A stretch of DNA of 64,000 nucleotides, taken from assembly GCA_904066235.2 (NCBI GenBank), contig CAJFCV020000004.1:496001-560000 (forward strand), read 5' to 3'. The notes beneath the pieces were generated by a model, which saw only the letters and a program-made list of their open reading frames with translations, was not told the DNA's origin and did not search any database. Of the stretch, positions 1-64,000 are shown piece by piece. Source of the stretch: Bursaphelenchus xylophilus. Taxonomy: Eukaryota; Nematoda; Chromadorea; Rhabditida; Aphelenchoididae. The position numbers and the translations under genes were made by a program. Each line of letters begins with the position of its first letter. Within the stretch, counting starts at the first letter, position 1.

Positions 1-264
1 AATCTAAAATCCGACAAAATATAGGGGAAAGAGATCGCTTTTATTTTATTTTTTGGACCCATTCTTTTCGGTTTTTTTGATTTTTGGGAGGCACAAAAAA
101 TGTAGCCCGAAAATTTTTTGGCGCTTTTTTTGATGTAATAAATAGCGGCTCTTACAATTAGGAGAGGCAAAAATTTTCATTGCAAAATTTTTGGTTTCCG
201 TGTACGGTGACGACCGCAAAAAATGTCCATAAACTTTGTGAAAATAATGTTATACAGGGTCTTT

Positions 265-786
265 CAAGAGGCTATAATAAGACTTGAAATAGGAGGCTAT
301 AACTTTCGGCGGAGGCGGCGCAGAGAGTTCGTTTTTGGAACAAGTATTTATAAGCGACGTTAATTTTTGCCTACGATATAACGAAATTTTTAAGTACAAA
401 CTGAGGACGCTACAACCTTTTGAAAAAGGGGTCTTTTACCCCGAAAACCAGGGTTCGAAAATCACCGAGAAATGTCGGAATTTTATGGAATTTTTTGACA
501 GATTCTTTATAAAAGTGCCAAAAATTTTAATGAATTTCAATTTCCTTCTCTGTTTTCAACATCACTCTTATCGAAAACCCCCAAAAAATCCGAATTTCTC
601 GGTGATTTTCAACCGAAAAACACTAATTTCGGGGTAGAAATGCCCCTACTTCAGAATGTCGTAGCGACCTCAGTTTTCACTTTAAAATCTTGTCATTTCG
701 TAGACAAAAATTAATGTCGCTTAAAAATACATATTCTAAAAACGAAGTCTCTGCGCCGCCTCCGCCGGAAGTTAGCGTCAGAATTT
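265..786. repeat. Palindromic repeat element (family G)
   Basis: The outer parts are inverted copies of each other. The left arm carries GGCTATAACTTTCGGCGGAG near position 292 and the right arm carries its reverse complement near 770. A related repeat forms the centre of the palindrome in the sugar transporter intron (about 53130-53420) and lies beside the captured exon near 43.2-43.4 kb. The inner part is AT-rich and has no credible gene. It looks like a non-autonomous DNA element, but no target-site duplication was identified. Bases 1-264 show nothing recognisable. Confidence 0.7.
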
Positions 787-901
787 TTACCCTACATTTA
801 TTGTGTTTATTAAAAATCAAATCAAAAAACAAAAAAAATTAAAAGCGATTTCTTCCCGCCATGTTTTTGCTGACTTTAGATTTTATTTTATTCGCTTATC
901 A

Positions 902-3572
902 ATGCTTTGCAAAAGTCTCTGTTTCTTTCTCCTGATCACAACTGCCGCAGCGACGATTTCCGATGGCTTTTATCAACATATTTTGGAGAATTTTGGAAAG
1001 GAAATAGCCGAGATTGTGGCCAGAAGAGATGTGGGAGAGAAGGGAAGTTTCGGAGGTGGGGAAAGTGTTGGGCCGATCAGGCAAAAGTGAGTTTTCCTAC
1101 AAAAGTTTTGAGGGGAAATCAATGTGATTTTGGTGAAAAAATAAAAAATTAAGAACTGTCTTGAAGCTTGGCCAAAGTTGACATTAAAATTGTCAAAGAG
1201 GTTTCTGAAACTTTTTGCTCGCGCTTTGCAGAAATAACCGAGATTTTTGGACCGAAAGTCAGAAAAAATGTGAAATTTTTTTTGCAAATTTTGCCATGAA
1301 AAGTTGCATGTCTATTTCTACCGTTGAGAGTAATGTTTTCACAAAAAAAAATAATTTTTTCCGCACGAAACCGGCAAAGATATGGCCAAAAAGTGGTCTT
1401 TCTCTAACCGCTCTTCGAATTTCGCATGCTCTCTCGGCGAAAAAGGTCGTTCAATATCTCAGACCTCCTTGAAAAACATGAGCTAAAACTTTAAGGGATT
1501 TTCTGACCTATGTCCAAAGTGTGTGAAAAATTTAAAGAAAATCTGAGCGTCACACTTGGGGAGACTTTAGTTGTGAGCAGGGATTCCAACTCATCAAACA
1601 AATTTCAGTAAAATCCCGATTGTCTTTGCGCACGGTCAAACGCGGCTAGCCGGGAATCTAAACTACATCTTAACGAACTTCCTCGACAATGGCTACACTT
1701 TCGATGAGCTTTATGCCACCACCTATGGCACAAATGTGACCTTGGAGAACCATCTCTCGGATGAACTGCATTGTCATTACGTCAAGGGGTTGCGTTGGAT
1801 GTTAGAGGCAGTTGCATCCTACACACAGCACAGGCAGGTCGATGTGATTGGTTTCTCATTCGGAGCTGGGCTGGCTCGAAAAGTATGGCTTTTTTGTTGA
1901 TACTGCATGACAAAAAATATACTATTGCTCAATGTGCAGGGTGACAAAAAATGCAACTCACATAGTCCTCTAACTACGACATATCTAATCGGTTTCAAAG
2001 TGACCGCCCTTACCGGCGATACAGCGCGCCTGCTCAAGCCTGAACAGCTTTTCATCACTGAACACAATGTTTTCCCAGCCCCGAAGTGCGGCGCGGACGT
2101 TCAACTTACGACATCTTAGCCGTGCTCGCTTGTTTTCGGCGGTGAGGCGCTGCACTTTCTGGAGCTTATAGGGCTTGAGGTGGAGCTCTCTTCTAGCAAC
2201 AGAGGATCTGTCAAGTATACAGATCCTCTGTTGATGCCGGTCTCGCGGGCGATTTTTCTCATGGACACCATGGGATTTCGCTTCACTCGATTTTTGATGA
2301 TCTCCCGGTTGGCAGAAGTGTTTACAGTCCTCGGTCTTTCACTCTCGGGCCTTCTTCCTTCCATAGTGGCCAAGTTCGTTGTAACGTTTTATGGTTCGGG
2401 AAACAACGTCCTTTCTTACACCAAACAGTTGAACAATCTCACACTGACGGTTTCCACGCGAAAAAGGTCCAAAATCGAGGTCCTTCTGTCTGACATCCTA
2501 AAAAGACATGTTAGTTAATCGATATGGCCATAAAAATAAAACGACTAGGAGAGAAAAAATGGAGATTTTTTAGGCTAAGAATTATTAGGCTACCCCAAAT
2601 ATTTTCGCGTCAGGACCCATGAAAAAAAGTTGCATTTTTTGTCACCCTGTGTGCATAATATACTGCAGTTGGAGCACCTTGTATGCACTTTGCAAGAAAA
2701 GTCATATATCTTAATTTTTTCAGGCCATCCTTGGCGGCCGTTGTGTGGACACCAAGGAAGATCTGGGAGGCCCATTAACGCATAAGATCCGGAATTACAT
2801 TAGTGTTGTGGGGGCGCAGCGAGGCCTCGCGAAATGCGACAAGCTCAAGGAATACGCGCCGGTTTGCAATGAAATTAATGGGTTGTTTTGCAACAGTGAC
2901 TTCAATAGAGATATCAACGACCATCGGTATGTAGCAAACCACAGTGTATATCGCAAAACTTGCTTCAGCGACTTCACTGATCAGTAGAGTGAGGGACCTG
3001 ATCCAGTGGCAAAAAACGTATCATTTTGCATTCGGGAAGTATCAAAAATGTGGCAAAATGCTTCCCTCTCCAAGTGAAAAACTTCGTTTTGAAAGGCTCC
3101 CTCATAAAAAGAGTGGGCGCGCTTTTGAAATCAGAGATTTTTCACTTGGAGAGGGAGGTATTTTGCCACATTTCAGGTCCGTCACTGTATGTATACTGCA
3201 TTCATACCTTGATTTTAACCTAACACTGTAAATCATCATCCCTTTCAGCTCCGGCTACGAAGCGACCCATCGGATTGTGGCCATCGAATCCACCGACGAT
3301 GATATTTTAGCGCCTGTCACTTCATGCCGCGAAAACGCCGCGCTCTTCCCCGGCGTCAACGAGTTGTACACTGCAAGTTTCTACGGCTCTCGAAGCTTAC
3401 AATTGTCTTCCAGTTGCACGGTCTTGATCATCGAGCGGCCACGTGGTTCCTGGGCGAAATGATCTACAATATCTCTCAAGCAGAGCCACTTATGGACTTG
3501 GAGAAGATCTCAGAGATGGTGGACAAAAATGCCAGGACTTTTAGCGATGAAGATATTGGACTTGTGCGGTAG
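902..3572 (+). CDS. Secreted class-2 lipase, paralog 1 (5 exons, 314 aa)
   Basis: Exons are 902-1086, 1609-1882, 2724-2926, 3249-3372 and 3414-3572, in continuous frame for 945 bp. The product starts with a hydrophobic signal peptide (MLCKSLCFFLLITTAAAT). The oxyanion segment FAHGQT, the nucleophile elbow GFSFG (Ser), an acidic TDDD segment and LDHRAATWFL (His) fit the alpha/beta-hydrolase triad of the EstA/EstB-like lipase family (Lipase_2, the nematode lips- type). It probably hydrolyses ester lipids outside the cell or in the gut lumen. Intron 4 (3373-3413) uses a GC-AG pair; the paralog on the minus strand at 4000-7424 has GTAAGT at the same place. Introns 1 and 2 hold transposon remnants and intron 3 a hairpin element. 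The protein stops at DEDIGLVR, directly before minisatellite DNA, so it lacks the hydrophobic C-terminal tail of paralog 2. The substrate is not evident from the sequence. Confidence 0.88.
1140..1570 (+). repeat. Family F interspersed element (5'-truncated)
   Basis: It lies in intron 1 of lipase 1. It matches the body and right end of the full copy at 16533-16987: the 'CTCGCGCTTTGCAGAAA' segment, the 'GCACGAAACCGGCAAAGATA' segment and the terminal 'GAGCGTCACACTTGGGG'. The left terminal inverted repeat is missing. No coding capacity was seen. Confidence 0.75.
1937..2651 (-). mobile_element. Tc1/mariner-like transposon with broken transposase
   Basis: The element sits in intron 2 of lipase 1. 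Its ends are inverted copies of CAGGGTGACAAAAAATGCAA (about 1938 and 2650). The minus strand encodes transposase pieces in more than one frame. First is a helix-turn-helix segment (CEIVQLFGVRKDVVSRTIKR, about 2440-2380). Next is a second DNA-binding segment beginning near RPRTVNTSANREIIKNRVKR and RNPMVSMRKIARETGINRGS. A frameshift near 2210 is followed by ELHLKPYKLQKVQRLTAENK and a DDE-type first-Asp motif IVFSDEKLF (about 2045-2065). The reading frame ends at about 1993 and the other catalytic residues are gone. A short direct repeat (AGATCCTCTGTTG, about 2201 and 2221) marks the frameshift. The element is inactive. Confidence 0.85.
2993..3188. repeat. Hairpin MITE family A, copy 1 (right arm deleted)
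   Basis: The left terminus is GGACCTGATCCAGTGGCAAA and the element ends CAGGTCCGTCACTGTA. The inner arms are inverted copies (CCTCCCTCTCCAAGTG against its complement). About 60 bases of the right arm are missing. It lies in intron 3 of lipase 1. Confidence 0.85.
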
Positions 3573-3950
3573 ATTCGTTGCAGGCGAAGAGTCCGGTTTT
3601 TTCGAAGAGTCCCACAAAAAGGAAGGCGAAGAGACCGTTTTTTTTAATCCGAAGAGTCCGGTTTGCGAAGAGTCCCGCTTTTTGCATTTTCAAAAATTCA
3701 AAAATTTTCTAAAAGTGACATGTTATACGATGAAAAAATTTTCAAAAAGTGACATGTTATACGATGAAAAAATTTTCAAAAAGTTACATGTTATACGATG
3801 AAATTTTTTTCTAAAAGTGACATGTTATACGATGAAAATTTTTCAAAAAGTGACATGTTATACGATGAAAAAATTTTCAAAGTGACATGTTATACGATGA
3901 AAAAATTTTCAAAAAGTGACATGTTATACGATAAAAAATTTTTTTTTCCT
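3573..3950. repeat. Two minisatellites downstream of lipase 1
   Basis: From 3585 to about 3690 a degenerate GAAGAGTCC-type repeat follows the stop codon. From 3713 to 3945 there are about seven copies of a roughly 34-36 bp unit containing GACATGTTATACGATGAAAA. The same core recurs in the array at 12331-12823 and near 5570, 5710 and 9520. Open frames across it are artefacts of the period. Bases 3951-3999 show nothing further before lipase 2. Confidence 0.9.
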
Positions 3951-3999
3951 TTTTTTGTTTTTCTTTCGCCAGCGATCTCCCGTTTTTCCACCGATCAAT

Positions 4000-6900
4000 T
4001 TACTTTTCCCAAAACACAGTGACAATCGAATAAACAGCAAGAGACAGCAAGACACTCTGTTGTGGGAAAATCAATTGTGAACTTGACGGAGTAGTTGTGA
4101 TAACGTCGTCATCATCATCGATGCCAATGTCCTTATCCGACAATCGTTTCTCGTCCGCAAAAGTTTTGGCCTCGACTTTGCGTAAATCCGTCAATGGGAG
4201 TCCTTGGCTGACATTGTAGATCAGCTCGCCCAAAAACCAAACAACAGCGCGATGATTGAGGGATTGGAACTGAAAAAGATTGAAAAAAATTTTTCGTGCA
4301 CTTACAGTGATGTTCGTGGCTCCCGAAAACAAGGCAGGATCGCCGTTGCAAGAAGTCGCGTTCCCCAAAAACTCATCGGACTTGGATTCAATTGCATATG
4401 CCTTTTTAGACGCTTCGTAGCCTGAGCTGAAAAAATCGCAAAAAATTTTTTTTACTGTGTAAGTACTTTACTTTACATTAATTTCAAAAAAATTCAGCTC
4501 GCCCTTTGCATCTCACAGCCGGATGGTGTCAAGTCTGACCCTCATGGGTCAAGTTTTTCTCTCTCGAAACTTGAGCGAGTACTCCAAGTGCGACACTCGG
4601 ATTTTGATGAAACTTGGCACAAATTTAGAATATTTTTTTCTAAAACATATGCAGGACTTCCAGCTCGCGTTTTGCAGAAACAATCGAGATTTTTAGCTCA
4701 AAATTTAGAAAAAATTAAAAAATTTTTTCAAAATTTTGGCTTCAAAAGTTGCATACCTATTTCTACCAAGGAGAGTAATATTTCCACAAAAAATCAATTT
4801 TTTCCGCACGAAACTGGCAAAGATATGGCCAAAAGGTGTTTTTTCTGACCGCTCTCCTCATTTCGCGTGCTCTCTCGGCCGCAAATATCGTTAAATATCT
4901 CAGCTCTCTCTGCAAAGCGTGAGCGAAAATTTTCGGTAATTGATATCTACCCTATCCCCGAAATATGTGCAAAATTTGAAAAAAATCTGAGTATCGCACT
5001 TAGTGCCTTTCCGTCGTTTAGAAACCACTTTTTTCTTCGCATTTTCAACTTACTCGGCATTTAGATCACTTATGTAATCACTTCCACAGTAAAGTCCATT
5101 ATTTGCGTTGCAAACCGGCACTAGATCTTTAGCCAAATCACACGCTTCCACGCCTTGTTGAACACCTGCAGCGCTGATGTAATTTCGGATTTTATCCGTC
5201 ATATTGGCACCAATGGTCTCGTTGGTATCCACACATTTTCCTCCGAGAATGGCCTGGAAAAAGTTGTAGTAAATCGCAAGAAAAACTTTGCCTAAACGAA
5301 TCGCAAGAGAGCGAAAAAAATTGTTTGTTATTGGAGGGTTTCGTTATACGGGACTTCACCTTGGGCTAAGATTGACTTGAGACCGAAGAGACCCAAAACG
5401 AAGAGGCCCCCAAAAAGAAGAAGTCCTCAAAATGAAGAGACCCCCAAATAGAGAAAAGGTCCCCAAAACAAATGGCCCCCAGAACAAAGAGACCCCCCCC
5501 ATTCGAAGAGGCCCCCATCCGAAGAGGCCCCCAACCGAAGGGACCGCATTTTTAAAAAAAATTTCAAGATAACATGATATACGATGAGAAAATTTTTGCA
5601 AATGAAAAATAGGATGTGACATGTATAACATGTCGCCTGCACTAAATTCTCATCGTATTATTACTCCAATTTCTTATAACCAACAAATAAAATTCGAAAA
5701 AAATTTTATCGTATAACATGTCGCACCCTATTTGTTCATTTTGCAAATTTTTTTTTCACGTTTGAGGGGCCTCTACGGATTTTTCGTTAAAATAAAAAAA
5801 GGTTGGCCTCTTTGACCTCTTTGGAGGCCTCTTCACCGGTTAAAATTGGCTTTTGTGGGCTCAGAAATTGTTCGTTATAGAGAGGTTTCGTTGTCTGGAA
5901 GTTTATTAACACATACCTTTCTGCTGATTGCCCCTCCCAAAGAGAACGCAATCACATCGATTTGCTCATGTTTGGTGTAAGCGCTGACTGCGTCCAACAT
6001 CCTCCGCGTTTGCAGCACATATTCGCAATACAGCTTATCCTGCAGCGAATTGTCGTCAGTCACATTTGTCCCGTAAGTGGCTCCGTACAGCTCTTCGAAC
6101 GTGTAGCCATTGTCGAGGAAGTTCTGCAGGATGTATTTGAGGTCGCCGGCTCGCCGAGTTTGCCCATGAATGAAGACAATCGGGACGTTCCTGGAAAGGG
6201 GCGGGATTTTAGTGATTTGGTTGAAAGAGGGTCCTTCGGCGAAGAGAGCACCTCGGCGCAGAAAGCACCTCGGCGAAGAGGGCACTTAACGAATAGGGCA
6301 CCTAACGATCAGAGCACCTCGGCGCAGAAAGCACCTCAGCGAAGAGGGCACCTCGGCGAAGAGGGCACCTCGACGAAGATAGCACCTCGGTGAAGAGGGC
6401 ACCTCGGCGAAGAGGGCACCTCTAACTAAGAGGGCACCTCGGCGAAGAGGGCACTTCTAACTAAGAGGGCACCTCGGCGAAGAGGGCACCTCAGCGAAGG
6501 GAGCACCTCAACGAAGAGGGCACCGAGGCGAAGAGGGCACCTCGGCAAAGAGGGCACCTCAGCGAAGAGGGCCCCTCAGCGAAGAGGGCACCTCAGCGAA
6601 GAGGGCACCTCAGCGAAGAGGGCACCTAGGCGAAGAGGGCCCCTAGGCGAAGAGGGCCCCTAGGCGAAGAGGGCACCTCGGCGAAGAGGGCACCTCAGCG
6701 AAGAGAGCACCTCGGTGAAGAGGGCACCTCGGCGAAGAGGGCACCTCTAACTAAGAGGGCACCTCGGCGAAGAGGGCACTTCTAACTAAGAGGGCACCTC
6801 GGCGAAGAGGGCACCTCTAACTAAGAGGGCACCTCGGCGAAGCGGGGTGCCCTCTTCGGTTAGTGCTCCTGCATAGGACTAACCAAACGTTTGAAAAATT

Positions 6901-7424
6901 GTGACACTGTTATGCGAATTTTGGTATGAAAAGTTTCATGGCTCTTTACCGCAGAGGGTAATATTTCCAAGAAAGAAATTAATTTTTCCGCACGAATCTG
7001 GCAAAGATACGGCCAAAAAACATTTTCCTCTTATCGCTCTCCGCGCTCCGCGTGCTCTCTCGGCTTCAAAGATCGTTGAATATCTCAGCTCTCCCTGCAA
7101 AGCGCGAGCTAAAATTTTCAGAGATTGATATGTAGCCTATGCCCGAAATGTAGTAAAAATTTCAAGAAAATCTGACCGTCGCACTTGGCGTACTTGCCCT
7201 GTAAATTGGAGCCACTTTTACCGCTCCATAATCGCTTACTTTTGCCTGGTTGGCTCCGTCGCAGCGCCTCCACCGAAGCTTCCCTTCTCTCCCAGCTCTT
7301 TCCTCGCCAATTTCTCCGCGAAATCTGCGCCAAATTTGGCGGAGACAAACTTGTAGAAGCCATTGGAAAGGCTGGATTTGACGGCGGCACAGAGTAGCGA
7401 AGTCAGTAGTAGCCGGAAAATCAT
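4000..7424 (-). CDS. Secreted class-2 lipase, paralog 2, with hydrophobic C-terminal tail (349 aa)
   Basis: Exons on the minus strand are 7424-7240, 6190-5917, 5253-5054, 4426-4306 and 4269-4000 (1050 bp, frame continuous). The signal peptide is MIFRLLLTSLLCAAVKS. It has FIHGQT, the Ser elbow AFSLG (first Gly replaced by Ala), an acidic SDEF segment and LNHRAVVWFL (His), so a full lipase triad can be placed. Exons 1 and 2 have exactly the same lengths (185 and 274 bp) as in paralog 1. Unlike paralogs 1 and 3 it ends with an acidic and Ser/Thr-rich linker (DDDDDVITTTPSSS) followed by a hydrophobic stretch (SVLLSLAVYSIVTVFWEK). This resembles a GPI-attachment signal or a tail anchor, which suggests a surface-bound lipase; that is inference. 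Introns 1-3 contain minisatellites and family F elements. Confidence 0.88.
4573..5015 (+). repeat. Family F interspersed element, copy 2
   Basis: It lies in intron 3 of lipase 2. Both ends are recognisable: 'TACTCCAAGTGCGACACTCG' at the left and 'GAGTATCGCACTTAGTG' at the right. The internal 'CTCGCGTTTTGCAGAAA' and 'CGCACGAAACTGGCAAAGAT' segments match other copies. Confidence 0.8.
5385..5750. repeat. GAAGAGGCCCCCAAA minisatellite plus ATACGATGA repeats
   Basis: It lies in intron 2 of lipase 2. From 5385 to 5545 there are degenerate 18-20 bp units such as GAAGAGGCCCCCAAAA. From 5560 to 5740 there are two inverted copies of the ACATGATATACGATGA / TCGTATAACATGTCGCACC motif flanking AT-rich sequence. 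The same two repeat types are paired again in intron 4 of lipase 3. Confidence 0.8.
6236..6850. repeat. 17-bp minisatellite GCGAAGAGGGCACCTCG
   Basis: About 34 tandem copies of a 17-bp unit lie in intron 1 of lipase 2. Recurrent variants replace CGGCGAAG with TAACTAAG, and these variants alternate with the standard unit near the edges. The array is GC-richer than its surroundings. It is non-coding. Confidence 0.95.
6890..7205 (+). repeat. Family F element, copy 3 (5'-truncated)
   Basis: It lies in intron 1 of lipase 2. It retains the 3' half (CGCACGAATCTGGCAAAGAT, then 'CTGACCGTCGCACTTGGCG' and a final CCCTGTAA). The 5' half is missing. Confidence 0.75.
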
Positions 7425-8759
7425 TTTTCCCAATAAATGCGACCGATCGGGCCTCGGTTCTCGATAAAACAATGTGAAATCCGATTATTTTTTATGATTC
7501 TTCTTTGATTAAAAGCTCCAAAAATGTTTAATTACGTTGAAAAGACGCTAAAAGGCGCTGAAAATCGATGAAAAAAAGTTGGATTACCAAAATTTTTTGG
7601 TTACTTTTTGAAAATTCATTTTTATAGTTGCAGATTATCGAAAAACAAGCCGTTAAATATTCATAGCTTCAAAAGAACAGTGAAAAATACTGCGATTATG
7701 TCAACAAAAGCTTGCGGTTTTGATTAATTCTTGTTTGAGTTTCTCATCATATACCTTGTAGAGGGAGTGCTCAAGGAGTGGCGCATAATCTTTAATGAAG
7801 TTCGAATTTACTGAAAGAGTGTTCAGAGATGGAAAAGCTTTGATGAAATCAGCCCAAATTTACAAGGAAAGTACCCCAAGTGCGACGATTTCTCTTGCAC
7901 ATGTTGGAAGTGGGGTATAGTGGCGGACCTGATCCATTGGCAAAAACGTACCATCTTGCATCCGGGAAGTATCAAGAAATGTGGCAAAATGCTTCCCTCT
8001 CCAAGTGAAAAACTCCGGGTTCAAAATCTCGCCCAGAGAGAAAGGGCGCGCTCTTCAAAACGGAGGTTTTTTTAGTTGGAGAGGGAGGTATTTTGCCACA
8101 TTTTTGATACCTCCGGGATGCAAAATGATGCGTTTTTTGCCAATGGATCAGGTATTAGTGTATATTCGTGCAACATTTTTGAAAATCAAAGCCTATTGGA
8201 GTAGCTAGGCGGGCCGCACGCCCTTCTGATTCAAATGCAAAATTCGCCGCTCTGCAGAAACCACCGAGATTTTTTGGTCGAAAGTCGGCAAAAATGTAAC
8301 ATTTTTTTTCAATTTTGACTTCAAAAATTTAATCGTTATCTCCAACGTAGAGAGTAATTTTTCCACGAAAATCGATTTTTTCCGTGCGAAACTGGCAAAG
8401 ACACGGCCAAAAAGTGTTTTTCTCTCTGCCCGCTCTCCGCGTTTCGCGTGCTCTCTCTGCCGCAAAGACCGTTGAATATCTCGGCTGTTGCCGCAAAGGA
8501 TCGATTTATTTTTTCCTTGGATCGATGCGTAATCTATGCAACAAAATTTAAAGGAAGCAACGTGTCGCACTTTGGACTCCTTCCCTCGCTATGTTCTGAG
8601 GCCCATAAAAATTATCGAATATGTTGGCTCTCCCAACAAACTTGAGAGATAAAATATTTACGGCATGATAAGTGGCCTATGAACAGCAATTCTGCAAAAT
8701 TCAAAAAAAATTTTAAAAATGAAAAAAAAAATTTTTTTTTAATTTTCGTTCAAAAAGTG
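7425..8759. other. Intergenic region between lipases 2 and 3, with repeats
   Basis: This region separates the start of lipase 2 from the stop of lipase 3. It contains a nearly complete hairpin MITE of family A at 7921-8155 (GGACCTGATCCATTGGCAAA, with its inverted copy at the right end). It also contains a degenerate family F element at 8210-8600. At 7872-7890 there is an isolated family F terminus (GTACCCCAAGTGCGACG). No gene is supported; 7500-7870 is plain AT-rich sequence. Confidence 0.75.
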
Positions 8760-11672
8760 TTAAAAATTCCGGCTGGAATACGGCCAAGGCCTGGGGTTCT
8801 TATTAAATTCCAACAGCGCTTTGAACGCAGCCTTAGCGGCGTCTTCCTTGGTCACATTTTTTCCATTAATCAGGTCAATGAGTAGCGGTGTTATGAACCA
8901 AATCAACTGCTGATGGCTGAGGTCGGGGATCTCTAAAGCAACATCTGATTGCTCGATTTGTGCGGTCGGCTCGCCATCGCAGACTTTGTAGCCAATATAA
9001 TCGTCATGGCTGCTCCAAAGGGAGATGGTTCGACTCCCTTCGTAGTGGAGTCTGAAATTTTTGTGGTAAGTAACGTTAAAGCGGAGGCAGACCAAAGAGA
9101 ACCGCTGCAGGTGAGGAGGCCCCCAAAGAGTCGAAAAGGTCCCCAAAAAAGGTGAAGAGGCCCCTAAACGAATAAGCCCCAGATCCCAAAAAGGTGAAGT
9201 AGCCCCAAAATAGGCGAAGATGTCGTCCAAAATGAAGAGGCTCTCAAAAAAAGGTGAAGGTGTCCCCAAAAAAGGTGAAGAGATCTCAAAAAAGGTGAAG
9301 AGGTCCCCAAAAAGGCGAAGAGGTCCCCCAGAAAGAAGAGGCCCTTAAAAAAGGTGAAGTCCCCAAAAAAAAGTTGAAGAGGTCCCGAAAAAAAAGTTTA
9401 TGAGGTCCCCAAAAAAGGCGAGGAGGCTCCCAAAATGAAGAGTCCCCAAAAAGGTGAAGAGATCCCTAAAAAGGTGAAGAGGCCTCCCAAAAAGGTGAAG
9501 AGGTCCATAAAAAATTTTTCATCGTATAACATGTCACCTCTCGCCAGGGATTTTTTTTTGTTTTTTCAAAAAAGAGGTCTCTTTGTTTTGGGGGCCTCTT
9601 CGGATAGTGGGCCCTTCGTTTTTGGGTCATCTTCACTTTGGGAGCCTCTTTGTTTTGGAAGCCTCTTTGTTCTGGGGCCTCTTCATTTTGGGGGACCTCT
9701 TCACTTTGGGGACCTCTTCGCTTTGGGGCCTCTTCACTTTGGGGGCCTCTTCATTTTGCGGGGACTCTTCATTTTGGGGGACATCTTCACTTTGGGGACC
9801 TCTTCGCTTTGGGACCTCTTCATTTTGCGGGGACTCTTCATTTTGGGGGACCTCTTCATTTTGGGGGACCTCTTCACTTTGGGGGACCTCTTCGCTTTGG
9901 GGCCTCTTCATTTTGCAGGGACTCTTCATTTTGGAGGACCTCTTCACTTTGTGGGCCTCTTCATTTTGGGGGACCTCTTCACTTTGGGGGCCTCTTCGGT
10001 TGGAGGGCTTCTTCGGCCTTAACCAAAAAAACCCACTTGTCTTTAAGGTCAGCGATGAACTTTGAATGGCACCACAGCCCAATCAACTGGTCGCAGCCCT
10101 CGTTGTTGCAAGCCGCACGACCATGATGCGGGCCTCCGACGGAAATGAAATTCCTGACTGTCGCCGTTAGAGGCTCTCCCAGATTCTCATCGGACTCCGC
10201 GCAAGTTCCACCGAGAATTGCCTGAAGCAAATCATGTTGTTAAGTCGCCTTTAACTCGCCTTTCTCGCAATCACTGCTCCAACGGAAAACGCGAGCACAT
10301 CGACCGGTCGTTGCGTGTATTTTGCCACCGCCTTGATGAAGTCTCGTTGCTGAAAACGCTAGGCGTTTTCTCGATTTTTAGAGCTTACAAGTTTAACGTA
10401 AGAGCAATATAGATTTGGCTGTGTCGTTTCGAACACGTCCTTCTTCTCGCCGTAGGTCGTCCCATACAACTCTGACTCCGTATAGCCCACTTGTTTGAAT
10501 TGATCGGTAATGAATTGGAGGTGGCCGGCATAACTTGTCGGGCCATGGATGAAAACAACCGGGTTCTTCCTGAAAACGGCAGAACATAGAACCTACAGTT
10601 TCGGACCTGATCCAGTGGCAAAAAAAAGTATCATTTTGCATCCGGGAAGTATCATAAATGCGGCAAAATACCTCCCTCTTGATTTGAAAAAACTCCGATT
10701 TCAAAAGCACACCCGCTATTTTTGTGAGGAAGCCCTTCAAAGCGGAGCTGTTTTAGTTGGAGAGGGAGGCATTTTGCCACATTTTTTTGATACTTCCCGG
10801 ATGCAAAATGGTACGTTTTTTGCCACTGGACCAGGTCCGTCACTGTAAAAGGGAAGTGTTTGAGTGGCGACGTTCAGATTTTTCTGAACGGAGGTTGTTG
10901 TAAATGGGCTCAAAAGTGGCTCTTCAAACCGCTGAAAGTTCACTATAACTAGGTTCCACGGAGTTTCCCTAGTTGGATGGGGAGGCATTTATGACCGGGA
11001 AGTATCAAAAATACAGCAAAATACCTCCCTCTCCAAGTGAAAAAACTCCGATTTCAAAAGCACACCCGCTCTTTTTGTCAGGGATCCCTTCAAAACGGAG
11101 TTTCTCTAGTTGGATGGGGAGGCATTTTGCAGCATTTTTTGCTACGTCCCGGGTGCAAACTGCTACGTTTTTTCGCTATAGCGAGGTTTCGCTGTACGGA
11201 GGTTGTTGTAAATGGGCTCCACGTTATTTTTAATACGCAACTGACAAATATGTAAACTAAAACCTCTGTATAACAAACTCCAGTGCGAAACCTCTCTATA
11301 ACAAACAATATTTTCATGAATCCATTTTGGGCCAAAATCAATCTTTATAGAACGAAACCTGCGGAAAAATTTGATTTTTTGTCGAAGCATCACCCTACAC
11401 GGTAGAAATAGGCATGCAACTTTTCATGTTGTCAAAATTCGCAAAAAAAATCTCATTTTTTTGCCAACTTTTGTTTACCCTGTCTCCCTGGCTTTGCTAT
11501 TATTTCCTCCGCCAAACGAGCCCTGAGGCGCGAGATCGAGCCGAAATATGGTAACATCAAAGCCCTCGTCCAGACAGAATCCTTGGAAGCCTCGGGATAC
11601 TGTAGCATCCGACAGTTGGACAAAGAGAAAAAGCAGAAATAAAATCATCTCCAATATGGTCTGGAGTTCCAT
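8760..11672 (-). CDS. Secreted class-2 lipase, paralog 3 (5 exons, 313 aa)
   Basis: Exons on the minus strand are 11672-11479, 10569-10389, 10349-10260, 10221-10037 and 9051-8760 (942 bp, frame continuous). A start at 11648 (MILFLLFLFVQLSDA) would also give a signal peptide. It has FIHGPT, the Ser elbow AFSVG, HDDYIG (Asp) and LSHQQLIWFI (His). It differs from paralogs 1 and 2 in structure: their exon 2 is split here by an intron at 10350-10388, and their last two exons are fused. The intron at 10222-10259 begins with GCGAGT, so it is read as a 38-bp GC-AG intron. It is more divergent in sequence than the other two and has no hydrophobic tail. Intron 4 (9052-10036) is almost wholly minisatellite. 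Confidence 0.85.
9105..10012. repeat. Inverted pair of minisatellite arrays
   Basis: It lies in intron 4 of lipase 3. The left half (about 9105-9510) repeats GGTGAAGAGGTCCCCAAAAA-like units. The right half (about 9588-10012) repeats the opposite strand, TTTGGGGGACCTCTTCA, with a period near 18-20 bp. A short ACATGTCACC motif sits between them (about 9520-9540). The halves could pair to form a very long hairpin in RNA or DNA. Long open frames in both strands here are repeat artefacts. Confidence 0.9.
10600..11345. repeat. Hairpin MITE family A copies 3-4 with flanking sequence
   Basis: It lies in intron 1 of lipase 3. A full copy at 10603-10850 starts GGACCTGATCCAGTGGCAAA and ends ACCAGGTCCGTCACTGTA. 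A second partial copy at 10970-11180 keeps the centre (CCTCCCTCTCCAAGTG and its inverse). The flanks (TAAATGGGCTC, TATAACAAAC) are shared in inverted orientation with 14630-14840 in the symporter gene, so both loci may derive from a larger composite palindrome. A family F fragment lies at 11395-11460. Confidence 0.75.
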
Positions 11673-11779
11673 TTCAAGTCAGCAGAAGCCGAATTTAAGA
11701 TACGATATGCACGAATAATTCGATTAAGTTTATTGCTTTTATGTGACTTTATACAGCATTCAATTTGAAACCGATTCCG

Positions 11780-14700
11780 CTACGCTGCCGGCTCTTGAAG
11801 CGCAACCTTTTCCAACGGGATATCTAGCCCTTTCAGTGTGCAAGCATAGGAGAAATGTTGCTTTTGAGGGCTCAGTTTTTGCTTCCATAGCATACTCACG
11901 AGTAGTCCGATAATAAGTGTGATAAAAGTGCCTGAAAGAAATGTAATTTACGTACAGTAGCTTACCTGATACAGTGGCAAAAAACGTACCATTTTGCATT
12001 CAAGAAGTATCAAAAATGTGGCAAAATGCCTCCTTCTCCAAGTGAAAAAACTCCGTTTTGAAAGGCTACCTCAGAAAAAGCGGGCGCGTTTTTGAAGTCG
12101 GAGTTTTTCGCTTGGAGAAGGAGGTATTTTGCTGTATTTTTGATACTTCCCGGATGCAAAATGACGCCTTTTCTGCCACTGGATCAAGTCCACTGTAATT
12201 GTGTCGCAGCAAGATCAAATTTCTTTTTACCTCAGCGACGCGGCGCAGCGACATTGCGCTCACTTTTTTCAAGACAGATAGTCCATTTGCAAAACCGCAG
12301 GAATTGTTGCGACAGAACTCTCTCCCTTTTCTGAACTCTCCCCCTCATTTTGAAAATTGAAAAAATGAAGTGTGACATGTTATACGATGAAATTTTTTTT
12401 TCAAGTTGAAGAGAATAAGGCGTGACATGTTATACGATGAAATTTTTTTTTCAAATCGAAGAGAATAAGGTGTGACATGTTATACGATGAAATTTTTTTT
12501 CGAATTGAAGAGAATAAGGTGTGACATGTTATACGATGAAAATTTTTTTTCAAATTGAAGAGAATAGGGTGTGACATGTTATACGATGAAAATTTTTATT
12601 TCGAATTGAAGAGAATAAGGTGTGACATGTTATACGATGAAATTTTTTTTCGAATTGAAGAGAATAAGGTGTGACATGTTATACGGTGAAAATTTTTTTT
12701 CAAATTGAAGAAATAAGGTGTGACATGTTATACGATGAAAATTTTTCTCAATTTGAAAAAAAATTCCATCGTATAACTTGTCACACTTCATTTTTTCAAT
12801 TTTCAAAATGGAGGAGAGTTCAGGCTCAACCCGCTGGAATGATTTTGATGACATGTGGATTGTCATTATCAGTCTGTCGGCAAAATGAGCAAAACGCCAT
12901 CACGCCGATCGCATCGCCAAAATGAAAAGAAAGCTTACCCGTTGGCGAATATGCGTACGATGACAATCTTGACGGCGCTGACGCGCTCAGATCCCCATAA
13001 TGAAACTCTCTTCCTTTCCCCTTGTAAAAGTCTCGGATCACGTTGATACTGTAATCCGTCACATTCTCGCAACTTCCCCAACCACTGTCCTCATCGATCA
13101 TTGGCAGCACATAGTTTCGATAGGGCTTTTCGATGTTGTTTGAGACCGTCACCGCAATCATAGTGATCGAGGAGACAAAAAAACCGACAAAAGCGCCAAA
13201 TTTGTTGGCCTTGGGGAAGAAAAGGCCGAGCAAAAATACCCCCGTAATGGGGCCGCTTGTGGCGCCGAGAGTCGCAATCACGACGTAGAAAATGCCGCCG
13301 AGGAATTTGCAGCAGAACGCCAGACAAGTGGAGATGACTCCCATGAGGAGGACGATGAGTTTGGTCAGCCTTTCGGGGCTCTTTGAATGCTGAAACATGG
13401 AGCGATTTTAATAAGGCAGTACGCGAAGTTTAAGGGTCAGATATTGATCAAATTTGGGGTAAATAAAGAATCGATATATCGATTTTTTGGGACTCACATG
13501 AACCCTTGGGTATCCGAAAAGTGTGTTACATTGGCGCCGGTTTAAGATTTTCTGTACTCTTACAGTGATGGACCTGATCCAGTGGCAAAAAACGTAGCGG
13601 CGCGCTTTTGAAATAGCTTCTTCGCTTGACAAGGGAGGTATTTTGATACATTTTTGATGCCTCCCGGATGCAAAACGGTACGTTTTTTGCCATCGTATGT
13701 AGTGCACTGTATAAAGAGTGATCCGAAAATCAGGGCTTTCCGAGTTCAGCCCCCCAAGAAAGGTAATTCAAACCCCCATTGTTTTGCCCGTTTCAAACCC
13801 CCCATGATGAAAAAATGTAATACAAAAAATGCAAATTAGAGCCCCAGTATCCCTCCATCGTGTTGGTGTTCAGATTCAGGCCATCGTGGTCAATACAAAT
13901 GTTTTTCTTTTAGTTTACTGAACCCCCATGATCCGTTGTCCGGAGCTCCAACAGCATCCTCAAAAAAAACTTACTGACAACACACTTTTTCAGATCGGAT
14001 GAGGGGGGTTTGTACTGGGCCATGGTGGTCTGAACTGGACTGGGGGTTTGTACTACCTTAGCCCCCGAAATTTTTTTTCATTTCCACACATTTAACCCTT
14101 ACCTCCTTCCTCAAGTTGGGCTTGATCCAGTCTTCGAAAACGACCGCTGCAATGGAATTCAGCCCACTCGAGACGGTGCTCAAAGTCGCGCTGAACAGCG
14201 TGCTCAGAAACAGGCCCGGCATTCCGGGGATCGAGCCCAAGACCCGCGCCGCCAACAATATGGCCAACTGGTCGGGGCTTTTCGCCTCGCCCGACGCGAT
14301 CGGATCGCAGCCATGGAAGTAGGCGAACGTCAGGATCCCCAGGAACATACTCATACAGCCGACCAGCAGATGGGCCGGAATCGTGATCACCATCACTTTC
14401 TGCGCGTCCCGCACCGAAGGCAGCGAGCAGAAGCGTTGCAGGGACATTTGGTTCAGGCCGAACATCCCCAATGCGTGCATGGAGCCGCCGACGGCCATGA
14501 TGAAGAGATTGTTGTACTGAAAAATGGATGTTTTATTGGAAAAAATCGGTTCGACCTTAAAGAAGATATTGCAGTGGGGGACCTGATCCAGTGGCAAAAA
14601 AGTACCTTCAAAAAATGGGTTCTAGAAAATGTTGTTTGTTATAGAGAGGTTTTGCACTAGAGTTATACAGAAGTTCTAGTTTACACACTTGCCAGTTACG

Positions 14701-17536
14701 TATTAAAAATACCATGCGCCCATTTACAACGTATAATGGAACCTCGCTATAGCGAACTTTCAGCGGTTTGAAGAGCCACTTTGAGCCCATTTACAACAAA
14801 CTCCGTACAGAAGAATCTGAGCGTCGCACCTCAAACACTTCCCTTTTACCATTACGGACCTGATCCAGTGGCAAAAAAAGTACCATTTTGCATCCGGGAA
14901 GTTTCAAAAAATGTGGCAAAATGCTTCACTCTCCAAGTGAAAAAAACTCCGTTTTGAAGGGCTTCCTCGCAAAAAGAGCGGGCGCGCTTCTGAAATCTGA
15001 GTTTTTCACTTGGAGAGGGAGGTATTTTGCGACATTTTTGATACTTCCTGGATGCAAAATGGTGAGATTTTTTCATCAGAAACAAAAAAAAAGAGAAATT
15101 ACGCTCACCTGAAGTGGATTCAAGTCATAAATAAGAATAGAGTCGGTCAATCTTCCAGTATCTTCAGCTCGATGAATAACATTAGCCATGCCTCCTGAAA
15201 GTCGACATTTGGATAACTGTTTGTTGGAATCAGAGATTGCCATGGTCAAAATTTCGGTTCTGGCTCCCGCTCTTAGCTCCCAGAGCCGGAGCCGAGGCCA
15301 AATTTGCAGCTCCGGCTTCCGTGCAAAATTTGAAAAGGGCTCTTGGCTCACGTGCGTTTTCCAAAAAGAAAAGTTATTAGTGCCAGAGATCATACAGCCA
15401 ACGTTTTCGCAGCCAAGTCGTATGCAACACATCCTTCCCAGTATTTTTCAAGCAATTTAGTTTAACAGATCATGAAATTTTTACTTTTCTGAACGCTGAG
15501 AAGCCTGGCTCCGACTTTGGGCTTGAGAGCCGGATCCGCTCAGTGCCGGAGCCAAGACCCAGCTCCGGAGCCGTGGCAATCTCTGACTGGAATACAAAAG
15601 TATTTGACCAAACAATTCGACCTGGTTGAGGCCATTTTTGCGACCTCAACTTGGTCACAGTAGTGCCCATATTGGCAAAATTTTGACTTTGCTCTCAAAC
15701 CGCAAAATTAAGAAAGAAGTGACGTCATACGACTGCAAAACTTTTTTTGATAACTTGCCCGCATCAATGGTGCCTTTCACAACCAGCATGCTCAAGCCAA
15801 AGATGAGAAAGACAGCTTGCAAAGTGTCCGTCCAAATCACCGCTTTTATACCGCCGATTGTCGTGTACAATGTGCCACAGAGGCCTACTACCTGAAATAC
15901 GAAAATTTTGATTTTTTTTTTTTTTTTTTTTTTTTTGTATAGCATTGAGCATACCAAAATAAACGGCTCCAGCGGCAGATCCGCGACTCCGGAGAGCGCT
16001 ATGGCTGGTGCGTATATAACAATGGCCATATAGACCAGACAGTTAAAGATGAACATAAAAGTTCCGATGCGTTTGAGCCACAAACTGTCAAAGCGATATT
16101 CAAAGTACTCGTAGATGTTGACGAACTGAAAAAGTTGGGAAAAATACCATATATTAGGTGGGGGACTAAGTTCGTAGAGTTTTTTACTGTTTTGCTTTAC
16201 AAGGATTGTTGGTTGTTTGGCAAAGGTGTCGTTGGGCAGCATAGAGCTCCTCGTTGACCGTGGAGTTCTTTTCCAGCATTTCCCGATGCACCATGCCTTC
16301 CCAGTCCTCCAAAATGCAGATCCTCGCCTTTTTAGGTGGGGAACTTGATTGACTGTCCCCTGGGGCCATTCACTCCAGGAAACAATCAACACTGCTTCAT
16401 ACTGACGGACAGACACCACTTTTCATCATCGTAATGATTCGATACAAAAACTGCCGTTTGTGTGCTCGTGTTGCTCGCCGAAAAAAGCAGGTGTCGAAAG
16501 CGCAAATTTTTGCCTCCTAGATGGTTCGCTTCTAACAGGGGAAGTACCCCAAGTGCGACGCTCAGATTTTGATGAAAGTTGGCACAAATTTAGAATAATT
16601 TTTTCTAAGATATATGCGAGAGTCCTAGCTCGCGCTTTGCAGAAACAACCGAGATTTTTAGATCGAAAGTCGGCCAAAATTTTGGACTTTTTGCCGAATT
16701 TCGGCTCGAAAAGTTTCATGCCTATTTGTACCGTAAAGGATAATGTTTCTACAAAAAATCAAATTTTTCCGCACGAAACTGCCAAAGTTATGGCCAAAAA
16801 GCGTTTTTCTCTCTGACCGCTCTCCGCGTTTAGCGTGCTCTCTTGGCGGCATAAATGGTTCGATATCTCGGCGGCGCCCGCAAAGCGCGAGCTAAAACTT
16901 TCAGGAAATGATATCTAGTCTATGCACGACGTGTGTGCAAAATTTAAAGAAAATCTGAGCGTCGCACTTGGGGTACTTCCCTTGTAAGCCCAAAAAATAA
17001 CAGAAAATTATATCTTCAAAAAAAACTAAAAACACAGTTTTGTAGAGGGGAAAGAGCTCTATCGAATGCATATACGCACTTTGCCAAACAACAAACTATC
17101 GTTGTAAAACAAAGCAATAAAAAAACTCCGCGAACTTATTCCCCAACCTAATACATATATGAACGAATCAAAGCTTACCTTCAGCTTGTAGAACATTGGG
17201 ATGAAGAACACTCCAACCACGATGAACGCGCCATTCCCGAGGATCAGAGAGGCTCCCATTCCCATCCCTAATAATGCCCTCTAACCAGCAACCGAACCCC
17301 CTACCTCGCTGATAAATCTCGGCTGGCACCCCCAGCAGCGCAATCCCACTGACGAATGTGGTAAGGAGCGACAAGCATACCGGCAATATCGGCAAATTCC
17401 TCCCGCCAATCAGGTACTCCTCCGTGGCGGAATGATGGAATTTCCGCCGCTTGGCCGCGATGGCGTGATAGACCCCCACGCCGACGGAAAGGAGCAAGAA
17501 CAGCGAGAAGAGGGAGTAATCGAAGACACTGAACAT
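11780..17536 (-). CDS. SLC5-family sodium/solute symporter (8 exons, 575 aa)
   Basis: Exons on the minus strand are 17536-17305, 17267-17179, 16125-15955, 15891-15759, 15194-15109, 14516-14103, 13389-12939 and 11931-11780 (1728 bp, frame continuous). Family hallmarks are EEYLIGGRNLPILPVCLSLL in TM1-2, YEYFEYRFDSLWLKRIGT, GLCGTLYTTIGGIKAVIWTD, the GGSMHALGMFGLNQMSLQRF segment and LSATLSTVSSGLNSIAAVVF. This is the sodium-coupled monocarboxylate/multivitamin branch of SLC5 (plasma membrane, LeuT fold). The substrate cannot be assigned. A splice acceptor (CTTCTTGCAG) ends one base before the ATG, consistent with trans-splicing. Intron 4 (15195-15758) is GC-AG (GCAAGT). The last exon supplies the final hydrophobic helix and the tail LDIPLEKVALQEPAA. 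Intron 3 contains a T run of about 27 bases near 15911. Confidence in the family is high. Confidence 0.93.
11963..12198. repeat. Hairpin MITE family A, copy 5
   Basis: It lies in intron 7 of the symporter. The left end is ACCTGATACAGTGGCAAAAA and the right end GCCACTGGATCAAGTCCACT. The arms are inverted copies around a GGGCGCG-containing centre. Confidence 0.88.
12331..12823. repeat. MITE-like element carrying an internal minisatellite
   Basis: The ends are inverted repeats of about 50 bp (CTGAACTCTCCCCCTCATTT at the left, its near-complement at 12800-12823). Between them lie about nine direct copies of a roughly 60-bp unit, GGTGTGACATGTTATACGAT plus an AT-rich spacer and GAATTGAAGAGAATAA. 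The last unit is inverted. It lies in intron 7 of the symporter. The core unit is shared with the array after lipase 1. Confidence 0.9.
13565..13712. repeat. Hairpin MITE family A, copy 6 (internally deleted)
   Basis: It has the left end GGACCTGATCCAGTGGCAAA, which jumps directly to the GGCGCGCTTTTGAAAT centre. It ends GCACTGTA. Most of the left arm is missing. It lies in intron 6 of the symporter. Confidence 0.8.
14576..15070. repeat. Hairpin MITE family A fragments 7-8
   Basis: A left-end fragment lies at 14576-14610 and a nearly complete copy at 14853-15065 that lacks the last part of its right arm. Between them is sequence shared in inverted form with 10850-11340. It lies in intron 5 of the symporter. 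Confidence 0.78.
16533..16987 (+). mobile_element. Family F element, full-length reference copy (about 455 bp)
   Basis: It lies in intron 2 of the symporter. It has terminal inverted repeats of about 35 bp built on GGAAGTACCCCAAGTGCGAC, continuing into GCTCAGATTTT. The inside has conserved segments (CTCGCGCTTTGCAGAAACAA, CGCACGAAACTGCCAAAG, GCTCTCCGCGTTTAGCGTGC) but no reading frame of note. It is read as a non-autonomous DNA transposon. At least six more copies or fragments are in this window: about 1140, 4573, 6890, 8210, 11395 and 18979. Confidence 0.82.
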
Positions 17537-17539
17537 GCT

Positions 17540-18056
17540 GCAAGAAGGACTTGAAAATAAGATTTTTTCTCAGACTTGAAAGTAAGATTTTTTCTCAACG
17601 TTAAATAGATTGTAGTTTACTGTGACTTCTTTCCGGATCATTGGAAACAATTCGCGGTTGAATTTTAATTGCTGCTGAGGAAGTGGTGTAAATACAAAGT
17701 ACAAATTTGAAACAGATGTTGTTAGAAAGTGTTCTGGAGAAAGTAATTATATTTTTAAAAGGGTATTCAAAAATTGAAGTGTTCTTTGTAGCTTTGAGTG
17801 AGAAAGTCAAGTTTTAAAGCAAGATCGAAATCCTTCAAAATCCTTTCTTTTTACAAGGAAATCACTTCTATGAGGTGTGGAGTTACAGGTCGAGACATAC
17901 ATCAAAAAAAAGTATAAAAACATCGAAAGAAGTATAAAAACGTATTTTGTAAAAAAATATGCCTTCCGGGCATTATTGGCAAAAATATTTTTAGCTTTTC
18001 TTCCACAAGTGCTAGCGATTATTTTAAGCCAAAAATCTCGAAATCGCTTTTTTTTC
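17540..18056. other. Intergenic stretch upstream of the symporter
   Basis: This is AT-rich sequence with no supported gene. An isolated family J terminus (GGAGTTACAGGTCGAGACAT) lies at about 17879-17900, in the same orientation as the left end of the fuller copy that follows. Confidence 0.6.
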
Positions 18057-18470
18057 TAACAAGGAAAATACTTCTATGAAGTATGGAGTTACAGGTCGAG
18101 AAATACATTTTGGTTTGTAAGGGTGAAAAAACTGTCTGAACTTTTCTCGGAACACCACGCAAATGCTCCTTTTTTATATTGGAACTACTAACTTAAAAGG
18201 TGTAGTATCAATCAAATTTGGTATTGTAAGGCTTGTCAAGACACGAGGGTTTACTTTAGCTCAAAACAAAGCTTTTGATTTGGCAAAAACTTTGGCAAAA
18301 AGGCATTTGCGTGGTGTTGCGAGACAAGTTATGAGGGGCTTTTCAACCTTACAAACCAAAATTAGGCAGCTAATTTTCACATATTCTGAATCAGAAAAAT
18401 TTTGCGATTTTTTGATGTATGTCTCGACCTGTAACTCCACACCCCATAGAAGTACTTTCCTTGCGAATTC
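18057..18470. repeat. Palindromic element family J, copy 1
   Basis: The left end (about 18057-18110) contains TATGGAGTTACAGGTCGAGA and the right end (about 18415-18466) carries its inverted form (TCTCGACCTGTAACTCCACA). Internal inverted segments include TTTGGTTTGTAAGGGTGAAA. A second copy lies in intron 1 of the sugar transporter (50657-51066). Confidence 0.8.
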
Positions 18471-18614
18471 AGTCTGCCGGGAAAATAATGTGGACTCGTC
18501 GCAGGAGACATCGAAAAACGCGAATTGAAATTTTCAGCCGTTCCTACCGTCAACGTAGAAAAAAAACTCAAATGCCCTCAAGGCACTATCTCTCCATTAT
18601 CAACGTAAAAAAGC

Positions 18615-18797
18615 ATGAAGTTCGTCAGTTTCCTGTTTGCTTGTCAGCTTAGGCTCGTAAGTTCGACGCGTCAAATTGATAACAGCCAAATGCTGATAAG
18701 TTTTTGCGCCAACATTAAAACAAACGAGGATGTATGCAAAGAAGATTTATTTGAACACGAAGTAGAAGCTGTATTCAAGCTCGAAAGAATGGGTTAA
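18615..18797 (+). CDS. Possible small secreted peptide (60 aa), unrecognised
   Basis: This open frame starts with a signal-peptide-like segment (MKFVSFLFACQLRL) and continues with a polar, acidic part containing two more Cys (SFCANIKTNEDVCKEDLFEH). It is not low-complexity and not part of a repeat family seen elsewhere in the window. There is no clear splice partner, no homolog was recognised, and the frame is short enough to arise by chance. Confidence 0.25.
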   Translation: MKFVSFLFACQLRLVSSTRQIDNSQMLISFCANIKTNEDVCKEDLFEHEVEAVFKLERMG

Positions 18798-18978
18798 TGG
18801 AATCGTGTGTTTTGGCATCGTTAACTCTCCGTTGCTGCCTGGTGAATGCGTATCGCTGCAGGCCATAAAGAAGATAATGATAATAGCAAGGGAGTTTGTT
18901 GACCTAAAAAACATGAATTTCACGAAAAATTAACTCACAAGGATTTTTTGCCACCTTTCCACCAAAAAATCTAATTGA

Positions 18979-20330
18979 CAAAGGTAGTACCCCAAGTGCT
19001 CAGAGTTTCTTTAAATTTTGTACGCACGTCGGGCATGAACTAAACATCAATTCCTGAATGTTTTAGCTCGCGCTTTGCAAGTGCCACCGAGATATTGAAC
19101 CATCTTTACCGCCGAGAGAGTACGCTAAACGCGGAGAGCGGTCAGAGAGAAAAACGCTTTTTGGCCATAACTTTGGTAGTTTCGTGAGAAAAAAATTGAT
19201 TTTTTGTGGAAACATTACCCTTTACGGTAGAAATAGGTATGAAACTTTTCGTGTCGAAATTCGTCAAAAAGTCTTGAAATTTCGCCGACTTTAGAACTAA
19301 AAATCCCGGTTGTTTCTGCAGAGCGCGAGCTAGGATTCTCGCATATACAGGGTGGGCCACTCGAAACGGGTAAGTTGTTTCTTTTAATTTCTCCGCGGAG
19401 ACTCCGCCGATTTTCCCGAATTTTAGATTTTTCTGTAGCTGAGACCCGCCATTTTTAACCGATTGAATTTCAAAAAAAATATGTTTTGAATTGACCTTTC
19501 TATGCCTTCCCAAAGTTTCGAAGAATTATTTTCGAGCCGAAACCGCTAAAACTTTGAAAATTTTTGGAATGATTTTCAATTGACTTTCTCGGACTTCGAA
19601 AATTTTTGGCTTTTTTTGGTAAAATCGAGAAGTAAAAAAGTTGCGTATCTTCTCTCTAAACTTGCTTAAAGCAATTTGAAAGTAAAAATAGTGTTGTCTG
19701 CGTTACCGTAGGGCACGAACTTTCAAAAAAAAACCAATTTTTTTAACAATTGATAAAGTCCACACAATTGGCTACGAGGGCTCCAAACCGTTGAGGCTTG
19801 GAGCCCAGCCCGATTAAAGCTTAACGATGTTCACGATCTGCAATTCGAGCTGTTCACGACTCTCAAAGCTTATAAAAGTTTGTGCTGCGAGATGAGGTGG
19901 GCATTTCGAACTCAGATAGAAATATTAATAATCAGTTTGTTAAATAAAAATGTTTTTACAACAATATTTTATGGTTATCTGAGGTAAAACTAAGAAAATT
20001 TCACCCAAAAACTCGAAAAAATGACCAAGTTTTCAAAATCATTCCAAAAATTTTCTAAGTTTTAGCGGTTTCGGCTCGAAAATAATTCTTCGAAACTTTG
20101 GGAAGGCATAGAAAGGTCAATTCAAAATATATTTTTTTGAAATTCAATCGGTTAAAAATGGCGGGTCTCAGCTACAGAAAAATCTAAATTTCGGGAAAAT
20201 CGGCGGAGTCTCCGCGGAGAAATTAAAAGAAACAACTTACCCGTTTCGAGTGGCCCACCCCGTATTTTAGACAAAAAAAATCTAAATTTGTGCCAAGTTT
20301 CATCAAACCTGAGCGTCGCACTTGGGCCTT
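18979..20330 (-). mobile_element. Family F element split by a nested insertion
   Basis: The element reads on the minus strand. One end is at 18979 (GTACCCCAAGTGCTCAGAG) and the other near 20330 (CCTGAGCGTCGCACTTGGG). The body is interrupted from 19348 to 20268 by another transposon. Removing the insertion leaves a copy similar in length to the one at 16533. Confidence 0.78.
19348..20268. mobile_element. Nested Tc1/mariner-type MITE (family H, about 920 bp)
   Basis: It has long terminal inverted repeats (roughly 220 bp each) beginning ACAGGGTGGGCCACTCGAAA at 19350 and ending with the inverse near 20266. It is flanked by TA, as expected for Tc1/mariner insertions. The centre (19580-20020) shows no transposase frame, so it is non-autonomous. 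It is inserted in a family F element and is therefore younger than it. Confidence 0.85.
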
Positions 20331-20389
20331 GTCAGCCCAAGCCCACCAATTTTCCTTTTTTTCAATTTTGTGACACTTCGCAACAAAAG

Positions 20390-23300
20390 TCAATAAATTG
20401 ACGAAACGTCAGGAACTCATAAAATAAACCCGGAAAAAAGAATTGGACGTTTTATTCGAATTTAGGTGCAATCTGATGCCTTCAGACTCATTGTTTCGGT
20501 CTGTCGTGACCAAAAAACGTTTTTTTACTTTTTTGGAATTTTTCTTATTTTAACTCGAACTTTTATGAAATTAGGCCCGCCCGAATTACGCCATAGTGCA
20601 TGTTCGGCGGCGCATTGCGTCACAAATCCAGTATTTCTCTGGCACACAGAAACTTTTGGCCTGTGCAGACAGAAATAGCCTCAGTTTTATCATGGATAAC
20701 ATAAATTTTGTACCAAATTTTGGTGCAAGATCTTTTTTGAATGCAAAATTCGACTTTTTCAGTTTATTTTATTTGTCCTTGGCCTTTTCGCGGGTTTTTT
20801 GTTGAGAATTTTGGCGCGGAATTTATCTTAACGTTACTTGTACAGGGTGGGGCATCTTTGTGGCCCGATTTGAATTGGCTATAACTTCTTTCGTTTTTGG
20901 CCAAATCTTAAAATTCTTTTTTTCCCTGAATTCCCAGACAACCCCATTTTGTCTGATACCAAATATGTTATACATAGGTAAGTGTCATCTACAGTTATTG
21001 GATTTATTCTTGGAGTTCATTTTTTCGGTCGTTTTTCGGTTGTTTTTTCGGCCTTTCCCGGTGTGTCCGAAAATGGAGTCCGGTGTGGAAGAAAAAGCTT
21101 GGTCTGTGGTTTGGTATAGAAAGCACGGTTCGGCGATAACTTTTCAAACGGGGATACCGCATGAAATACGGACGTAACGCCTAACCTCCAGATTGCAAGA
21201 CAATTCGACGTTGGTGGAATAAGTTCCTTGAGACTGGCAGCGTTAACAGTAAACAAAAAAATCAGGAAAGATGGGTACGAACGGAGCTGAAAATTTAAGA
21301 AGTTGTCAAAATTCCGAGAAAATCCGCATATGAGTACACGAAGTTTGGCCAGAACCGAGGGAATGCCTTCACCAAGGACCATTCGACGAACTCTGGAGGT
21401 TGATCTTCACTTTTTGTTCTTATTCTCATCGTCGATTTTCGGGAGGGGAAATTCCACCGTATTTTTCTTCCGCACCGTACTCCATTTCCGGATACACCGG
21501 GAAACACCGAAAAAACAACCGAAAAACGACCGAAAAAATGAACTCCAAGAATAAATCCAATAACTGTAGATATACACTTACTATGTATAGCATATTTGGT
21601 ATCAAACAAAATGGGGTTGTCAGACGATTCAGGGAAAAAAAGAATTTTAAGATTTGGCCAAAAACGAAAGAAGTTATAGCCAATTCAAATCGGGCCACAA
21701 AGATGCCCCACCCTGTAATTTATTTTATTTTAGCCGGTTGTGTCTTTTTTGTGGGAATTGTTTACTAAATTTTGCCTTTATCTGTTATGTATGATACAAT
21801 TTTTGTCGAAATTTGGTGTAATAGTTTTCGAATGTAAAACGCTATTTTTCAGTTTTCTTTTATTTATTCTTTCGTTGAGAATTTTGATCGGTTATAGACA
21901 ATAAAAACTTGTATCCAATTCGGCGTGAAATTTACCGTAGAAGGTTAAACGTCACTTGTGATTTTTATTTTAGCCGTTTCTGTCTTTTTTGTGGGGTTTT
22001 GACTAGATTTTGCCCTAATTTGTCATTGGCAATGTAAAATTTTATTCAATTTCGTGCGGTTATCGATCAACTCGGAAAAAAATAGGATTTGACGTTATAT
22101 ACGAATTCAGGCGCAATCTGATCCCTTCAGACTCATTGTTTAGGTCTCTCGTGGACAGAGAACGGTTTTACTGGAGTTTTTATTGTTTTCACCAGAACTC
22201 TTTTGACATTAGGCCCGCCCCGGATTACGCCATAATGCGCGTTCGGCGGCGAATTCAGTCTTTGTCTGTGAAAGTCCGAAATTGATGGCTTGTGTTGCAA
22301 ACGGAAATACGATCAGTTTTTATCATGGATCATATTATTTTGTATGAAGTTGGGTGGGAAATAAATTTTAGACCCTTGTTAACGTTACTTATGGTTTTTA
22401 TTTTATCTTTGTTGTGGGTGTTTTCAACCAGATTTTACCATGATTTGCCATGGGTAATATAAAATTTTATTCAAATTACTTTAAGCGAGGTTAGATGGCG
22501 TAAAGTTACATAATTATTTTGGTTGAGTAATATTATAATACTGGTTCAGCCAATCGAAGCGTTATTTGGGACTTATGACAAAAAATGCCTCAAAATTACA
22601 GCCAGTTGACATAACTCTTATGAAACTTTTGTGTATGAATAGAAGCTTTTTCGATTGTTATCTATTTTTTAATTCTTGTTCTAAAATCAAGCATATGTAT
22701 GTATCTTCAGCCAGAAACGAGTGTTCGGTCCAAATGTGGGTTTACGGTAGCGAACAATCCGAGTTTATCGAAGGTTATCGATAAACCCAGAAAAACGAAA
22801 TGGACGTTTTATTCGAATTTAGGCGCAATCTGACGCCTTCAGACTCATTGTTTAGGTCTCTCGTGAACAGAAAACGTTTTTTGACTCGGAATTTTTATTG
22901 CTTTCACCTGAGCTGACATTTGACTCGCCCCGATTACGCCATAACGTGTATTCGGCGGCGCATTGTGGCGCGAATTGAGTCTTTGTCTATGGAAATCAGA
23001 AAATGTTGGCTTGCGTTGATGACGGAAATAAAATCAGTTTTATCATGGACAATACAATTTTGTATGGAGTTGAGTGGGAGATCAATTCGAGGCCCTTGAA
23101 CAATGTTGTTTTTCAATTGGCGCGAATTTTCACTTCTGATTTATTTATTTTGGCCTTTCTTGACCTGATATGTTATGAATGATATAAAGTTGTATCGGAT
23201 TTTGTCGTGTAATTTATCTTAGGGGTTTGAACGTTACCTGTGAGGGTGAAATCGCGTTTGAATGTACAGTTCGATTTTTTGGTTCTATTATATTTTGTTT

Positions 23301-23830
23301 GTTTTTGGCATTTTCCGATGGTTTTTCTTCAGAATTTTGACTTGATTTGTCATGGATAACATAACTTGTTATCGAATCTTGGAGTGAATTTATATTATTG
23401 GTTTTGACGTTACTTGTGATTTTTATTTTACCCACTTTTATCTTTGTTGTGGGGGTTCTTGAGAAGAATTTTGACTTGATTTGTCATGGATAATATAATT
23501 TTTTATCGAATATTGGAGTGAAACCGTTTATGAATGTACAGTTCGATTTTTTTGGTTCTATTTTGTTTGTTTTTGACTTTTTTCGTTGATTTTTTCTTGC
23601 GAACTTTGACTTGACCTGTCATGGATAATATAAATTTGTATCGAATTTTGGCATAAATTTTTATCTTGGGGGTTTTAACGTTAGTTGTGATTTTTATTTT
23701 CGCTGCTTTTATCTTTGTTTCGGGTTTTTTGATCAGAATTTGCCCTAATTTGCCATGGGTATTGTAAAACTTGATTCAAATTGCACGTTTTATTCGAATT
23801 CAGGCGCAATTTGATGGAAGTACTTTCCTT
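20390..23830. repeat. Long tandem repeat, about 0.7-kb units
   Basis: The segment TTTTATTCGAATTTAGG...CAATCTGA..CCTTCAGACTCATTG appears at about 20450, 22090 and 22810, with a shorter remnant at about 23785. Shared downstream segments include TTACGCCATA and TTCGGCGGCG, followed by TCATGGATAATATAA-like motifs. Units are about 720 bp apart once the transposon at 20841-21718 is subtracted. Copies have diverged considerably. No gene was recognised in any unit. Confidence 0.75.
20841..21718 (+). mobile_element. Tc1/mariner-like element with remnant transposase DNA-binding domain
   Basis: Long terminal inverted repeats (about 230 bp) begin ACAGGGTGGGGCATCTTTGT and end with the inverse at 21717, flanked by TA. 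The interior (about 21072-21400, plus strand) encodes an N-terminal transposase remnant across frames: MESGVEEKAWSVVWYRKHGS, then a WNKFLETGSVNSK linker typical of Tc1/mariner proteins. It continues with RENPHMSTRSLARTEGMPSP and RTIRRTLE. The catalytic domain is absent: the right inverted repeat begins straight after. It is non-autonomous and inserted in the 0.7-kb tandem repeat. Confidence 0.85.
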
Positions 23831-25051
23831 GTAAAAAATTATTTGTGTAAAATAACACACAACGTTTTTTCACGGAATTCTGATCGCGTCACGCCACGAA
23901 AACAAAGGTTTGGCGTACTGTTAAATAATGTTTTTTGGCTTCTTCGAGAAATTACAAAAATTGTAATTTAGCCCAGTATTGAACAAAATCTTGACAGAAA
24001 AAAGCTATAGACCCTATCAGTGAATTTTTCTTGTTATAGTAGGTGTGGTTTGTCTTTCAAAAACACCATGTTTGATGAGTTTGATAATTAAAATATCTCT
24101 AGTTGCGGAATGCCACGGATTTTGTCATTTTGCGAAAAGCCCGGGCAACGATTTCAATCATTATAATAGCAGGAAAGATGGCTCAATAAGTCGAGTTTCG
24201 AGCCAGAAAACGTTCTGAAACTTTGCATGATGATTGAGAATGACGTTGTAGTACTGATCGCCCATTTTTGTAGGATTCGTGACTAAACGTCGCCCGCTAG
24301 GCGATTGCAAAGTTCTCAATTTTGGGAAGTTTGAAGTCGAATATCTCAAAGACTGAATAACACATACAAATTTCTGAACCTCTAACAGAGAGATAACTGT
24401 CTACTCTTTCCAATTCACCATTTATCAAGTCGCTCAATTTTGGATGATCGGGTGAAAAGATCGTACCTTTGAGACCACCTTTTTGGAGCGAAGTGTCACA
24501 AAAATTCGATCGATAATGGCGCAATTAGAGCTCGACTTCCGCTTTTCTAGTTGTTTCTAAACGTTGTGACAAACCGTTTATTTGCGGACAATTCCGCGGC
24601 CGCGGACAAACGAAAATCCGGCAAAAAAAGTTTGCTGTATAGAAAATGTGTCATTCTGACATAGTGTATATTGTGTTAAGCCGAATGTATTTTGCATAAA
24701 ATGGAGGATGATGATCCTTCAAATGTTATCCGACCGCCCTTCGCACCGATTTACCTATTTGACGGCTATATTATATATCAGGTGACATGTTTTCTGGACG
24801 TCGTGAATGTCGTTCGCGTGGGCATTTGAAACCGCCGTGAGCGAAAAACGCGGATGAGATCTATCTTGATACTTTTTTAGGTATTCTGAGTTTCCTTTAC
24901 GGCTTTGGGACGACTGAGTCCGCAACTTTGCGCGATTTTACTTCATTTTGTTTTTTACCTCATGGTTCAGATGGAAATTTACTTTTTTCGCGATGAACGA
25001 GACGTTTTTTAACGCTCTTTTCGTTTCCTGTAGTAAAATTGCAACTTTCAG
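23831..25051. other. Upstream region of the class F receptor gene
   Basis: No gene was recognised. From 24540 to 25050 the sequence is less AT-rich than the repeats to its left, contains CG-rich patches and no repeat family, and is the likely promoter region of the receptor gene that follows. An acceptor site (GCAACTTTCAG) ends at 25051, 12 bases before the start codon, consistent with a trans-spliced leader. Confidence 0.5.
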
Positions 25052-25063
25052 AACCTCCACATC

Positions 25064-28000
25064 ATGTCCCGGGCACAGTTCACATACGGGACTGTTTTAA
25101 ATTTATTGTTATTTTCACTTGCATCAAATGCAAGTGAAATATTGGATTCAAGTGAGGATGATGGAGGGTTCATACAAGACCCAAAGGTAAGTCCTTCAAA
25201 TATGATTTCTTATGCTTTTAGATTCGTGAGACCGTAAGCTGGGCCCACAAATGCGCGGACAAAAGTTTCATCTGCACCTACGACTGCAACGTAGTCACGA
25301 ACGCAACAGGTGACTGCGTCCGGCCAAATGCCACCACCTGTTTCAACTTGATGGTGGACTACAACTACACCTTGTGGAAGAGCCCCTTTCCACATCATCT
25401 GGCCGGGCTCCAGAAATTCCCGACGTAAGTTTCGGCTGTTTTTTTTTTTTGATCTTTTTGTCATGAATAACATCGCGATTTTTCAGCTGCTGGCAGGTCC
25501 TGGAGCCCCTAATTTGTGGAATTTGGTATCGCCCATGTGCGGCGATGCGAACATTCAATCTTCGTAGAGGAACTCCGAAGGTAAGATTTTAAGTTTATAT
25601 TATTCATGGTTTAGATGGAAACTTTCAAATCTTACGTCAAAACCGAGAAATTTGACGCAATTTTTTTGTTTTCAGATGTCCCAATACTTCAAGGCATACT
25701 CGATGGACTATTGCTACAAAGTCCGATCAAAATGCCAGAAGTTCGTCCATCTTCTGCCACCTGAGCTCGACTGCGACGAATTTGCTCATCCGCGGGAAGA
25801 GAAGCGGCCAGATCGCACTCTTTATAACCCGGAATGCGAGGTAATATCTCTTCTTTTTTCTAGAAAAATTTTAAATTGTTTATTGAAGTTTTTCATTAGA
25901 TTTTATTCAGATTTCCCCAGATGTAGCTAGTATAATATAATTTATATTAATTTTAGCTGAAGCCGGCGTTCAACCTTACGCTGGCCAACTCTGCACCTCA
26001 ATGCTTCCATCCATTGAGTTTATCAACCGGAATAAATGGCGTAAGCCCACTGGTAGATCAGTGCTATCTTCCCTGCCGGTAAGTTATATTATGTTAGATC
26101 AACTGATGTTTTGAGCCAAAATTTGGGCTAGTTTTGGCCAAATTTTTTATGTTTATGATTTCTAACAGCTGGATTGACCTCTAAACTATTTTCAGGACAG
26201 ACTATTTTGGGCATATCAATGCCTTCTACCATTTCGTAGTCGTTTTTTGCACTACGATCGCCTTGTGTGCCCCGGCTCTGCCGGTAAGTCAAAATTTTTC
26301 TTTTTATTTCTTGAAATTTTAGGTCTATCTGTTGAAAGACATAAGGAACTCCAAGTTGGCCACTTGGAATTATGTCTTCAACATGTGCACCGCCTCCATC
26401 TGCGTGTATTACACGCTGTGGAGCATCTTCTTGATGTTGGTATACTTCAAGAAGACAACAGTATGCCAAAAAGATGAACTTGGAAACTACCTCCGCATCG
26501 ATTTCCACACAATGTAAGGGATTTTTGGATTAAAATTTGATTTTTTTTTTTTTTGATTTTGATTTTGGCATAACTTTGATATTTTTTTAGCTGGTGCAAA
26601 AGTCAGCGAATTGCCTTGCAATTCGTTTTGACTTCAATCATCTCGTGGAGCTTCGTCCTGTCATACTGCCTTCTGATCGACCGCAACTTCAAGAAGGCTT
26701 CGAATTCCACCAAAGGAATTCTAACAATGGTGGTTTACCTTCTTTCGGTCACGTTGGTCGTAATATCAATGATCTGGGTGAGTTTTTATTTTTTTTGTCT
26801 TGAAATTTAGAGAAAACCAGTCAGCGGGATTCGTGCATATCTTTGACGGCGGTTGAAGTAATTTTTGGTCATTTTTTATATTATCCATGACTGATCATGG
26901 AATTTTTGGTCGGAAAAAACTAAAATGAAGCCGGGAAAATATTAATATTGTCATAGTTTGGCCTTCTATGACTTTTTGAAGTTATTTTGAGCTTTTCTTA
27001 TTTTTCTTTCATTTCAGGACGTCTACTACGCCGACCCATACTATGGAGTATGCCATCCGGGCATGGACCCCTTCCTGAGCGGGCTCTTCCTCTATGTCCC
27101 GGCCGTCGTGACCTCCATTTTTCTGTTGGTCACGTACGTGCTGGGACGGCGCTCTGGGCCGGTTCGACCGGAAAGTTCGAAGCCAATGGTCGGAGTGAAT
27201 TTGGGCGGGATAAGGATTAATTTATCCTTCCCGGGACTGGCCACCAACCTTATGGTCTTTGTTATTGGGGCCATAAGTCACTTCTCGCCGAGCAAGTCCA
27301 CCCATGATGAGATTGTTATGGTCAAACGCAGCGTAAGCTGCTTTACCAGCCGATCGGAAGGCCTTGTTGGGCTGATTCAAGAAGGGTAAGTTCAATTTTT
27401 TTTTATCATGAATAATATAATTTTTTGGTGGAATTAGAGGAAAAATTAACCTTAATGATCATAAAAGAGTATTTAGTGTCTAGTTACAGCTTTTTAGCTG
27501 TGTTTTTGTTGATTTTTGAAAAATTTTTTGGTCATGGATAATATAATTTTTGGTGAAATTAAAGGAAAAATTAATCGTAGTGGTCATAAAAGAGTATTTA
27601 GTGTCTAGTTACAGCTTTTTAATTGTGTTTTTGATGATTTTTGAAAAATTTTTTGCTCATGTATAATATAATTTTTGGTGAAATTAGAGGAAAAATTAAT
27701 CCTAGTGATCATAAAAGAGTATTTAGTGTCTAGTTACAGCTTTTTAATTGTGTTTTTGATGATTTTTGAAAAATTTTTTGGTCATGGATAATATAATTTT
27801 TGGTGAAATTAGAGGAAAAATTAATCGTAGTGGTCATAAAAGAGTATTTAGTGTCTAGTTACAGCTTTTTAATTGTGTTTTTGATGATTTTTGAAAATTT
27901 TTTTGCTCATGTATAATATAATTTTTGGTGAAATTAGAGGAAAAATTAATCCTAGTGATCATAAAAGAGTATTTAGTGTCTAGTTACAGCTTTTTAATTG

Positions 28001-28677
28001 TGTTTTTGATGATTTTTGAAAAATTTTTTGGTCATGGATAATATAATTTTTGGTGAAATTAGAGGAAAAATTAATCGTAGTGGTCATAAAAGAGTATTTA
28101 GTGTCTAGTTACAGCTTTTTAGGTGTGTTTTTGATGATTTTTGAAAAATTTTTTGGTCATGGTTAATATAATTTTTTGTTCAAATTGAGTTGAAACTGGT
28201 GTTAGATGAGCCGAACTTGAATAATTTTCTCAGATTAGCAAGCAATTTTCTCTTTTTCATCTATTTTCGCTATTTTTTTATCATTTTTGATATTGTACAT
28301 GATAGCCATTTTTTCAGAAATTCCGCATCCGATTGCGTAATGGACCCTCCAGTGGCTTGGCAGCCAATCTGGATCTTCGTCCGCATGCATCTGCTCCCAG
28401 TTGTGCCTTGCGGCGTAATTGTGGTCTACCTGTTCTACGCGCTGAAGGATGGAATTTTGAAGGCCTCGCCGGAAGAGGAGCATGAAATGGAGAGCCTGAA
28501 TCCTGCCTCGGATGAAGAAGCACCAAAAATGAATGGGATAAATAAAAGGTAAGCGCGATGAATTTGGAAAATTACTTTTTTTTACCAAAATTTTTTTGTC
28601 TTCTTTAATTTAATGTCTATGTCAATTTCAGCACGTCTGTCACGGGTCTCGACACGGTCTTTTCGTCTAAAGTCTGA
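25064..28677 (+). CDS. Class F (Smoothened/Frizzled-like) seven-transmembrane receptor, 605 aa
   Basis: Eleven exons: 25064-25186, 25222-25424, 25487-25580, 25676-25840, 25957-26078, 26196-26283, 26323-26513, 26591-26777, 27018-27385, 28318-28548 and 28632-28677 (1818 bp, one frame). It has a signal peptide (residues 1 to about 25), then a Cys-rich extracellular domain (about 45-190) with CWQVLEPLICGIWYRPC. This closely follows the Smoothened pattern of a Trp after the Cys and 'QPLLCAVYMPKC'. A linker with DQCYLPCRTDYFGHINAFYH resembles the Smoothened linker before TM1. Seven hydrophobic segments lie near residues 240-262, 275-302, 333-356, 371-391, 410-434, 460-480 and 530-555. The Frizzled KTxxxW Dishevelled motif after TM7 is absent; the tail is short (about 50 aa) and acidic. 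It probably acts in the plasma membrane in Hedgehog- or Wnt-type signalling. Membership of class F is firm. The choice of Smoothened over a divergent Frizzled is inference. Confidence 0.85.
27395..28172. repeat. Dimeric 125-bp tandem repeat in receptor intron 9
   Basis: About six copies of a 125-bp unit contain TCATGGATAATATAATTTTT and GAGTATTTAGTGTCTAGTTA. Two subtypes alternate: one has GGTCATGGATAA with ATCGTAGTGGTC, the other GCTCATGTATAA with CCTAGTGATC. The repeat therefore expands as 250-bp dimers. Confidence 0.95.
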
Positions 28678-28843
28678 TAACACTTGATCCGTCTTACAAT
28701 ACTAATAATATGCGTATAATTTACCCGATGTATCACTATTAACCATTTAGTCCAATATTATCACGATTTTTTATTATAATAAGATTTTTCCACTGGATTT
28801 GTCTGGTATTTGGATTATTTGGGCTCTGTGGATCAAGCACTAA

Positions 28844-29098
28844 TACAGGACCTGATTCAGCGGCAAAAAAGTACAAAAAAAGCACCATTTTGCATCCGGA
28901 GAGCATCAAAAATGTGGCAAAATGCCTCCCTGTCCAAGTGAAAAAAACTTTTTTTTGAAGGCTCCCTTAAAAAAAAGCGGGTGTACTTTTGAAATCAGAG
29001 TTTTTTCACTTGAAGAGGGAGGTATTTTGCCACTTTTTTGATACTTCCCGGATGCAAAATGATACTTTTTTGCCACTGGATCAGGTCCCCCACTGTAG
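28844..29098. repeat. Hairpin MITE family A, copy 9
   Basis: It lies in the gap between the receptor gene and the next gene. The left end is GGACCTGATTCAGCGGCAAA and the right end CCACTGGATCAGGTCCCCCA, with inverted arms between. The rest of the gap (28678-28843) looks like the 3' flank of the receptor gene. Confidence 0.88.
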
Positions 29099-29190
29099 TC
29101 TCAAGTTGGCTAACAAAAAATTTCACATCTTTTTTTTCAACATCGATGTCATGGATAATACCCCAAATTTTCGGTTTCAGGCCAAATTCG

Positions 29191-30753
29191 ATGCAAACAA
29201 TTTTCACCACCAGCGAATCGGAGCGCCCGCCACGACGTCAGCGCCGTTTCCGCCGCAAACGCCACTCTCCCATCATCCGCGACGGGATCGCGAGCTCCAG
29301 CTCGCAGATGGACTCCGACGCCGCCCTGCCCCGCGTGCCGATCGGCTACGAGAACGCGCTTCTGAAGCACACGCTGGCCTTGCTGACGAACGGTCTTGTG
29401 CCGCCGGGCGCGATGTTGCTGCCGCAAGCTCCGATGAACAAAATGAATTGGATGCCGGCGCAGATGGGCAACGAGAATATGGCACCGGGCCCATCGGAGG
29501 GCCCGAACATGAGGCCGGGACCATCAGGGTTCGTTCCGAGGCCTAATGGAAATCAAAGAAGGGCGGAGAGGCGGAGAAATGATGAAGAAGATAGCAACTA
29601 CTTCGACTCGGACAACTTGAATTCAGCGGACGAGCGAGATCTGGTAAGTGGAATTTTGTTTGTAAAGTGTTTATTGGTACTAGTCGCAGAGAATTTCTCG
29701 CGGCCGTCGCGCTCCGAAAAGTTGATTTGTCGCTGCGAAACACGGGAATCGCGCGCGACAATAAGGCAAAACAACAAAATTGCACTGTGCAAATGCACTT
29801 TTCGGGTTCATGCACAGTGCAGAGTCGCCGAAAATTCCCAGGACTTTTTTCCGCGACTAGTATTTTCACAAAGTTCATGGACATTTGTTGCGGTACGCAC
29901 CGTGCACAGAAACTCCCCATTTTTTGCACCGTGCGTTGGCGACAAGCGTGGGAAAAAGTTCAAGGTGCACTGTGCAAACGGCTTTTTGGTTTTCGCACTG
30001 TGCGGTATGAAAAGGAATAATGCACCGTGCGTTGGCGACAAGCATGGAAAAAGTTCAAAAATGCACTGTGCGTTGGCGACAAGCGTGGAAAAAAGTTCAA
30101 AAATGCACTGTGCGTTGGCGAAAAGCGTGGGAAAAAACTTCAAGGTGCACTGTGCAAACGGCTTTTTTGAAATTTGCACTGTGCGGTATGAAAAGGAAAA
30201 ATGCACTGCGCGTTGGCGAGAAGCGTAGGAAAAAGTTCAAAATGCACTGTGCGTTGGCGAGAAGCGTGGGAAAAAGTTCAAAATGCACTGTGCAAACGGC
30301 TTTTTTGAAATTTGCACTGTGCGGTATGAAAAGGAAAATTGCACCGTGCGTTGGCGACAAGCGTGGGAAAAAGTTCAATATGCACTGTGCGAACGCGAAA
30401 AAAATGTCCATGAACTTTATGAAAATAAATATTATTAAGACGATTATTTCACAACAAATATAACGTGTTTCCAGGCCGAAGAAGAAGAACGGAGAGCCCA
30501 AATACATCAGCAAATCCCTGCAATGGAAGCCGGCCCGAGCCAGGTTGAGTCTTCTACCGAAAATGACTCAAATGACGGTAGCAATGACTTCAACTCCGAC
30601 GAACTGAATTCGAATGACGAACGGGACCTGGTAAGGAGAATTTCAAAATTTTTCAAAAATTTAAAAGAAATCTTCACAGTAAATATAACCATTTTTCAGA
30701 TGGAAGAAGCACAACGAAGAGCCCAGATTCATAAGCAATGTGCCCAGCGATAG
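29191..30753 (+). CDS. Unrecognised disordered protein with duplicated exon unit (220 aa)
   Basis: Exons are 29191-29643, 30475-30630 and 30700-30753 (663 bp, frame continuous). An acceptor (TCGGTTTCAG) ends at 29180, ten bases before the ATG, suggesting trans-splicing. The N-terminus is Arg-rich (RPPRRQRRFRRKRHSP) and could act as a nuclear signal. The middle is Pro/Met/Gly-rich (NMAPGPSEGPNMRPGPSG). The end of exon 1 (FDSDNLNSADERDL) plus the start of exon 2 (AEEEERRAQIHQQ) is repeated as the end of exon 2 (FNSDELNSNDERDL) plus exon 3 (MEEAQRRAQIHKQ). This points to duplication of an exon-intron unit. No family was recognised and no function is proposed. Intron 1 holds a GCAC-box array. Confidence 0.72.
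29780..30405. repeat. GCAC-N-GTGC box cluster in intron 1
   Basis: About twenty 9-bp palindromes of the form GCACTGTGC, GCACAGTGC or GCACCGTGC occur here. From 29920 they sit in a degenerate tandem unit with the spacers GTTGGCGACAAGCGTGGGAA and CGGCTTTTTTGAAATT. The same unit recurs in the intron of the GILT gene (41240-41470). Confidence 0.9.
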
Positions 30754-31121
30754 ATGAAGCCATGTATTCCACGATTTCTTAAATTATTCCTATTTATTTT
30801 TTAACTCTAAAGCCATATCTTTACAATTGATGCCATGTCTTTCACGATATATTTGTGCCTTACTTGTTTTACCTCGAAACGGTGTTATATAGATCTCTAA
30901 CCTCATTTCTTTCACTCAAATTACGGTGTACTATACAGAACTCACTCGGTAACTACTTGCAATATCATTATTTCCCGGTCTCAAGAAAAAATGTGATTTC
31001 CTCAGGAACAAAAACAAATCCTCACGAATAAATATAATAATATGAATTTCGAATGCTCAACGTTTTTAAGATGGTTTATAACACGACAACAATATATAAA
31101 AAGATAACAAAACGAAGAACT
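30754..31121. other. Convergent 3' intergenic region
   Basis: It lies between the stop of the unknown gene (+) and the stop of the RACK1 gene (-). It is AT-rich. AATAAA-type sequence occurs near 31027 on the plus strand. No other feature was seen. Confidence 0.5.
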
Positions 31122-32384
31122 TTAAATTCCATCTTCCTTGATCCAGTCGGCGACTCCCCAGATTCTGATGGTGTTGTCGGAGTAGCCGGCGAAGAGGGTG
31201 TTTCCGTCCTGCGACCAGGCGAGCGATGTGCATTGAGGGGCGGCGCTTCCGGAGACGTCCAATTTGAGTTCGTCGAGGGTGGAACGGTGCTCCAAGTCCC
31301 AGATTCGGATGGTGGAGCCGACGGCGGCACAGAGCCAGTATCTGTTGGGGGAGAAGGTGAGGGCGTTGATGGTGTCTTGGGCGTCCAACTGGTACAAGTG
31401 CTTGTTCTCGGTGAGGTCCCACAAGTTGGCGACGCCGTCCTTTCCGCCGGACGCGCACAGGGAACCGTCGGGAGAGACGGTGGTGGCGTTGATGAACCCG
31501 GTGTGGCCAATGTGGTTGGTCTTCAGACGGCAGTTGGACAGGTTCCACACCTTCACAACCTTATCCCAACCGGCCGACACGATGGACGGGCTTGGGGAGG
31601 TGGAGGCGAAACGCACAGACGACACCCAGTGGCTGTGGCCATCGTCCTTCTCGGAGAGGGTGAGCTTGCACTGGGCGAGGGTGTTCCACAGACGGATGGT
31701 GCGGTCACGGCCTCCGGAAACGATCTGACGGTTATCGGCGGAAAAAGCGACGGAGAGGACGTCCTTGGTGTGGGCAATGAACTGACGGGAAGTCTTTCCG
31801 CTGAAAAATACTCAACAGAATCCATTTCAGCCAAAACTTCGCCAAAAATCAGATAATTTAGACCTTACACTACCCTAAACTCAAAGAAATCTCAAACAAA
31901 AAACTTACGTGTTCAAATCCCAAAGACGGAGAGTTCTGTCCCATGATCCGGTAAGGGCAAAGTGTCCATCGTGGGAGAGGGCAACATCGGAAACAAAGTG
32001 ACCGTGACCGAGGAGAGATTTCAGAGGACGGCCTCCGGTGATCTCATCTCCAAAGGAATGAAGGTCCCAAACGAGCACGGACTTGTCTGAAAAGAAAGGA
32101 ATTAGATTCCAGCATGTCCGTAAAGACAAATCTCGGCTAATATTCGACGAAATTTTTCTACATCATGGTGAATATCAAAAATATGAATTTGGGCCATTCA
32201 TTAACTCCAAATCGTTCTTATCCTAAAACCCAACAAAAAATCGCAAAAACATACCACGGGAAGATGAAATAAGGGTGTTGGCGTTGGATGGGGAGGTGGC
32301 CAATTGAGTGATGGCACCGTTGTGACCTTCCAACTTTCCGCGTAGGCTCAGGGCGGCTTTTTTGGTGATTGTTTCTCCTTCCAT
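31122..32384 (-). CDS. rack-1: RACK1, ribosome-associated WD40 scaffold (328 aa)
   Basis: Exons on the minus strand are 32384-32255, 32086-31909 and 31800-31122 (987 bp). It is a seven-bladed WD40 protein of the usual RACK1 length. Diagnostic segments are [80 protein letters not shown] and [24 protein letters not shown]1 binds the head of the 40S ribosomal subunit and docks kinases such as PKC. Exon 3 is notably GC-rich, as expected for a highly expressed gene. An acceptor (TGCTTTTAG) lies about 25 bases upstream of the ATG (32409), a likely trans-splice site. Confidence is very high. Confidence 0.98.
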
Positions 32385-32408
32385 ATTGGTTGAGACTATG
32401 GGTAAACC

Positions 32409-33076
32409 CTAAAAGCAGAAACTCTGTAAAAATTACATCAAAAATCGATTCAATATGTAAAAATAGCACGGACGTAGGATGGAGAAGATAAAATAAATGT
32501 AAAATCCATGAAAACTTATCAAAAACTTGGATAAACTTGACTAAAATACGCAAAAATCCCAAGAAAAAATTTTTCGAGGAACGACAAAAAACCTTTTTGC
32601 CTAAAATAAAGCGTTTCGAGACTCAGCACAGGCAAACTGATCTTGGCGTTCTGTTGCAAGTAGTTTTTTCTCGAGAATTTTTAGCGGAGGACGGCAATTG
32701 ACGTTGCAACTTACTACAACGCGTTGTAGTAAGTCGAATATAGGCCTAGAACATCATAAAATGTGGAATTCGACTGGTTTTGACATCTTTTTTGACAAGT
32801 GCAATATCTAGATGTTGTTCATGGTGAAATTTACTGATTTTCTTCCTAATTTCCTCAGAAAATGCGGTGACTTCTTTGATTTCATGATAGTACTGTCCAT
32901 TCTATGTTGAAACATATCGAGAACATGCTTCTTTTCACAAAAATATCCTAAAAATTCATCAAAAATCCTCAAAACACCTGTTTGGCGAACAACAATATCA
33001 AAATTACACAAACATAACTTTATCCTAGTCCTTTAGACAATATAAAGAGATATAGAGAGGTCTAATGAGTGCCATT
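32409..33076. other. Intergenic region between DLD 3' end and RACK1
   Basis: AT-rich, unique-looking sequence with no supported gene. It contains the upstream region of RACK1 (adjacent to the trans-splice acceptor) and the 3' flank of the dehydrogenase gene. A short inverted motif, CAACGCGTTGTAGTAAG with TTACTACAACG, lies at about 32710-32735. Confidence 0.5.
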
Positions 33077-35500
<2,424 letters not shown>

Positions 35501-35941
35501 CTTCGACTGCAAGGACCGACAGGAATACCCACTGAAAAGACAAGATTGTAAAAAAACAAACAAATTTCGCGAATTCTCAACTCGTTTAAAAAGACAAAGG
35601 ACGTCATTGTAAAACTATCAGTGATAACAACAGTCAATCACACGATTCCTAGAAAGAGATACTATAATTTAGGCTAAAGAAATACCAGAAACTATATAAT
35701 ATAATTTCAAAATACTACACGATCGGAGATCACAACCACGACGGTCCAATCAATCTAGACACGGGCATTCCCGTTCGTCTTCAAGCATGGCAAGATCGAG
35801 AAAAAACAAAAAGGTCCTCATAATCAATGCGCAATTTTTGGCACTTCGCACCGATAGATCTGTGGCATTTCGTCGTATCCCGAAAAATATTTTCTATAAA
35901 ATCTCTCGGAAGTTTGTTCTTGTTGATCTGTGGCTCCTACC
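35501..35941. promoter_or_regulatory. Divergent promoter region, DLD and RPC8
   Basis: These 441 bases separate the starts of two divergently transcribed housekeeping genes and probably contain both promoters. The sequence is AT-rich at the DLD side and more mixed at 35720-35810. No specific factor site was assigned. Confidence 0.5.
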
Positions 35942-36929
35942 ATGTTTGTTTTATCCAAATTCAAGTACACAGCAAAGATATTGCCGCTGCATTTGGGCGA
36001 GGACTTTTTAAGCACGTTGATCAAACGGATTGATGCCGATTTCGCAAATTATGTAAGTGGCGTTCTTTATTTTTGTGTTCAATATTTAGATAATGACTTG
36101 TTCTTTCTATTGCGAACGAAAAATGTTTCCAACAAAGCTGTTTTGACGCTTTTTTGTCGACATTATTCATAGCACCTATCTAAAATAATGTTTTAACCCC
36201 TTTCTCTCAGGTAATCATCGATGTTGGACTATGCTTGAGTTTCTACGACTTCCAAAGCATCGGAGCGTCTTATCTGATGGCCGGCGATGCCTCAAGCTAT
36301 ACTCCAGTTGAATTCCGGTACTTGGTTTTCCAGCCCTTCCGAGGTGAAGTGATCCAAGCAACAATTTCGTCATGCACAACAGATGGTGTGAAACTTACAA
36401 TGGACTTCTTCAGTGATATATTTGTGACTCCAGACAACCTTCCGGAGGTCTCTAAATTGTAAGTTGGTTCGATTTTTATAATCTTGTTTTAGTGATGAGA
36501 AGGAGCAAGTTTGGATATGGGAATTCCAATCGGAGGAAGGAGGGGATCCCGTCAAATTCTACATGGAGCCGGGGAAGACTGTAAAGTATGTTTTTCATTA
36601 TATTTTTTTGAAATTTAGAGATGAATTTTGCAAAATACGACTGTTTTTTCTGAAACAGCTACTTTTTGGTGGATTTTTTGAATTTTTGCCAATTATGGAT
36701 AAATTATTGGCTGTAACTTTTCGAAAACGTAATTTTTTGTCAAAATCAACTGTGCGGTTGTAGATTCCGAGTCACAGACATCAAATATCGAAGTGTTCAG
36801 CCAGGAGCATCGTCCGAAGTCAAGGTGATGGAGATCACCGGAACAATGTCAGAACATGGTCTAGGCTGTGTGGACTGGTGGGCGCAGCCCGCAGAGCCCG
36901 AAGATGACGCCGAACCTGCCGAATCATAG
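35942..36929 (+). CDS. RNA polymerase III subunit RPC8 (POLR3H/Rpc25), 205 aa
   Basis: Exons are 35942-36052, 36211-36458, 36493-36585 and 36764-36929 (618 bp, frame continuous). The length is close to that of human POLR3H. The N-terminal Rpb7-type fold is MFVLSKFKYTAKILPLHLGE with VGLCLSFYDFQSIGASYLMA and GDASSYTPVEFRYLVFQPF. The S1/OB domain follows, with GEVIQATISSCTTDGVKLTM, FFSDIFVTPDNLP and EQVWIWEF. The C-terminal GTMSEHGLGCVDWW matches the family end (SEPGLGLLSWW), after which an acidic tail is added. With RPC9 it forms the stalk of Pol III, which helps initiation on tRNA and 5S genes. Introns 2 and 1 are 34 and 158 bp. Confidence 0.95.
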
Positions 36930-37474
36930 CCATTTTTCAATTGAAAATTTAATTTTTACCTCTTTGTTACTTGTTGATTTGTTGTTGTTGAGATGTATAA
37001 AAAATAAGAAAAATTCGCCCGAAATGATCGCTGTGACGCCCTGTCCAGCTGTCAAGTAGACCCCCTGGACCCTCGCGTTCACACGTCCTCATAACTCAAA
37101 TCACTAATGAGAACACTTTTTGCCGCAGGGCGGGACCCATAAACCCGTCTGAACGGGAAAGTTTATGTGATTTTGGAGGCCGGAACTTCCGGCAGGCTCA
37201 TTTCGGAGAATTTTAGACAATTTTAAAACTTAATTGGGTCTTCAAGTTGATAGAAGTTTCGATTGTAATGATTTTAAGGGTCATTTTGATAATGAATTAC
37301 ACTTTTATTTGGCCAATTCCAATTATTTTTGTTTATTTCGGCCGATAATTATTGTTTGTTCCAAAGATTAGAGCCTTTTTTATGGTTTGTTTGCAAAAAT
37401 AATTAGCACAAAAAAATTTTTTATACAAAATTTGATCAAATCCTTTTTTTCATAAAGTCTGGAGTGATTTCGGT
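36930..37474. other. 3' flank of RPC8
   Basis: AT-rich sequence with no gene. A moderately GC-rich patch at 37030-37200 (GTGACGCCCTGTCCAGCTGT, then 'GGAGGCCGGAACTTCCGGC' with a short inverted GCCGGAACTTCCGGC) has no assigned function. Confidence 0.5.
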
Positions 37475-38730
37475 GACGTGCACTGTGCGAAAACAAAAGT
37501 TCACTTTGCACTGTGCAATTTCTCGCTTTTTGCACCGTGCAATAAGCTTTTTGGGTTGTCGCTCACACCTTGACTTTTTTTTTGCACCATGCAAGTCGCC
37601 AAAATAATTTTCGCGACATGCACTGTGCGAAAACAAAAGTTCACTTTGCACTGTGCAATCTACTAGTCGCGCCATAAAGTCCTGACACATTTTGCACCGT
37701 GCGAAAGTTCGGGGTTTGGACGTCGCGCCCCCAAATTCATTTTGCACCGTGCATTCTTCTTTCATTTCATCCGCACTGTGCATCTTTTCGCATTTGTCGC
37801 CGCGATTTCCCCTTTTTGCACTAGCGACTTGCAAAACCCGAACTTTCGCACTGTGCATTCTTCTTTCATTTCGCATTTGTCGCCGCAATTTCCCGTTTTT
37901 GCACTAGCGACATGCACTTTTGCGCGCGACGAACCCGAATTTGGGGGCGCGACGTCCAAACCCCGAACTTTCGCACGGTGCAAAATGTGTCAGGACTTTA
38001 TGTCGCGACTAGTATATATTGCTTTTCGCACCGTGCAATGAGCTTTCCGGGTTGTCGCTTGACTTTTTTTGCACAGTGCAAGTCACCGGAATGATTTTCG
38101 CGACATGCACGAAAACTTTGTGCGAAAACAAAATTTCACTTTGCACTGTGCAATCTATTGCTTTTCGCACCGTGCAATGAGCTTTCTGGGTTGTCGCTTG
38201 ACTTTTTTTGCACAGTGCAAGTCACCGGATTGATTTTCGCGACATGCACTGTGCGAAAACAAAAGTTTCCTCTGCACAGTGCAATTTGTTTTCCTCTGCA
38301 CCGTGCAATCCGTTCGCAAGTCGCCAGAATGATTTTCGCGACATGCACTGTGCGAAAACAAAATTTCACTATGCACTGTGCAATCTCTTGCGTTTCGCAC
38401 CGTGCAATAAGCTTTTTGGGTTGTCGCTCGCACCTTGACTTTTTCTGCACAGTGCAAGTCGCTGGAGTGCACTGTGCGAAAACAAAATTTCACTTTGCAC
38501 TGTGCAATTTCTTGCTTTTTGCACCGTGCAATAAGTTTTCTGGGCTGTCGCTTGACTTTTTTTGCACAGTGCAAGTCGCTGGAGAGATTGATTTTCGCGA
38601 CATGCACTGTGCGAAAACAAAATTTCACTTTGCACTGTGCAATTTTCGGCTATTTGCACCGTGCAACAAGCCTTTTGGGTTGTCGCCTCTGAGTTTTTTT
38701 GCACGGTGCGTGTCGCAAAAATGCCCGTCA
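37475..38730. repeat. GCAC-N-GTGC satellite, roughly 100-140-bp units
   Basis: A degenerate tandem repeat. Each unit holds four boxes in a fixed order: TGCACTGTGCG followed by AAAACAAAA, TGCACTGTGCA, TGCACCGTGCA and TGCACAGTGCA. The spacers include GGGTTGTCGCT and GATTTTCGCGACA. 'GCGAAAACAAAA' marks the unit at about 37487, 37628, 38110, 38252, 38351, 38475 and 38608. The stretch 37680-38010 has a local inverted duplication. Open frames (HCAKTK.., FRTVHV..) are repeat artefacts. Confidence 0.93.
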
Positions 38731-38789
38731 AAAAATTTTCGCCCACGCTTTGCAAAAAAAAAAAATTAAAATTTTGTGTTGCCAAAAAA

Positions 38790-40845
38790 ACTTTTTTTTT
38801 CGAAAATTTGCACAGTGCAAAAAAAGTTACCCACTGCACTGTGCAAAATTTCACTTTGCACTGTGCGAAATTTTCATCTCCTTGCACAGTGCAAAAAATT
38901 CGAATTTTTTTGGGAACAAAAAGTAAGATTTTTTGAGTCAAAAAAATTCCAAAATTTTGTACAGTGCAAATTTTTTTCTAGATTACTGTAGCAAAAAATT
39001 TTTATAAGTCAAAAAAAAGTTTCAATAATTTTTGCACAGTGCAAAAAATGTTGCCCATTGCACTGTGCAGCGCCATTTTTGCCTTATTTTTGGCGTTGCA
39101 CAGTGCGAAATTTTGATCTCTTCGCACTGTGCGAAAAATTCGAAATTTTCTGAAAATATAAAATAAGCTTTTTTTGAGAAAATTTGAGTGTCTCGCCTCC
39201 AGGGGATTTCTTTTTCGTTGCGCTTCAGTCGTTTTTAAAACTTTTTCTGCAACATTTTTACTGTCAAAACAACAATTTTTCTTCCCCTATCTTTACTGCG
39301 TGGCCTGCTAGAAAACAATTTTTATAGTAATAATAAAAATGCTGCAACAATCTCCCACCGAAATGCAGAGAACTCTTTCGTACTCTTTTTATAGTGTAAA
39401 AGATCTTTTACACTTTACAAAAAGCCAGTAATCTTTAAACTGATGTCCATTTCCGCTCCACCTCGAACGGAAATGTAATAAAAAAATCCCAGCTTTCGTT
39501 GGGGCAAGGTCATTCGTTGTAAAGCTGGAGGCCGTTACAATTACTTTTCACTCGTCCATTTTATTTGATCCTTCCGTTTTTAAAAGATTCCTCAAGGGCG
39601 AATGAGACAATTCGGCGGACGTTGCAGACGTTTTTTGGGCTGCGGAGTTGGAGTGTTTGAAAAAAATTTGGGAACTTCGGAAATTTTGGAGCTAAAATTT
39701 TATGTGTTACTGTAACGAGAAATTTTTTAGTCAACAAAAGTTTTTCAATTTTTTCGCACAGTGCAAAAAATGTGACCCACTGCACTGTGCAGCGCCATTT
39801 TTGCTCTATTTTTGGCTCTGCACTGTGCAAAATTTTAATCTCCTTGCACAGTGCGAAAAAATAAAAATTTTCTGAGAGTAGAAAACAAGATTTTTTGAGT
39901 CCAAAAGAATTCCAAAATTTGGCACAGTGCAAATTTTTTTTCTAGATTACTGTAGCAAAAAATTTTTTAAAGTCAAAAAAAGTTTCACTAATTTTTGCAC
40001 AGTGCAAAAAAATTTTCTCACTGCACTGTGCAGCGCCATTTTTGCTCTATTTTTGGCTTTGCACAGTGCAAAATTTTCACCTCCTTGCACCGTGCGAAAA
40101 ATTCGAATTTTTTTGGGAACAAAAAGTAAGATTTTTGAGTCAAAAAAATTCCAAAATTTGGCACAGTGCAAATTTTTTTTCTAGATTACTGTAGCAAAAA
40201 TTTTTTAAAGTCGAAAAAAATTTCCAAATTTTTGCACAGTGCAAAAAATGTTGCTCACTGCACTGTGCAGCGCCATTTTTGTTCTATTTTTGGCTCTGCA
40301 CGGTGCAAAATTTTGTCTTCATTGCACTGTGCGAAAAAAATCAAAATTTTCTGAGAGTAGCAAATAAGATTTTTTGAGTCCAAAAAAATTCCAAAATTTT
40401 GCACAGTGCAAATTTTTTCTAGATTACTGTAGCAAAAAAATTTTTTAAAGTCAAAAAAAAATTTCCAAATTTTTACACAGTGCAAAGAAATTTTCTCACT
40501 GCACTGTGCAGCGCCATTTTTGCCTTATTTTTGGCTTTGCACTGTGCAAAATTTTGTCCTCATTGCACTGTGCAAAAAAATCAAAATTTTCTGAGAGTAG
40601 AAAACAAGATTTTTTGAGTCCAAAAGAATTCCAAAATTTGGCACAGTGCAAATTTTTTCTTGATTACTGTATCGAAAAACTTTTTTGAAGTCGAAAAAAA
40701 ATTTCCAAATTTTTGCACAGTGCAAAAAATGTTGCTTACTGCACTGTGCAGCGCCATTTTTGCCTTATTTTTGGCTTTGCACAGTGCGAAATTTTTATCT
40801 GTTTGCACCGTGCGAAAAACTGAGGTGCCAATGACGTTTTTCAAA
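38790..40845. repeat. GCAC-N-GTGC satellite, regular 240-bp units
   Basis: The marker CAGCGCCATTTTTG occurs at about 39067, 39791, 40031, 40270, 40511 and 40751, giving spacings of 239-241 bp for the last five. Each unit has about five boxes (TGGCACAGTGCAAA, TTTGCACAGTGCAAA, CTGCACTGTGCAGCG, TTTGCACAGTGC, TTGCACNGTGC) and the segment TCTAGATTACTGTAGCAAAA. An unrelated segment interrupts the array at about 39180-39690. The array ends just before the start of the GILT gene. Confidence 0.95.
39180..39690. other. Non-satellite insert within the 240-bp array
   Basis: About 500 bp without GCAC boxes separates the first unit from the rest of the array. It contains short inverted motifs (GTGTAAAAGATCTTTTACAC near 39396) but no gene or recognised repeat family. 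It may be an insertion or an older flank. Confidence 0.6.
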
Positions 40846-40866
40846 AAAAATTTTTTCAGGTGAAAA

Positions 40867-42784
40867 ATGAAGTTGCTTGTTCTCATCACCGTTTTTTGTT
40901 TCTACATATCCACTACCACTTCCGTCTTGCCGGACTGCGGCCGGATCCCGCCAAATTTCTGGTGTAAAAACATGCAGATTGCCACACATTGCGGGGTGGC
41001 GGCGGCTTGTCAACGATACAATCAGCTGAGTGCGAATCGAAAAGTTCACATTCAAATCATCATGGAGTCGTTGTGTCCGTTCTGTCAACGGTTTATTGTC
41101 GACAAATTTTACCACGATGTGTACTTGAAGTTCCGAGGATATGTTGATGTGGAGTTGGTCCCTTACGGAAATGCCGAGCGAAATGTGAGTGGAAAATGGG
41201 CGTTTATAGTGTTTTCAGAAAGTGCGTAGACTTTTTTCGGCCTCTTTTCCGCACAGTGCAAACGACTTTTTTGTGGTTTGCACGGTGCGAAAGAGAAAAA
41301 AATGCACCGTGCACAAAAACTCTCCATTTTTTTGCACTGTGCGTTGGCGACAAGCGTGGGAAAAAGTTCAAGATGCACTGTGCAAACGAACTTTGTTTGC
41401 ACGGTGCGAAAGAGAAAAAAAATGCACTGTGCGCTGGCGACAAGCGTGGGAAAAAGTTCAAATTGCACTTTTTTTTCTCAGTGCAAAATGTTTTCGAAAA
41501 GGATCGCGTCGCGCGAGGAACAGAGAACTTGCACGGTGCGGTGCGAAAAAAGGCCGATTGCCCTGTGCACATTTTTGAGCAAATCGCAGCGACGCAGTTG
41601 AGAAAAGCTTACGTCGCAGCGATATTTCAAACGCACAGTGCAACACCAAAAAAAGATGAGTGCACGGTGCAAAAAATCGTTGGATTTTTGTGCACAGTGC
41701 GGACCGCGACGACACAAAATGAAATTGCACAGTGCAAAATGTTTCGAAAAGGATGAATTCCATCGATTGCGACCCAAAATGGGGTAAAGCGACCCCGGGG
41801 TGAAAATTCCTTGACTTTTTTCGGGAAAAACTTGCCTTAGGGGTTTTCGAGGGTGCTGATTTCGAAAATGATGTTCATTTTTTCTGAAACTTACTAGTTT
41901 TCCTTAAGCAGTAGTGTTAAAAAGCAATTTTTTGAAATTTTTCCAAAAATACTCGATTTAGGGGTTTTCGAGGGTGCTGATTTCGAATATCGGGTTTATT
42001 TTTTCTGAAGATTACTAGTTTTCCTTAAGCAGTAGTGTTAAAAAGTAATTTTTTGAAATTTTTTCAAAAATACTGCTTAAGGAAAACTAGTAAGTTTCAG
42101 AAAAAATGAGCATTGTTTTCGAAATCAGCACCCTCGAAAACCCCTAAAGCAAGTTTTTCCCGAAAAAAATCAAAGAATTTTCACCCTGGGGTCGCTTTAC
42201 CCCATTTTGGGTCGCAATCGATGCGGGGTCGCAATCGAAGGTTTCCAAAAGGATCGCGTCGCTCAGCATGCACTGTGCGGTGCGACAAAAGGCCGAAAAA
42301 GGTCTACGCTCTTTCTGGAACGACCAGTACGAATAAAAGCCCTCTAAAACCCCAATTCCAGGGCATGTCGATCAGCTGTCAGCACGGTGAGAAGGAGTGC
42401 GAGATCAACACCTTCTTCTCCTGCGCGCAACAGCACGTGAATCCCCCGTTCGACTTTGTCTATTGCATCGAACGAGAGCTGAAGAATTTTAGCACTTTCG
42501 AAGTGGCGAAGACCCGTTGCTATCGGGAGCGGAATGTGCCGGTCGCCACACAGAGCCGTCTGCAATCCTGCACGTACGGCAACGAGGGCCGACAACTGCA
42601 GCTGCAGGCGGCGCGCATCACCGAAGCCGAGTTCCCGGAGCTGCATTTGACCGTCCCCTACACCATTATTAATAATGTGAGCCTGGTCAGCGCGCAGCAT
42701 ATGCGCTCGAATTTGGGCCTCATGATTTGCGACTGGTATGTGGGCAGGAATTTTGTGCCGCCACCCTGCAAGGAGTTGAGTTAA
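40867..42784 (+). CDS. GILT-type lysosomal thiol reductase (246 aa)
   Basis: Two exons, 40867-41184 and 42362-42784 (741 bp). It has a signal peptide (MKLLVLITVFCFYISTTTS). The active-site CxxC is ESLCPFC (Cys70/Cys73) in the strand IQIIMESLCPFCQRFI. The GILT signature CQHGEKECEINTFFSC begins at Cys112. The family (gamma-interferon-inducible lysosomal thiol reductase) reduces disulfides at acidic pH in lysosomes or after secretion; nematodes have several members. An acceptor (TTTTTTCAG) at 40859 lies 7 bases before the ATG, so a trans-spliced leader is likely. A polyadenylation signal AATAAA lies at 42812. The 1.2-kb intron holds GCAC boxes and a palindromic element. Confidence 0.95.
41240..41730. 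repeat. GCAC-N-GTGC box cluster in the GILT intron
   Basis: About seventeen boxes occur, partly in the unit with spacer GTTGGCGACAAGCGTGGGAA that also occurs at 29930-30380. The remainder have unrelated spacers. Two further box-like sites lie near 42270 and two at 43053-43092 beyond the gene. Confidence 0.9.
41761..42223. repeat. Palindromic element in the GILT intron
   Basis: The ends are inverted repeats of ATCGATTGCGACCCAAAATG continuing through GGGTAAAGCGACCCC. Arms extend about 130 bp. The left part holds a tandem duplication of GGGGTTTTCGAGGGTGCTGA with a TTCCTTAAGCAGTAGTG segment. No coding capacity was seen. Confidence 0.85.
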
Positions 42785-43159
42785 TGTACAGAAATACGAT
42801 GATTTTGAGTGAATAAAGTGCCAAAGATATCTGTCATTATTTTGAATCAATGTAGAGGCTATTCAAAGCTTCAAAATTCAAGTTCAACAAAAGCAAAAAA
42901 ATCAAAAAAAAATCGAAATTTAATTTTTGCATTAAAAAATCGCTGACTTTAAACCAGCAATTAGATGTATTAGAGCCAATTGGTAGTTTAGCAACACCTT
43001 TTTCATTCAATAGACTACAATTTTGACACTTTTTCAGCAAAAATTTAGATCACTGCACGGTGCAAGAACCCAAATTTCGATTGCACAGTGCAAAAAAATT
43101 TATTAATAAAAGTCGGCCAAATTTCCCAAAAATTATGTTCAAAGTTGTTTACCTCCTCT
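42785..43159. other. 3' flank of GILT
   Basis: AT-rich. It contains the AATAAA signal and two GCAC boxes (43053, 43083). No gene was seen. Confidence 0.5.
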
Positions 43160-43883
43160 CCAGCAGTCATGAACAGGCCATTTCTGGCAGCCGAACATCA
43201 CAAACCCCTCGAAAAAATCTTTCTTTTTTTTGGTGATTTTCAAGCGAAATTTCTCGACCATTTTCGACCAAAACCCCGGTTTTCGAGGGTGAACTTTAAA
43301 AGCTTGTGGCAACCTCAGTTTGCCTTTTTAAAATCTAGATATTTCGTAGACAAAAGTTGATGTCGCTTACAAATACATATTCCAAAAACGAAGTCCATGC
43401 GCCACCCCTGTCGGAAGTTATAGCCTCCGACTTTCCTTCTCGTTTTTTGTAAGACCACCTAAAACAATATAAAATTTCTCTCCTAAAATCTTCTCAAAAT
43501 CAATTTCACATTGTCAGAAATAAATTATCACACTCCAAACATACTAATGACAGTATTTTAATCAAAAACAAACACTAATTTTACATTGTTTTGTCCATCA
43601 ATGACCAAATCAAGGTTAGTCTCGAAAACATCTAAAAATCCTCTTTTCAGTTCCAGATAACCACTCCAAGCCTCTATCACTTCCTCTTGCCTCATTTCCA
43701 TTCCAAAAATCTTCTCCAACTTACCCATAACAAAGAGTATAAGCATAAAATCCCATCATGGCAATGCACTTCATGACCAGGCCGGTCTGACTGAACCTGG
43801 CGGCGATCACAAACGTCAACATGGACAGAATCGAGAAGAACCCGCTCCAGAGGATCAATCGGCGTCGGGAAACATGCGACATT
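43160..43883 (-). pseudogene. Inverted copy of sugar-transporter exon 4 end plus intron
   Basis: Read on the minus strand, 43883-43728 nearly matches the 3' part of exon 4 of the transporter at 52673-52830, beginning [20 protein letters not shown] and ending [12 protein letters not shown] at the same donor GTAAGT. About five base differences are visible; one changes Tyr to Cys (MKYIAMM to MKCIAMM). The homology runs on through the start of the intron (about 43390-43727) into family G repeat sequence. No other exons are present, so it is a captured fragment and not a gene. Confidence 0.88.
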
Positions 43884-44743
43884 TTGATGTCGTCGACATC
43901 AAAAATGCATGATGTTTTATTTTGATGAATTTGAATTTGATGTTTTTTCTTTCAGTGTACTTCTTTCCTTCACGTTTCTTGAAAAACCTTTTAGGTGACT
44001 AACAAACAAGATGTTGGGGAGTATGTGGTTTGAAGCTCTCTCTAGAGCACATCAAAAAAATTGTGGTATTGCCAAAGTTTTCGACAAAAAAATCCAGAAA
44101 ATCCAAATAGCGCCTTGCAAAAGTTTCAAACTTAAGTTTTTTTGTGGGTACTCCAGGCAGTACTTCCAGCCATATATGGACGTAATTTATATATATGGTA
44201 TACCACTGACACATGTTAAACCGGTGTCATCATGACACATTTTCTGGAAACACCAAGATTTCAAGATTTTCAAATAATTTGAATACATCGGAAGAGAGCC
44301 ACCGTTCGTTGAACACACCATTGATTACCGGATAAAGTTTATTTTTGATCGAAAAAAAAAACAATACCGGTTCCGCGGTAACTACTCCATTTCCATGACG
44401 CTCACATTTTCGCAGTCATTTGTCATCCCTTCGATTATTTTTCGATCGGGGATTCCCCTGCCTCGTGATCATGTCAAGTGATTTAGTTCAAGTGTTTGGA
44501 AATGGAATTCAAATCCAGTCGACGGTCAGTTGGTCAGCAGAGAGCTAATCCGAGAAATGGAAGAATCGCGAAGCCCGGGAAACCCCGAGAATTTTTTTTC
44601 TGTCCCTTGAGTGGACGGAAAAACGTGATTTTTGGAGGTGGTCTGCTGAGTACAGTAATCTCTGTAAACAAAAGTAAAAATTTCAGAAAAAAATTGTTTT
44701 TTGCCAAAAAGTCTTGTTTCTTTCTAATTTTAAAAGACGTGAA
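43884..44743. other. Non-coding stretch with one weak exon candidate
   Basis: No supported gene. A GC-richer patch at 44380-44610 contains an open frame (MEFKSSRRSVGQQRANPRNG, start 44502) that could be a first exon, but no donor or partner exon was convincing. A short CTGGAGTACCCACAAAAA-type region at 44100-44160 is unique in the window. Confidence 0.4.
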
Positions 44744-46062
44744 AATGAGTGTATACGATGTTAGAAACGTCCACAAAAACATTGACTGATTTTTAACGAC
44801 ACTTTTAGACCTTTGCGGGATTTTAAAATTTTTCGTATAAAATGTCCCTTAACAGTAAAATCGTAAATTTTAAAGTCGACAAATCTTTTATTCACTCTAT
44901 TTACCTTTTTTATGGTGGTATCTCATCAACTTTAGTTTTTATTCCTCTCAAAACATCAAAAATTATAGTAAAAATTTTGAAATTTCCTAAATTTTAAAAT
45001 ACGGGTTTTCCAAAGTTTCAATAATCCGCTTTCCTTAAAATCGTGCATAGATAGTCTATCTAGGCTGCAGATCAATACCTCAAAATTTTAGTTCAAGCCC
45101 TGTTAGCAGAGCCGAGATATTCAACTAACTTTACAGACAAGTCATTATGTAAAATGAAGAGAGACGGCCGGAGAAAAAAGCCTTTTTTGGACGAAAACGG
45201 ATATATTTTTAACTGTAGAGAAAAATCGAAGCTTGGAAGCTATTAGATATGGTAAGAAAAAAATGTTTTGGTCATCCATCAGATGTTTATACATTCTTTG
45301 CCGCAGGCGGAAGACATTGCTGAACAAACACAAAATTACAGTAAATTGTTAAATTTCGCTATGTCATTGAAATACAGACGGACGATCCCAATGTTTTTTA
45401 CGCCAGACAGCATTCATCGAAGCAACAGAACATGGTGTTTGGGTTACCATGATAAATTACTTTACAGTGATGACCCAAAAATCAAGCCGTTTATGGAAAC
45501 ATCATTTTTTGTATATAGACGTTTGATTGATCATCAAAACGTTTTTTCATGCCATATCTAATAGCTTCTGAGCTTAGATTTTTCTTTACGATTAAAAATG
45601 TTTCGGTTTTTATCCAAAAAAAAGCGTTTTTCTCCGGCCGTCTCTCTTCATTTTGCACAATGACTTGTCTGTAAAAATGGTTGGATATCTCGGCTCTGCT
45701 AGCAGGGCTTGAGCCAAAATTTTAAGGGATTGATCTGTAGCCTAGATGGAATATCTGTGCAGGATTTCAAGGAAATTGGAGCATTCAAGCTTGAGAAAAC
45801 GCATTTTAAAATTTAGGAAATTTCAAAATTTTTATTATAATTTTTGATGTTTTGAGAGCAATAAAAAATGAATTTGATGGGATACAACGATAAAAAAGCT
45901 AAATAGAATGAGTAAAAGCCCTTCTGACCTTTGAATTTGCGGTTTTACTGCTAGGGGACATTTTATACGAAAAATTTTAAAATCCCGGAAAAGTCTCAAA
46001 TTTCCGTAAAAATCGGTCATTGTTTTTGTGGACGTTTCTACCATCGTATACACTCATTTCCA
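44744..46062. repeat. 1.3-kb palindrome with roughly 500-bp arms
   Basis: The left arm starts GAGTGTATACGATG (44744) and the right arm ends with its inverse (CATCGTATACACTC, about 46049). Matching inner segments include TTTTCGTATAAAATGTCCC with its inverse at 45958, and the family-F-like TGCAAAATGAAGAGAGACGG region (45150) with its inverse (45640). The loop (about 45255-45580) is unrelated to the arms and carries an open reading frame. Confidence 0.88.
45268..45561 (+). CDS. Unrecognised ORF in palindrome loop (97 aa)
   Basis: An uninterrupted frame fills the loop between the two arms. It starts MVIHQMFIHSLPQAEDIAEQ, has normal amino-acid complexity (RRTIPMFFTPDSIHRSNRTW; LIDHQNVFSCHI at the end) and does not resemble the repeat frames around it. 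A possible acceptor (TTTGCCGCAG) at about 45307 suggests the real coding part may start at AEDIAEQ. No family was recognised. It may be a captured host exon or a remnant of an element-encoded protein. Confidence 0.35.
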   Translation: MVIHQMFIHSLPQAEDIAEQTQNYSKLLNFAMSLKYRRTIPMFFTPDSIHRSNRTWCLGYHDKLLYSDDPKIKPFMETSFFVYRRLIDHQNVFSCHI

Positions 46063-49000
46063 CCGCAAAAAAGCCCAGAGATCACCGCAAATCGGCATAA
46101 TTTGATATCATTTTACATCAGCATTATGTTTATTCGTTTCACCAACTTCTCTCCCCTCCAATTCCGATCCGACCTTCACGCGTCGCCGGCAGATAAGGCA
46201 GAAAGCCGGCATTTGTCGCCGAAATCTCCCATCTTGCCATCGCATTCGTCATTGACCCAAACGCCGAGGAATTTGGGTGGTGGGCGCTCCGAGTGCACAC
46301 TGCACTCAATGGGAAAACGAAATTAGGCATTGCGATCGAGGGGAGAGCAAAATTATGTCTCGGGAGGGCTGCGAAAGTCCGAATGGGCTGAGAAAACGAG
46401 ATAATATTCGTTTATTCGGCACAAAATACATATTATTCAATTAAAAAATGCAAAAATATCCCAGAAATAAGGGAAAATTTTTGTTTATTATAAAAAAGCT
46501 TATTATACGAAGGCTTAGTCTAAAAATTTTTGCCCCAAAATTTTCTTGAGACCCCACCTAAATATTAGATTTACTACCGTAGGACGTGGAGAACCGGCTT
46601 CAAGGATGAGGTCATCGTTTTTCCATTGTCTTCTTCGACAAATTCCTTTTCGACTTTTTTCTTATTTTTTATCACGCGGAGGAGTTTGTCATAAAACATA
46701 ACAAGTAATAACAGCTCAGCGGAGAGTACAGTATCCATAATACTAGTTAAACTTAAAAAATAAATCGATTTTTTAACCGAAAATGTCAAAAAAAATTTCA
46801 CAATGTATTGAACATGATGACCAAAAAAGAAATGCATGTAACTCAGCCAATATTTGATCTTTTTGTAAATTTTTTACAGCACTTATAACTGACATCACAG
46901 TAATCATTTGCTGTAAAAATCTTCATACCCGGCGCATCGATCATCAACATATTAACCATGACATTACACATGCCTAAAACAAGGTCCATTCTCCCAAAAT
47001 CATCATTTTATTTATTTTCAAATTACCGCAGCCTATTTCAAAATTACTGCAGGTATTTTTGCGTCATTATGAAGCAATATGCACTCGGCCCTTTTGATTT
47101 TTCATTTTTGCACCACGATTTTCCGAGCGTCGAAATTCCGCGGACCCGCCGATATTGCTGTGTCATGTGGGGAGGAAAGCCAAAAGTCAGGCGTTGGCGC
47201 GTCGCGAAAAAGGGCTTCCCCAAACCCATCGAGAACCCAGCCCACCTCAACTGATCGAACTTTTGCGCTCCGCCCATCGGCGAGCCTCTAAAACCGGGCG
47301 CTCGGCGTTGGGATGTTCATGTTGAGGGCTGGGTGGGCTTTGGACGGCAGTGAAGGTGTCTCTAGAGCGGTGGAAAGGTTGGTTTGCATATTATTGGGTT
47401 ATATATGGTGTGAGGAAGGTCTGTGTGTCGTTATTCTAAAAGATTTGGTCGATTTTGGACCATTTTTGATCAATTTGTTGGATGGACATCAGATCTGATG
47501 TGTAAGGTAATATTTGGTCTATATTTTGCAGAGAATAGAGATCAGAGCGGTCTACGGTAAGTCATAATATTGAATATGGCCTGCTCTAAGACCATGAGAA
47601 ATTTGAAGGCATTGCGCTGAATCAGCATTGTAGTATGCTGATTTTATGAATCGGTCAGAACTAAAGGCTGAACTTGCTGGAAAGGGTCAGAACTGATAAC
47701 AAATGACACTGTAAACCTTTCTACCGCCTTTCTAGACATACTGCCGATAATGAGAATTAATATTTAGGACGTGTCAAGCCAAGTTTTATGATTTAGACCT
47801 AAATTTAGTCGAAAAGTCGAAAAATGATGACATAGTCAAAAAAGCCGTCTAACTTGATATCCGATAGGCCGTTGTCGTTAATACTTCGTGTCTGTCTTCC
47901 CAAATACATCCTCTAATAACGCCCCAAATCTTCTTAAAATCCATTCCAACCCCACCAAGATATGACCTTTTCCTTTCGCTGTTACAGTTGCGATAAACTG
48001 CCCCGAAATGGACATAGTCCGCGGCACGTGTTGCCGATGTCTATGAAAGGCAGACCGATATCTGAAACCGAAACCGCAATCTCTTCGATATCTCGCGTTG
48101 CGATGGATAAACAGCCCTTTTATGGAGCAATTAGTTCCGTCGGTCATCAGAATATTCGCTGACGCAAATCACAAGGTCGTTTTGCGGGTTTATCTGTCTA
48201 GAAAGCTCGGCATTATAGTCGGAATTTCTAGAGGATGCCAGAGAGTTGTGGGCGCGTTCCGGAAGAAGCAGAAATTTGCATATATAAACGAGGGACGGCC
48301 AAAAATGGGTTTGGGGGGACTTATAGGTGATGGAGAAGGTTTTGATCGATTTTTTGAGTAATTAACGTAAATAGCTTTGATAAATTTTTAATGTATGACG
48401 TTCTATATGTCTTGTAGTTTCTATTAAGCCCATTTTTCTTTGAAGGATTACTGTAATTTTCGAGATTTTTCGATTTTTACAAAATTTTACAAAATCAGCC
48501 GTTCTTACCGAAAAATTCAAATTTTATGCAAATTTCTAAATAGATTTTTAAAATTGATGTTCCAAATAAGACCTGCAAGTCTCACACTCCATATTCGATG
48601 CACTTCCGACCTCCAAGCCTCATTCATTATCTTCTTACCACCCAAATTACATCACCACCCACAAAATTTTCTCAATTTGTCAAAAAACCCATTATTCCAG
48701 AAGAATCCACACGATTTTCACCTGCATATTCATTAAGCAATCGTCACATATGGTAATCAGCACAGTTTGAAGTGATTTTATAACACGTCTCGCGTTTATT
48801 GCGTGGGGGTTTCGGTCTTTGTTGTGTGGACGTTTTATGAGTCCATAATCGTTACGCAAATCAATCGTGGATGGTTGAGGGCGTGTTGGACATGGTCTAG
48901 ACATCTCGATGATGTCATTCCGATCATTTCCGATGATTTCCGTGGCATTTTGTCGCGATTTGTTGTTGGCGAACTGCGCCCGAGCTTTCAACGGGAATGA

Positions 49001-50219
49001 AGTTTTCCGCGAGACAAAGTGCCTCGGGCAGCGTTCTGATTGGCTGCGGAATAACAACGAAGAGATTATCGCTGCCTCGCGCGCGATTTTCGACCGTTTC
49101 TCCGCAAAAATGTCGAATTTCTTCCACTTTCTTGATGTTCACCATCTTGTTTTTGATAAACCATTGTGATATTCGATATGAATCCGTGAATTTCACCGTG
49201 AAATAGCTTCTCCAGACCTTGATTGCAAAAATGAACTCAATTTATCCCGAATGCACCGTGTTTTCCCCGCGATTTTGACGTTTTCGCCTTCGAGCCTCAT
49301 GAATAATATAATTTGATGGGAGATTTCCGCTGTAATTTGTAAATCGCTTTCAGAAAACAGACACAAGGCTTCCCTACGCTACTCACACCTGTTGCCGCGC
49401 CGTTTTGGTGTACGGCTTGTCCTTGACGACAAATTTTTTACCTCCAAGGTACCTCAAATTTGTTTCCTGATTGCTCCAATCTTCAAAGCTTCAACTACTA
49501 ACCACTTGTAAAGTAGGTTACTTTGCAGTATTTTGTTTTGTTTTCAAGGCGATTCGAAAGGATTTGATCCTGGGGTTGTGGGGATATTCGTGGTTCTTGA
49601 TTGGATACCAAGTATAATATTTTTGATGTTTTTTAGCGTTTGTTTGATGGGAAATAGGGTGTAGAAGATGTGATGGGGTAGAAGGAAACGGATGGAATTT
49701 GACGGTGGATTCTCGCGGAGTTCCGGGTGATTTTTTCCGAAAATTTGATCTGATGCCATGGATAATATATTTTGATGTTTATTTTGTCGGGATTTTGGGA
49801 GCTTTTGATATGAATAGATGCAGAAAAGAAAACTGATTTTGTTGTGGGTAAATTTAGCCAAGAAAAGCGCTGGATTTTAAAGTTTTTAGCTATTTTTAAC
49901 TTTAGCCATGAATAACCTGGGTTGATGTTTGTTTGCTCGATTTTGTGTCTGAAATTGGTTTCTAAGTGAAGTACAAGCTGTTATGTGTGTTTTACAATAG
50001 CAGGGGCTCAATATTTATCGGGAAATTAGCGATTTTTTTGATGGTTTTGGTCAGATGGATAATATAAATGGGAATTGATGGTTTTTTGCGGATTTTGTTG
50101 GGGATTTGTGCTCATTGAGGATAATATAGCTCATAGAAGAGTTTGAGTACATGATCAGCCATTTATTTTTGTTTTGAATTCGCTTTTCCCCCGATTTTCT
50201 TCAAAATTCCCGACTTCAG
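46063..50219. other. Long non-coding region upstream of the sugar transporter
   Basis: About 4.1 kb without a convincing gene. GC-rich islands in otherwise AT-rich DNA lie at 46140-46335, 47095-47330 and 48960-49110. The last contains CTGATTGGCTGCGG (a CCAAT-type box) and may be an upstream promoter part. TCATGGATAATATAA-like motifs occur at 49297, 49753 and 50050. A small ORF on the minus strand (46738-46574) is listed separately. Confidence 0.5.
46574..46738 (-). CDS. Possible small membrane peptide (54 aa), unrecognised
   Basis: The frame is MDTVLSAELLLLVMFYDKLL followed by a Lys/Glu-rich part (KNKKKVEKEFVEED) and TSSLKPVLHVLR. It has one hydrophobic segment and a charged tail. The same frame is open for 33 more codons upstream, with an AG acceptor-like site just before the ATG. 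Neighbouring frames are AT-rich and poor in codons. No homolog was recognised; it may be a chance frame or a last exon. Confidence 0.25.
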   Translation of the reverse strand: MDTVLSAELLLLVMFYDKLLRVIKNKKKVEKEFVEEDNGKTMTSSLKPVLHVLR

Positions 50220-50270
50220 GTCCCTCCGCCGTCCAAAAAAGGTTGTTGCGCGCTCGAATCGCGCCGCTGA

Positions 50271-53200
50271 ATGGACCATCAAGACTCCATCATCCACCAT
50301 CATCCCGCAGGTCTTCATTCGGAGCCCCAACACCGGCTGCCATGGCGCAATTTCATCAAACTCATCCTGATTGGCTGCGCCATGACCACCATCACCAACT
50401 TCCCGTCCGCCTTCACGCACACCTCGGTGAACACGGCCGTCAAGGAGCTGAAGGGCTACCTGAACGAGAGCTTCGATGAGCGCGGCTGGGAGCTGAACCG
50501 CGAGCAGCAGAGCGTCGTGCACGGCGTCGTGAACTCGTGCTGGTTCGCCGGCCAGGTCATCGGCTCCTTCTTCTCGCCGCTGGTCACGGACAAGTACGGC
50601 CGCAAACGTAAGTTTTGAGGGGTTTTTTGATTTTTTTATTTTGAAAAAAAAAATTTTTGACAAGAAAAGTACTTCTGTGGGTATGGAGGTACAGGTCGAG
50701 ACATATATCAAAAAATTTGCAAAATTTTTCTGATTCAGAATATGTAAAAGTTAGCTGCCTAATTTTGGTTTGTAAGGGTGAAAAAATCCTCTGAACTTTT
50801 CTCGCAACACCACGCAAATGCCTTTTGGAACAAGTTTTTACCAAATCAAAAGGTTTGTTTTGAGCTAAGGTAAACCCTGGCATCTTGACAAGCCTTGAAA
50901 TAGCAAATTTGATTCATACTGCACCTTAATTTGTAGTTCCAATGTAAAAAAGGCGCATTTTCATGGTGTTGCGAGAAAAGTTCTGAGGATTTTTTCACCC
51001 TTACAAACCAAAATTAGGCAGCTAACCTTTGCATGTTCTGAATCAGAAAAATTTTGCAATTTTTGATGCAATCTGCACGGTGCGGAAGGTCAAAAAAGTT
51101 GAAAGGGCTTTTCGAAGAGAAAGGCCACCCGAGTCCATTTAGTCGAGTGGTTAGCGAGCTCAACTTTGAATCGAAAAGTCGGAAGTTCGATCCCCATCGG
51201 GAATATTTGCCGTTTTTATTCTAAAAAAGCATTATTTTTAATATGAATAGAAAATTTTATTGTAAAAAACATTTACTCTTTCTTGATTTTATTATTTTTA
51301 ATTAGACATTTGAAGGAATTTTTGGATAAAATCACTTTTTCCTCAAAAATTCGACATCTTTTGTCGAAAAATTAATGTAGAAAATGATATGAACCGTTTT
51401 CAAAGGGCTAATCCTCTGATTTTAGCAGCTTACATCTTGTCCACGGCGATGATGACGCTGGCGTGCGCGCTGCAAGCGATCAGCACCATGTTTCCGTACC
51501 CGGAATTCCTGGTGGTGGGCAGGATTTTGGCCTCAATGTTCTCTCCAATGAGCGATGCTGCCTTTGTCCTTTACATGCAGGTAGGCGAATTATTCTCTAT
51601 TTTGAACATTACACTAGAAATTTTTTGAATTTTTCGTTTTGAAAATTTTTTATATTACTTTATATTACACTTGATGTGAAGGTCAAGTATAAGGTAATAT
51701 TGATGTCGAAACCCCTTGTTTCGACATATTTTGCCAAGTAATGCCTATATATTGCCAATTATTTGCAGGAAATCTCGCCCACCGGCATGCGCGGCACGAT
51801 GAGCTCGTTCTTCGCCTCCGGCTACGCGGTTATGGCCCTTCTCGGTGCGGTGTTGGGCATGGAATCGGTGCTCGGCCACTCGTTGCCCCTCTTGTTCAGC
51901 GTCCCGGTGGCGCCCGGTATCATTTCCCTAGTCTTCCTCGCCCTGGTACCCGAAACTCCCAAATTTTTACAACTCGCCGGTGCCAAAAAGTCGCATGCCC
52001 TGCGGCGAGCTCTCGAATTTTATCAGGTAAGGAGTGGAGAGGGATTTTTGAGGAAATTGAAAGAATTTGAGGGGATTTGGAAGTGATTTTGAGGGGTTTC
52101 GAGGAGAGCTGGACTTTTTTAGAGATTTTGGACCAAAAATTACCTTATTTTAGGTTCAAAAAAATCTTTGAGAAAAAATAGGTCCAGATGGACCAAAAGA
52201 CCAAGTGGACTCTAATTTGGCTTGTTTCCCCTCCGGGCATACCGATTTTTTCGACGAAATTTCGATTTTTTTTCCATTTTTCTGGTAATTTTTGCTTTTG
52301 AAATTAGCCATTTTGAAGTGGTCCCCTCTTGCCATAGCCTGAAAATCAGATTTTTTGCAAGATTACTCCCCATGGTTTCAGGGCCCAGCCATGGACACCT
52401 CCTTCTACAAGCCGCTGGCGGACAACGGGCACTCGAAACAGGAGGGCCTCATGACCGAGCGCTCGTTTTGGGACCTGTGGAAACGCCGCGAACTGCGACG
52501 TGCCATCTTCCTCACGTTCGCAGTCTTTGCCCTAGCTCTCCCCTTTTACCCAATCCTCCAAAGCTCCACGCATTTCATGAAGGAGGTGGGAATTAAGGCG
52601 GACATTGCCGAGTTCTCCTCCACCGGCCTCATGATCATGTTTGTGATCGCGAGTGCGATCGGAACCGCCCTCATGTCGCATGTTTCCCGACGCCGATTGA
52701 TCCTCTGGAGCGGGTTCTTCTCGATTCTGTCCATGCTGACCTTTGTGATTGCCGCCAGGTTCAGTCAGACCGGCCTGGTCATGAAGTACATTGCCATGAT
52801 GGGATTTTATGCTTATACTCTGTGTTATGGGTAAGTTGGAGGGGATTTTGGAGTGGAAATGGGGCAAGAGGAAGTCATAGAGGCTTGGAGTGGGTATCTG
52901 GAATTAAAAAGAGGATTTTTAGATGTTTTTGAGACTAATCTTGATTTGGTCATTGATGCATAAAACAATATAAAATTAGTATTTGTTTTTGATGAAAATA
53001 GTATCATTAGTAAGCTTAGAGTGTGATTAGTTTTTTCTGACAATGTGAAATTGATTTTGAGAAGATTTGGGAGAGAAATTTTATATTGTTTTAGGTGGTC
53101 TTCAAAAAACGTGAAGGAAAGTCGGAGGCTATAACTTCCGGCGGAGGCGGCACTGAGACTTCGTATTTGGAATATGTATTTTTAAGCGGCATTAATTTTT

Positions 53201-54187
53201 GTCTATGAAATGACAAGATTTTAAAGTGCAAACTGAGGTCGCCGCGATCTTCTGAAGTAGGGGCATTTCTATCGGTTGAAAATGAGTTTGCACTTTGAAA
53301 TCTTGTTATTTCGTAGGCAAAAATTGATTAATTAACGTCGCTTAAAAATACATATTCCAAGTACGAAGTCTCAGCGCCGCCTCCGCCGGAAGTTATAGCC
53401 TCCGACTTTCCTTCATGTTTTTTGAAGACCACCTAAAACAATATAAAATTTGTCCCCCAAATCTTCTCAAAATCAATTTCACATTGTTAGAAATAACTAA
53501 TCACACTCTAAACTTACTAACTACTATTTTCATCAAAAACGAACACTAATTTTATATTGTTTTACCCATCAATGACCAAATCAAGATTAGTCTCAAAAAC
53601 ATCCAAAAATCCTCTTTTTAGTTCCAGATACCCACTCCAAGCCTCTATCACTTCCTCTTGCCTCATTTCCAATCCAAAAATCATGTACTAGGTGGTCTAC
53701 TACAATATAAAAAATTATTAAAATCATGGTTATTTTTGACTAAATTGTCTCGAATTTCAGCCTCGGCTTCGGCACGGTCTCCTACTTTATTGGCACGGAG
53801 TTCTGCGACATTGAGTACCGGTCGACGGTGTTCTCGGTCTGCTATTCCCTGAACAATATTTTCATTGTCCTCACGAATATGCAGGCGATTTGGGCCTTCA
53901 AAAAGTTCGGACCGATGGCCTTCCTCCCCCTGTTTGGAATCCCATGTGTCACTGCCCTCATCTACTTGTATTTCCGGCTCCCGGAGACCCGGAACCGAGA
54001 CATTGAGGACATTGTGGAGGAGCTCAGATCTAACAGATGTGGCCTCCGTTCGGCTGCATTGCTGAGCGCTGATCACTCCAAAGTGGCGCCAGTTTTCAGC
54101 CAGGTGGAAGAGCTGGATGTGACCGCCATCCAGGCACAGGATACCCCCAAGAAATTGAACACTTCCGAGGAGAGTCTGGCCTCCTGA
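50271..54187 (+). CDS. SLC2/GLUT-like major facilitator transporter (541 aa)
   Basis: Exons are 50271-50607, 51426-51580, 51769-52026, 52382-52830 and 53761-54187 (1626 bp, frame continuous). An acceptor (CCCGACTTCAG) ends at 50219, giving a 51-base leader after likely trans-splicing. Sugar-porter signatures are DKYGRKR after TM2, the TM4-5 loop [17 protein letters not shown] (a variant of PESPRFL), SRRRLIL after TM8, and [16 protein letters not shown] (a variant of PETKG) at the end of TM12. The substrate is probably a hexose or related solute at the plasma membrane; the family is clear, the substrate is not. The N-terminal tail is His-rich ([12 protein letters not shown]). Intron 1 contains a family J element and intron 4 a recent long palindrome. 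Part of exon 4 is duplicated, inverted, at 43728-43883. Confidence 0.93.
50657..51066. repeat. Palindromic element family J, copy 2
   Basis: It lies in intron 1 of the sugar transporter. The left end is GGAGGTACAGGTCGAGACAT. Internal inverted segments CTGATTCAGAATATGTAAAA / TGCATGTTCTGAATCAGAAA and TTTGGTTTGTAAGGGTGAAA / TTTTCACCCTTACAAACC are present. The right terminus is cut off near 51066, where a GCACGGTGC box follows. Confidence 0.82.
52847..53690. repeat. Long palindrome in sugar-transporter intron 4
   Basis: Arms of about 390 bp (52847-53240 and 53300-53690) are inverted copies with few differences. Both contain GGCAAGAGGAAGT, AGAGGCTTGGAGTGGGTATC, TTTTATATTGTTTTAGGTGG and the family G core GGCTATAACTTCCGGCGGAG. 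The left arm begins about 16 bases after the exon 4 donor, so the right arm is an inverted copy of the intron's own 5' part. The high identity suggests a recent origin. Confidence 0.92.
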
Positions 54188-55342
54188 TGGAGAAGATAAA
54201 ATTGGAGGATTGGCAGGGAATTTGAAGGAAATTCGAAAGGAGTTTGACATTGTAACACTCTATTTGGCTGAAGTATGCGGTGGAATCGCTAAATTTTGGA
54301 AATTTTCGGAAAATTTTTGGTTATATTACTTTAGGTGGTTTTGGAATTTTTTGATATTTTTGAAGCGAATTGCTGGGAAAAAGAGATAAAATCGAATGTT
54401 TTGAGTAGTATTTTAGAATTTAGAATAGAAATTATCAAGGTTTGAAAAAATTTGAAAAAAAAAATTATATTACTTTAGGTGATTTTGAAAATTTTTGGTA
54501 TTTTTGAAGCGAATTGCTGGAAAAAAGAGATAAAATAGAATGTTTTGAGTAGTTTTTTAGAATTTAGAATAGAAATTATCAAGTTTTGAAAAAATTTGAA
54601 GAAAAAATTATATTACTTTAGGTTATTTTTGGATATTTTCCCCAAAATTTTGATGAAAATGGATGAATTTAGTGGATTTCACCTCATATCTCAGCTAAAG
54701 AAGGGATTTAGAATTGGTTCTTAGTTTTATAATTACCAAATTTTTGAGATTTTTTAACAATTTTTGAAATTTTTCCCAAATTTTTTAACATTCGACCATG
54801 TTTTCTCAAATTTTAGAGTATGTTGTATAGTTTTGCATCAAAATTGACCCTTTATTTGTTGACTCCCGACTTATTTCGAGCCTAAATTGTTAACTTTTTC
54901 ACCTTTTTTCTCACATTTTGACATAGCTTCAAAAAGCGGAATTTTTTTACAATTTTTTATCAATTTTTACAATTTTTTATAACTTTTTACTGACCTGTAA
55001 CTTCAAAAGTTACTCAACCTGTAAATTTCCCAACTGTTCGAGTTTGTTGTTGACGATTGTTCGTTGAATTCGGATATTAATCTTACATTATACGCAATAA
55101 ACGGGTTACTGAATTAAAATTTGATATTTTTTGATTTTTTTTTATTTTTACAATGTAAAATTTGGTATTTTACATTAAAAAAAAATTTTTTTTCTAAAAT
55201 TGAAAAAAATATAATAATTTATAAAAAAAAAAACTAAGTGAATTTGAAATTTTTTTGAAGAGATCAAGCTATTTTAAGCCTGTAAGTGAGGTAAAAAATT
55301 GAGAACAATATAAATTAAAAAAATAAAATTCGAAAAATCCCG
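54188..55342. other. 3' intergenic region with a 125-bp tandem duplication
   Basis: It lies between convergent gene ends. At 54290-54625 a segment containing GAAGCGAATTGCTGG, TTTTGAGTAG and ATTATATTACTTTAGGT is repeated about two and a half times with a period near 125 bp. The rest is strongly AT-rich and shows no gene. Confidence 0.7.
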
Positions 55343-58300
55343 TTACGAATTGTCTTTTGAGGTCTTTGGCGCTTCGATTTGCTGTCTTTTGGCGATTTGT
55401 TGCTTGTAATATTCTTGGAGCAGGTCGGTCAAGTACTGGAGACGTTTTTTTACAACTTCAATGTCCATTTCTGAAAGAAAAAATTTGAAAAAAAAAATTC
55501 GAAAATCAAAAAATTTTTTAAAATCAAAAAAAAAAATCCGAAAATACAAAGAAAAAATCGAAAAAATTCAAAAATTATTTTTTTTTATTTTAAAAAATAT
55601 ATCGAAAAATCCAAAAAAATAAAAAAATCCGAAATTATTTTTTTTAATTTTCAAAAAGTATCGAAAAAATTCAAAAAAATAAAAAATAAATCGGAAATTG
55701 ACGCGAAAAAATCGAAAAAATTTTAAAAAAAGTTTTTTTAATTTTCAAAAAAATTCAAAAATTATTTTTTTAATCTTTAAAAATATATCGAAAATCAAAA
55801 AAATAAAATAAAAAAATCCGTCATTTTTTTAAAAATTTTCAAAAAAAAAATCCAAAAATTCCGCGAAAAAATCGAAAAATTAAAACATTTTTTTTTCAAA
55901 AATCAAAAAAAAATTTTTTCGAAATTTCGCCCCAGGCTTAATATACGGAAAATTCCGCGAAAAAATCGAAAAATTCAAAAAAAAATTTTTATTTTCAAAA
56001 AAAAATACGAAAAATCCGCAAAAAAATAAAAAAAAATCCGATTTTTTTTAATTTTCAAAAAAAAAAATTTTTTTCGAAATTTCGCCCCAGGCTCTAATAT
56101 ATACATAATCAGGTGCTGCCTACCTTTATGAGTCCGCATGAACCGCTCCACGGCCTTTTCTTTGTTGGCTTTTGAGGCATTTAGAGCCTCCAACAGCTCC
56201 TTGTCATCCTCTTTTTTGAACTGTCGGAACTTGTCGAGGAGGTGTTTGTAGCGCTTCAGAATGTTGTGTTCGTCTTTGTGGACGCGTACGTTGATCCAGG
56301 ATTGGTGGTCGCCCTCGCTCTTCGCGAAGCAGCCGTTCTGGATGCGGATTTTGGGGCGGAATTCGGGGTCCGGCCGCAGGCCCGACAGGTCCACCAACTC
56401 CGGCCGGATATTTTGAGGGCGTGGCGAGAGGGGGTTGGTGGCGGCCAGAAATACTCGGACCGGCACCACTTCCGCTTTGTGGTAGGGGATTCTGGAAGGG
56501 CAAGATTAGAGGGAACACCGATTTTTTTGGGAAAAATTTTGAATTTTTAAAAAGGAAAAATTTGAAAAAAAATCAAAATTCTTTTAAAAAATCGGTAAGT
56601 TAAAATAAAAAAGCTTGCGACATATAATTTTAAGGCTATTTCTGACTTTTAAATCAACGATTTTTTTTATTTTTGCGATAAATTTTTTAATATTTTTTTT
56701 TTGAAAAAATTAAAAAATGCTTCAAAAAATCGGAAAATTAAGACAAAAAAAATGCGAAATATTATTTTAAAGGGTATTTCTGACTTTTAAATCAACGATT
56801 TTTTTGATTTTTTAGAAAAATTTAAAAAAAAATTTTTTTAATTTTTTTGAAAAAAAATCAAAATTCCGTCAAAAAATCGTTAAATTCAGGCAAAAAAAAG
56901 CCCGAACTATTTTTTTCAGCCCACAGATTTTCTATGGACATTATTTTGGACACTAAAATTTCGGTTTTCAGCAACAAACATAACTTTCAAAAAAATTTTT
57001 CTTTTACTTTTTTTTGGTTCAAAAAATTTTTTAAACTTCAAAACTCACTTTTCTCGATACAATTCGCCGGGAAAAAATTGTTTTATCTTGGCCCAGAGGG
57101 GTTCATGAAGTCCGGCGAGTAATTTTCGGATCTCCACTCGTAATGAATCCGGGTTTTTGTAGTCTAAAAAAGTGCACTGTGATTACTAAACAGTATAAAA
57201 ATTTTAAAAAATAAGAAAAAAATTTTCAAAAAATCCAATTTTTTGGGCAAAAATTTTCAAAAAATCTCAAAAATTTTTAAAAAATTTTCGGTTTCATAAG
57301 TAAAATTCTAATGTCAAATGACTTCGTATGTTCTTCAAACATCATAAGTTTCAATTTCAATTCGTTTATGGGCCAAAATAAGACCAAAATTTAACAAAAC
57401 TTCAAAAAATCTCAAAAATTTTTCAAAAATTTTTGATCTCATGGATAATATTCTTATCTCAAATCACATGAAATCACCTTTATACATCCAAAAATTTCCT
57501 CTAACCTCCTAAACTGTCCAAAAAAGCCAAAAAACCTCAAAAAATTTCGAAAATTTCAAAAAAAAATCCAAAAAATTTTAAAATTTTTGATGTCAAGTGT
57601 AATATATCGCCACAAAACCGTCTCAAATCCTCTCCAATCTCCTTAAAATTCCACTTACGTTCCGCAATCACCGTTCGCACGCGTCTGATCATGATGGTGT
57701 TCTGTTGGCCGGTGAAATAGATCTAAAATTTGAATATGCAAATTTGCCGGCTTGAAGCTCACATTGATGTGTAAAAACAGGTCGAGGGCATCTCGACACT
57801 CTCTTCGTTCCACGTCCAAAATTTGAGACTTTTTGAGGTGGGCTTCGTCGAGCATTGAGCTGATCCAGTAGACCAGGTCCAGCTTCTCCGGGAACATGTT
57901 TTTCAATTTTTCGAATTTCTGAAAATCCAAAAATATTTTTTATATTTTAATTAAAGTCTAATCTACATTTTAAAAAGTTTTTTTTCATAAAAAATCAAAA
58001 AATTTTTTTTTTCAAATTTTCAAAAAAAATTTTTTTTTTCAAATTTTCAAAAAAATTTTTTTTTTTAATTATCAAAAAAAAAATTTTTCAAATTTTCAAA
58101 AAAATTTTTTTTTTATTTTTTTTTGATTTTCACCTCTCCAGCATTGATATTCTCCTTCATGACGGCGATAAATTCCTTTGTTCTTCCTCTATGCATGAAC
58201 AGCTTCCTTCTCGCCACTCTTTTCACGCATTCCAACGCCAATCGGCACCATGTTGTGACGATTTTCGGGTCGTTGAAGCCTCTCATGCAGCGCTCGATTT

Positions 58301-61300
58301 GCTCGGGACGCCGGGGTTTCTTGGACCACACGCCAAAGGGCTTGGCTATAAACAATTTTATTAAAAAAATTATTAAAAAATAAAAATTTTTTTTTGCAAC
58401 TCCGTGTAACAAACCCTCTCTATAACAAATTTTTTTTTCTCTTACATTCCTTTACGCAAAATTCCAACAAAAAATCGACTAAAAAATACGATTTTCCGAC
58501 GCTTTTTCGCCAATTTTGATTTTCGCACAGTGCGATCAAAAAAATCGCACAGTGCACTCAAAAAATTGCACAGTGCAGTCAAAAAAATACCGCACAGTGC
58601 ACTCAAAAAATCGCACAGTGCAGTCGAAAAAACCGCACAGTGCAGTCAAAAAAAAGCTGCACAGTGCATCCAAAAAAATATCGCACAGTGCAGTCAAAAA
58701 AACATCGCACAGTGCGATCAAAAAAATTGCACAGTGCAGTTAAAAAAAGATCGCACAGTGCAATCCAAAAAAATCGCACAGTGCAGTCAAAAAAAAGCTG
58801 CACAGTGCAGTCAAAAAATACCGCACAGTGCAGACGAAAAAAGATCGCACGGTGCCGTCAAAAAAAATCGCACAGTGCAGCCAAAAAAATATCGCACAGT
58901 GCAGTCGAAAAAGATCGCACAGTGCAGTCAAAAAATTGCACAGCGCAGTCAAAAAAATCGCACAGTGCAGTCAAAAAAACCGCACAGTGCAGTCAAAAAA
59001 AGATCGCACAGTGCAGCTAGAAAAAGATTGCACAGTGCAATCAAAAAAAAAAAGATCGCACAGTGCAGTCAAAAAATTGCACAGCGCAGTCAAAAAAATC
59101 GCACAGTGCAGTCAAAAAAAGATCGCACAGTGCAGTCAAAAAAACCGCACAGTGCAGTCAAAAAAATCGCACAGTGCAGTCAAAAAAATCGCACAGTGCA
59201 AATCGCACAGTGCAGTCAAAAAAAGATCGCACAGTGCAGTCAAAAAAACCGCACAGTGCAGTCAAAAAAATCGCACAGTGCAGTCGAAAAAAATCGCACA
59301 GTGCAGTCAACAAAAAAAATCGCAGAGTGCAGTCAAAAAAAAAATTTTTTTTAATTCTCAAATTTTTTTAAAATCCTCTAAACCTTTAAACTCACCATAA
59401 AACACATTATTATCCACTTGACTTCCACTATTTTGTCCGTTTTCCCCGATTTTCTGGCCAATTTTTGGGAGGGGTTTCGAGAAATCCTTGGAAGTTGAAG
59501 GAATTTGCTCCTTGTCGCTCTCCAGCCTGAGTTCAATCTCCGCGGCCATCCTCGACGTCTCACTATGCATGGTGGCGGACATGTTGGACTCTTCTCTATG
59601 GCACAAAACTTGATCTTCTTCTTGGTCATTTCCTGTTGGTCTAGTGCAAGATAAATTCGAAAATTCTTGTTCCGAATCGTCCAAAATCTCGCCCTCTTCC
59701 GGACTATCCGATTCTCTATTATTTGTGCTTCGATTTGACACCAAATTCGTTGAGATTTCCGCGGAATTTTTAGGGATTTTTGCGACCTTCTCCATGGGGT
59801 CTTCAAATAGGCGGCGTTTGACATTTTTGGCCGGACTACTGTAGCTAAAGGCTTTTACTGCCTCGGGGCGTTTTCTTATGATCGTTGGGAGCTTTGAGCT
59901 TCTTCTGGGACCATCTTCATTTCCATCGGCCGGGATCTCATCTGTTCGGCCGCCTTTTTCCAACGGCCCTTTTCCGGTCATTCTTTTGACCGGAGGGCTT
60001 GATGAAACCTTCTTTGATGTGCTAGCATCCTCTACTGACTTTTTCAAGCTACTCGGACTATTAAAACATCCAGAATTTTCCAAAACTTCATCATGATCAT
60101 CATGGGTAATATCCGAGATGCCTTCTTCTCTAAAATCTCCACTTCCCTCGCCTTCCAAGACGTTTTCCTTTCTGTTTTGAGGATTTTCACACTCTGCATT
60201 ACCTCTCCCTGCATCTTGGACCTTCTCCACGAGCTGAGACACTTTTTTGCCCTGAGGCGTTTTTCCGTCATCCCTCTTTTCCTGCAGGTCAATCGCATGT
60301 TTCGGGCGTTTCGTAGTGCTCTGAGGGTCTTGATCGTTCCATGTGACATGTCTTTTCGGTCCTTTTGAGGGAAAATTATCTTCTCCTTCATCTTCTGGTA
60401 TCACAGTTTCATCAATACCCACAACATCCACAACTTCTTCTTGCTGCTTCTCTGTAATGCCTATTATTTCTTCCTCATCGCCATTTCTCGGTGTTTCATG
60501 CTCAATTTGACCAACAATTTGGGCCGCTTTACTTGTACTTGGCAGATCACTGTTCCTTCTGCTAATAACTTGTTGATTTGATCTCATTGGAGTCAAATCA
60601 ATTGTTTGTAGCGCCTGGACGGCCGCTGGGACACTCTGAGCCTCATTTTGAGATATAATCTGCAAAAATTTTATGATACCTTTTGATACTTTTCAAAAGT
60701 ATCATGGATACTTTTGGATACTTTTTGACAAAAAACCTTCTGTAAGGTATACTGAGCTCAAAAAAACTTACAATTCCCAAATTTTCCTGCAGAATGACTG
60801 GAATTTGGGTCAATTGAAAGGTGCCGTCGGGCATTTGGACCAGTACACTTTGAGTGGTCATTTGCGGGATTGCGATGACATTTGGAGGGCTTGTGATAGG
60901 AGTGGTAAAGTTGATAGGTGTGGCTGTGTTGTCCACCAAAACAATTGGGTTTCCACTGCTTTGAGGGGTATTTCCGATCGATATTATTTTAGGCCCACCA
61001 ATGGGGGGTGCTCCAATTTCTCGGGTTATACCCAAATTCCCTGCGGCAGTTTGGTCCGAATCTTGTTCCAGCACAAAAATTTTCCCTCCATTCTCTCGAT
61101 TCCGACCACTTCCCGCCAGATCTTCGGCCATTTTTTGGATCTCCGGACTCCCCAAACATATTGCACTTGAAATTGTTGGTGTTTTTTGTTGTTCCCTTGT
61201 TCCTTCGGCTGTCTTTCGGTATTTCTGCATGAGTTTCAGCCAATGTGGGACTGTGATGTTGTCCCAGCACACGGGTGGGTCTCTTTTCGGGGTGCCGTGC

Positions 61301-63400
61301 TTAAATTCCACCTTTCCGAGCCATTTTCCCTCCATCGCCATGAGCAGCAGGTCCTCGTAGATGGACCTTTCCTCGATTTTCATGTTCCTGGCGTGGTTGA
61401 TGGTGGAATTGATGCTGTTCATGTACTTGTTGGGCAAGAACAAGTCGATGAGGTACTTATTTTTGAAGTTGAATTCCGATTTTTTGGGTTCTGGGTAGTG
61501 ATTTAGGGCATAGAGTCCAAGGGAAAGGAGCATTTTTTCCGATGGCAAAAAAACGCCGGATTGGGGATGACGTCGCGGCAGGTGGACGGGCAAAAGGTCG
61601 GGGAATTTGAGGGCCTTGGAGTTGGCCAGGACCATTGCCTGAGGGAGTTTCCATCCCACAACTGCAAATTTCGCTTTAATTTGGGCCATGAACCTAAAGT
61701 AAGGTCGGAAATGGAGAAAAAGTCGATGGAAAGGAGATAAAAAAGTAGTGTCAGGCCGGGAAAATTAGGTGAATGGTAGAAAAAATGGTTATCTTGAGGA
61801 TGAGGCGTTAATTTGTTTTTTTCAAAGTCGATTTTTTGAGAATTTTCATGTTTTTTCGATCGTTTTTGAGGAAAAATGAAAAATTTTTGAAAAAATTGGA
61901 AAAAATTTGTTTGAAAAGTTAATGGTAGCTATTGATAGGAAATTTTAAGTAATGTGGATAGAGTTTGGATTAAATTTAGAAAAAAAATTTAGTTTTTTTT
62001 TAAAAAATCGAAAAAATTTCAAAAAATTTTTTTAGAAAAATTTTATTTTTTTTTTTGTTTTTGATGTCTAAAACAAGGTCCATCTGCCTCAAAAATGCAT
62101 TATATGGGGGATTTTATTACAGTACACACGTTGGCGAACCAAAAAAATTACAAAAATTCTATTACAGTGACGGACCTGATCCAGTGGCAAAAAACGTACC
62201 ATTTTGCATCGGGGAAGTATCAAAAATGTGGCAAAATGCCTCCCTCTCCAACCAAAAAATCTCTTTTTGAAGGCTCCCTTACAAAAACAGCGGGTGCGCT
62301 TTTGAAATCGGAGTTTTTCCACTTGGAAAGCGAGGTATTTTGCCACATTTTTTGATACTTCCTGGATGCAAAATGCTACGTTTTTTGCCACTGGATCAGG
62401 TCCCTCGCTGTAATAGAATTTTCGCATTTTTTTGGTTCGCCAAGGTGTGTACTGTAATAAAATCCCCATATCATGCATTTTTGAGGCAGATGGATCTTGT
62501 TTTATCCATCAAAAACCAAAAAAAAATCAAATTTTTCAAAAAAAATTTTTTTGAAATTTTTTCGATTTAAAAAAAGCTAAATTTCTCCTCCAAATTTAAT
62601 CTAAACTCTATCCACACTACTTAAAATTTCCTATTAACAGCTACAATTAATTCTTCAAAAATTTTTTTTCCAATTTTTCAAAAATTTTTCATTTTTCCTC
62701 AAAAAACCATCGAAAAACATGAAAATTCTCAAAAAATCGACTTTCAAAAAAGCAAATTAACGCCTCAACCTCAAGATAAACAATTTTTCTACCTTGTATT
62801 TTATTTTCCTCTCCTCAAACTACCTTTTTTATCTCTTTTCTATCCAATTTTTCTCCATTTCCGACCTTACTTTAGGTTCATCGAAAAAAACTTGTTTCAA
62901 CCTGTCAAAAATCGTTTGCCAAGTCTCCAACTTGGCCAATTACTATTCAAAACTCTCTATTATCATTCCAACCTCAAATCCTTACATTCCAGCTCTTCTT
63001 TGAGCTTCTGCTCATCATTTTTCATCTTCACCACCTTGATCTGATGGCAAGCCAAAATCGCGTCGTTCAGCTGTTCCTGATCGAAGAATCCCGTTTGTTT
63101 TTGGCCAAATCGGCGGTCCAGGTCATGAAGCATTAATGTGTTTTTATTCGCCGCCGAAATGAAGTTGGGGTCGTCGTGGCAGGCGATTACTTGTTGACAT
63201 ACCAGCTGTAGATGGCATTGGAATTGTTCGCGCAAAATCCGCTGCTCATTCCTCGAAAGGACCACTCTTTTGCTGCGCAATGAGGCCGAATTGTCTTTGA
63301 TCGGCTGTTTGGCGAGCTCGATTTTCACTCTCAGCGTGTTGTAGACCTTATTTTCGAGTACTGGTTGATACGGAATTGTCGAATATAAGGTCTGAATCAC
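55343..63400 (-). CDS. gon-4: GON-4/GON4L-like chromatin regulator, 3' part (at least 1218 codons, 5' end outside window)
   Basis: Exons on the minus strand are 63400-62973, 61693-60772, 60659-59396, 58345-58134, 57918-57763, 57722-57659, 57163-57049, 56491-56124 and 55470-55343 (3657 bp, frame continuous to the TAA). The first exon begins with an acceptor, so upstream exons lie beyond 64000 or are unseen. Recognition rests on two GON4L/YY1AP1-type blocks: LSRNEQRILREQFQCHLQLV, then FAVVGWKLPQAMVLANSKAL with LPSEKMLLSLGLYALNHYPE and ITVPHWLKLMQKY. The 1264-bp third exon encodes a Ser/Glu/Lys-rich disordered region. Later exons give a helical part (PEQIERCMRGFNDPKIVTTW; KLLAGLHEPLWAKIKQFFPG) that may correspond to the PAH-like region, and a Gln/Lys coiled end. 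In C. elegans GON-4 is needed for gonadogenesis; vertebrate GON4L is a nuclear transcription regulator. The donor at 62972 (GTTGGA) is weak and was chosen because it keeps the frame. Confidence 0.85.
55480..56095. repeat. A/T low-complexity intron of the gon-4-like gene
   Basis: The last intron is made of degenerate AAAAAATCGAAAAATTCAAA-like units with no clean period. A 20-base segment, TTTCGAAATTTCGCCCCAGG, occurs twice (about 55917 and 56072), so the intron has an internal duplication of about 155 bp. Confidence 0.75.
58525..59340. repeat. Array of about 36 GCACAGTGC boxes, 21-23 bp period
   Basis: It lies in the third intron of the gon-4-like model. The unit is ATCGCACAGTGCAGTC plus a run of 5-9 A. 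The centre base is almost always A and the orientation is constant, with the exceptions GCACGGTGC (58850), GCACAGCGC (twice) and GCAGAGTGC. The adenine tract length varies, keeping boxes about two helical turns apart. Long open frames (HSAVKKIAQCSQKNRTVQ types) are artefacts. Confidence 0.96.
61684..62883. repeat. 1.2-kb palindrome spanning a gon-4-like intron and its acceptor
   Basis: Arms of about 480 bp (61684-62162 and 62405-62883) are inverted copies. Examples are ATGAACCTAAAGTAAGGTCG at 61689 and its inverse ending at 62878, and GCGTTAATTTG at 61807 with its inverse near 62760. The centre is a complete family A hairpin MITE (62165-62412; GGACCTGATCCAGTGGCAAA at the left end). The end of the left arm contains the real splice acceptor TTACTTTAG and the first six exon bases, so an inverted copy of the acceptor exists at 62868-62878. 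Confidence 0.92.
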
Positions 63401-64000
63401 CTGAAAAAAGCAAAAAAATACTTAGAATCTTACTCAAATAATTGTAAATGGCGAATAAAAAATTATTTTTAAACAAAAAAACCAACTTTAAACATGATAC
63501 CTTTTGATACTTTTAAAAGTTATCCATGATACTTTTTGAGGTTTTATGGAGTTCTCTTCAAAAAAATCAAAACGAATTCACGATCAATTTGAATTTTAAC
63601 CAGATTTCCGATGGGATAACTTTTGACACCTTCAAAAAGTATCATGGATCACTTTTGATACTTTTCTCTCAAAATCAAAATTTTCGCATTGAAAATGCTA
63701 AATCAACTATTTTTAGTCAGCAAAACCAAAATTTTCCGAAAAAAATTCATTTTCCGAAAAATTTGCCTTGGTCCCCCCTTACCAAAAAATTTCCAAAAAT
63801 AATTCCCACAAAAACTCGACACAAAATCCTCACTCTCAGCCAATACGGTAACTTTTGATACTACAAAATCTACTACTTTTCGTCGAACAAATAAATTTAT
63901 TCCAAAAAAAAAATCATTTTTTTCCAAAAAATTTTCCTTGGTCCCCCCTTACCAAAAATTTCCCAAAAAATCCCAAAACTCCTTCAAAAATCGCCAAAAA
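63401..64000. other. Right-edge non-coding sequence, probably intron of the gon-4-like gene
   Basis: AT-rich sequence with three TTTTGATACTTTT-type repeats (63500, 63625, 63655). These also appear in the intron at 60680-60730. TTCCTTGGTCCCCCCTTACC, or a slight variant of it, occurs twice (about 63764 and 63936). No exon could be assigned, although upstream exons of the gene must lie here or beyond. Confidence 0.5.

Follow-up and report, generated by a model that had tools for sequence, protein, structure and literature searches.

The window, the 64,000-nucleotide stretch of Bursaphelenchus xylophilus DNA analysed here, contains 126 exact copies of the palindromic box GCACNGTGC, against a mean of 0.38 and a maximum of 3 in 100 shuffles. 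The first-pass annotation had spoken of well over 150 boxes, which does not hold as an exact count, 25 further boxes (some of them beyond the arrays) being found only when one mismatch was allowed. Its assignment of a GILT gene was borne out by a PF03227 match (E 4.5e-9) in the exon at 42362..42781 on the plus strand, used here as a landmark, whereas two exon ORFs tested for the gene labelled gon-4-like showed no Pfam match. A first protein search also returned no match, its query perhaps representing one exon of a longer protein.

Array A (29782..30390; 16 boxes) lies in an intron whose limits, read by eye, are a donor-like GTAAGT at 29644 and an acceptor-like TTTCCAG ending at 30474. Fourteen of its 16 boxes are enclosed in an element with 32-nt inverted-repeat ends, here called TIR1 (left end 29861..29892, plus strand; right end 30396..30427, minus strand; 91% complementary), and the first of these boxes is located 5 bp past the left end. 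Upstream of the GILT gene, array B1 (37480..38709; 30 boxes) includes an inverted repeat (37658..38017) with 81-nt arms that are 98% complementary, carry boxes themselves and show a TACTAGTC end; it is followed by array B2 (38810..39132; 8 boxes) and array B3 (39756..40813; 23 boxes in tandem units of roughly 240 bp). An intron of the GILT gene harbours array C (41251..41735; 12 boxes) in an element with 37-nt inverted repeats (41213..41249, plus strand, and 42284..42320, minus strand; 86% complementary), with a single box (42270..42278) just inside the right repeat. The remaining boxes comprise the two of array D (43055..43091), an isolated exact match at 51075..51083, and array E (58525..59304), in which 33 boxes with a nearly uniform A at the centre are separated by oligo-A spacers in units of 22-24 bp. 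Array E looks young, and its flanks contain just a weak A/T-rich inverted repeat; an inverted-repeat search of the window found no clear flanking TIR for arrays B2, B3, D and E. That spacers differ completely between arrays, as had been claimed, holds only in part: array A and the GILT-intron array have some of their spacers in common, and this spacer family has at least 161 matches genome-wide.

We then counted the box in the genome of B. xylophilus Ka4C1 and found 41,616 exact copies, 234 times the number of the reversed control pattern (178), so that a near-random genome-wide count is ruled out. For the extended 11-bp motif, YGCACNGTGCR, the figures are 39,685 and 44, and we estimate that the boxes form roughly 16,000 clusters; conserved short boxes in fast-evolving satellites have usually been described from a handful of families, whereas here all of these clusters, in one genome, are made up of a single box. 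Boxes with one mismatch showed a modest excess (18,654 versus a background of 8,060), corresponding to a ratio of 0.26 to the exact boxes. Among 149 boxes sampled genome-wide the centre was T in 58, A in 42, G in 28 and C in 21, in agreement with the earlier description of an intact, symmetric box with a free centre base. The literature searched, which mostly did not cover subscription papers, contained no published description of the box.

Template switching, a mutational process acting on imperfect palindromes, might maintain such a box with no need for a binding protein. The box is palindromic, but symmetric double mutants showed no clear excess (6 of 58 double mutants with one change per arm were symmetric, as are 12 of 144 types), and the arm GCAC was by far the most enriched (359 observed, 5.1 expected), the next GC-rich arm, TCGC, reaching 8 versus 1.1 expected, and no other palindromic arm displaying a comparable excess. 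We therefore consider template switching a very improbable source of the box.

Comparison of aligned repeat units revealed that the constraint is confined to the box. In array B3 the differences amounted to 1/192 in the box, 6/24 at the centre and 55/846 in the spacer, and in 44 tandem arrays, with viral loci left out, the box was less divergent than the spacer in 44 of 44 (2.5% versus 12.4%; box 79/3163, spacer 1005/8085, centre 93/393), which rules out equal conservation of boxes and spacers. Alignment bins with more than 25% spacer divergence were excluded, as alignments of such sequences are anchored by the very boxes under comparison. Dispersed copies gave the same picture, the eight box letters changing at 0.10 of the flank rate (9/896 differences at distances 1-4 from the centre, 32/112 at the centre, about 10% at distances 6-15). 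Ordinary drift thus fails to explain the conserved core, as the first-pass annotation had proposed. For those arrays and dispersed copies that share spacers, we rejected the idea that boxes had recently inserted in a burst into unrelated DNA, because the aligned units or copies differ at the centre nonetheless.

Changes at the centre letter outpace those around it: the rate is 1.9 times that of the spacers in tandem arrays and 2.8 times that of the flanks in dispersed copies (95% interval 1.9-3.8), while the neighbouring letters are nearly frozen. Plain binding by a protein does not predict this. The pattern, together with the resemblance of a 4-1-4 palindrome to a cleavage site, could suggest that an enzyme cleaves or recombines DNA at the box, cutting it at the centre, where repair then introduces variation and promotes tandem duplication; yet centre indels, expected at a cut site, numbered 1 versus 148 aligned centres, and the spectrum of centre substitutions differed between the two data sets (transitions 24/93 in tandem arrays, 17/32 in dispersed copies), and we regard this explanation as improbable. 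A related and likewise improbable possibility is that the box constitutes an 11-bp self-propagating micro-element, whose enzyme would open or cut the centre, with repair randomising that letter and seeding new boxes about 30 bp apart. If this were the case, a single protein would have created some 40,000 sites, in introns as well as in unrelated repeats, across all chromosome arms.

The distance between boxes is restricted as well. Only 110 neighbouring pairs were spaced at 9-19 bp versus 5,155 at 20-26 bp, a sharp lower limit, and boxes typically follow one another at about 30 bp, also in arrays with unrelated spacers (of 146 distinct spacers, 81 gave a pitch of 27-34 bp). A distinct peak near 10.5 bp, as a sign of helical phasing, was not observed in the box spacing. 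The earlier suggestion of a symmetric protein-binding site receives indirect support from the dyad with its free centre, the constraint on the box only, the spacing limit and the lack of comparable enrichment of other arms, and it stands as a candidate. We propose, with a probability of about one half, that YGCACNGTGCR is the putative site of a symmetric, probably homodimeric, and most likely transposon-encoded protein, and that it was spread by selfish repeats. A bound dimer would cover about 20 bp of DNA, which would set the lower spacing limit, and specificity would come from the high local density of sites. The protein would most likely be a transposase or an anti-silencing protein, in which case the copies with intact boxes would be those mobilised or kept active; spacers would drift freely and boxes could not. 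Arrays may multiply through tandem duplication as well as by being carried along in mobile elements with inverted repeats (MITE-like or foldback); arrays that are purely tandem, and boxes standing alone, would represent amplified or isolated derivatives.

Boxes are carried by TIR or foldback elements, by plain tandem arrays, or occur alone. Box-carrying inverted-repeat structures were found in the window and at five other loci (L006, L020, L045, L055 and L061), and 36 loci with at least four boxes included 13 with inverted box-bearing arms, 22 with direct repeats and 12 with a box-enclosing inverted repeat. Exact matches to the TIR1 pattern number 238 in the genome, and of 60 randomly chosen box loci 7 had TIR1 close to the boxes, with 0.75 hits expected. 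For a second inverted-repeat end sequence, TIR2, the corresponding figures (9 of 60 loci versus 5.7 hits expected) were not clearly box-specific, and the TIR2 MITE was set aside as a box carrier. Sequence matching another sampled locus surrounded 204 of 359 sampled boxes. The first-pass annotation had offered box-targeted duplication as its alternative, which is partly right: tandem duplications and inverted-repeat elements both do carry boxes. A recognised TIR or composite family was present within 350 bp at 11 of 60 random box loci (64 of 358 boxes), and the absence of such a family from most loci counts against a transposon-encoded binder, as does the occurrence of one box in several different TIR families, which departs from the prediction for a family-specific transposase. 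The analysis found no box-linked protein or autonomous element: the one TIR1 foldback examined, 3.2 kb long, has 2 exact boxes only and no ORF longer than 138 codons (stop to stop). The genome contains 3 MULE-domain matches, at C5:370408, C6:5798413 and C4:828505.

Boxes of the same motif occur on all six chromosomes (C1-C6) and are enriched on both arms; the 149 sampled boxes fell into the pooled chromosome deciles as 26, 21, 12, 6, 5, 2, 10, 14, 28 and 25, so the clustering near one chromosome end that had been envisaged was not seen. The earlier note had linked the box to HIM-8/ZIM meiotic pairing centres, since CAGTGCA, given there as the end of the HIM-8 site, falls within A-centred boxes when A is the next letter. 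A different motif per chromosome, as for HIM-8/ZIM, was rejected, the same box being present on C1-C6; this presence on both arms of every chromosome, and the position of B. xylophilus outside Caenorhabditis, do not fit pairing centres, which we judge a most unlikely explanation. In C. elegans, according to the available part of the source, the pairing-centre motifs are 12-base sequences that are concentrated towards a single end of every chromosome (PMC9071541).

The occurrence of one box in many unrelated carriers (tandem arrays, foldbacks and single boxes) across all six chromosomes could also be understood if a host chromosome protein bound it, at holocentromeres, arm heterochromatin or nuclear-envelope attachments, and host selection kept it, a role that would liken it to the conserved boxes of Meloidogyne satellites. 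Chromosome centres are depleted, however, only 17 of 128 collapsed box sites lying in the middle third, unlike an even holocentromere; selection would be needed on roughly 40,000 sites, and the existence of TIR elements and dispersed families suggests a selfish mode of spread. We thus view a host protein as a possible but rather unlikely alternative. TIR1 and TIR2 are limited to the arms even more strictly than the boxes on C1 and C2, the two chromosomes with copies listed in full (middle third: 0/96 and 0/98 copies versus 7/58 sampled boxes; p about 0.0008), and therefore arm enrichment alone says little about function. Boxes in chromosome centres, where on C1 and C2 these copies are absent, are an observation against the transposon-encoded protein. 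The box system, whose free centre and free spacers provide a built-in internal control, allows one to ask which kind of protein shapes the repeat landscape of this nematode, a selfish one that binds DNA or one that belongs to the host chromosomes, and also why the centre letter outpaces its flanks. Ordinary genes, GILT among them, contain in their introns dense arrays of candidate protein sites, which could affect expression.

Among known systems, VANDAL21 of Arabidopsis offers a parallel to the proposed transposon-encoded protein. Its protein VANC21 recognises a motif of nine bases that is arrayed within the transposon's variable tandem repeats (PMC5735166), and, as in B. xylophilus, the motif is short and dense in non-coding DNA of the element, including introns of its genes, with tandem repeats that differ between copies and a specificity that there derives from density. 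In the available text of that study, dense motif arrays are limited to a single transposon family whose binding protein is identified, whereas the box has many unrelated carriers and is truly palindromic around a free centre letter. Inverted-repeat arms with a variable number of short repeats are also described, in the parts of the reports at hand, for Galileo, in which multiple transposase sites lie within the long, repetitive TIRs (PMC3688188), and for Tm1 of Meloidogyne (PMC3169594); in contrast, Motif C of Tm1 is a 13-15 bp unit that does not resemble the box, and most sampled boxes here lie outside recognised TIR elements. The box, like the CENP-B-like and 19-bp boxes of Meloidogyne, belongs to a plant-parasitic nematode and is a short motif that stays conserved while the rest of the tandem repeat diverges; compared by description, and within the accessible portion of the sources, the Meloidogyne boxes are 17 or 19 bp long, restricted to few satellite families and spread holocentrically by FISH, while the present box has 11 bp and about 40,000 copies and is arm-enriched. 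A palindromic motif of the Oscheius type, marking programmed DNA elimination, was excluded as well, because the 41,616 copies are spread along the chromosomes, whereas that motif is found only at the elimination sites of chromosome ends in the part of the report available (PMC13370393). The Helitron-related AGAANNTTCT satellites of Caenorhabditis, which are shared across species, resemble the box arrays in that a short palindrome with free centre letters forms the basis of the tandem repeat, but, in the portion of the account available (PMC4595182), they have another sequence and form approximate multiples of the decamer itself without unrelated spacers.

The nine-base palindrome GCACNGTGC (hereafter the box), which has a free centre letter, occurs 126 times in exact form in the window against 0.38 expected from shuffles, with a further 25 copies carrying one mismatch. 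The window spans C4:496001-560000; genome-wide (78.25 Mb) there are 41,616 exact boxes versus 178 for the pattern read backwards, and with its flanks the motif, YGCACNGTGCR, is present in 39,685 copies versus 44 for the control. Less than 0.5% of this single nematode genome, the scope of all comparisons, was read as sequence (fixed positions, surroundings of sampled boxes, box-dense places and one TIR1 pair). The first-pass annotation had set the motif in a Caenorhabditis frame, which does not apply here: the species is Bursaphelenchus xylophilus, and the RACK1 exon of the window is 96% identical to that of Bursaphelenchus okinawaensis. Three sparse patterns with complete lists gave 149 boxes across the genome, with T (58), A (42), G (28) or C (21) as the centre letter. 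After boxes at most 5 kb apart were collapsed, 128 sites remained, in which A or G directly follows the box in 121; the purine preference is weaker at the second position, further positions contribute little, and an A/T asymmetry further out is weak.

Within 44 tandem arrays, whose units were aligned and scored against the unit consensus, differences amounted to 79/3163 (2.5%) in the box, 1005/8085 (12.4%) in the spacers (18.8% at G/C columns), 79/757 (10.4%) at the first flank and 93/393 (23.7%) at the centre, for arrays drawn from the window and 110 sampled loci (L001-L110), some of them fetched for box density, and with a consensus required to contain the box. The box was less divergent than the spacer in all 44 arrays and the centre more divergent in 32, with bootstrap ratios of 0.20 (0.14-0.28) for box/spacer and 1.9 (1.4-2.4) for centre/spacer. 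Comparing dispersed copies whose spacers diverged by no more than 15% (32 locus pairs, which gave 112 box pairs from 64 distinct query boxes) showed mismatches of 28.6% at the centre, of 0, 2.7, 0 and 1.3% at distances 1 to 4, of 6.2% at distance 5 and of about 10% at 6-15. The resulting ratios are 0.10 (0.04-0.17) for box/flank and 2.8 (1.9-3.8) for centre/flank, from non-independent pairs in which an exact box was demanded of the query copy. That condition does not enter the genome-wide counts of one-mismatch sites, 18,654 versus 8,060 for the control. The excess over background is about 10,600 for one-mismatch boxes and about 41,400 for exact ones, a ratio of 0.26, while continuing birth with neutral decay would be expected to give at least as many one-mismatch as exact boxes. 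A single recent burst could yield 0.26 at about 3% divergence, but aligned spacers diverge more than this. The earlier claim that ordinary drift would not keep only the core holds, and selection on binding, either of resident copies or of which copies get mobilised, fits. At 60 random box loci (L051-L110), symmetric double mutants (6/58) are in no clear excess and other palindromic arms show no enrichment on this scale, so it is not simply the shape of a palindrome that is preserved.

The same 60 loci (359 boxes, 299 intervals) have 4 intervals below 20 bp, 220 of 20-44 bp, 43 of 45-100 bp and 32 above 100 bp; with similar spacers on either strand removed, 81 of 146 distinct spacers give intervals of 27-34 bp. 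Genome-wide, 110 box pairs lie 9-19 bp apart versus 5,155 at 20-26 bp, a 74-fold rise per distance, and one-mismatch boxes mostly keep to array spacing, with 40 of 54 lying 20-49 bp from an exact box. Such a pattern would be expected of arrays in which each bound dimer takes up about 20 bp. Single boxes make up 14 of the 60 loci, and since 12 of these have no one-mismatch box within 120 bp, most are not plainly decayed arrays. The box is very probably a protein site, to which we give a probability of roughly 85%.

At least some of the boxes are carried by inverted-repeat elements. In array A (29782-30390), inverted repeats of 32 nt (91%) enclose 14 of 16 boxes; those around array C (41251-41735), in a GILT intron, are 37 nt long (86%). 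In both, boxes start at most 5 bp from the inner ends of the repeats. Two random loci (L061, L055) resemble this plan, a third sampled locus (L045) is a foldback with 81% identity between arms that are about 316 nt long and composed of boxes and spacers, and L006 and L020 contain further box-bearing inverted repeats. Arrays B3 (39756-40813) and E (58525-59304) are plain tandem arrays. A recognised TIR or composite family was found at 11 of the 60 random loci, covering 64/358 boxes; TIR1, one of two traced inverted-repeat ends, was present at 7 (0.75 hits expected). Sequence matching another sampled locus holds 204/359 boxes, with a partner for 41 of the 60 loci. A box-less inverted repeat (41761-42223; 163-nt arms, 94%) is nested in the GILT-intron element. 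Splice sites were called by eye, and at L106:150-300 a box-filled intron appears to come directly after a short exon whose beginning resembles a signal peptide.

The binder may be a transposon-encoded protein, VANC-like or a transposase, which would account for spread and constraint without host selection at some 40,000 sites; such a protein has precedents in Arabidopsis and Drosophila, and the Tm1 elements of Meloidogyne are structurally similar. A 3.2-kb TIR1 foldback (L231:1-3251; C1:2959150-2962400), whose long arms include segments of 119 and 214 nt that are 97-99% identical, contains two exact boxes and smaller inverted repeats, and no ORF above 138 codons was found in it; the genome has three MULE-domain matches. 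A host chromosome protein, the other candidate, would account for one box in so many unrelated carriers, with Meloidogyne satellites offering a parallel. Neither the transposon-encoded nor the host protein accounts for the fast centre letter, the strangest result, which could mean that the dyad is damaged, opened or cut, or that the spacers are themselves partly constrained.

Pooled by chromosome decile, the sampled boxes number 26, 21, 12, 6, 5, 2, 10, 14, 28 and 25, and the middle third holds 17 of the 128 collapsed sites against one third expected (p = 3e-7). Exact copies genome-wide number 238 for TIR1 and 287 for TIR2, a MITE-like end with the sequence TCAGTCTGTCGGGAAAATAATGAGCACTCTGTCG. 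On C1 and C2, the only chromosomes with copies listed in full (TIR2 from the first 100 listed, on C1-C3), the middle third contains 0/96 TIR1 and 0/98 TIR2 copies, so arm enrichment is common to the boxes and at least these two ends. Sampled boxes there number 7/58 (difference p ~0.0008): boxes extend deeper into chromosome centres than TIR1 and TIR2. T is the next letter in 4 of the 17 middle-third sites, and part of the centre count may therefore be unrelated sequence. Among the copies listed, TIR2 is absent from the first 2.0 Mb of C2.

Near boxes, GCGACAA/TTGTCGC is about 12-fold enriched (60 versus 4.8) and is found at 27 of the 60 random loci. Its distance to the box centre takes one fixed value in 18 cases, matching a shared composite repeat, and is scattered in the rest; the enrichment arises partly through that repeat. 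The window also contains a tandem array of a 125-bp unit in 6.2 copies (27398-28176) and two further arrays (3700-3942 and 12354-12757) whose units have GTGACATGTTATACGATGA in common. Contigs C2 and C3 open with a string of their own in common (L005:1-40, L008:1-30), which resembles an Oxford Nanopore ligation adapter and which we take to be probably leftover adapter in the assembly.
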